In this document: positions 1-26,557 of the stretch, piece after piece
How the letters are laid out: each line of letters begins with the position of its first letter
Position numbering within the stretch: position 1 is the first letter of the stretch
DNA from: a virus
Virus record (IMG/VR): IMGVR_UViG_3300032288_002529
Location: 1-26,557 of that record
DNA length: 26,557 nt
Reading direction: 5' to 3' (one strand)
Notes under the pieces: generated by a model
What the model was told of the DNA's origin: nothing
Database searches by the model: none
Seen by the model: only the letters and a program-made list of their open reading frames with translations
Made by a program: the position numbers and the translations under genes

Positions 1-504
1 TACTCCGGCGCGAAGTCCGCGTTTGACCGTTCCAAGATTGCCGAGGTCGTTACTTCGATGACCCAAGCGAATCTCCCTTACGAGGAACGCGCCGGCCTCA
101 TCTCCCCCGCCGCTTACGGTCAGCTCCTCAAGGACCCGACGATTTCGCAGTATCTTTCCATCGGCTCGACCGAACCCGTCCGCGACGGTCGCATCGGTTC
201 GATTCACGGCCTCGAGCTTTTCGAGTATAACGGTTTCCCGACCTCCGGCACGGCCTTTACCGAGGGCCTCAACGGCCTCGTTTCTTGCAAGGAGGGTTGG
301 GTTATCGCGACCCGCGTCACTAACGCCCCCCTCACGGGCGGCGGCGTGCAGGAAACCATCGTCGAACCCGACTCCGGTTTCGCCCTCGCGTTCCGTCAGT
401 ATTACAATTGGCAGGAGGGCAAGATGCACCTCAATATGTCGTTCGTCAACGGCATCGCCAAGGGCAACGGCGCGGGCCTCCAGCGCATCGCCTTCACCTC
501 CTAA
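1..504 (+). CDS. Major capsid protein, C-terminal part (5' end outside window)
   Basis: The frame is open from base 1 and ends at TAA 502-504, so this is the last 167 residues of a longer protein. The fragment has the beta-rich, Gly-rich character of HK97/P22-type coat C-termini, for example DGRIGSIHGLELFEYNGF and the end region around FRQYYNWQEGKMHL. A strong terminator follows directly. Codon choice differs from almost every other gene here: Gln is CAG in six of seven cases and both His codons are CAC, whereas neighbours use CAA and CAT. That fits a very highly expressed protein. Head-module position (connectors downstream, terminase at the far end of the window) supports the call. Capsid identity is inferred from character and position, not from a database match. 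Confidence 0.72.
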   Translation, partial: YSGAKSAFDRSKIAEVVTSMTQANLPYEERAGLISPAAYGQLLKDPTISQYLSIGSTEPVRDGRIGSIHGLELFEYNGFPTSGTAFTEGLNGLVSCKEGWVIATRVTNAPLTGGGVQETIVEPDSGFALAFRQYYNWQEGKMHLNMSFVNGIAKGNGAGLQRIAFTS

Positions 505-529
505 TCGGAGGCCGCGATACAACCAAACG

Positions 530-554
530 AACCCCCGGCGACGGGGGTTTTTTT
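530..554 (+). terminator. Rho-independent terminator after capsid gene
   Basis: A perfect 8-bp stem (AACCCCCG / CGGGGGTT) with a GCGA tetraloop is followed by a T run. It sits 26 bases after the capsid stop codon. It should separate capsid transcription from the promoter array downstream. Confidence 0.93.
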
Positions 555-648
555 GTGCCCGGAGTTTAAAATATTATAAAACCCTAGGTAGGGAAAACAT
601 CGTTTGACCCGCATAAACATTGGTTGGAATGGGGTTGAAAATAGTTTG

Positions 649-687
649 ATAAATAATCTTTACAACGGCCCGGGTTTGGTAATGATT
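649..687 (+). promoter_or_regulatory. Promoter 1 of the small-gene array
   Basis: The A/T box ATAAATAATC (649-658) is directly followed by TTTACA (659-664) and, after 17 bases, ATGATT (682-687). The same A/T box plus TTGNCN hexamer recurs at 1005, 1359 and 1755, each time ahead of a small gene. The -35 and upstream box are well conserved; the -10 is weak and its exact register is uncertain. The rest of 555-648 shows nothing I can identify. Confidence 0.6.
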
Positions 688-709
688 ATGTTCGTTCCCA
701 CTAACTCAA

Positions 710-1012
710 ATGAACATCAACAACGCTCCCGAATCCTCCTCCAACGCCCGAAAGGTTTTCACCTCCGCCGCCGACTTCAAGGCCGCTTGCAAGGCCGCCA
801 AGAAAATCGAACCCGGGACTTGGGCACAGCTCGCCGCCGCGCTCATCGAGGCCGGTCACGGCGACGCTCTCAACGATGTCATCGCCCTCCTCGCGACCGA
901 CCGCGGTCGCAAATTGGTTCGCCCGAACAACGCCCGCGAGGTCGAGAAGATGACCGAGAATCTCTCCCGCCTCCGGTTGGGGACCAAATGGGAAAACCCG
1001 GAAAATAAATAA
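710..1012 (+). CDS. Small protein of unknown function (array gene 1)
   Basis: 100 aa, mostly helical and soluble, with a basic stretch (KAACKAAKK) near residues 26-34. I recognise no domain. Codon use matches the genome (CAA, CTC, TTG; no CTG), so it is a real gene. The ATG is preceded by CACTAACTCAA, with no Shine-Dalgarno site. It has its own promoter, lies after the capsid terminator, and its stop codon TAA sits inside the repeated A/T box of the next promoter. A small, independently transcribed gene inside the head operon is typical of a phage accessory (moron) gene; that role is inference. Confidence 0.72.
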   Translation: MNINNAPESSSNARKVFTSAADFKAACKAAKKIEPGTWAQLAAALIEAGHGDALNDVIALLATDRGRKLVRPNNAREVEKMTENLSRLRLGTKWENPENK

Positions 1013-1064
1013 TCTTGCCGACCGCCTCGCGCTCGTCCATCTTCTCCTTACCAACCCAACGCTC
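1005..1064 (+). promoter_or_regulatory. Promoter 2 and leader, 60-bp repeat copy A
   Basis: A/T box 1005-1014, TTGCCG 1015-1020, 17-bp spacer, CATCTT 1038-1043, then a conserved leader with CCTTACCAACCCAACGCTC ending three bases before the next ATG. The whole 60 bp recurs at 1755-1814 with one visible mismatch (T1027/C1777), exactly 750 bp away. The CATCTT-to-CGCTC part also recurs at 13392-13418. Confidence 0.75.
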
Positions 1065-1067
1065 AAA

Positions 1068-1280
1068 ATGAAATCCATAAAATCCAAAGCCGGGACCGCG
1101 TGGGTCCGCGAAGCTAACCAAGCGAAGATGAATGCCCTCGACCGCCTCGCCGATGTCCCCGGCGACACCGTCGACAATTCCATCGACCGCCTCCGGCTTC
1201 TCATCGAGGAGGCCCAAGCGACAATCGCGGCCCTCGAACGCGACCGCGAAATCGTTACCAAGTTTCGGGCGGAGTCGTAA
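1068..1280 (+). CDS. Small helical protein of unknown function (array gene 2)
   Basis: 70 aa, charged, with a probable coiled coil over residues 35-70 (SIDRLRLLIEEAQATIAALE region). The start is fixed by the repeated leader ending three bases upstream of ATG 1068. A strong terminator begins 29 bases after the stop, so promoter 2 and this terminator make it a monocistronic unit. No family recognised. A short coiled-coil protein could be a multimeric regulator or inhibitor, but nothing in the sequence settles this. Confidence 0.72.
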   Translation: MKSIKSKAGTAWVREANQAKMNALDRLADVPGDTVDNSIDRLRLLIEEAQATIAALERDREIVTKFRAES

Positions 1281-1308
1281 TCAAACCCGCCGACTCTCTG
1301 CCGCCAAC

Positions 1309-1333
1309 GGCCCCGGACCTCCGGGGCCTTTTT
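1309..1333 (+). terminator. Rho-independent terminator after array gene 2
   Basis: A perfect 8-bp stem GGCCCCGG / CCGGGGCC with an ACCT loop is followed by five T. It isolates array gene 2 from promoter 3. Confidence 0.93.
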
Positions 1334-1358
1334 GTTACCTCCGAACAAACCGACGAAA

Positions 1359-1397
1359 ATAAATAATCTTGACTCGGACCCCGGTTTGACTAGTATG
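1359..1397 (+). promoter_or_regulatory. Promoter 3 of the small-gene array
   Basis: A/T box ATAAATAATC (1359-1368), TTGACT (1369-1374), then AGTATG at a 17-bp spacer or the better TAGTAT (1391-1396) at 16. Transcription would begin very close to ATG 1406, leaving almost no leader. This is the only array promoter without the CCAACCCAACGC leader. Confidence 0.68.
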
Positions 1398-1405
1398 TCG
1401 GAGTA

Positions 1406-1762
1406 ATGAGTAACTCAACGCTCCCCAATTGGATTCCCGCCCGCATTAGATTCGCCGTCCGAGAAGCTTGCCGCGACTCCGACGGTTATTGGATTTACCT
1501 CCGCGACGAGTTCGAGGTCGACGACGGGTCGACCGTCTCGGGCGATACCGCGGCGGAGGCCGTCGAATACTTTTGGTCGGGTCGGCATAATGCCGCGTTG
1601 AGGGAGGCCCTCAAGTCCCGCCCCGCCCCGGTCGCCCGCAAGCGTAAGGTCGAGTTTGTCGCGGGACCCTTGGTCCCCGGCCCTCGCGCCCCCGGCGTTA
1701 CCGACCGCCAATGGGCAATCTACCTCGGGAAGCTTTCCCGGTATAACGCCGCCCATAAATAA
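1406..1762 (+). CDS. Small protein of unknown function (array gene 3)
   Basis: 118 aa. The N-terminal half looks like a small alpha/beta domain (residues 10-60) rich in aromatic and acidic residues; a basic linker (RKRKVEF) follows, then a C-terminal segment with WAIYLGKLSRY. No family recognised. GGAG lies only two bases upstream of the ATG, too close for a normal Shine-Dalgarno site. Given promoter 3, the mRNA could be nearly leaderless. The stop codon TAA 1760-1762 is embedded in the next promoter's A/T box, as in array gene 1. Confidence 0.72.
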   Translation: MSNSTLPNWIPARIRFAVREACRDSDGYWIYLRDEFEVDDGSTVSGDTAAEAVEYFWSGRHNAALREALKSRPAPVARKRKVEFVAGPLVPGPRAPGVTDRQWAIYLGKLSRYNAAHK

Positions 1763-1814
1763 TCTTGCCGACCGCCCCGCGCTCGTCCATCTTCTCCTTA
1801 CCAACCCAACGCTC
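1755..1814 (+). promoter_or_regulatory. Promoter 4 and leader, 60-bp repeat copy B
   Basis: Near-identical copy of 1005-1064: A/T box, TTGCCG 1765-1770, CATCTT 1788-1793, and leader CCAACCCAACGCTC ending three bases before ATG 1818. Confidence 0.75.
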
Positions 1815-1817
1815 TCG

Positions 1818-2000
1818 ATGATTACCCCGACCAAAAAGTTTACCGTCGAAACTTGGTTCGACCGTTCCTCGCGCAATTGGATTACCCAAATCAAGGACCT
1901 CGACGGCAACCAAGTCGGGTCGGCCTTGTTCGCGGGTCGCCGCGACTCCGCGGTCGTTAATCATTCCGACGCGGTCGCCCTCGCCCTCGCCCTTGCCTAA
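1818..2000 (+). CDS. Small protein of unknown function (array gene 4)
   Basis: 60 aa. I start it at ATG 1818, not at in-frame starts further upstream, because the repeated leader ends exactly there and the upstream extension overlaps array gene 3 and the promoter. The protein looks like a small beta-sheet domain (KKFTVETWFDRSSRNWITQ, then a strand around DLDGNQVGSALF) ending in an Ala/Leu-rich helix. No family recognised. It is the last gene of the array; connector genes begin 67 bases later. Confidence 0.68.
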   Translation: MITPTKKFTVETWFDRSSRNWITQIKDLDGNQVGSALFAGRRDSAVVNHSDAVALALALA

Positions 2001-2046
2001 CGCCGGGACGGGGCCTTAAACCCCTCTCCTTTGCCTTTGGAGGCCC

Positions 2047-2069
2047 TTTGACTCCCGCGGAGGGGTATG
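2047..2069 (+). promoter_or_regulatory. Conserved initiation element with hairpin and Shine-Dalgarno site
   Basis: The 23 bases here recur exactly at 8426-8448, and their first part at 3752-3770. CTCC-CGC-GGAG forms a small stem-loop whose 3' arm is part of the GGAGGGG Shine-Dalgarno site, four to five bases before ATG 2067. This is one of the very few Shine-Dalgarno sites in the window. Confidence 0.65.
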
Positions 2070-2411
2070 GGGTCAATTCAAGACGAATGGGCCGCGGACG
2101 CGGCGGCAATCCTCGGGGAAATCCCCAAGGCCGTTACCGTCCGTCGAACCCCGACCGGGACGGCGACCTCGTTCGATGTCCTCCTCGGCCCTCCGATGGT
2201 GCAACAAGATATGGAAACGGGCGGTTTCCTTAACTCGACCTCGTTCGAGGTTAAGTTCCTCAAGTCCGATTGCCTCGCCCATCCCGGGGTCGTCGTATTC
2301 GGCAACCTCGTCGCATACAACGGGGCGGATTATCGCATCGTCGCCTTGAACGACCGCCCTCCCTCGGCGTGGGTTATCGCCAAGGTCCAATCCAAGGCGG
2401 GTCCGGCCTAA
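2067..2411 (+). CDS. Probable head-closure (stopper) / head-tail joining protein
   Basis: 114 aa, the usual size of small head-completion proteins. An N-terminal helix (residues 1-20) precedes a beta-rich domain. The strand pattern VVFGNLVAYNGADYRIVAL at about 76-94 is typical of small connector/stopper proteins. Start at ATG 2067 is supported by the GGAGGGG element. Its stop overlaps the next start (TAATG at 2409-2413), so the neck genes are translationally coupled. The VGN-x-IAYN-x3-Y strand pair recurs in the probable tail tube at 3786. The role is inferred from size, fold pattern and position ahead of a gp10-like protein and tail terminator. Confidence 0.58.
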   Translation: MGSIQDEWAADAAAILGEIPKAVTVRRTPTGTATSFDVLLGPPMVQQDMETGGFLNSTSFEVKFLKSDCLAHPGVVVFGNLVAYNGADYRIVALNDRPPSAWVIAKVQSKAGPA

Positions 2412-3313
2412 TGGCAAAGATTGAGGTCGGACGCGGCGTATCCGTCGACCCGGCGGGGTTCCTCGCGCATCTCGACGACTTTTGTAAGATTATGGGCCGG
2501 GGAATGGGACCCGTCCTCCTCGACCAATCCGGAAAGTTTTGTTTGGATATGATTAAGTTTACCCGGCCTTTTACGGGAAAGAGTCCCGGCAACGGGGACA
2601 GCGTATCGGCGAAAAAGAAGGGAATCGAAAACATCAAGGCCGCGGTATATAAGATTTTTTCCCCCATCGACAAGGCGACCGCGAATCAAGTCGCCGACCT
2701 AAACGATTACGAGGTTTTCAAGCTTTGGAACCGACGGGCCGGGACCAAGGCCGGACGGTCGATGAAATGGAAACAATTTCAACCAAGGTTTGCCCGCGGC
2801 AAAACTTACGGGTTCATCCCTGCGGGCGGAATCTCGACGATTGCCAAGGTTCATACCTCGGCCCGAGAGGATTCGGGACACGGCCCCCTCAAGGCCGTTT
2901 ATCGGAATATGAAGGGACCGATTTTCATCGTCGCCAAGGAGTCCGACCTTAAATCCTACATCAAACAAAAGTCCGCGTCCGTCGGTCGCCTAAAATCCGC
3001 TTACGCGTTCGCCGCGACGCGCATCGGTTCCAAGGAAACCTTTAGGGATTGGACGAGGAACCCCCTCGGGGAAAAATACGCGATTGGGATTAACCAAGTT
3101 AATGTCCTTAACAAACCCTCGGTTACGGTCGGAAACTCAATCGGCCTTAAGGGGATGCGCGGCGGGTTAGAGAATTATATCCAAATCGCGATTAATGCCC
3201 GCGCCTACGCGATGCGGGTTCAAATGGCGCAGGAACTCAAGAAACGGAAACAAACCGTTTGGGGGGCTTTCCGGGCGGGACAGGGCCTCGCGTCGCATCG
3301 TTACTTTACTTAA
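2411..3313 (+). CDS. Probable neck/tail-completion protein, HK97 gp10-like but enlarged
   Basis: 300 aa, start overlapping the previous stop (TAATG). Residues near 40-65 hold the pattern K-x-TRPFTGKSPGNGDSV, resembling the [KR]-x-x-P-x-TG-x-L signature of HK97 gp10-type tail components. Typical gp10 proteins are about half this size, so the extra basic middle region (105-200, with KWKQFQPRFARGK) is unusual. The C-terminus is basic and helical (QMAQELKKRKQTVWGAF). Position between stopper and terminator matches gp10. Start 2411 is preferred over the longer in-frame extension, which overlaps the previous gene. Confidence 0.52.
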   Translation: MAKIEVGRGVSVDPAGFLAHLDDFCKIMGRGMGPVLLDQSGKFCLDMIKFTRPFTGKSPGNGDSVSAKKKGIENIKAAVYKIFSPIDKATANQVADLNDYEVFKLWNRRAGTKAGRSMKWKQFQPRFARGKTYGFIPAGGISTIAKVHTSAREDSGHGPLKAVYRNMKGPIFIVAKESDLKSYIKQKSASVGRLKSAYAFAATRIGSKETFRDWTRNPLGEKYAIGINQVNVLNKPSVTVGNSIGLKGMRGGLENYIQIAINARAYAMRVQMAQELKKRKQTVWGAFRAGQGLASHRYFT

Positions 3314-3318
3314 TCCTT

Positions 3319-3756
3319 ATGCCTACCCTATACGGAATCCGAACCATCGCCGAGGAATCGGTCCTCGCCGCGTTCCAAGCTCACGCGACCGACCTCCCGG
3401 GGGTCCAATTGCACGCGGGACAAACCGACGAGATTCGTTCGGTCCCGATTATCATCCTTCACGCGGAGTCGTCCCGGGCGCATCCCGACCTAGGCGGAAC
3501 CCCCTTGGGTAATTTCGAGATTACCTTTAAGGTTTATGTTTATTCCTCCGCGGACGATTCGACCCTCGCCGAACATCGCGCCCGGGTCGAGGCCGCGCAA
3601 GGGATTATGGAGGACCTCGCGGCCCTCAAGTCCGCTTGGACTCAAGGAACTTTGTATTCGGGTTGGGTCGTCTCGGAGGATGAGGGCGTATCCGACCGAC
3701 GATGGGGTAATTTGATTACTTACAACCTCGTCGCGGTATACCCTCCCAACCCTTGA
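3319..3756 (+). CDS. Probable tail terminator protein
   Basis: 145 aa. The pattern is that of small tail terminators: N-terminal helix (EESVLAAFQAH), a strand with IRSVPIIILHAESS, a loop, then a strand pair FEITFKVYVYSSADD, a helix over the HRARVEAAQGIMEDL region and C-terminal strands ending YNLVAVYPP. Such proteins cap the tail tube and set its joint with the neck. There is no Shine-Dalgarno site before ATG 3319. Its TGA stop lies inside the TTGACTCC part of the conserved element at 3752. Function is inferred from fold pattern and order. Confidence 0.55.
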   Translation: MPTLYGIRTIAEESVLAAFQAHATDLPGVQLHAGQTDEIRSVPIIILHAESSRAHPDLGGTPLGNFEITFKVYVYSSADDSTLAEHRARVEAAQGIMEDLAALKSAWTQGTLYSGWVVSEDEGVSDRRWGNLITYNLVAVYPPNP

Positions 3757-3770
3757 CTCCCGCGGAGGAT
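3752..3770 (+). promoter_or_regulatory. Partial copy of the hairpin/GGAGG initiation element
   Basis: CTTGACTCCCGCGGAGGAT matches the first part of the elements at 2047 and 8426, including CTCC-CGC-GGAG. Here the GGAGG lies about 20 bases before ATG 3786, too far for an ordinary Shine-Dalgarno site. Confidence 0.5.
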
Positions 3771-3785
3771 TAAGAACTAACGACG

Positions 3786-4124
3786 ATGGCCCTCCCCACT
3801 ACTTACGGCGTTGACCATACTTTCGGCCTTTATGCGACCGAATCTTTCGTCACCCTTCAGGCCGACGACTTTTCGACCAAGCTTAATATCGATGTTACCG
3901 TAATGGACGAAACGGGTCGCATCATTACCGACCGCGTCGACGATAAGCAAATCGACATTACCCTTTCCGGTATCCTCAAGGTCGGCGCGACCCTCCCGGT
4001 CGTCGGCAATACGATTGCCTATAACTCGATTACCTATATCATCAAGTCCGTCGATGATAACGGGACGAACAATTCGTTCCGCAAGATTACGGTTAAGGGC
4101 GTAAAGTATCAGCAAATCGCCTAA
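3786..4124 (+). CDS. Probable major tail tube protein (unusually short)
   Basis: 112 aa, almost entirely beta-strand prone. It sits where siphoviruses place the tail tube: after the terminator and before the chaperone and tape measure. It lacks Cys and has alternating polar/hydrophobic strands (KLNIDVTVMDETGRIITDRV). Two of four Gln codons are CAG, which is rare elsewhere but dominant in the capsid gene, hinting at high expression. The strand pair VVGNTIAYNSITYIIKSVDD resembles one in the stopper at 2067; stopper and tube folds are known to be related in phages. At 112 aa it is shorter than most tube proteins, so a small structural adaptor is possible. Confidence 0.5.
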   Translation: MALPTTYGVDHTFGLYATESFVTLQADDFSTKLNIDVTVMDETGRIITDRVDDKQIDITLSGILKVGATLPVVGNTIAYNSITYIIKSVDDNGTNNSFRKITVKGVKYQQIA

Positions 4125-4147
4125 TCCCTCCGGGGATTAACCCATCG

Positions 4148-4747
4148 ATGGAAAAGCGATGGATAAAGGCCGCGACGATTCTCCCTCCGACCATTAAGGT
4201 CGCGGGGGTTCGTTTGTTGCCTTTTTGCCTCCGGCATCGAGTCGCATTGGAGGCCCTCGATTCCCCGGTCCTTGATATGTCCAAGGCGGTCGGACCGACG
4301 GACCTTGTCCTCGCGGCCCGGGTCCTTTCGACTCATAATCTCGACGAGGTTCGTCGGCCTTGGACGGTCGCCGAACAATTCCGAATCGCCCTTTATAATC
4401 ATTCGCCGCGTCGGTTCATCAATGAACTCCGCAAGCTCGTTATTTATTTCGAGGCCCAATCACTTTGGCCCCGCCTTTGGCAAAAGGACGAAAAACCCAA
4501 GTCGGTTTCGATTCCTTGGCAACTGACCATTGTCGCCTCCCTCGTCCGTAATGGTTGCCACCTTGAGTCCGCTTGGACGATGCCGGAGGCCGAGGCGGTT
4601 TGGTTGTATTTTGCCAATTGCAAGGCCGAGGGTTCGTCGGTTGAAATCATCTCCGACGAGGAATGGGAGGCGATGGAACGGTCCAAGCTTACGGACTCGA
4701 CCAAGGCCCAAACCGACACCGCGACAACCAACCCAAGGGCAAATTAA
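4148..4747 (+). CDS. Probable tail assembly chaperone
   Basis: 199 aa, mainly helical, ending in a polar Thr/Lys-rich tail (about 180-199). It lies between the probable tail tube and the tape measure, the fixed place of tail assembly chaperones (lambda G/GT type). The C-terminal acidic helix EIISDEEWEAMERSKL is plausible for chaperone binding. I looked for a frameshift extension: the gene ends in TAA two bases before the tape-measure ATG and I see no convincing slippery site, so only the short form is supported. The name rests on position. Confidence 0.45.
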   Translation: MEKRWIKAATILPPTIKVAGVRLLPFCLRHRVALEALDSPVLDMSKAVGPTDLVLAARVLSTHNLDEVRRPWTVAEQFRIALYNHSPRRFINELRKLVIYFEAQSLWPRLWQKDEKPKSVSIPWQLTIVASLVRNGCHLESAWTMPEAEAVWLYFANCKAEGSSVEIISDEEWEAMERSKLTDSTKAQTDTATTNPRAN

Positions 4748-4749
4748 AA

Positions 4750-5964
4750 ATGGCGGACGATGTAAAAGTAAAGTTCGGCGGGGATTTCTCCGGCGTATCC
4801 AAGGGGGCGAATGATGCCGCGGCCCAAGCGGGTTCGGCGTTGGCGAAGTCGATGACCGATAAGATTTCGGCGATTGGCGCGTCGATTGCCGGACTTTTCG
4901 CCATTGGTTCGATTGCGTCCAAGGTTTTCGAGGGGTTCAAGGCGGGTATTTCCTATATGCACGACCTTAACCTCGCGATTACCCGGACGGGTCAGTCGTC
5001 GGGGGAGTTTCAAAAACTCGCCTACGCGGGCAAGGAGGCGGGCGTTTCGATGGACATCGTCGGTCGCGGTTTGACCGAGGCGAACAAGGCCCTCGAAAGG
5101 GCCAAGAAGGACCAACAATCCCGCAACCTTTTTGCTTCCCTAGGTATGGACGCGGGCAAGCTTGAGGCCGGGACTTATACCGCGACCGAGGCCCTCCTTG
5201 TCCTCGCCGACCAATGGGATAAGTTCGGCAACATCCAAAAGACGCGGGCCGGGGCGGTCGCCTTGTTCGGCAAATACGGCGAGGGTATGGTTCCGATTAT
5301 CCAACAAGGTCGTTCGGCGATTGAGGAGCAAACCGCGTCCGTCCGCGAACAAACCCGGGCCGAAATCCTTGGGGCCGCGGCAATCGAGAAAAAGGTCGCC
5401 GCCCTCGAACGGTATACGAAACAAATGGAACGACTCGCCGCGGCCTCCGCGGGGGTCAGTCAAATCGCCGGAGAGTTTACCGCGACCGAACAATCCTTTA
5501 CGGATTTCGCTTTCGGGGAAGGACAATATGCGGGCCAACCCGGAGGGATGAACCCGGCGTATCGGGCAAAATACGGAGATAAAAACCCGCAACAAGCCGC
5601 CGCGGAGTTTCTCGCCCAAAAATACAAGGAACAATTCGGCATTAATGCCGAGGAACTCGCGATTATTGTAAAACAGGCTTTTCCGAATCCTACCGGGGCA
5701 TATGTCCCGTTTATCGAGGAGTTTTCCAAGATGTCCGACGCATATGTTTCGTCCCGGGCCTCGCGTCCCGCCCGTCCGCCCGAGGAACTTGCCGGAGCTT
5801 TGTCGGCCTCATCCTTGCAAGCGATTGGCGCGGGCGATATCGCGTCCGTTCAAACGGGAACATATAATACCCAAATGCTCGACGCGACCCGAGAGATTGC
5901 CGCGAATACTCGCCCGCGGGATACTTCTCACGCCGCCCCGCCCATCGCGACCGCGGGCCGATAA
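4750..5964 (+). CDS. Tail tape measure protein (short)
   Basis: 404 aa. The N-terminus (MADDVKVKFGGDFSGVSKG) is typical of tape-measure starts, followed by Ala-rich amphipathic helices, a hydrophobic segment at about 40-65 (ISAIGASIAGLFAIGSIAS) and coiled-coil stretches, for example around EKKVAALERYTKQMERLAAA. ATG 4750 is two bases after the previous stop. Tape-measure length sets tail length at roughly 0.15 nm per residue, so this predicts a tail of about 60 nm, at the short end for a siphovirus. It is the longest gene of the core tail module, as expected. The C-terminal 100 residues are low-complexity and Pro/Arg/Ala-rich. Confidence 0.78.
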   Translation: MADDVKVKFGGDFSGVSKGANDAAAQAGSALAKSMTDKISAIGASIAGLFAIGSIASKVFEGFKAGISYMHDLNLAITRTGQSSGEFQKLAYAGKEAGVSMDIVGRGLTEANKALERAKKDQQSRNLFASLGMDAGKLEAGTYTATEALLVLADQWDKFGNIQKTRAGAVALFGKYGEGMVPIIQQGRSAIEEQTASVREQTRAEILGAAAIEKKVAALERYTKQMERLAAASAGVSQIAGEFTATEQSFTDFAFGEGQYAGQPGGMNPAYRAKYGDKNPQQAAAEFLAQKYKEQFGINAEELAIIVKQAFPNPTGAYVPFIEEFSKMSDAYVSSRASRPARPPEELAGALSASSLQAIGAGDIASVQTGTYNTQMLDATREIAANTRPRDTSHAAPPIATAGR

Positions 5965-5973
5965 ATCAAACTT

Positions 5974-6825
5974 ATGTCCTCAACCCGAATCGATTACGGC
6001 AATTCGCTAGAGTTCGCAATCCGCCAACCCGCGTCGACTGTCGAAATCAACGCGTTCGGCCTTGCCCAAGCTCAAGCGACCTTTGCCGTCGACTCCGACC
6101 CGGCAAACCTAAAGGTCGCGATTTCCAATTTCACCGCGGGCGTTCTTTATCCCGACGACCTTGGGTTTCCGATGGTTTCGTATCGTTATAGGATTACGAC
6201 CTCGAAAGCAGGGGTCGCGATGTTTACCGTCGATTATATGGGCATCGACCGGGAAAACGGATATACCGACCCGCAAATCCAAGGGGTCGTTAATACCTCC
6301 GCGCAACCAATCGAAACGCATCCCAACTTTACCAAGATTACGGACCCGTCAATTTCGATGAATGTCCTCGCGGGCGTTCCGTCCGACCCAAAAAATAAGG
6401 CGATTTTCGTCCCGCATACCGACCCGGATACCGGGGTCGTTCAAAACTTGTTCAAGGGGTTCGGCGTTTCGACGACCGCGGCGACCGTCAACATCAAGGC
6501 CGGGGTTCGCCAATATCTCCGCCCGATGACGACCGTCCGCGGGACGATTTACTTTAATTCGTCGAACTCGGGACTTGCGGAAAAGCTTTCCGGTAATGTC
6601 GGAAAATACCTAAAATCCCCGGACTCCCAAACCCTCCTCAAACCTTGGTTGGTTTATGGGGTCGTTTACGGCGACCGTTGGTTGGTTACGGCGGCAAATA
6701 TCGAACCGATTGGAACGCCGGAAACACTAACGGCCCCGTTCGTTAAGGTTACTTACGACCTTATGTATGGGGGCCTACTTGGTTGGGATAAGGATATTTA
6801 CGCGGAAGGAGATTCGGTTTTCTAA
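5974..6825 (+). CDS. Probable distal tail / baseplate-hub protein
   Basis: 283 aa, beta-rich, with no membrane or signal sequence. It directly follows the tape measure, the place of distal tail (Dit-like) proteins that close the tube and anchor the fibres. Strand-rich segments (TISLE-like repeats absent) include SYRYRITTSKAGVAMFTVDYMG in two halves near 68-89 and a C-terminal region with VKVTYDLMYGGLLGWD. I do not recognise a catalytic or lysozyme motif. No Shine-Dalgarno site precedes ATG 5974. The assignment is positional. Confidence 0.45.
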   Translation: MSSTRIDYGNSLEFAIRQPASTVEINAFGLAQAQATFAVDSDPANLKVAISNFTAGVLYPDDLGFPMVSYRYRITTSKAGVAMFTVDYMGIDRENGYTDPQIQGVVNTSAQPIETHPNFTKITDPSISMNVLAGVPSDPKNKAIFVPHTDPDTGVVQNLFKGFGVSTTAATVNIKAGVRQYLRPMTTVRGTIYFNSSNSGLAEKLSGNVGKYLKSPDSQTLLKPWLVYGVVYGDRWLVTAANIEPIGTPETLTAPFVKVTYDLMYGGLLGWDKDIYAEGDSVF

Positions 6826-6827
6826 AG

Positions 6828-7289
6828 ATGAATAACCCCATCGTCGGAGTTAACGGCCTAGGCAATCAGTTCGCCGACCGTTTCGCCCCCGGCGGGGTCA
6901 TTTCCGCGGGTCAGCTTAACGACGCGTTGTCGGGCATCTCGACGGGCCTTGTCATCCCCTATGTCGGGCAAGGGGCGAATATCGCTTACGGTTCCGGCGG
7001 AACTCAAATCGTCGTCAACGACGACCCTCGCGAGGATGGTCGGCCTTTCCAATTCGAGGTCCGCGTCCTCAAGGATGGCGACAAATGGAAAGTCCAAGTC
7101 GCCAACGGGTTTTGCCTATACCGCGACGGGGCCGCGGGATATACCCCGGGCGGTTACACGACGAGCTTGACCCAATGTCTCGTCAAGGGCGTTGCAATTT
7201 TCCCGACCGGGAAAAAGACGATTGGCGAAAATACGCGCTCGCCTTGGGCCGACAAAAACGGGTATGTCGAAATCGCCCCCGGGCCTTAA
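6828..7289 (+). CDS. Minor virion protein, tail-tip or fibre associated
   Basis: 153 aa, Gly/Asn-rich N-terminal third, then a beta domain with FEVRVLKDGDKWKVQV (about 66-81) and Thr/Gly-rich strands. It begins two bases after the previous stop and ends three bases before the next start, so it is co-translated with the fibre genes. CAG is used for two Gln codons near its start, as in the capsid gene, which hints at good expression. No known family recognised; a small adaptor or decoration of the tail tip is plausible. Confidence 0.5.
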   Translation: MNNPIVGVNGLGNQFADRFAPGGVISAGQLNDALSGISTGLVIPYVGQGANIAYGSGGTQIVVNDDPREDGRPFQFEVRVLKDGDKWKVQVANGFCLYRDGAAGYTPGGYTTSLTQCLVKGVAIFPTGKKTIGENTRSPWADKNGYVEIAPGP

Positions 7290-7292
7290 CCT

Positions 7293-8420
7293 ATGCCAGC
7301 GATTCGACGAGATGGGACGACCGAATACACCCTTGGACCCGGCGGGGCCGCGGCGACTCTCCGCCTCGGCGCAACGGGAACGACGACTTACACCCTAGGC
7401 GGGACGGGATTGGTTAATGGTCATTACATCCTCGCGGGCGGGTTGACATCTTACACCCTAGGCCCGGGCGATACGGCGACCCAATCTTATACCTTGGTAA
7501 ACGGGTTGTCCTCTTATAATCTCAACCCATCCGGGGCCGCGTCGACCTCTTACACCCTTAATCCCTCGGGGACCTCGACGGGGTCAAACCTCGCGATGGG
7601 GCCGTCGGCGGGAACGACGACTTACACCCTTGGGGCGGGTTCGTCGACAAGTTCGACCGCGACCCTCGGGTCCGGGTCTACTCATTCGATTACCCTTTCC
7701 GGGGCCGGGGCGACGGCGACGATTACGACGACCATTGGAGGGGTTACGAATACGGTAACGCTTGGTCCGGGCGACTCGGCCTCGACGACAATTGTTAACG
7801 ATGCCGCCGCGGCCTTGGCGGAATCCTTGGACAAGGACCTTTTCCCCTCCGCGGAGGAAACGACGACTTACAATCTCGGCGTTGGCGGGCAATCGACCTC
7901 GACTTATGGGGCGAATACTTGGGGCGTTTTCCTAGTTCGCAATATCAACGGATTTCCGTCGACCGCCCCGTTCCTTGCAATTCTCGCCAAGGACGGCGAC
8001 GGTTACGCAAAATCCGCGCCCAATTTCGGGACCGGGGGCGATATTCAAGTCGGTTGGAACTTGGCATATAAGCAGGATTTGACCGTCGAAACCCCGGAGG
8101 GGGTTGAAAATACGACCATCGCAAATCCTCCTTTTGATTCCGCTTGGTCGGCGTTGAAATGCCAACGCGTCCTTATTGCCGACATCGTTTGGAACGATAC
8201 AAAAAAAGGATGGGATGTAATCCAACGGACTTACGGAACCCTTACCCTCCCCGAATATTGGTTCCTCGCCGGGGTCCTTTACGGGACGGAAGGAGCTTCG
8301 ACGCAACCTTGGGACGGTTGGCCCTTGTTGACGACGCAAAATAACGAATGGAACGGCGATTGGAACGGGTCGGAAAAGGTCCTTACATTCGACAACACCG
8401 ACCCTTATCCGCCTTACTAG
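7293..8420 (+). CDS. Repetitive tail fibre/tip protein with YTLGPG repeats
   Basis: 375 aa. About ten imperfect copies of a [ST]-Y-[TN]-L-[GN]-P-[GS]-[DG]-[ST]-A motif occupy residues 8-205 (EYTLGPGG, TYTLGGTG, SYTLGPGD, SYNLNPSG, SYTLNPSG, TYTLGAGS, TVTLGPGD, TYNLGVGG), spaced roughly 15-30 residues. This suggests a beta-solenoid shaft. A non-repetitive domain (about 210-375, Trp-rich, with WNGDWNGSEKVL near the end) could be a binding or trimerisation head. The neighbouring genes are also fibres. I do not recognise a named family; host-binding function is inferred from the architecture. Confidence 0.6.
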   Translation: MPAIRRDGTTEYTLGPGGAAATLRLGATGTTTYTLGGTGLVNGHYILAGGLTSYTLGPGDTATQSYTLVNGLSSYNLNPSGAASTSYTLNPSGTSTGSNLAMGPSAGTTTYTLGAGSSTSSTATLGSGSTHSITLSGAGATATITTTIGGVTNTVTLGPGDSASTTIVNDAAAALAESLDKDLFPSAEETTTYNLGVGGQSTSTYGANTWGVFLVRNINGFPSTAPFLAILAKDGDGYAKSAPNFGTGGDIQVGWNLAYKQDLTVETPEGVENTTIANPPFDSAWSALKCQRVLIADIVWNDTKKGWDVIQRTYGTLTLPEYWFLAGVLYGTEGASTQPWDGWPLLTTQNNEWNGDWNGSEKVLTFDNTDPYPPY

Positions 8421-8425
8421 TCGGG

Positions 8426-8448
8426 TTTGACTCCCGCGGAGGGGTATG
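8426..8448 (+). promoter_or_regulatory. Conserved initiation element with hairpin and Shine-Dalgarno site, second full copy
   Basis: These 23 bases are identical to 2047-2069: TTTGACTCC, the CTCC-CGC-GGAG stem and GGAGGGGTATG including the start codon of the gene at 8446. Confidence 0.65.
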
Positions 8449-8790
8449 CCGTCGATTGTCCAATTTAAGCAGGGGACGAGTTTCGGGTTTACCGCGACTT
8501 ATACCCAAGACACCCCCTCGGCCCCGGCAAACCTCGACGGCGTTACGGTCAAGGTCGCGTTCCGCGATGCCGGGTATAATTATTACCCGATGACCGTCGC
8601 GATTACCTCCCCGACGACCTTTTCGGTTACTTACCCGTTTTCGACGATTGGTTGGGTTACGGGGACGGGGTATTTTGATATCCAAATGACTTACGGTGAG
8701 GGGTCGGTTTTCTATACCGAAACCGTCGCGGTTAATGTCCTCCCCTCGATTACCGGGACCTCCCAAATCACGAACCCCGCGTGGGCCTAA
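8446..8790 (+). CDS. Small beta-sandwich virion protein, fibre or baseplate accessory
   Basis: 114 aa, nearly all beta: FKQGTSFGFTATYTQDT, LDGVTVKVAFRD, TTFSVTYPFSTIGWVTGTGYFDIQM, then ETVAVNVLP. The order (tolerance of a long tail-end linker, strand with GTGYFDIQMTYG) is like the small N-terminal domains of upper baseplate/receptor-binding proteins. The start is fixed by the GGAGGGG element. The last ten bases overlap the GTG start of the long fibre gene, so the two are coupled. It could be an adaptor joining that fibre to the tail tip. Confidence 0.55.
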   Translation: MPSIVQFKQGTSFGFTATYTQDTPSAPANLDGVTVKVAFRDAGYNYYPMTVAITSPTTFSVTYPFSTIGWVTGTGYFDIQMTYGEGSVFYTETVAVNVLPSITGTSQITNPAWA

Positions 8791-10265
8791 TCCTTCAATT
8801 CCTTGAGTCGGCGACCCTAACCGCCTCGACCCCCTCCCCGGCGACCGTTACGGTCAATACGGGCCTCCCCGGACCCCAAGGACCCGCGGGCGATGCGGCG
8901 ACGATTGATGTCGCCTCGACGACGACCCTCGCGCCGGGTTCCGCGGCGACGGTTACGAATGTCGGGACGACCTCCGCGGCCTCCCTCGCGTTCGGGATTC
9001 CCCGGGGCGATGTAGGGCCGACCGGAAGTCAAGGCCCCGTCGGACCCGTAGGTCCCGCGGGCGTTGGAATCGCGGCGGGCGGGACGACGGGCCAAGTCCT
9101 CGGCAAAACCTCGAACGCCGATTACGCGACGGGTTGGGTCAACCTCCCCTCCCTCGCGGGTTACGCGACCGAATCTTGGGTTAATTCCCAAGGGTTCCTT
9201 ACCTCGTCCTCCCTTACGGGTTACGCGACGGAATCTTGGGTCACGGGCCAAGGTTACATTACGGCCTCGGCCCTTTCCCCTTACCTCCTTTCGGCGACGG
9301 CGGCGGCAACCTACCTTACGCAATCGAACGCGGCCTCTACCTACGCAACGCAAACGGCCCTTGCCTCGTATTTGACGACCGCCGTCGCCTCCGCGACTTA
9401 CCAAACCCTCGCCGGGATGTCCTCGTATCTTACGACGGCGACCGCGGCGACGACTTACGCCCCCATCGCCGCCGGAGTCCCTACGGGCGGAACGACGGGC
9501 CAAGTCCTTGCCAAAAGCTCGAACGCCAATTATGCCCTTACTTGGGCGACCCCTACCGCCGCCGCGACTTGGGGTTCAATTACCGGGACCCTCTCGGCGC
9601 AAACCGACCTTAATACGGCCCTCGGACTAAAATCTCCAATCGCGTCGCCTACCTTTACGGGGACGGTAACGATTCCCGCCGGGGCCTCGATTGCCGGATA
9701 TCTTACGACCGCCTCCGCCGCGACGACTTATGCGCCCATCGCCGCCGCGGTTCCGACCGGGGGTTCGACGGGCCAAGTCCTTACCAAAAGCTCCGCGACG
9801 AATTATGCCCTTACTTGGGCGACCCCGACAATCGGCGACCGATATTCGACGACCTCGACGAGTTTGGCTTTCGTTTCTAACGGGACCAAAACCTTTACCG
9901 TCGCCGCGGGCCTTTCCTATACCCCGTTGCAGGATGTAACCATCGCTTACACCGCGGAACCCGATTCCTTCCATATGCACGCGCGGGTCGTTTCCTATTC
10001 GGGGACGACCTTGGTCGTCGATGTTACTCAACATACCGGGTCGGGCGGGTTTACCTCTTGGACGGTCAATGTCGGCGGCATTTCGTCGATTGCGACTTGG
10101 GGTCAAATCACCGGGACCTTGTCGGCCCAAACCGACCTCGACTCGGCCCTCGCCGCCAAGCTCGACTCCGCGACCGCGGCGACGACTTACGCCCCCATCG
10201 CCCCGAACGACGGGAATTATTATATCCAACGGAACGGCGTTTGGGAACTCGTTAACATCTTTTAA
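8781..10265 (+). CDS. Long tail fibre with collagen-like and TGQVL repeats
   Basis: 494 aa if started at GTG 8781, which overlaps the previous gene by ten bases. The N-terminal part contains collagen-like GxY triplets (GLPGPQGPAGD near 28-38 and GPTGSQGPVGPVGPAG near 78-93). The shaft carries repeats common in phage fibres: YATESWV twice, SYLTTA-x-ATTYAPIA three or more times, GTTGQVL-[GAT]-K-[ST]-S three times, and TGTLSAQTDL twice. The C-terminus (NYYIQRNGVWELVNIF) resembles the YVRKNGAW segment of the next gene. It probably forms a trimeric host-binding fibre. GTG is rare here, but no ATG gives a better-placed start. Confidence 0.75.
   Translation: MGLILQFLESATLTASTPSPATVTVNTGLPGPQGPAGDAATIDVASTTTLAPGSAATVTNVGTTSAASLAFGIPRGDVGPTGSQGPVGPVGPAGVGIAAGGTTGQVLGKTSNADYATGWVNLPSLAGYATESWVNSQGFLTSSSLTGYATESWVTGQGYITASALSPYLLSATAAATYLTQSNAASTYATQTALASYLTTAVASATYQTLAGMSSYLTTATAATTYAPIAAGVPTGGTTGQVLAKSSNANYALTWATPTAAATWGSITGTLSAQTDLNTALGLKSPIASPTFTGTVTIPAGASIAGYLTTASAATTYAPIAAAVPTGGSTGQVLTKSSATNYALTWATPTIGDRYSTTSTSLAFVSNGTKTFTVAAGLSYTPLQDVTIAYTAEPDSFHMHARVVSYSGTTLVVDVTQHTGSGGFTSWTVNVGGISSIATWGQITGTLSAQTDLDSALAAKLDSATAATTYAPIAPNDGNYYIQRNGVWELVNIF
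9494..9826 (+). repeat. Two direct repeats (about 60 bp) within the fibre gene
   Basis: About 9494-9553 and 9767-9826 share long identical stretches (GACGGGCCAAGTCCTT, AATTATGCCCTTACTTGGGC) and encode the TGQVLxKSSxxNYALTWATP unit. The offset is 273 bp, 91 codons, so recombination between them would delete or duplicate an in-frame fibre segment. Confidence 0.8.
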
Positions 10266-10267
10266 TT

Positions 10268-11221
10268 ATGGCCCTCGACCTCTATTCCAAAGGAACGACC
10301 GATACCCTCCTCGCCGCCAAGCTTGATTTGGCGGGCGGGACGATGACCGGGGGCCTTACCCTCTCGGCCTCGGGCATCATCTTCTCCGACGCGACTTATT
10401 TGACGACCGCCCCGGCGGGTTCGACCTTGGCGGCGGACCAATTGACCGCGGGGGTCGTTACGACTAACCCGACGACCGGGCCGACGACCGCGGGCGATGT
10501 CCTTTCGTATAACGGAACCGCGCTCGTTTGGGGTCCGGGCGGCGGAGGCGGCGGGGCCGTTTGGGGTTCGATTACCGGGACGGTTACGGACCAAACCGAC
10601 CTTACCTCGTATATCTCTGGCCTTGGATACATTACGGAGGCCCCGATTGATGGGTTCCCCTATGTTCGCAAAAACGGGGCGTGGGATATCAATACGGCCC
10701 CCGTTGGTTCGGTCAATTGGGGGGCGATTGGAGGATATTTGTCCGACCAAACCGATTTGCAAACGGTCCTTAACGATAAGCTCGACTCCTCCGCGGCCTC
10801 GACGACTTACCTCGCCCTCGCGGGCGGGACGATGACCGGGGCGATTACGACCGCCGCCGCGGGCATTACCTTTAACGACGCGACGACCCAAACGACCGCT
10901 TGGACGGGTTCCATCCCGGCCTCGACGGTTAACCAAGTTACCGGAGGTCCGTATACCCTCGCGGTTTCCGACGCGAATAACATCGTCCGTTGTTCATCCT
11001 TTGCCGGGAATACCCTTTACCTCCCCGACGACGCGACCGCGGCGATTCCGGTCGGTTCGCGCATTACGATTCTCGTCGACGATTCGACGAACCTCCCGGT
11101 TAACGCGTCCGGTTCGGCCTCCCTCCTTTGGAATTACGGGGGTCCGATTTATATCAACAATACGAACGGGGGAACCGCGGTAAAGGTCGCCGCCGATACT
11201 TGGTTCCTTATGCGCCCTTAA
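10268..11221 (+). CDS. Second tail fibre / fibre tip protein
   Basis: 317 aa. It contains two LAGGTMTG units (about 22-29 and 184-191), a motif typical of phage tail fibres, plus AGITFNDAT / SGIIFSDAT and WGSITGTVTDQTDL, related to repeats of the upstream fibre. A Gly run (GPGGGGGGAVWG) near 92-101 marks a flexible hinge. The C-terminal 90 residues look like a small beta-rich tip domain (YTLAVSDANNIVRC, SRITILVDDSTN). It starts two bases after the upstream fibre stop. The two proteins probably build one fibre or a fibre and its tip. Confidence 0.72.
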   Translation: MALDLYSKGTTDTLLAAKLDLAGGTMTGGLTLSASGIIFSDATYLTTAPAGSTLAADQLTAGVVTTNPTTGPTTAGDVLSYNGTALVWGPGGGGGGAVWGSITGTVTDQTDLTSYISGLGYITEAPIDGFPYVRKNGAWDINTAPVGSVNWGAIGGYLSDQTDLQTVLNDKLDSSAASTTYLALAGGTMTGAITTAAAGITFNDATTQTTAWTGSIPASTVNQVTGGPYTLAVSDANNIVRCSSFAGNTLYLPDDATAAIPVGSRITILVDDSTNLPVNASGSASLLWNYGGPIYINNTNGGTAVKVAADTWFLMRP

Positions 11222-11226
11222 TCTTT

Positions 11227-11370
11227 ATGGTCCTCTATCTAATCGCCATCGTCCTCTCCCTCCTCGCCGGGTTCGTCGGGGGCATCCTCTTTACGCGCAA
11301 CAACGCCGCCAAGCTCAAGGCGACCGAGGACAAGGGCAAGGCCCTCCTTGACGCGCTCAAGCGGCCTTAA
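11227..11370 (+). CDS. Small single-helix membrane protein, lysis block
   Basis: 47 aa. I start it at ATG 11227, because the longer in-frame version would overlap the fibre gene. One N-terminal membrane helix (residues 2-23, LYLIAIVLSLLAGFVGGILF) is followed by a charged cytoplasmic-type tail rich in Lys. It could be a small holin, antiholin or inner-membrane spanin-like protein. Context (start of the membrane/lysis block, next to a lipoprotein) supports a lysis role; the sequence alone does not distinguish these. Confidence 0.62.
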   Translation: MVLYLIAIVLSLLAGFVGGILFTRNNAAKLKATEDKGKALLDALKRP

Positions 11371-11404
11371 TCGACGGGAACGGCGTTTCGCTTTAATAAC
11401 TCCG

Positions 11405-12193
11405 ATGACTATTAAAGCGGATTTTGGTCGTTACCGTTTTACGATTGGGCTGATTTTGGTAATTGCCGCGGTCGCGTTGGTTGGTTGCCCGTCCGTCCCC
11501 GAACCCATCCCGGCCCAACCCGTCGCCCCGACGGATTCCGGCATCGTCGACGCGGTCGGCAAGGAACTCGATAAGTCCGACTCCCGCCTCGCCGCCGCGG
11601 TAACGGTCGCCCGGGAAAACGCGGAACGCCCCGCGGTCGTCCGGGCGGAAACGGGGGTCGCCTTGTCCTATCTCCCCGCCCCGTCGGAGGCCGATATCGC
11701 GTTCGCCCGCCAACGGGCAAACAAGGCCGACCCGGAGGAATACAAAAAGGCCGAGGCCGCGGGTCGACGACTCCTCGCCGCGATTGACGCGAATTGGGCC
11801 AAGGTCGAGGCGAACCAACGCGAGGCCCTCCGCGTTTCCGCCCTCAAGGATGCCCGCATCGCCGAACTCGTCAAGGAGGTCGAAACCGTAAAGAAGGACG
11901 GCCTCCGTAATTCGTCGATGGTCGGGGCCGGGTTTTGCGTCCTCATCGCCCTCGGCCTTTCCTTGGTCGGTCAATACCTCCGCGCCGCGGTCGCCGGGTT
12001 GTTCGGGTTGGGTTGCGCGTCCGTCCCGTTCCTCCTCGATACTCCTTGGTTCCTCCCGGTCCTCGGCGGGGTCATCGTCGGCGGAATCATCATCGGCGGA
12101 ATTGTCGCCTATCGCCGGACGCGTCCAACCCCTTGCCCGGGATTGCCAATCGATAACTTTAACAAGTATCCCGATGGGCCGAAAGAGGGTTAA
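11405..12193 (+). CDS. Probable lipoprotein with C-terminal membrane helices
   Basis: 262 aa. Residues 12-27 form a signal-type hydrophobic segment followed by LVGC (Cys28), an acceptable lipobox. Then come a Pro-rich linker, a long charged helical region (about 45-170, probable coiled coil, ending EVETVKKDG), and two or three membrane helices (about 173-195, 198-212, 220-243). It ends in a short basic/Pro-rich tail. Lipid anchor plus coiled coil recalls outer-membrane spanins, but the C-terminal membrane helices do not fit a classical spanin. It may bridge membranes in another way. Its 3' end overlaps the metallopeptidase gene by 20 bases. Confidence 0.55.
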   Translation: MTIKADFGRYRFTIGLILVIAAVALVGCPSVPEPIPAQPVAPTDSGIVDAVGKELDKSDSRLAAAVTVARENAERPAVVRAETGVALSYLPAPSEADIAFARQRANKADPEEYKKAEAAGRRLLAAIDANWAKVEANQREALRVSALKDARIAELVKEVETVKKDGLRNSSMVGAGFCVLIALGLSLVGQYLRAAVAGLFGLGCASVPFLLDTPWFLPVLGGVIVGGIIIGGIVAYRRTRPTPCPGLPIDNFNKYPDGPKEG

Positions 12194-12467
12194 GGTTCCC
12201 AAGGTCGTATTCCGGAAGCTTGGGCGGGAAAAAGCTTGGGGGTTGGCGACTTGCGACCCCTCGCGGCCCTTGGTTGAAATCGATTCTCGGTTATCGCCCG
12301 CCCGGGAATTGGAGGTCGCCGTCCACGAGTCTTTACATATCGCGATGCCGGATTGCCCCGAGAAGGAAATCGACCGCGTCGGCAAGGCCGTCGCCCGCGT
12401 CCTTTGGAAGATTAATTATCGCCGCGTCCTCCTCGGCAAACATACGACCCCCGTTCGGATTACCTAA
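12174..12467 (+). CDS. Small HExxH zinc metallopeptidase-like protein
   Basis: 97 aa from ATG 12174; the upstream in-frame extension lies inside the lipoprotein gene. EVAVHESLHIAM carries HESLH (His51, Glu52, His55), the zincin HExxH motif. Glu63 or Glu65 in the following helix is a candidate third zinc ligand. It has no signal peptide, so it should act in the cytoplasm. It lies between the lipoprotein and holin genes and overlaps both (20 bases; TAATG). Very small zincins of this kind occur in phages without a firmly known role. It could process a lysis or structural protein, or a host target; that is inference. Confidence 0.68.
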   Translation: MGRKRVKVPKVVFRKLGREKAWGLATCDPSRPLVEIDSRLSPARELEVAVHESLHIAMPDCPEKEIDRVGKAVARVLWKINYRRVLLGKHTTPVRIT

Positions 12468-12880
12468 TGTCAACCCCTCCCCCGTCCGCCCCCATCGATG
12501 CCGGGTCCTCGATTTCCCCCGAGGTCCGGCAAGGAGCGATTGCCGCGATTCTCGGCCTCCTCGGGATGTCGACGCGGGTTATGATGATGGACGAAAAGGT
12601 CGGTTGGGGTTGGGTCGCCAAGCGATTGTTTGCCGCGTCCGCGGTCGCGTGGGCCTCGGGGACTTTCCTTGAGGGGTATATTACGAACCAACAAATCCGT
12701 TACGCGGTAACGGGCGTTTGCGGGTATTGCGCTCCCGAGATTTTACAAGCGGTCGAGGATTGGGTCCGGGCCAAGCTCCGGGCCAAGGTTAACGAGGCGG
12801 AACGGGCCGCGGGCCTACCCGTCGGAGGAAAGCGAACCAATGCCAAGCGAACCAACAAACCAAAGCGGGGCCGAAAATAA
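12467..12880 (+). CDS. Holin, lambda S-like
   Basis: 137 aa, TAATG overlap with the previous gene. Three membrane-prone segments lie at about 22-41, 52-70 and 78-96, followed by a charged helix and a strongly basic C-terminus (KRTNAKRTNKPKRGRK). The arrangement, including GAIAAILGLLG at the start and GYCAPEILQAV after the third helix, parallels lambda S (GAILAF and GYIGTDSI). Holins make holes in the inner membrane to time lysis. There is no obvious dual start (M-x-M), so no S107-type antiholin can be proposed. The endolysin is not adjacent; the candidate is at 15356. Confidence 0.7.
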   Translation: MSTPPPSAPIDAGSSISPEVRQGAIAAILGLLGMSTRVMMMDEKVGWGWVAKRLFAASAVAWASGTFLEGYITNQQIRYAVTGVCGYCAPEILQAVEDWVRAKLRAKVNEAERAAGLPVGGKRTNAKRTNKPKRGRK

Positions 12881-13178
12881 CCTCCTCGTTGCGATTGCGG
12901 GGCTTACGATTGCGGCGGGGGCGACCGCGGTCCTCGCGGCCTATATCGCCGGGTTTGTCCTCGATACGATGGGGAACGCGAACTCGATGGCCCTCCTTTT
13001 GGGGGCGGACCGGATTGCCTCGGACTCGGCGGACCTTGAACGGCAATTGAACGCCGCCCAATCCGCGCTCAAGGCCGTTAAGGACCTCGGCATCGCCTTG
13101 GGGGTTGGTTGCCTTGGGTTGGGGGTTGGGGTCGTCGTCCGATACATTAGGCGGGCCGGTCGGGAAACGGCCTCATAA
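12840..13178 (+). CDS. Two-helix membrane protein of unknown function, lysis block
   Basis: 112 aa. Its start overlaps the holin gene by 41 bases in another frame. Membrane helices lie at about 15-44 and 84-104, separated by a soluble helical region (DSADLERQLNAAQSALKAVKD, a likely coiled coil), with a basic end (RYIRRAGRETAS). The last gene before the non-coding control region. It may be an antiholin, a second holin or a superinfection-exclusion protein; none can be chosen from the sequence. The overlap with the holin suggests coupled expression. Confidence 0.65.
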   Translation: MPSEPTNQSGAENNLLVAIAGLTIAAGATAVLAAYIAGFVLDTMGNANSMALLLGADRIASDSADLERQLNAAQSALKAVKDLGIALGVGCLGLGVGVVVRYIRRAGRETAS

Positions 13179-13228
13179 GTCAAGGGAAGGGCCTTTAAGG
13201 GGGTATTGGCGGGCGGGTTTGCATAATA

Positions 13229-13341
13229 TGCCCGAACGGGAACTTTTGTAAACTTTCGGGGGGTAAAGTTTCCAAATATGCCCGAACGGGAATATTCGTC
13301 GAAAACTTGTAAAATTAGTGTCAAAAGTTCCCGACCGGGAA
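13229..13341 (+). promoter_or_regulatory. Three regularly spaced palindromic operator-like sites
   Basis: The sites are TGCCCG-AA-CGGGAA (13229-13242 and 13279-13292) and TTCCCG-AC-CGGGAA (13328-13341). Their centres are 50 and 49 bp apart, in an A/T-rich, gene-free stretch ending 27 bases before the early promoter's -35. The first two are embedded in the identical sequence ATATGCCCGAACGGGAA. Palindromic half-sites suggest a dimeric regulator, and near-constant spacing suggests cooperative binding or looping; a replication-origin role is the alternative. Confidence 0.72.
13250..13271 (+). repeat. Inverted repeat between operator sites 1 and 2
   Basis: AAACTTT (13250-13256) and AAAGTTT (13265-13271) form a perfect 7-bp inverted repeat around CGGGGGGT. 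There is no T run after it, so it is not an intrinsic terminator. It may be part of the control region. Confidence 0.5.
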
Positions 13342-13368
13342 TAGGCAAAGAAACTTGAAAAAAGAATG

Positions 13369-13418
13369 TTGACGAACGGACCGCGGCCCCCCATCTTGTC
13401 CTTACCAACCCAACGCTC
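13369..13418 (+). promoter_or_regulatory. Early promoter and conserved leader
   Basis: TTGACG (13369-13374), 17-bp spacer, CATCTT (13392-13397), then the leader with CCTTACCAACCCAACGCTC ending three bases before ATG 13422. The -10 and leader match the array promoters at 1005 and 1755. An A-rich tract lies upstream of -35, with the three palindromes further up. It probably drives the whole early block. Confidence 0.72.
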
Positions 13419-13421
13419 CCA

Positions 13422-13643
13422 ATGGAAAACCTTAAGTCCCTCACCTCCGCCCGCCGCAACGCCCTCCGCGAATACGAGACGGCCTTTGCCGAATACAATT
13501 CCATCCCCGACCGTCGCGAGGTCGAAAAGGAAATTGCCCTTTATTCGATGCGCGTCGCCTATCGTCGGTATATGGACGCACGCTCCGCGATTACCCGGTT
13601 CCAAAATGCCGCCTACGCGGTCAACGCTCCCCGCGCCAAGTAA
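13422..13643 (+). CDS. Small charged helical protein, first gene of early block
   Basis: 73 aa, almost entirely helical and rich in Arg, Glu and Tyr (NALREYETAFAEYN, VAYRRYMDARSAITRF). Start fixed by the conserved leader. No family recognised. The first gene after the regulated early promoter is a common place for phage host-takeover proteins, but nothing in the sequence shows its target. Confidence 0.7.
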   Translation: MENLKSLTSARRNALREYETAFAEYNSIPDRREVEKEIALYSMRVAYRRYMDARSAITRFQNAAYAVNAPRAK

Positions 13644-13663
13644 TTCCCAACCAAACGCTCCCA

Positions 13664-14152
13664 ATGCTCCCCGAAAACCAAACGCTCGCGGTTCCGATGT
13701 TCAAGTATTATACCCCGGGCGAACGCATCAACGGAGGACGAATCCCCGAGTCCCTCGAAATCGAAAAGATGCTCGCCGAATGGTTCGAGACTCCGGTTTC
13801 CATCAACGAGCTTGCCAAGAAAACCAATCGCGACCCGCAATCCGTCCGCCGCATCGTATCGCGGGCGATTGCCCGTAAGCCCTCCCTCGCGGGGTTGAAG
13901 GATTCGATTTCCGAACGATTCTCATTCATCGAGGAATCCAATTTCGTCGGCGGCATCGCCAAGGGCCATATTCGACTCGCCCCCGATGTCATCGAGGCGA
14001 TTAACGACCTCCGCGGGCAAGGGATGACTTTCCGCGACATCGCGGCCCATCTCAAAATCAGCATTTCCGCCGCTTGGCGCAATTACTCCGAACAAGCTTA
14101 TCGGTCCGACCGGGCCGCGCCCTCCGAGGAATACGGACTCCCCCACGCCTAA
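13664..14152 (+). CDS. DNA-binding protein with two helix-turn-helix motifs
   Basis: 162 aa. First motif at about 45-67 (PVSINELAKKTNRDPQSVRRIV), split around a typical HTH turn; second at about 119-141 (GMTFRDIAAHLKISISAAWRNY in two halves). Both have the A-x3-N/G pattern and basic recognition helices. Being an early gene close to the three-palindrome control region, it is the best local candidate to bind those sites and act as the phage's regulator. The ATG is preceded by CCAAACGCTCCCA, like the leader elsewhere. A second ATG at 13697 also follows an AAACGCTC block, so an N-terminally shorter form is possible. Confidence 0.7.
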   Translation: MLPENQTLAVPMFKYYTPGERINGGRIPESLEIEKMLAEWFETPVSINELAKKTNRDPQSVRRIVSRAIARKPSLAGLKDSISERFSFIEESNFVGGIAKGHIRLAPDVIEAINDLRGQGMTFRDIAAHLKISISAAWRNYSEQAYRSDRAAPSEEYGLPHA

Positions 14153-14173
14153 CCTTTTAACCCCGACCAAACA

Positions 14174-14332
14174 ATGCTCCCCGAAAACAAACATATCGTC
14201 GAAATGCTTATCGCCGAACGCGACATCCTACGGGACGCGATGAAGGACCCAACCATTTCGACCGAAAGGTTTATCGGCATCGTCGAACGACTTGAACAAA
14301 TCCGCCTCAAGGTCGCCGAACTTTCCCTCTAA
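14174..14332 (+). CDS. Small helical protein of unknown function (52 aa)
   Basis: MLPENKHIVEMLIAERDILR begins a fully helical, charged peptide with leucine-heptad character (VERLEQIRLKVAELSL at the end). Its first five residues and bases around the ATG (AATGCTCCCCGAAAAC) are identical to the start of the HTH gene at 13664. The leader CCCCGACCAAACA replaces a Shine-Dalgarno site. It may be a small coiled-coil partner or modulator; unrecognised. Confidence 0.6.
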   Translation: MLPENKHIVEMLIAERDILRDAMKDPTISTERFIGIVERLEQIRLKVAELSL

Positions 14333-14351
14333 CCCCAACCCAACGCCCCAA

Positions 14352-14459
14352 ATGAAGCTCCTCGTTTACCTTGCAATCGGCATCGCCCTCGCCGTTTATA
14401 TCCTCCTCCTCGCGGACGGCCCCAACCTCCTCGAAATCATCGACAACCCCAAGTATTAA
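14352..14459 (+). CDS. Tiny single-helix membrane protein (35 aa)
   Basis: MKLLVYLAIGIALAVYILLL forms one membrane helix, followed by a short acidic tail (DGPNLLEIIDNPKY). The leader CCCCAACCCAACGCCCCAA directly before the ATG is one of the best copies of the genome's leader motif, which supports it as a real gene despite its length. Function unknown; small early membrane proteins in phages often act in exclusion or host inhibition. Confidence 0.6.
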   Translation: MKLLVYLAIGIALAVYILLLADGPNLLEIIDNPKY

Positions 14460-14463
14460 TCCG

Positions 14464-14748
14464 ATGACCCTGCAACATCTCAAGGAGGTTCAAAACCTCC
14501 AATGGGAGTTTTACGAGGCGAACGACCGCATCCTTACGGGCGACATCGCCGCCGCCAAGTTTGCGCTCCCGGTCCTCCGCGCAATGTGCGACGCGACCGC
14601 CTCCCAATTGCGGGCCTTGGGGTTGGTCGATGTCTACCTCGAACCCTACCTCGCCGCCGGGGGTTGGGTCGGCCTTACGACCTCTTATTCCTTCCCCGAC
14701 GGCGTTAAGGTCGAGGGGTCGTCCGTCCCCCGGAGGATTGCCCGATGA
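14464..14748 (+). CDS. Small protein of unknown function
   Basis: 94 aa, started at ATG 14464, four bases after the previous stop. Helical N-terminal two thirds (LKEVQNLQWEFYEANDRI, then PVLRAMCDATASQLRALG), then a Gly/Ser-rich strand region. Its last four bases overlap the methyltransferase start (ATGA), so they are translationally coupled. No family recognised. Confidence 0.62.
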   Translation: MTLQHLKEVQNLQWEFYEANDRILTGDIAAAKFALPVLRAMCDATASQLRALGLVDVYLEPYLAAGGWVGLTTSYSFPDGVKVEGSSVPRRIAR

Positions 14749-15359
14749 AAGTCCTAATCGCTTGCGAATACTCGGGGACCGTCCGCGACGCGTTCCGAAA
14801 GCTTGGACACGATGCGTTGTCTTGCGACCTCCTCCCGACCGATGTCCCCGGCCCGCATTACCAAGGTTCGGTTTTCGATATCCTCGACCAAGGATGGGAC
14901 CTTATGGTCGCCCATCCCCCTTGCACCTATTTGACCGTTACGGGAAACAAATGGTTTAAGCCCGAGTTCAAGGACAGATTCCCCGACCGCCATCAACAAC
15001 GCGAGGACGCGTTGCGTTTTTTCGTTAAGCTTTTCGAGTGTTCAATTCCAAAGGTATGTCTCGAAAACCCGGTCGGGGTTGTTTCGAGCTTATATCGGAA
15101 ACCCTCGCAATATGTCCAACCTTATCAATTCGGGGACCCTCATTCCAAAAAAACCGGACTTTGGTTGCGCGGATTGCCTAACCTAGTCCCGACCAAACTT
15201 GTCGAACCGTTGTTTTATACCTATAAGGACGGTCGACGCGACCCGTTGTGGCATATGGAATCAATGCGAATGAAACCCCTTGAAAGGATGAAATACCGTT
15301 CAAAGACATTCCAAGGGATTGCCGACGCAATGGCGCAACAATGGGGGGACATCCGATGA
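14745..15359 (+). CDS. DNA cytosine-5 methyltransferase-like protein (compact phage type)
   Basis: 204 aa. Motif I-like start VLIACEYSGTVRDAFRKLGH (residues 3-22) binds SAM in this family. PPC with catalytic Cys60 lies in AHPPCTYLT (56-64), and ENP (107-109) in KVCLENPVG corresponds to motif VI. A later segment QPYQFGDPHSKKTGLWLRG is characteristic of compact phage members. It lacks room for a normal target-recognition domain (typical C5 enzymes exceed 300 aa), so its specificity is unclear, or it may need a partner. It may protect phage DNA from restriction. ATGA overlaps at both ends tie it to its neighbours. Confidence 0.7.
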   Translation: MKVLIACEYSGTVRDAFRKLGHDALSCDLLPTDVPGPHYQGSVFDILDQGWDLMVAHPPCTYLTVTGNKWFKPEFKDRFPDRHQQREDALRFFVKLFECSIPKVCLENPVGVVSSLYRKPSQYVQPYQFGDPHSKKTGLWLRGLPNLVPTKLVEPLFYTYKDGRRDPLWHMESMRMKPLERMKYRSKTFQGIADAMAQQWGDIR

Positions 15360-15811
15360 CTCCCCGGACCTTTTCCGTCGTCGCCCTCCTCCTCTTGGGT
15401 TGTTCGGCCTCCGCCCAATCCGATGCCCGCATCCTCGCGGCAATCGGGGCCGTCGAGTCCGGGGGCGACCGCCTCGCCGTTGGCGACCGCGGGCAAAGCT
15501 TGGGGCAATACCAAGTCCAACGCGCAGGATGGGACGAGGCAAACGCCCGCCTCGCCGCCGAGGGCCGTCCGACCTACCCCCGCCGCGATTGGCGGTCCCC
15601 GGTCGCGCAAGATATGGTCGCCGCGGCCCTCCTCCGGGTCATTAGAGTCCGCTTGACCGCCCAAGGCATACCCAACCCCTCCCCGGCCCAAATCGCCCTT
15701 TGTTGGTCAATGGGAGTCGCCGGGGCCAAGGCCGTCGGGTTTAACCCATCCCTCGCCCCCGCCGCGAAACGGGATTACGCCCAACGGGTCGCCAACCTCG
15801 TCGCCCGATGA
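15356..15811 (+). CDS. Secreted lysozyme-like endolysin / lytic transglycosylase
   Basis: 151 aa from ATG 15356, overlapping the previous stop (ATGA). Residues 5-20 form a signal-type hydrophobic segment (FSVVALLLLGCSASA); Cys16 could also be lipidated. The mature part begins with ILAAIGAVESGGD, where Glu34-Ser35 matches the catalytic ES of SLT/lysozyme-like enzymes, and GQYQV (about 55-59) matches the following G-x-[YF]-Q-[IV] motif. It should cleave peptidoglycan. Own export signal means it would not need the holin to cross the membrane. Its place in the early block, 2.5 kb from the holin, is unusual; an entry or signal-arrest role is possible. Confidence 0.72.
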   Translation: MTPRTFSVVALLLLGCSASAQSDARILAAIGAVESGGDRLAVGDRGQSLGQYQVQRAGWDEANARLAAEGRPTYPRRDWRSPVAQDMVAAALLRVIRVRLTAQGIPNPSPAQIALCWSMGVAGAKAVGFNPSLAPAAKRDYAQRVANLVAR

Positions 15812-16344
15812 ATCCGATTGCAAGGCCCTTGAGGACCCGCAAACCTCGCCCAATGCCCGAACCCGAGTTCACGCGGCCCTCCGCGTTCCTTGTCGCCATT
15901 GACGCGGGCAAGTCCGGCGCGGTCGCCACGACCGACGGGACGGAAACGACCCTCTTCCCTATGCCCGGGACGGAAATCGAAATCGCCGAACTCATCGCGG
16001 ACATTTCCCTTGCCCATCGTTCGGTCGAGGTTTGGTTGGAAACCCCGTCGAAAGGCGGTTGGGGCGTTAAGTCAAAGGCGAGTATCGCGACCTTTTATCA
16101 AGGGGTCGGTTTCCTCCTCGGGGCTTGCATCGCCCAAGGTTTCGCAATCCATCGCGTCGACCCGAAACGGTGGCAAAAGGCCGTCGGTTATTCCAAGGCC
16201 CGCGAGGAAAAGCAAACTTACGAACAACGCAAAACGGAGCTTTATGCCCGCGCCCGCGAACTAATGCCGGAACTTAAAATTACCAAAGCGAACGCCGATG
16301 CCGCGTTAATTCTTTACGCCGCCCGCCGCGGCCTCCTTAACTAA
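15808..16344 (+). CDS. RuvC-like Holliday junction resolvase
   Basis: 178 aa. RNase H-fold motifs in order: VAIDAGKSGAV (Asp32), VWLETP (Glu78), and the C-terminal NADAALILYAARRG (Asp164), matching the acidic metal-binding residues of RuvC. K-x-S-x-KAS-x-ATFYQGVG (about 85-100) fits the region that contacts the junction. It should resolve branched replication/recombination intermediates before packaging. The ATG 15808 start overlaps the endolysin stop. ATG 15853 (residue 16) is preceded by CTCGCCCA, similar to leaders here, and removes a basic tail not needed for the fold, so either start is possible. Confidence 0.82.
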   Translation: MNPIARPLRTRKPRPMPEPEFTRPSAFLVAIDAGKSGAVATTDGTETTLFPMPGTEIEIAELIADISLAHRSVEVWLETPSKGGWGVKSKASIATFYQGVGFLLGACIAQGFAIHRVDPKRWQKAVGYSKAREEKQTYEQRKTELYARARELMPELKITKANADAALILYAARRGLLN

Positions 16345-16359
16345 CCCTCCCTTTCCCTT

Positions 16360-16635
16360 ATGTCCAAGAAGCTCAAACCCATTCCCGCGACCGCGTCGGT
16401 CAAGGTCATCCCCGGAACCGATTATGTCCTTATCGACGGCGACAAGGTCGCCCGCCTCCTTACCCCTATGTTCCAAGGGGTTAACGAAACCGTTTTTTAC
16501 AATGTTTTTTTGAACAAGAAGTATTCCCGCAAGTCCGTCGAGGCCCTCGCGAAACTCAAGAAGTCCGACCTCCCGGTCGTCGCGCCCGCCGCCGAGGAAC
16601 CCGAGTCCCCGGCCCCCGCGGACCCCGTCGCCTAA
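16360..16635 (+). CDS. Small protein of unknown function
   Basis: 91 aa. A basic N-terminus (SKKLKPIPA) is followed by a compact domain (about 10-70, with GTDYVLIDGDKVARLL) and an acidic Pro/Ala/Glu-rich tail (AAEEPESPAPADPVA). No family recognised. It lies between resolvase and ERF genes, so a recombination accessory is possible on position only. No Shine-Dalgarno site; the upstream sequence is C/T-rich. Confidence 0.6.
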   Translation: MSKKLKPIPATASVKVIPGTDYVLIDGDKVARLLTPMFQGVNETVFYNVFLNKKYSRKSVEALAKLKKSDLPVVAPAAEEPESPAPADPVA

Positions 16636-16653
16636 TCCTTTACCCTTAAACCT

Positions 16654-17160
16654 ATGCCCAACGAGTTCCTCCCCCCTCCTCCCGACGCGGATATCGACTT
16701 TGTTCGGTTCCTCAATTCCGTCCAAAACGCCGTTGCCGACTCGGTCAACCCGGCGTTCAAACGAGGCAACCAAGCGTCCAAATACGCATCCCTCGCCGTT
16801 ATTCTCGATACGGTCAAATCCGCCGCGGCCTCGTTTAACATCGCCCCGCAATTTATTATTACCGACGACCCCGACCGCGAGCGAATCGTCGTCCATCTCT
16901 CGTTTATCCATACCTCCGGCAAGTCGTTTGCGGGCGGTTCCTACCCGGTCAAGGTCGGCAACCTTACCCCGCAACAATTCGGGTCGGCCCTAACTTATGC
17001 TCGTCGTTACCTACTGTCGACCGGGGCGGGCATCGCCGTCGATTTGGACGACGACGGTAACGCGGCCTCACTCCCGTTCGCCGACCTACCTCCCGTCAAG
17101 GCCCCGCATCCCAAGTCGTCCGGCCCTTTGTTCCCCCCTAACCCGAATCCCTCCAAATGA
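16654..17160 (+). CDS. erf: ERF-family single-strand annealing recombinase
   Basis: 168 aa. SKYASLAVILDTVK (about 42-55) and PQQFGSALTYARRYLLST (106-123) followed by GIAVDLDDDGN are the classical ERF core: K-Y-A-x-L near the start and G-[SA]-x-[TI]-TYARRY with a downstream acidic DDDG. ERF proteins anneal complementary single strands and, with an exonuclease, drive phage recombination. The partners are present: a RecE-like nuclease (18301), an SSB-like protein (19153) and a RuvC-like resolvase (15808). The Pro-rich C-terminus is short. Its stop overlaps the next start (ATGA). Confidence 0.88.
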   Translation: MPNEFLPPPPDADIDFVRFLNSVQNAVADSVNPAFKRGNQASKYASLAVILDTVKSAAASFNIAPQFIITDDPDRERIVVHLSFIHTSGKSFAGGSYPVKVGNLTPQQFGSALTYARRYLLSTGAGIAVDLDDDGNAASLPFADLPPVKAPHPKSSGPLFPPNPNPSK

Positions 17161-17399
17161 GCGAACCCCAATTGTCCCTCGACGGCCTCGTCGAATATTA
17201 CCTCGCCCGCAAAACCTCCCCGGGCGATATCCGTCGGGCCTTGAAAATCCATTCCAAACAATACGCGGCAATCCTCCGGCGCAACAACCTCCGGCGCAAG
17301 GTCGACCCCGAGGCCCATCGGGAACTCGTCAAGGCCGTCGAGGATTACTTTAACGCCCCGCCCGCCCCGGTCCAAGATGCCCGCGACCTTTCCGAGTAA
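17157..17399 (+). CDS. Small helical, possibly DNA-binding protein
   Basis: 80 aa, ATGA overlap with erf. Residues 13-40 (YYLARKTSPGDIRRALKIHS, then YAAILRRNNLRRKV) have HTH-like spacing with a basic second helix. It could bind DNA, but the fit is modest. The 3' end overlaps the next gene by 23 bases. Function unknown. Confidence 0.58.
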   Translation: MSEPQLSLDGLVEYYLARKTSPGDIRRALKIHSKQYAAILRRNNLRRKVDPEAHRELVKAVEDYFNAPPAPVQDARDLSE

Positions 17400-17661
17400 A
17401 CGCCGCCTCCCGCCGGACGCGTTGCGTATGCTAGGCCGCAAGCTACCGGCGTTCGCCCTCGTCGTCGTATGGGATGGGCAAAAGGTCGAAAACCCGGAGT
17501 TCGTCGCGGACTATTGGGAGGGCGACGACGGGTTCGTCGGCGAGATGTGGCGATGGAAACGCAAGGTTTACCCGTCCATCCCCGCCGACAAACGGTTCGA
17601 GCTTTGGATTAAGGCCCGCGCCGATTGGTCCCTCGTCGACCCGAACTCCCCCGTCGTCTAA
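17377..17661 (+). CDS. Small protein of unknown function
   Basis: 94 aa, beginning inside the previous gene in another frame and ending in TAATGA overlap with the next. Strand-rich core (AFALVVVWDGQKVENP) and a Trp-rich second half (MWRWKRKVYPSI, WIKARADWSLV). No family recognised. Codon use matches surrounding genes. Confidence 0.6.
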   Translation: MPATFPSKRRLPPDALRMLGRKLPAFALVVVWDGQKVENPEFVADYWEGDDGFVGEMWRWKRKVYPSIPADKRFELWIKARADWSLVDPNSPVV

Positions 17662-17918
17662 TGACCCCCCTTAAGAAACCTTTGCCCATCCCCTCCGGGG
17701 TCGTCAAATGCGTCGGCCTCGCCGACGAACGGTTCCTCCTCGTCGTCCTCCTCGACGGCATCCCGTTTAAGGATGTCGGGACCAAGACGGAAAAGGAGTT
17801 TAAACCCGCCCTCGCGGATTGGCGACGGGCGACCCTCCCGACCCTCGCCCGGTCCTCCCCTCGATTCTTTTACGCGACCCGCGGCAAGGAGCTTTCGATT
17901 ACCGAGGTCCAATTTTAA
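17661..17918 (+). CDS. Small protein of unknown function
   Basis: 85 aa. I start it at ATG 17661 (TAATGA overlap with the previous stop); the upstream in-frame extension is inside the previous gene. A beta hairpin VVKCVGLADERFLLVVLLDG opens it in two halves, followed by a basic helix (ALADWRRATLPTLARS). No family recognised. Confidence 0.58.
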   Translation: MTPLKKPLPIPSGVVKCVGLADERFLLVVLLDGIPFKDVGTKTEKEFKPALADWRRATLPTLARSSPRFFYATRGKELSITEVQF

Positions 17919-17930
17919 CCAACAAACCCG

Positions 17931-18275
17931 ATGACCAACCTCGAACTTATCCGTCGCCATTTGGCCCAAATCCGCGAGGCCCTCGATTCTCTCGAATATT
18001 ATTGCGATTCCGAAATCGTCGGCGACGATTCGCGCCACCTCCTCGACGACATTCGCGGAGCTTCCCGCGAACTCGTTTGGGTCAAACCGGACGAACTCTC
18101 CGAATCCTATCAACTGAAACCCCTTTACGACCGCCTCAAGTCGGTTCAATCCTCAATCCGAATCCTCCGCAATACCGTCGACCGTTCCGACAAGGCAATC
18201 GACTCCGCGTTGGAAGCTTGTTCCGATATCTCGAACGCCGTCGAGGGAATCCCCGACGAGGACGACAACCTTTGA
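17931..18275 (+). CDS. Helical protein of unknown function
   Basis: 114 aa, predicted all-alpha and acidic (ends PDEDDNL), with heptad-like Leu spacing in both halves. The leader AACCAACAAACCCG precedes ATG 17931, matching the A/C-rich leader type. It lies between small unknown genes and the nuclease. Four-helix-bundle character suggests a binding partner rather than an enzyme; not recognised. Confidence 0.6.
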   Translation: MTNLELIRRHLAQIREALDSLEYYCDSEIVGDDSRHLLDDIRGASRELVWVKPDELSESYQLKPLYDRLKSVQSSIRILRNTVDRSDKAIDSALEACSDISNAVEGIPDEDDNL

Positions 18276-18300
18276 CCCCCAACAAACAAAATCCCGCCCT

Positions 18301-19140
18301 ATGCTAACCCAAGACCAAATCGAGGCCGCAAACAAGGCCCGCAATCGTTCCGAATATGATGCCCTCCCGGGCCTCAACCAATCGACGGCCCGCCTTTTCC
18401 TGCGGTCCATCGCCCACGCGCATTATTCCTTGAATAACCCCAAGGAACCGACCGCCGCGATGCGACTCGGGATTTACGCCCATAAAGCTTTCCTCGAACC
18501 CGGCGAATGGGCCTCGTATATGCATTTGCCCGAATACGATGGGTCGAAAAACTCGAACGAATGGAAAAAGATTAAGGCCGATTTTATCGCCGCCAACCCC
18601 GGCGCGACCATCATCTCCGCCGAGGAACATCGCGACGCGAACGGAATCGCCGACTCCCTCCGCCGCATCCTGCCGGAATACGGCCTCCAAATCCTCGCGG
18701 TCGAGGTCGGCCTTACCGCGGATTATATCGTCCCACTCAAGGGGTCCCTCGATATCATCGCCTCGGACGGTTTCATTTATGACATCAAGTCGACCTCCGA
18801 TTCCGCGACCCGCGACGATTGGGGCCGCGGCCTCGAATGGTCCGACGAACTCGCCTTGCAAATCGCTTGGTATTCCGTCCTATACCGAGAAAACTTTGGA
18901 GTTAGCCCCAAGGGGTTCCGGCATATCGTCGTCGAAACCAAGGCCCCGTTCGAGGTCCAAGTTTTCGAGGCCGACGAGGAAATCCGAAACCGCGGAATCG
19001 AACTTATGCTCCGGGTTATTAACCAATACGCCCTTTATAAAACTTGCCTCGATGCCGGGTCGCCCTTTGTTCCGGGTTATCCCCGCGAAGTCATCAAGGT
19101 TTCGCGCCGCAAGTCGACGGCCCTCCCCTCCTTTTCCTAA
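18301..19140 (+). CDS. RecE-like PD-(D/E)XK exonuclease
   Basis: 279 aa. LGIYAHKAFLEP (His61) matches the G-x3-H-x3-L motif of RecE/Cas4-type nucleases. VEVGL gives Glu135. KGSLDIIASDGFIYDIKST carries the core D151 ... D161-I-K163. ELALQIAWYS gives Gln187 (the Q-x3-Y motif). Length fits a single-domain RecE/DUF3799-type nuclease. It should resect dsDNA ends to produce single strands for ERF and the SSB-like protein encoded next door. The leader AACAAACAAAATCCCGCCCT, A/C-rich, lies upstream of the ATG. Confidence 0.85.
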   Translation: MLTQDQIEAANKARNRSEYDALPGLNQSTARLFLRSIAHAHYSLNNPKEPTAAMRLGIYAHKAFLEPGEWASYMHLPEYDGSKNSNEWKKIKADFIAANPGATIISAEEHRDANGIADSLRRILPEYGLQILAVEVGLTADYIVPLKGSLDIIASDGFIYDIKSTSDSATRDDWGRGLEWSDELALQIAWYSVLYRENFGVSPKGFRHIVVETKAPFEVQVFEADEEIRNRGIELMLRVINQYALYKTCLDAGSPFVPGYPREVIKVSRRKSTALPSFS

Positions 19141-19152
19141 TCTCCCAACCCA

Positions 19153-19695
19153 ATGAATACCCCCAACGACGGCAAATTGCCTCCCCTCAAGGATATCGCG
19201 ACCTCCGGGTCGTATATCCTCAAGCTCATTCGACCCAAGGACGACCGCCTCGCGGAACGGTTCAAGTGGTCCAAGCCCGACGAAAACGGAAAGTCGTATG
19301 CGACTTGCCGCCTGTTTTTCCTCGATGGCGACGGCAATTGCCTTACCCAAAACTTCTCGGTCAAACATTGGACCGACGCGAACGGCAACAAAAAGCCCCC
19401 GATGGGCCTCGCGATGGTCGTTGGTCGTTTCTCAAACAAGTATGCCCAAGCTCCGTCCGAGGATATGTCGGTCGAACAATTGTTTAAGTTCGTCGAACCC
19501 GCGTTCGGCAAAAAGGCGACGGTCGAGGTCGAGGTTACGCCGAACGGCGAATGGAACGGTCGCCCGCAATACCGTTACCGTTTCAAGAAGATTACCGCCC
19601 TCGCCGACATTTACGGGGCGCAAGGTTCCGGCGAACCTCCTTATCCCTCCCCCGGTCCGAACGACCTCCCCCCGCCCGAGGCGATTCCGTTTTAA
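19153..19695 (+). CDS. Single-stranded DNA-binding protein (SSB-like)
   Basis: 180 aa. A beta-rich, OB-fold-like body (about 18-150) is followed by a disordered Pro/Gly tail ending NDLPPPEAIPF. The last residues EAIPF resemble the DDDIPF tip that bacterial SSBs use to recruit partners. It directly follows the nuclease gene and completes the recombination set. Sequence is unlike classical SSB in the body, and the tail is less acidic than in host SSBs, so binding to DNA is inferred. The leader CTCCCAACCCA precedes ATG 19153. Confidence 0.65.
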   Translation: MNTPNDGKLPPLKDIATSGSYILKLIRPKDDRLAERFKWSKPDENGKSYATCRLFFLDGDGNCLTQNFSVKHWTDANGNKKPPMGLAMVVGRFSNKYAQAPSEDMSVEQLFKFVEPAFGKKATVEVEVTPNGEWNGRPQYRYRFKKITALADIYGAQGSGEPPYPSPGPNDLPPPEAIPF

Positions 19696-19698
19696 GCG

Positions 19699-19932
19699 AT
19701 GAGCGAAAACCCAATGCCCGCCGATATCGCCAAGCTCGCGAAACATATCTCCGACCTCATCGACGAGAATACGGCCCTCCGGGGCCGCGTCGAATCCCTC
19801 GAACGGTTCAACGAGGGGATGAGGGAGGCCGGGGACGACCTTTGGTATTGCGTCCGACATTATCGGCAAATCACCCCCTCGGAGGTCGAGGACGCGGTCG
19901 ACGATTGGAGGTCGGCCCGCAACAATGGATAA
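19699..19932 (+). CDS. Small coiled-coil protein of unknown function
   Basis: 77 aa. ADIAKLAKHISDLIDENTAL followed by RVESLERFNEG forms a clear coiled coil; the C-terminal part is acidic. Starts three bases after the SSB-like stop and overlaps the next start by eight bases. No function recognised. Confidence 0.6.
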   Translation: MSENPMPADIAKLAKHISDLIDENTALRGRVESLERFNEGMREAGDDLWYCVRHYRQITPSEVEDAVDDWRSARNNG

Positions 19933-20239
19933 CGCCGAACCAACGCGTTACCGCGTCGCCCCGATTGAGCATCAAATGACTTACGGGGGCGGGGTTTTGG
20001 AATCTACCCCGGACGGGCCTCTTGTCGCATATGGCGATTACGCCCGCCTCAAGGCCGAGTGCCAAGCCCGCCAAGCAGAGAACAGCGTGCTGGCAGTCGA
20101 GTGCGATAGCCTCAAGGCCGAGGCCGACCAAATGGCGACCATCCTCTCCGACCTACTCCAATCCGACCTCATCGCTTGTTCCGTCTCCCGCGGGGTCATC
20201 AAATCAACCCTTGCCAAATGGAACGCGGCCCCCAAGTAA
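19925..20239 (+). CDS. Ea22-like coiled-coil protein of unknown function, with foreign-looking patch
   Basis: 104 aa. Residues 38-70 (YARLKAECQARQAENSVLAV and on) form the Leu/Glu/Ala coiled coil often seen in phage Ead/Ea22-type accessory proteins of unknown role. Codons 51-62 (20075-20110) use GCA, AGC, GTG and CTG, which this genome otherwise avoids, and include three CAG triplets. The flanking codons are normal. The patch suggests recent recombination with an unrelated phage gene encoding the same kind of coiled coil. Overlaps the previous gene by eight bases. Confidence 0.62.
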   Translation: MDNAEPTRYRVAPIEHQMTYGGGVLESTPDGPLVAYGDYARLKAECQARQAENSVLAVECDSLKAEADQMATILSDLLQSDLIACSVSRGVIKSTLAKWNAAPK

Positions 20240-20247
20240 TCCCGGCG

Positions 20248-20478
20248 ATGCAAGACCAAATTAACCGACTCGGTTTCCAAGCTTGGGCCGACAACCTCAT
20301 CGTCAACGCGCTCGAAAACCTCGACGGCAAGTTCGCCGATTTCCAAGTCGACCGCGGCGACGCGTCAATCGTCGGGCGCGTCCTCGGCGACAAAATGACC
20401 ATCGCGGTTCGGGCATACATCACGGGCCGGGGTTGGGAGATGACCGAACAAACCCTTAAGCTCCCGAACATCAAATGA
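20248..20478 (+). CDS. Small protein of unknown function
   Basis: 76 aa from ATG 20248; the upstream in-frame extension overlaps the previous gene. N-terminal helix (INRLGFQAWADNLIVNALEN), then a strand region (DASIVGRVLGDKMTIAVRAYI) resembling a small alpha/beta domain. The stop overlaps the kinase start (ATGA), so they are coupled. Not recognised. Confidence 0.58.
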   Translation: MQDQINRLGFQAWADNLIVNALENLDGKFADFQVDRGDASIVGRVLGDKMTIAVRAYITGRGWEMTEQTLKLPNIK

Positions 20479-21125
20479 CGAACCCAACCATCGCCGACTT
20501 TATCGGCGGAATTATTCGACTTCCCTCGGACGGCCCCCTCCGCCGGACTCCGGTCGTCCTCGTATCGGGTTACGCCCGCGCCGGAAAGAATACCTTTGCC
20601 GAGGGTATGGTCCGAAAGTCCCGCAAGTTTAACGGGGCCTTGGTCGAGACATCGTTCGCCGCGGAGCTTAAGTCCGCCGCCAACGCTTGCCTCGAGGCCC
20701 TCGATATTCTTGCCGCATCCTCGGATTTTTTTGAGGAGGGGTTTAAAAATAGTTATCGCCCGGTCCTCGTCGAAGTCGGCAAGATGGCCCGCGACATCGA
20801 CCGCGACATTTTCGCCAAGGCCGTCGTTCGGCGCATCTTAACCGCGTCGACCCTCGCCCCGGAACGAGTCCCTTATGTCGTCACCGATTGGAGGTATTTA
20901 AACGAATACCGCGTCCTCCGCGAACTCCTCGAACCCCACGGGTTCCGGGTCGTTACCGTCCGCATCGATACCGCGGGCATCTTCCCGTCGAACGACGAGG
21001 AACTCCATTCCCTCGCCGAAATCCGGCGGAATATGGCCCCCGACCGCGAGTTCGTATTCGCCCCCAACCAACGCGACGCAATCATCGCCGAGGGCGAACG
21101 GTTCGCCGCCGAACTCGGCCTCTAA
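20475..21125 (+). CDS. Deoxynucleoside monophosphate kinase-like protein
   Basis: 216 aa. P-loop VSGYARAGKNT (about 30-40) matches G-x4-GK-[NST] of phage dNMP kinases. VVTDWRYLNEYRVLRE (about 135-150) resembles the conserved D-x-R-x3-E region of the family (usually DVRF-x-NE). Such kinases phosphorylate dNMPs from degraded host DNA, feeding phage replication. Length is near the family norm (about 200-240). ATGA overlap upstream and TAATG downstream place it in a coupled run. Substrate base cannot be told from sequence. Confidence 0.78.
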   Translation: MTNPTIADFIGGIIRLPSDGPLRRTPVVLVSGYARAGKNTFAEGMVRKSRKFNGALVETSFAAELKSAANACLEALDILAASSDFFEEGFKNSYRPVLVEVGKMARDIDRDIFAKAVVRRILTASTLAPERVPYVVTDWRYLNEYRVLRELLEPHGFRVVTVRIDTAGIFPSNDEELHSLAEIRRNMAPDREFVFAPNQRDAIIAEGERFAAELGL

Positions 21126-21505
21126 TGGTTTGCGATAACTCCCGCCGACCCGGAACGCCCTTGAACATCAAGGAACGCGCCGCGATTCTCGGCCTATCTT
21201 ACGAACGGGCGTTGTTCCTTTCCCGTTGCGCCCACTCGACAAACCTTAACCGCAAGGGCGACGACCAAATCGTCGTCATCCCTTACGATGTGCGGGTCCA
21301 GCTCGACGAGGCCCTCCGCCTCGGCCTCGGCCTTGACGATGTCGCGGAGATGATGCGCGACGAGATTACAAAGGACCAAATCCTCGCCCTCGGTTACAAG
21401 TTCCCGACCAAGTCCCGGCATCCTAAAATCGGGGGCCGTTGTTCGTATTCCCTTTTCCAATGGGAACCCCTCCAATCGGAACCAGTCCGATTCGCCCTCC
21501 GATGA
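21125..21505 (+). CDS. Protein of unknown function, possible DNA-binding domain
   Basis: 126 aa from ATG 21125 (TAATG overlap). LNIKERAAILGLSYERALFLSR (about 13-34) has HTH-like or excisionase-like pattern: a helix, a turn at LGLS and a second helix. A helical middle (DVRVQLDEALRLGLGLDD) follows; the end is aromatic and Arg-rich. Its stop overlaps the phosphoesterase start. It might be a small transcription or recombination factor; not recognised. Confidence 0.58.
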   Translation: MVCDNSRRPGTPLNIKERAAILGLSYERALFLSRCAHSTNLNRKGDDQIVVIPYDVRVQLDEALRLGLGLDDVAEMMRDEITKDQILALGYKFPTKSRHPKIGGRCSYSLFQWEPLQSEPVRFALR

Positions 21506-22278
21506 GCAAAGGCCCGATTCGGTTCGTATTCGCGTCCGACTCCCACGGGGACCAAGCGGACCCGGAGGCCCTCGACGCGTTGTTCGAGTATTGCCGCGAC
21601 TTCCGACCGACCGTCCGCATCGCCGGGGGCGACCATTTCGACCTCCGGTCCCTACGCCGCGGGGTCGGTAATGACGCGGAGTCAGCCGAGTCCCTCCGCG
21701 ATGACTTGGACGCGGGATTCGATTTCTTGGAAAAGTTCAAACCGACGGTTTACCTTATGGGGAATCACGAAAACCGTTTAAACTCCCTCATCGCCTCCTC
21801 CGGGTCGGCCCTCGTCCGCGATTATTGCCAAGATACCCTCGACGCAATCCGCCGCCAAGCTCGTCGATGCGGGGCGAAACGAATCCTCCCCTATAACGCC
21901 GGGGAAAAGGGCGTTTACCGCCTCGGACCTGTCGCGATGATTCACGGTTACGCCCATTCGACGACGGCGACCGCGACCCAAGGTTTGCACTACGCCGACC
22001 GCGGCGGCGCGTTGATTCACGGGCATACCCACAACCTCGCGCAAGTTAACTTGACCAAGGAGGGCGGCGGGGCCGCGTTTTCCGCGGGTTGCCTATGCCT
22101 TAAGGACCCCCCATATGCGTCGACTAGATTGGCAACGGCCCGTTGGGGGTCGGGATTCGCCGCGGGATGGGTCGACGGAAACGATTGGCAAGTTTGGTTG
22201 GTCCATAAGCTCGCCAAGGAACGCCGTTGGGTTTGGCAAACCGACCTTAAGATTTATACCCCCAAGGCCCGACGATAA
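21502..22278 (+). CDS. Calcineurin-like metallophosphoesterase
   Basis: 258 aa from ATG 21502 (ATGA overlap); the longer in-frame start lies inside the previous gene. All signature motifs are present in order: D-x-H (SDSHGD, Asp13/His15), GD-x-x (GGDHFD, Asp44), GNHE (87-90), H148 in MIHGYAH, and GHTH (174-177). These bind the two metals of calcineurin-type phosphatases/nucleases. Phage members are mostly of unknown substrate; options include DNA ends, cyclic nucleotides or phosphorylated metabolites. It lies between a dNMP kinase and a PAPS-reductase-like gene, suggesting nucleotide-related chemistry. Cytoplasmic; no signal peptide. Confidence 0.85.
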   Translation: MSKGPIRFVFASDSHGDQADPEALDALFEYCRDFRPTVRIAGGDHFDLRSLRRGVGNDAESAESLRDDLDAGFDFLEKFKPTVYLMGNHENRLNSLIASSGSALVRDYCQDTLDAIRRQARRCGAKRILPYNAGEKGVYRLGPVAMIHGYAHSTTATATQGLHYADRGGALIHGHTHNLAQVNLTKEGGGAAFSAGCLCLKDPPYASTRLATARWGSGFAAGWVDGNDWQVWLVHKLAKERRWVWQTDLKIYTPKARR

Positions 22279-22571
22279 TGGCCCGCCAAGGCAAACGACC
22301 CCAAGTCAAGGACGAGGTGTTCCGCGCCATAATCTCGGAACTCAACAAGTCCGAACAAACCCCTCCGCCCGGGTTCCTTACCCGCGACGAATGGGCCGAA
22401 CGATGGGACCTAAAGCGGACCGCGGCCTCCCGGTATCTCTCTTGGGCGACTCAACGCGGCATCCTCGAACGCATTTTCCTCCGCCGCCGATTCGAGACGC
22501 AAGTCCGCAAGGTCCCCCATTGGGGCCTCAAGCTCCCGACCAAAAAGAAAACATCGACTCGGAACGATTAA
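22278..22571 (+). CDS. Winged-helix DNA-binding protein
   Basis: 97 aa, TAATG overlap. RDEWAERWDLKRTAASRYLS and GILERIFLRRRFETQVRKV (about 36-80) give a helix-turn-helix followed by a basic wing, like small MarR/Lrp-type domains. It ends in a Lys-rich tail. It could be a local regulator of the genes around it, or a replication accessory. Family not named with certainty. Confidence 0.62.
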   Translation: MARQGKRPQVKDEVFRAIISELNKSEQTPPPGFLTRDEWAERWDLKRTAASRYLSWATQRGILERIFLRRRFETQVRKVPHWGLKLPTKKKTSTRND

Positions 22572-22591
22572 GCCCCAATTTGCCCGACCTT

Positions 22592-23464
22592 ATGTCCCAA
22601 TCATTCTTTGACCCTCCCCCTCCGACGAAATATACCGTCCTCAACCTCGGGGCCGGGGTTCAATCGTCGGCCTTGGCTCTTATGGCGGCAAAGGGCGAGG
22701 TCGGACCGATGCCCGATTTCGCCGTTTTCGCCGATACCCAAGCGGAACCGACGGGCGTTTATCGTTGGCTCGATTGGCTCGAAACCCAATTGCCGTTTCC
22801 GGTTATCCGCGTAACCAAGGGAAACTTGACCGAGGATTCCCTAAAGGTCCGGTTTAAGAAAAGTCCAAAATACGGCGATGTTTCGTATTTGAAGCGCATA
22901 ATCCCGGCGTTTGGAATCTCCGACTCCGGCGAGTTTTCGGGGATGCTTGGTCGTTCTTGCACCGCGGATTATAAGGTCCAACCCATTGTCGCCGAAATCA
23001 AGAGGCGATGCAAAATCAAGAAGGATGACAAGTCCCCCGTCGTTACTCAATGGATTGGGATTTCCTATGACGAAATGCAACGAATGAAATTGCCGAACAA
23101 AGCTTGGACGCAACACCGTTGGCCCTTGATTGAGAAAAGGATGACCCGCGGGCATTGTATCGAATGGATGCGGAAAAACAATTACCCCGAACCTCCCCGG
23201 TCGGCGTGCTATTATTGCCCGTTCCATTCCCGCCAAGAGTGGCGACGAATGAGGAACGAGGACCCCGAGTTTTTCCAAAAGGCCATCGACTTCGACGAGG
23301 AACTCCGGCGCAAATGGAACGAAAACCGCGGAGGTATGCGTATGTCGGTTTTCATCAATGTCGAACGACGGCCCTTGCGCGAAATCGACTTTGACTCCGA
23401 GGAGGACAAGGGCCAACAAGTTATCGACTTTCAATCCGAGTGCGAGGGGATGTGCGGCCTATGA
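22592..23464 (+). CDS. PAPS-reductase/ATP-pyrophosphatase-like protein
   Basis: 290 aa from ATG 22592; the in-frame stretch upstream is only shadow. The PP-loop appears as LNLGAGVQSSALALMA (residues 17-32), a variant of SGGxDS. DFAVFADTQAEPTGVYRWLD (42-61) fits the next conserved block (ADT-x-x-E). Cysteines at 123 (CTADYK), 206 and 209 (CYYCPFH), 284 and 288 (CEGMCGL) could hold a metal or Fe-S cluster. The family adenylates or reduces sulfur substrates; phage members are common but their role is unsettled, and DndC, which adds sulfur to DNA, is a relative. No other dnd genes are seen. The stop overlaps the next start (ATGA). Confidence 0.78.
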   Translation: MSQSFFDPPPPTKYTVLNLGAGVQSSALALMAAKGEVGPMPDFAVFADTQAEPTGVYRWLDWLETQLPFPVIRVTKGNLTEDSLKVRFKKSPKYGDVSYLKRIIPAFGISDSGEFSGMLGRSCTADYKVQPIVAEIKRRCKIKKDDKSPVVTQWIGISYDEMQRMKLPNKAWTQHRWPLIEKRMTRGHCIEWMRKNNYPEPPRSACYYCPFHSRQEWRRMRNEDPEFFQKAIDFDEELRRKWNENRGGMRMSVFINVERRPLREIDFDSEEDKGQQVIDFQSECEGMCGL

Positions 23465-23637
23465 ACGAACGACTTTTGAGGGCCGCGAAACAACTCGCCG
23501 ATGCCGTCCGCCTCGAACGCGAGTATAAGCTAATTTTCGGAGAATGTCCTAAAGACGACATTGACAAGGCATTGGACGAGTTCGATGCCGCATATAACGC
23601 CGCCAATTATAAGCATACATTTAGGCCCGAGAAATAA
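23461..23637 (+). CDS. Small helical protein of unknown function
   Basis: 58 aa from ATG 23461, coupled to the previous gene by ATGA. Two helices (LLRAAKQLADAVRLEREYKL and DIDKALDEFDAAYNAANY) form a likely hairpin. No family recognised; position suggests a partner of either the PAPS-reductase-like protein or the ATPase. Confidence 0.58.
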   Translation: MNERLLRAAKQLADAVRLEREYKLIFGECPKDDIDKALDEFDAAYNAANYKHTFRPEK

Positions 23638-23658
23638 TCCCCAAACAAAACCCGCCCA

Positions 23659-24570
23659 ATGCCCGACCCAACCTCCCCGCCCCCCGGCGATGGGACCGAA
23701 ATCTTTTCGCCCTCATCCCTCCGAGACTTCGACCCCGCGAACGACCCCGATTGCGTAATCGGTCGGCGTTGGCTTTGCAAAGGGGGTTCGCTTATGATTG
23801 TCGGCAACACCGGGACGGGCAAGTCGTCCCTAATGATGCAATTCGCCGTCCGATGGGCCGTCGGCAAGGACGCGTTCGGCATCAAACCCAAGGAACCCCT
23901 CCGGTCCATCATCGCCCAAGCGGAAAACAATTTTGGAGATGTCGCGGAGGGATACCAAGGGGCCGTCGCCGGGGCAAAGCTTACGATGTCGGAAATCGCG
24001 ACCCTCGACGAAAACCTCCTCATCGTCCGCAATACGACCGCGGTCGGCGACAAGTTCCCCGAGTTCATCGAGGGCCTTATTACATCCCATCGGGCATCGA
24101 TTATTTATGTCGACCCCCTCCTTTCGTTCGCCGGGTTCGACATCGCCGACCAAGAGGCGACCTCGACATTCCTCCGGCATCGCCTCGACCCCATCCTCCG
24201 GAAAACGGGATGCATCCTCGTCTTTATGCATCATACGACCAAACCCAAACCCGCCTCGGAAACCGACGGGCAAACGAACGCGGCCCTCGCATATACCGGG
24301 GCCGGGTCCGCGGATTGGGCGAATTATTCGAGAGAGTGCGCCGCGCTCGTTAGATGCCCGGGCGACGAACCCGTTTATAAGTTCATTTTGACGAAAAGGC
24401 GGTCGCGTGCGGGCCTAAAGGATATTAACGGCAATTTCGCCGGGGAAATCCTTATCCGACACTCCTCCCAACCCGGGGTCATCGCTTGGGAATACGCAAT
24501 CCCCGGAGACGAGACGCAATCGAGGGCCAATCCTAGCCCCGCCAAGGGGTCGCCAAGGCGGTTTGCCTAG
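23659..24570 (+). CDS. RepA-like AAA ATPase, probable replicative helicase or helicase loader
   Basis: 303 aa. Walker A GNTGTGKSS (49-57), a RecA-fold segment, Walker B ASIIYVDPLLSF (Asp152), and the VFMHHTTKP motif (188-196) typical of RepA/AAA_25-type hexameric helicases. QAENNFGD (87-94) matches the conserved [AE]-E-[ND] block. It should drive replication initiation. The leader ACAAAACCCGCCCA precedes ATG 23659, a good copy of the leader type. Three tandem 12-bp repeats and an inverted repeat lie just downstream, so it may act there. Confidence 0.82.
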   Translation: MPDPTSPPPGDGTEIFSPSSLRDFDPANDPDCVIGRRWLCKGGSLMIVGNTGTGKSSLMMQFAVRWAVGKDAFGIKPKEPLRSIIAQAENNFGDVAEGYQGAVAGAKLTMSEIATLDENLLIVRNTTAVGDKFPEFIEGLITSHRASIIYVDPLLSFAGFDIADQEATSTFLRHRLDPILRKTGCILVFMHHTTKPKPASETDGQTNAALAYTGAGSADWANYSRECAALVRCPGDEPVYKFILTKRRSRAGLKDINGNFAGEILIRHSSQPGVIAWEYAIPGDETQSRANPSPAKGSPRRFA

Positions 24571-24604
24571 GCCGGACGACCCAACCCTCGTCCTTGACCC
24601 TCAA

Positions 24605-24790
24605 ATGGTCTTAAATCGCCTCCCAACGCGTTTGCGCCCTACCTCGGAAGTTCCCTCGGAAGTTCCCTCGGAAGTTCCGTATATACCCCTAAAGGGGTAT
24701 AACAATACTTCCCCCTTCCCGTTGGTCGGGGTCGTATTGCCTCCGCAACCCATCCCGTCCCGGGTCGGTCCCCTCCCCCGAAATGTCTAA
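24605..24790 (+). CDS. Possible small protein spanning the repeat region
   Basis: 61 aa reading frame from ATG 24605 (or TTG 24563 for 75 aa). It encodes SEVP three times across the 12-bp repeats and Pro/Val-rich sequence after, with no fold I recognise. Its stop overlaps the next start by eight bases, as in real pairs here. However, the A/T-rich hairpin inside is unlike coding sequence in this genome. I think the repeats were selected as DNA and the frame may be incidental. Confidence 0.25.
   Translation: MVLNRLPTRLRPTSEVPSEVPSEVPYIPLKGYNNTSPFPLVGVVLPPQPIPSRVGPLPRNV
24643..24678 (+). repeat. Three perfect tandem 12-bp repeats (iteron-like)
   Basis: CTCGGAAGTTCC occurs three times without gaps at 24643, 24655 and 24667. 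Each unit contains GGAA-G-TTCC, a short palindrome. Tandem sites close to a RepA-like gene are typical of iterons bound by an initiator protein. Confidence 0.85.
24682..24701 (+). repeat. Perfect inverted repeat next to the tandem repeats
   Basis: TATACCCC (24682-24689), loop TAAA, GGGGTATA (24694-24701). It lacks a T run, so it is not a normal terminator. With the adjacent repeats it forms a compact origin-like element, or an RNA hairpin. Confidence 0.75.
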
Positions 24791-25181
24791 CCCGTCCCGC
24801 CCGCGTCGGTTTAAGTCGGCCCATTATGCCCGGGTCCGTCGCCTCGAACATTGGCGCAAGCTTTGGACCGCGGACCCCGAACGAATGGAATCAATCCGCA
24901 AGGTCGCGACCGAGGCCGCGGCAAAGGCACGCCGCGACCGCCAAGATACCCTCGCCCATATCATCTCGACCCAATGGCCCGCGACCCTAACGCCGGACGA
25001 GTTTAAGACCCGACTCGCCAACCTCGCCGCCCAAGTCGTCCGACCCAAGGGCAAACGCCCTTACCAACCCGACTCCCTACGCCGTCGCCTAACAACAAAG
25101 GGCCTCGTCCTATTTAACGCCGACGCGGGCGTTTATGTAAATACCAACCCAATCTCGATTGCCTCGCCTCAACAATCTTAA
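24783..25181 (+). CDS. Basic protein of unknown function, possibly DNA-binding
   Basis: 132 aa, strongly basic and helical in the N-terminal half (SRPRRFKSAHYARVRRLEHW, then AAAKARRDRQDTLAH). The C-terminal half has RLTTKGLVLFNADAGVYVN, a possible winged beta hairpin. It lies between the iteron-like element and the HTH gene at 25197, so it could be an origin-binding or packaging accessory. No family recognised. Confidence 0.62.
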   Translation: MSNPSRPRRFKSAHYARVRRLEHWRKLWTADPERMESIRKVATEAAAKARRDRQDTLAHIISTQWPATLTPDEFKTRLANLAAQVVRPKGKRPYQPDSLRRRLTTKGLVLFNADAGVYVNTNPISIASPQQS

Positions 25182-25196
25182 GAAACCAATGCAATC

Positions 25197-26039
25197 TTGC
25201 CCGGGAACATCTCGACAGAATACCGCCGTTGGTGGGCCAAGCTTTCTCAAAAGGAAAGGAATACCCTTATCGCATCGGGGACTTTTAAGGCCGACGCGAT
25301 TGACCAACCCGACCGCGCCCTTTCCGACTCTCGCGTCGACCAAGATAAGTTCGACTTTGCCGAACCGACCTCAAACGACTCCTCGTATCGTATCCGTTCC
25401 GTCGACTTTACATCTCCCCCGGCAATCGAACAAGTCATCGTAAACGAGGCCGATACAATCCCCGCGGACCCTCGCCTCGCCGAACTCGACCTCGCGTCGT
25501 TCCGACTCCGGGGGATGCTCCATTTCCTCCTCGAATCCTTGGACAAGTCGTCCGACCCCGAGATGCCACTAACCGCCCAAATCATTCGCATCGTCGTCGG
25601 CGAGGGTTGCCCTCCCAAGATGACCGTCCTCGCCAAACAATATGGGATGACCAAGGCCGCGGTTTCTCTCCGGTGTTGCAAGCTACTCCGACGACTCGGC
25701 CTCGAACCCTCCCGGTTTATGCGACCGGAGTCCGAGGTTAAAGCGATGCGCGTTGCCCGTATCGTATCCGTCCATAAGGTCGAACTCGACGAGCATACCG
25801 CCCGGGGTAAGGCCCGCAATCGGCGAGGACCCGGACCCGAGGCCCGCCCCGCATCGCCCGAGAAAAACGCCGAAAAACCGCGGATTTCACTCGTTTCGTC
25901 GTCCTACCCCCCCGGTAAGGAATCTATTACGGGGAGCCTAATCCCCGGCACGCGGTCGCGACCTCGTCATTTTTTCGCAAAAACACGGAGTTTTAGCAAA
26001 GGGCAACGGGAACGCGGCAAGAAGTCCGGCGGCGAATAA
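25197..26039 (+). CDS. Helix-turn-helix protein, sigma/terminase-like DNA-binding domain
   Basis: 280 aa if started at TTG 25197, the only start in frame between the previous stop and the conserved N-terminus; ATG 25189 is out of frame. The central domain (about 125-180) holds MTVLAKQYGMTKAAVSLRCCKLL, split here around a clear HTH of the sigma-region-4/TrfB kind. It is followed by a basic, disordered C-terminus (from about 205) rich in Arg, Pro and Ser. It directly precedes the probable small terminase, so it may regulate the late genes or help packaging. The unusual start and long disordered tail are noteworthy. Confidence 0.6.
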   Translation: MPGNISTEYRRWWAKLSQKERNTLIASGTFKADAIDQPDRALSDSRVDQDKFDFAEPTSNDSSYRIRSVDFTSPPAIEQVIVNEADTIPADPRLAELDLASFRLRGMLHFLLESLDKSSDPEMPLTAQIIRIVVGEGCPPKMTVLAKQYGMTKAAVSLRCCKLLRRLGLEPSRFMRPESEVKAMRVARIVSVHKVELDEHTARGKARNRRGPGPEARPASPEKNAEKPRISLVSSSYPPGKESITGSLIPGTRSRPRHFFAKTRSFSKGQRERGKKSGGE

Positions 26040-26042
26040 CTT

Positions 26043-26557
26043 ATGGCCCTTACGAACAAACAAATCGCGGAGCATTTTGGTTTTACCGCGTCGCGTGCGG
26101 CGGCGTTGATTCGTCAAGGTATGCCGACGGATTCCATCGAGGCCGCGACGGTTTGGCGGGATGCGAGATTGTTGAGGGGGCAACGCGGCGGAGTCGAACA
26201 ACGGGCGGCGATTGCGGTCGACCCGGCGGCGATTAACCCGGACGACGATTTCGAGCAAACGGTCGAACGGCATCGCGAGCTTAAGGAGGCGGCGCGGCAA
26301 AGGTATATCTTGGCCCGCGATGCATCGGACCCGCAGGAACCGAAACTTTACATTACATACCAAAACATCCTCAAGACATTGGTCGTCGTCGAACGCGAGG
26401 CCCTCGCCCGACGCATCGAGGCAAAGGAACTCATTAAAACATCCTTGGCCCTCGACAAGTTTTCGCGGGTCCTCGCGGAGATTAAGGCGGACCTCCTCTC
26501 GATGCCGATTGAGGTCGCGCCCGCGGCGAACCCTGACTCCCCGGGGACGGCGTTAAA
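26043..26557 (+). CDS. Probable terminase small subunit (3' end outside window)
   Basis: Open from ATG 26043 to the window end (171 residues seen). The N-terminus ALTNKQIAEHFGFTASRAAA is an HTH of the Nu1/terminase-small type. An acidic linker follows, then a long helical region (about 65-150) suited to oligomerisation. Small terminase subunits bind the packaging site and present DNA to the large subunit. It uses a TTATGGC start context with no Shine-Dalgarno site. The position, heading toward the missing large terminase and portal genes and wrapping to the capsid gene at base 1, supports the call. Confidence 0.62.
   Translation, partial: MALTNKQIAEHFGFTASRAAALIRQGMPTDSIEAATVWRDARLLRGQRGGVEQRAAIAVDPAAINPDDDFEQTVERHRELKEAARQRYILARDASDPQEPKLYITYQNILKTLVVVEREALARRIEAKELIKTSLALDKFSRVLAEIKADLLSMPIEVAPAANPDSPGTAL

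What the first reader, a model, noticed from the sequence alone, without database searches (positions are those of the whole stretch)
1..26557. GATC appears to be completely absent
Reading the whole window I found no GATC, although GAT and ATC are each very frequent. A random sequence of this length and composition would hold about 100. Complete loss of a 4-base palindrome is classic restriction avoidance and suggests long exposure to hosts with a GATC-specific enzyme (MboI/DpnII/Sau3AI type). The compact C5 methyltransferase encoded here would not be expected to protect the A of GATC; whether it helps at the C is unknown. CTAG, by contrast, occurs more than ten times.
Basis: seen in the sequence. 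Interest (0 to 1): 0.75.

Follow-up and report, generated by a model that had tools for sequence, protein, structure and literature searches.

The report
Phage genome purged of restriction sites
This virus of bacteria has erased not only GATC but at least fifteen different DNA words that bacterial restriction enzymes cut, and its closest relatives have erased slightly different sets, so the genome reads like a record of the enzymes its hosts have used against it.

Summary
Confirmed: GATC occurs 0 times, against 97 expected from base composition, 118 from trinucleotides and 111 from the encoded proteins with own codon usage. GATC is only one of many. An enumeration of degenerate palindromes that did not use enzyme names found 17 maximal absent motifs; 15 are exact known Type II specificities (GATC, ACGT, CATG, GTAC, GRCGYC, YGGCCR, GGYRCC, GRGCYC, RGCGCY, RAATTY, GCGCGC, CTNAG, TTCGAA, ACCGGT, CCWGG), while several sister motifs (GYCGRC, RGGCCY) are at normal frequency. 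Relatives share most absences but swap some: at 90% nucleotide identity AGCT and CCWGG exchange state, at 83% GCGC and GATC do. Changes are mostly single substitutions, mainly in third codon positions. Best reading: passive anti-restriction, driven by many Type II enzymes in a host population with a changing repertoire. The kind is known (T7, N4, Nostoc A-1); this case is in the extreme tail (15 of 78 testable specificities; 1 of 136 unrelated viral contigs reaches 11 per 10 kb, as the window does). Host unproven, perhaps Verrucomicrobiota. Unexplained: near-loss of CAG/CTG and CAC/GTG; avoidance of a Type I-like motif, GAN7TAC.

The parts
1..26557 (.). Whole window: phage genome fragment in which GATC, ACGT, CATG, GTAC, CTNAG, CCWGG, GRCGYC, YGGCCR, GGYRCC, GRGCYC, RGCGCY, RAATTY, GCGCGC, TTCGAA and ACCGGT are all absent; RCCGGY (4 of 64), CCTN5AGG (0), GCCN5GGC (2) are nearly or fully absent
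   Evidence: G000 is an IMG/VR virus record of 26557 bases.
14745..15359 (+). Small DNA methyltransferase (204 aa), C5-like by its PPC and ENP motifs in the sequence; the only candidate active protection gene recognised
   Evidence: PHROG 757 'DNA methyltransferase' E=2e-62; no Pfam or PADLOC hit; relatives of about 50-54% identity in many phages. Target site unknown.
1..504 (+). C-terminal part of major capsid protein, used to find relatives
   Evidence: PHROG 283/267 major head protein; 57-98% identical relatives in IMG/VR
5974..6825 (+). Conserved structural (probably tail) protein, used for the tree and for relatives
   Evidence: no PHROG or Pfam family; role inferred from its place after the tape-measure gene
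18301..19140 (+). PD-(D/E)XK exonuclease (RecE-like)
   Evidence: PF12684 DUF3799 E=3e-12; 'exodeoxyribonuclease 8' relatives
22571..23464 (+). PAPS-reductase-like protein, also matching the SspD phosphorothioation profile
   Evidence: PHROG 424 E=2e-45; PADLOC SspD E=1e-16
23659..24570 (+). Replicative AAA helicase; its cellular relatives give the host hint
   Evidence: PF13481; relatives in Verrucomicrobiota genomes

Best explanation
The genome has been cleared of the cutting sites of many Type II restriction enzymes by selection (passive anti-restriction). Each unmodified site gives the incoming phage DNA a chance of being cut, so mutants that lose sites by mostly single base changes survive better, until none is left. 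The set of missing sites is a record of the enzymes met by this lineage: at least 15 specificities, GATC being one. Because relatives of 83-90% nucleotide identity differ in single specificities, the lineage most likely circulates in a host population with a large and changing restriction repertoire. Shown: the absences, their match to enzyme specificities, the turnover between relatives. Inferred: that the agents are active host restriction enzymes and that the host set is variable.
For: GATC 0 of 111-118 expected. Enumeration of all degenerate palindromes of 4-6 bases without reference to enzymes gave 17 maximal zero motifs with expectation of 8 or more; 15 are REBASE specificities, and 11 of the 13 five- and six-base ones are, against a background of 4.6% (P about 1e-13). 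Partner motifs are normal for GRCGYC/GYCGRC (0 of 82 against 96 of 102), YGGCCR/RGGCCY (0 of 62 against 59 of 64), RCCGGY/YCCGGR (4 of 64 against 73 of 82), RAATTY/YAATTR (0 of 31 against 23 of 30), CCWGG/CCSGG. Relatives from other metagenomes share most absences. Swaps: window to L043/L011, 90.2% identity, AGCT 9 sites to 0 and CCWGG 0 from 13, none conserved where 69% of all 4-mers are; window to L012/L001, 82.8%, GCGC 44 to 0 and GATC 0 from 36, none conserved where 55% of 4-mers are. Changed bases: 34 of 37 GATC differences are single substitutions, 24 of 42 changed bases in third codon positions. Tree places L012, L043 and L038 as the nearest kin with high support. Same method on Nostoc phage A-1 returns GGNCC, CMGCKG, GDGCHC, RCATGY, which to my knowledge are specificities of Nostoc enzymes: a positive control.
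Against: No host is known, so no cognate enzyme has been shown. Near-loss of the three-base words CAG/CTG and CAC/GTG, in all codon frames, does not correspond to any Type II specificity that I can name. Two of the partner motifs (GGRYCC 37 of 82, GYGCRC 1 of 24) and YGCGCR (20 of 62) are themselves low, the first because it contains GGATCC and GGGCCC. Some motifs overlap, so 15 is a count of motifs, not a proof of 15 enzymes.
Confidence: 0.88

Rival explanations
1. GATC is avoided because of Dam methylation, SeqA or MutH mismatch repair, as proposed for phiX174, not because of restriction.
For: phiX174 is devoid of GATC and this has been linked to mismatch repair (PMC5014478).
Against: It explains one word only. 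ACGT, CATG, GTAC, GRCGYC, YGGCCR and others are equally at zero, and sister phage L012/L001 has GATC at 46 of 101 while GCGC is at 0 of 81.
Confidence: 0.04
2. Composition, codon usage or mutation bias of the phage or host removes these words without selection on sites.
For: The window has strongly skewed di- and trinucleotides (CA/TG 0.57, AG/CT 0.59, CAG/CTG about 0.05 of base-composition expectation).
Against: Codon and Markov nulls that absorb these biases still expect 111-118 GATC. Degenerate partners with the same composition are at normal frequency. CTG in L038 corresponds to CTC, TTG, CGG, CCG and CTT in the window, so there is no single mutation class. Close relatives differ at single specificities.
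Confidence: 0.03
3. Assembly or library artefact, for example a restriction-digested library.
For: The record is a metagenomic fragment.
Against: The same absences recur in contigs of at least eight other metagenomes; enzymes used in libraries would not remove 15 specificities; the reading frames are intact.
Confidence: 0.01
4. The absent sites reflect one host strain that carries 15 or more Type II systems at once, rather than a varied population.
For: All these sites are at zero at the same time in one genome.
Against: Relatives swap single specificities at 83-90% identity, which fits a changing pool better; but it is a variant of the main explanation, not its opposite.
Confidence: 0.15

Closest known systems
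Restriction-site elimination in dsDNA phages (survey of Rusinov et al. 2018, PMC6286503)
   Same: Observed/expected below 0.1 at sites of orthodox Type II enzymes; GATC is the most regularly avoided site in that survey (all 46 phages whose hosts encode the corresponding enzymes).
   Different: There elimination is seen in 7.5% of phage-site pairs; here 15 specificities are eliminated in one 26.6 kb genome. That survey saw no Type I avoidance; here one bipartite motif, GAN7TAC, is depleted (2 of 31).
Coliphages T7 and N4
   Same: GATC nearly absent (7 in the two overlapping T7 stretches tested, 1 in the N4 stretches) and several six-base sites absent.
   Different: 5-8 eliminated specificities per 26.5 kb in the same test, against 15 of 78 in the window.
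Nostoc phage A-1
   Same: Eliminated sites GGNCC, CMGCKG, GDGCHC, RCATGY look like a readout of host enzymes (host enzyme list from my own knowledge).
   Different: 4 eliminated specificities; no sequence relation to the window was found.
phiX174 GATC absence
   Same: Complete loss of GATC (PMC5014478).
   Different: Small ssDNA phage, explained there by mismatch repair; here GATC is one of many absent sites.

Membership tests
Phages with restriction-site elimination (Rusinov et al. 2018) | Observed/expected below 0.1 with expected above 15 | tested here: met
   GATC 0/118, GRCGYC 0/82, ACGT 0/75, CATG 0/63, YGGCCR 0/62, GTAC 0/51, GGYRCC 0/39, GRGCYC 0/38, RGCGCY 0/37, RAATTY 0/31, GCGCGC 0/21, CTNAG 0/16, TTCGAA 0/15.4. 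Their statistic (compositional bias) differs from my Markov expectation.
Phages with restriction-site elimination (Rusinov et al. 2018) | The sites are those of orthodox Type II systems | tested here: met
   15 of 17 maximal absent palindromes are in REBASE as carried by Biopython; 11 of 13 of 5-6 bases against 4.6% background
Phages with restriction-site elimination (Rusinov et al. 2018) | The host encodes the cognate restriction enzyme | not testable with these tools
   Host not identified. DpnII family in 11 of 387 genomes of the candidate phylum, one of which (G297) also has a helicase relative
Phages with restriction-site elimination (Rusinov et al. 2018) | Elimination mainly in non-temperate phages | tested here: inconclusive
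   No integrase was recognised among the proteins scanned, but not all proteins were scanned and the record is a fragment
C5-type DNA methyltransferase for self-protection | Methyltransferase profile and catalytic motif | tested here: met
   PHROG 757 E=2e-62; PPC and ENP motifs read in the sequence
C5-type DNA methyltransferase for self-protection | Methylates one of the sites in question | not testable with these tools
   Specificity unknown; no solved relative

The most novel reading that the evidence does not exclude
Besides Type II sites the lineage is under DNA-level selection against a very short, non-palindromic target (CAG/CTG, perhaps CAS/STG) and against Type I-like bipartite motifs (GA-N7-TAC, GAG-N6-TA), so that either an unknown defence with a three-base target or a large family of Type I specificities is at work in its hosts. 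CAG/CTG is at 5% of base-composition expectation in all codon frames, is restored in all frames in the close relative L038, and the remaining CAG sites avoid T six to eight bases downstream.
Probability: 0.2. Interest if true: 0.8.

Novelty: new member of a known kind. Interest (0 to 1): 0.58.

Why it matters
A genome with 15 or more specificities erased, and near-identical relatives with single specificities exchanged, makes the tempo of the restriction arms race measurable in nature: sites of one enzyme can go from dozens to zero, and return, within 10-17% nucleotide divergence. It also turns a phage of unknown host into a list of predicted host methylation motifs that can be tested, and so offers a way to assign hosts. 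The CAG/CTG depletion would matter more, if it proves to be a defence target, because no restriction system with such a short target is known to me.

Tried and rejected
Search of the phage collection at DNA level and with the tail protein: no match. Two scans of all bacterial genomes for hosts: the tail protein gave none, the helicase only two, both Verrucomicrobiota; a profile search in that phylum gave 46 of 387 genomes for the helicase but only two very weak ones for the tail protein, so the host hint stays weak, and no other phylum was sampled as a control. PF00145 in two genomes was not informative. Linking the methyltransferase to a protected site (AGCT or CCWGG): L039 has no detectable copy and L002 has one, without a matching pattern; abandoned. 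A general claim that Type I motifs are avoided was tested by counting depleted three-plus-three motifs by spacer length: with strict thresholds the hits cluster at spacers 4-8 in clades A and B, but with looser significance thresholds the clustering is weak in the window (7 of 21) and in the pooled sets, so only single motifs such as GAN7TAC are put forward. A group of near-duplicate contigs (L069-L073) gave hits at all spacers and was not used.

Full report
Observation. GATC is truly absent: 0 in 26557 bases, with 97 expected from base composition and 118 from the trinucleotides it contains. A codon null that keeps every encoded protein and the window's own codon usage expects 111 in the coding part (z -12.3). 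CTAG occurs 15 times, as reported.

GATC is not alone. In the same first count ACGT, CATG and GTAC are also at exactly zero, with 74, 63 and 41 expected. To avoid choosing words after seeing them, I enumerated all degenerate palindromic motifs of 4-6 bases (letters ACGT, R, Y, S, W, K, M, N), kept those with zero occurrences and an expectation of 8 or more, and then only the most general ones. Seventeen remain. Fifteen are exact specificities of known Type II enzymes: GATC, ACGT, CATG, GTAC, CTNAG, CCWGG, GRCGYC, YGGCCR, GGYRCC, GRGCYC, RGCGCY, RAATTY, GCGCGC, TTCGAA, ACCGGT. Leaving the 4-base ones aside (all 16 exact 4-base palindromes may well be known enzymes' sites), 11 of 13 are in REBASE, against 4.6% of the testable motifs of that length. 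The sister motif of a degenerate site is usually at normal frequency: GYCGRC 96 of 102, RGGCCY 59 of 64, YCCGGR 73 of 82, YAATTR 23 of 30, CCSGG 199 of 176. GGRYCC, GYGCRC and YGCGCR are low. No base-composition effect separates YGGCCR from RGGCCY. Gapped palindromes of known enzymes are also missing: CCTN5AGG 0 and GCCN5GGC 2 in the window.

Relatives. The window is an IMG/VR record. Relatives were fetched with the exonuclease, capsid, helicase and tail proteins. Two contigs of one metagenome, L001 and L012, look like one sister phage; L043 and L011 (another metagenome) are nearer still; L038 comes from the same metagenome as L043 and L011; a clade B (L041, L039, L042, L002, L016, L003, L028, L017) is further out. 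A tree of five concatenated proteins supports L012 as sister to window, L043 and L038 (100/99 and 98/98), with clade B outside. Clade B and L043/L011 share zero GATC, CATG and GTAC and (almost) zero ACGT.

Swaps of single specificities are the strongest evidence for selection on sites. Against L043 and L011 (90.2% identity over 4.8 kb) the window has 9 AGCT where they have none, and they have 13 CCWGG where the window has none; no site is kept in both, although 69% of all 4-base words are kept. Against L012 and L001 (82.8% over 15.6 kb) the window has 44 GCGC where they have 0, and they have 36 GATC where the window has 0; again none is shared, where 55% of 4-base words are. The differences are mostly single substitutions: 34 of 37 for GATC, with 24 of 42 changed bases in third codon positions. 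L038, nearly as close in protein sequence, has GATC 12 of 19, ACGT 19 of 23 and GRCGYC 18 of 18 but still no CATG, GTAC, GGYRCC or GRGCYC. So each specificity comes and goes on its own.

How unusual. In two arbitrary samples of IMG/VR contigs (136 of at least 8 kb, first 10 kb of each) the median contig has 1 eliminated palindromic specificity, two have 8 or more and one, L148, has 15. The window has 11 or 12 in each of three 10 kb stretches and 15 of 78 testable specificities overall. In stretches of the same length T7 has 5 or 6, N4 7 or 8, lambda 1 to 3 and Nostoc phage A-1 4. The four of A-1 (GGNCC, CMGCKG, GDGCHC, RCATGY) are, as far as I recall, specificities of Nostoc enzymes, which is a fair positive control for reading missing sites as host enzymes. 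The published survey reports elimination in 7.5% of phage-site cases (PMC6286503). The window is therefore an extreme case of a known thing, not a unique one.

Mechanism. Most likely the DNA enters unmodified and each site is a chance of being cut; variants with fewer sites survive; the last sites are the most valuable to lose. That this ran to zero for so many enzymes, and that relatives differ by single enzymes, points to a host population with a varied and shifting set of systems. The enzymes themselves are inferred. The only protection gene recognised is a small methyltransferase at 14745-15359 (PHROG 757), whose target is unknown.

Host. Not established. Of all bacterial genomes scanned with the helicase profile, only two gave confirmed relatives, a Puniceicoccales genome and an Akkermansia genome, both Verrucomicrobiota, and 46 of 387 sampled genomes of that phylum have one. 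The DpnII family (GATC) occurs in 11 of 387. The tail protein gave no useful match there. This is a hint only.

What is not explained. CAG/CTG is at 5% and CAC/GTG at 11% of base-composition expectation, in all codon frames, and far below the codon null (CAG 45 of 263, CAC 96 of 415). In L038 CAG and CTG return in all three frames (window 12, L038 84 in aligned coding sequence), so codon preference alone does not explain it. Known palindromes that contain CAG cover only part of the contexts. The remaining CAG sites are poor in T six to eight bases downstream. Separately, GAN7TAC is at 2 of 31 in the window and 1 of 25 in the sister, while neighbouring spacers (N6 17, N8 22, N5 45) are not depleted like this. 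Such a fixed spacer suggests a Type I or Type IIB system. A general excess of Type I-like depletion was seen with strict but not with looser thresholds and is not claimed.

Verdict. Observation confirmed; interpretation right in kind, too narrow in scope.

Noticed in passing
window 1-26557: CAG/CTG and CAC/GTG are at 5% and 11% of base-composition expectation in all codon frames, and CAG/CTG recovers in all frames in the close relative L038; cause unknown.
   Followed up: partly
window 1-26557, both strands: Bipartite motif GAN7TAC is almost absent (2, expected 31) while GAN6TAC, GAN8TAC and GAN5TAC occur 17, 22 and 45 times; looks like a Type I or Type IIB target.
   Followed up: partly
window 22571-23464: PAPS-reductase-like gene also matches the SspD phosphorothioation profile (E=1e-16); 88% identical copies in L027 and L028. 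A link to DNA sulfur modification was not tested.
   Followed up: no
L148 1-14436: Arbitrary control contig with 15 eliminated palindromic specificities in 10 kb (TTAA, CATG, GTAC, ACGT, CCWGG and others), more than the window; unrelated by the searches made.
   Followed up: no
L167 and L139: Control contigs that lack GATC, AGCT, GCGC, CCGG and CGCG altogether.
   Followed up: no
L069-L073: More distant relatives lack CTNAG, CCGG, AGCT, GCWGC, GGYRCC and (nearly) CATG, a different set from the window.
   Followed up: partly
L219 (Nostoc phage A-1, first 50 kb): Depleted three-plus-three motifs cluster at spacers 5-8 (20 of 29), which suggests avoidance of Type I sites.
   Followed up: no

Follow-up and report, generated by a model that had tools for sequence, protein, structure and literature searches.

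The DNA between the major capsid gene and gene 2067, amid the structural genes of an uncultivated tailed phage, is a cargo slot. We consider it likely that its accessory cassettes are shuffled by homologous recombination at common promoter-leaders and terminators, probably through the phage's own Erf/exonuclease system. The window, meaning the whole stretch of DNA analysed, is 26,557 bp long; the IMG/VR record consists of this window and no more, and is a genome fragment (Table 1). Mosaicism in phages is as a rule deduced from joints that are old and blurred. In this lineage, what separates near-identical phages is an exact promoter-gene-terminator unit, so that the joints can be read off directly, together with the homology used and the turnover. 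The slot shows viruses exchanging accessory genes while essential genes stay intact.

Table 1. Features of the window that bear on the two cargo slots and on recombination
Position	Strand	Feature	Basis
1..504	+	Major capsid gene, 3' part; left slot border	PHROG major head protein, E 1.2e-10; relatives
529..555	+	Capsid terminator T1; cassettes enter 3' of it	Terminator prediction; hairpin in empty slots
649..686	+	Unit 1, putative class A promoter: AT-rich box, TTTACA, 16 bp, AATGAT	Sequence, promoter scan
710..1012	+	Gene 1, 100 aa	Homologue in L012 slot, there behind a class B promoter
1005..1064	+	Unit 2, putative class B 60-bp promoter-leader: TTGCCG, 17 bp, CATCTT, leader	59/60 repeat
1068..1280	+	Gene 2, 70 aa	No homologue found; native codon usage
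1309..1335	+	Internal terminator; promoter unit 3 begins within 31 bp	Terminator prediction
1359..1396	+	Unit 3, putative class A promoter: AT-rich box, TTGACT, 16 bp, TAGTAT	Sequence, promoter scan
1406..1762	+	Gene 3, 118 aa	Homologues in same slot of L013 and L020
1755..1814	+	Unit 4, putative class B 60-bp promoter-leader, gene 3 stop inside	59/60 repeat
1818..2000	+	Gene 4, 60 aa, PHROG 20571	97% identical protein in L008 slot
2067..2411	+	Conserved structural gene 2067, putative head-tail connector; right slot border	Position in relatives
13358..13418	+	Putative class B promoter-leader heading the right-hand operon; second-slot genes 13422-14332 follow	Homology to class B
16654..17160	+	Erf-like single-strand annealing protein	PHROG 2324, E 5.5e-22
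18301..19140	+	Exonuclease VIII-like protein; probably acts with the annealing protein	PHROG 412, E 4.8e-37

With the capsid fragment (which matches PHROG 283/267) and gene 2067 as probes, we obtained 78 distinct viral contigs carrying both borders. The gap between the borders was 67-171 bp in 60 of them, here called empty, and 417-2379 bp, with differing genes, in the 18 called filled. Of the 60 empty slots, 58 contain a terminator-like hairpin. Four junctions further downstream had no insert longer than 200 bp among 67-75 contigs each. In a tree of the flanking proteins, well supported branches force at least six changes between empty and filled, and the empty L014 has flanking proteins nearly identical to those of the filled L012 and L013. 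Gene A occupies the slot of L010, a gene 3 relative that of L020, and a gene 3 relative together with gene F that of L013; L008 carries gene X, gene 4 and a DNA ligase, and L012 six genes, one of them a relative of gene 1. The earlier note had pictured a modular slot of gene-plus-promoter cassettes, and this picture is strongly supported by the insertion hotspot, the variable content, the exact indels and the promoter-leaders common to unrelated genes. Relatives with the same four genes in fixed order and no boxes were looked for and not found. The filled slots of L053 and L089 and the ligase-only slots show no promoter by the pattern used. The idea that gene 2067 encodes a connector suits its position, but the protein has no family or PDB match. 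All the relatives are metagenomic assemblies, and L009 and L020 come from one sample; an assembly artefact is unlikely, since two samples (L009, L014) have empty sites of 158 bp and others have filled sites.

The motif ATAAATAATCTT occurs exactly at 649, 1005, 1359 and 1755, where four promoter units had been reported to start. It has no other copy in the window and is absent from all 200 first-order Markov windows. The 59/60 identity reported between 1005-1064 and 1755-1814, 750 bp apart, was reproduced; its 5' limit is the A of ATAAATAATC and its 3' limit lies three bases short of the ATG. As the identity spans the DNA from the AT-rich box to just before the start codon, the repeated object is a complete promoter and leader alone. 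Genes 1 and 3 do end inside the next box, with stop codons at 1010-1012 and 1760-1762, respectively, and the strong terminators placed before and inside the array were both confirmed, at 529-550 and 1309-1328; gene 4 has no clear terminator 3' of it. The single box type that had been described, however, resolves into two, class A (units 1 and 3) and class B (units 2 and 4), and the 17-bp spacer ascribed to all four holds for units 2 and 4 but is 16 bp in units 1 and 3.

Class A boxes combine a TTGACA-like hexamer, a 16-17 bp spacer and a TAnnAT-like hexamer, with the hexamers kept and the spacer letters variable, and resemble sigma-70 promoters. Members are units 1 and 3 of the window, the first units of L008, L010, L012, L013, L020, L048, L070 and L072, and both units of L082. 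A scan with the class A motif gave 83 matches; relatives are encoded in two of these contigs only, those of L008 and L010, which were already known, and we took the remaining matches as chance. Class B boxes have TTGACG or TTGCCG, a CATCTT-like hexamer at 17 bp and a leader ending ACCAACCCAACGCTC ahead of the ATG. They comprise units 2 and 4 of the window, those of L006 and L012, unit 2 of L008, and the right-operon promoters of the window and L007. The class B -10 is far off consensus: in units 2 and 4 a weak CATCTT at 17 bp is the sole candidate, and the promoter scan calls neither. We infer promoter activity for all the boxes, less certainly for class B than for class A. Gene 3 starts nine bases past the -10-like TAGTAT (1391-1408), so its transcript may be leaderless; its relatives use an ATG within the leader. 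The slots of L048 and L082 hold unrelated genes behind a common long leader (TGTAAGGTTAAGTTTTCCTTACTGTTCTTTCTCA, then a hairpin; L082:4844-5560, L048:5420-5547), which makes another kind of repeated regulatory unit, carried by a separate branch of the family.

Exact differences are seen between the empty L009 and the filled L020, whose sequence identity is 96.7% at the capsid end and 99.0% over the first 209 bases of gene 2067. The L020 slot has 502 extra bases between two copies of GGGGGCCTTTTTGTT (158 + 502 = 660 bp); without this unit it matches the L009 slot at 150 of 158 positions, ungapped. The L010 slot is likewise 158 + 353 = 511 bp. As the extra DNA in both lies exactly between terminator copies, phages gain or lose a promoter-gene-terminator unit as a whole, with those copies as its limits.

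Promoters and genes have also been paired anew. Similar promoters stand before unrelated genes, with 74-87% upstream identity and the genes at shuffled level. Within the window, upstream identity is 86.7% between units 2 and 4, with genes 2 and 4 at shuffled level. Identity of 77-85% links unit 2 of L008, the promoters of L006 and L007 and the right-operon promoter of the window, all of which precede unrelated genes, and unit 3 shares about 76% identity with L008 unit 1 over the 75 bp upstream of the start, where the L008 gene is again unrelated. The reverse pattern, related genes behind different promoters, is found for genes 1, 4 and F. The promoter of gene 1 is of class A in the window and of class B in L012, and gene 4 is 91% identical to its L008 copy with only 70% identity upstream. 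Gene 3 parallels its relatives as far as YNAA and then runs into the next box, the source of its stop codon. The earlier proposal of recombination at the shared boxes thus describes the re-pairing of genes and promoters, which occurs at promoter-leaders, but not gain and loss, which are bounded by terminator copies instead.

Genes 1, 3 and 4 are real genes under purifying selection, with dN/dS against their homologues of about 0.28, 0.45 and 0.06, respectively, and the codon usage of all four small genes is that of the phage core. This indicates old members of a gene pool rather than recent imports, and bears on the comparison with morons that had been made for the slot. A phage moron is an extra gene, equipped with a promoter and a terminator of its own, that lies between two genes adjacent in relatives (Juhala 2000, as cited in PMC7067206). 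The architecture fits, since the cassettes have their own promoter (recognised by homology, not by the scan, in units 2 and 4) and terminator. The native codon usage does not, and the cassettes also differ in having promoters homologous to the phage's own right-operon promoter and in forming tandem arrays. We think it unlikely that these are classic prophage morons, expressed in the lysogen for host benefit and acquired from outside by illegitimate recombination. Besides the position between genes adjacent in relatives, this reading can draw on the TTCCCG-type palindromes near the right-operon promoter, which were not found in the relatives' slot regions searched. However, no integrase or repressor was found among the scanned window proteins, and two genome-collection scans covering about 85,000 host genomes found no relative of the capsid or gene 2067, which argues against common prophages. 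The coincidence of the joints with homology makes illegitimate recombination unnecessary.

It seems very improbable that the boxes are mainly post-transcriptional, serving as translation starts or regulatory leaders for slot genes read from the late transcript. The leader ending ACCAACCCAACGCTC, which has no Shine-Dalgarno sequence, also stands at the promoterless gene starts 13664 and 14352, so the start leader is an element separate from the promoter; this recurrence, like the poor class B -10, speaks for a leader function. Shine-Dalgarno-like sequences precede several structural genes. Against such a function, class A keeps its -35/-10-like hexamers while its leaders vary, strong terminators lie just upstream, and the repeat of units 2 and 4 reaches upstream to the AT-rich box. 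An Rfam search gave no match, so the leader is not any known leader RNA.

In the explanation we favour, shuffling by homologous recombination, a cassette 3' of the capsid terminator would consist of AT-rich box, promoter, start leader, gene and usually a terminator. Its own promoter would free the expression of the cargo from the late transcript, and the terminators would insulate it; with a terminator just upstream, a new promoter becomes useful. As class B promoters are related to the one that heads the right-hand operon of replication and recombination genes, cargo behind them may be expressed early in infection, a timing suggested by that homology alone. The promoter-leaders (about 60 bp) and terminators (about 28 bp) recur within and between genomes and so could serve as homology arms. 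Recombination between two terminators would insert or remove a whole cassette exactly. Recombination inside promoter-leaders would place an existing gene behind a new promoter or a new gene behind an existing promoter, and would build tandem arrays (units 1-2 and 3-4) in which the preceding gene takes its stop codon from the incoming box. The Erf-like annealing protein and the exonuclease would be the likely agents; Erf and other Rad52-like phage recombinases are efficient on short and on diverged sequences (PMC3945230). A dedicated site-specific, integron-like system moving cassettes at the terminator hairpins would account for units that are exact from terminator to terminator and for the one terminator left at empty sites, but it is hardly credible, as the common stretches are enough for homologous recombination and make such a mechanism unnecessary, terminator sequences vary between lineages, and no integrase was found among the scanned proteins (part of the genes of a window that is itself a fragment). 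An integron array would have a tyrosine integrase, attC sites and promoterless cassettes; those of the slot carry promoters. More doubtful than homologous shuffling itself is the idea that it serves a dedicated platform with two slots, in which the capsid terminator and an early-type promoter might be standard docking ends, conserved for the rapid exchange of early-expressed host-takeover or counter-defence genes as exact terminator-to-terminator units.

The closest described principle, in the literature consulted, is that of the promoter early stem-loops (PeSLs), which are mobile regulatory cassettes found in T4-type phages (Arbiol 2010 and Comeau 2014, both cited from PMC4503421), in which a repeated early promoter and stem-loop flanks accessory genes and mediates their shuffling among related phages (PMC4503421). 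Here too, repeats of promoter and stem-loop terminator flank accessory genes, with a terminator closely before a promoter (1309-1396), and different genes lie between the same elements in related phages. Unlike the PeSLs as described there, the present elements belong to a phage lineage unrelated to T4, with a capsid of another kind and gene content that is not T4-like; the slot lies among the structural genes, the homology arms are of two separate kinds (promoter-leader and terminator), and exact terminator-to-terminator indels are visible between near-identical phages. As the working is PeSL-like but the genome is not T4-type, we do not class the slot as a PeSL member. The lineage itself appears undescribed: its marker gene has no match in 50,697 GenBank phage records, and no relative of the slot DNA, gene 1, gene 3 or gene 2067 was found in named phages. 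The start-associated sequences of cluster K mycobacteriophages, 13-bp repeats 5' of the start codons of unrelated small genes with the potential to pair with rRNA, were suggested by their authors as possible recombination targets (PMC3203893). The present boxes are similar in being short repeats just 5' of the start codons of unrelated small genes, but differ in being a 60-bp promoter and leader with no Shine-Dalgarno sequence, linked to cassette gain and loss.

Searches of the slot genes against Pfam, PHROGs, PDB and fold libraries gave nothing usable for function, whether for or against an anti-CRISPR, anti-restriction or anti-CBASS role. Nothing credible came from running PADLOC on the cargo, its library being of defence rather than anti-defence proteins. 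Structure models of genes 1 and 3, the two modelled, are of low confidence (pLDDT 65 and 48), and the gene 1 model has no PDB match. In named phages gene 4 has matches in Pseudomonas phages only, and these are weak (36-39%). DNA ligase is a recurrent cargo in several lineages of relatives, so the slot is not limited to counter-defence, which is a possible role for its cargo. The slot also acts as a sequence-defined trap for accessory genes, and small genes between the capsid terminator and gene 2067, or behind a class B box, are candidates for early host takeover or counter-defence. In the L089 slot (L089:5683-5955) lies a 90-aa gene similar to the first part of the PAPS-reductase-like gene of the window (22568-23464), and probably a truncated copy of it; the slot is empty in L085, a close relative of L089.

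The box at 13358-13418, before gene 13422, is a further related copy beyond the four first reported. The right-hand operon that it heads includes methyltransferase, resolvase, Erf-like annealing protein and exonuclease genes. Between genes 12840 and 14464 lies a second slot (13178-14464), with a class B box followed by variable genes, which differ among the window, L007, L113 (the contig of L020) and L114 (the contig of L010). Gene families F and Y are present in both slots: gene F lies in slot 1 in L012 and L013 and in slot 2 in L007. The slot 1 gene of L022 has a relative in slot 2 of L113. Three CCCG..CGGG-type palindromes (13229, 13279 and 13328; span 13229-13343) lie upstream of the 13358 promoter, one of them overlapping a minus-strand promoter-like site at 13252-13223. 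In L113 and L114, CGCAAATTTGCG stands upstream of the slot 2 promoter in their place. The palindromes look operator-like, with a specificity that appears to change between phages. Palindromes of the CCCG..CGGG type were not found in the searched slot 1 regions of relatives, a result compatible with regulation that differs between the two slots.

Three structural genes share a further putative start element. TTTGACTCCCGCGGAGG is found at 2047-2063, 3752-3768 and 8426-8442, a short way 5' of structural genes 2067, 3786 and 8446, a repetition far above chance, and it also lies 5' of the relatives of gene 2067, as a putative late-gene start element.
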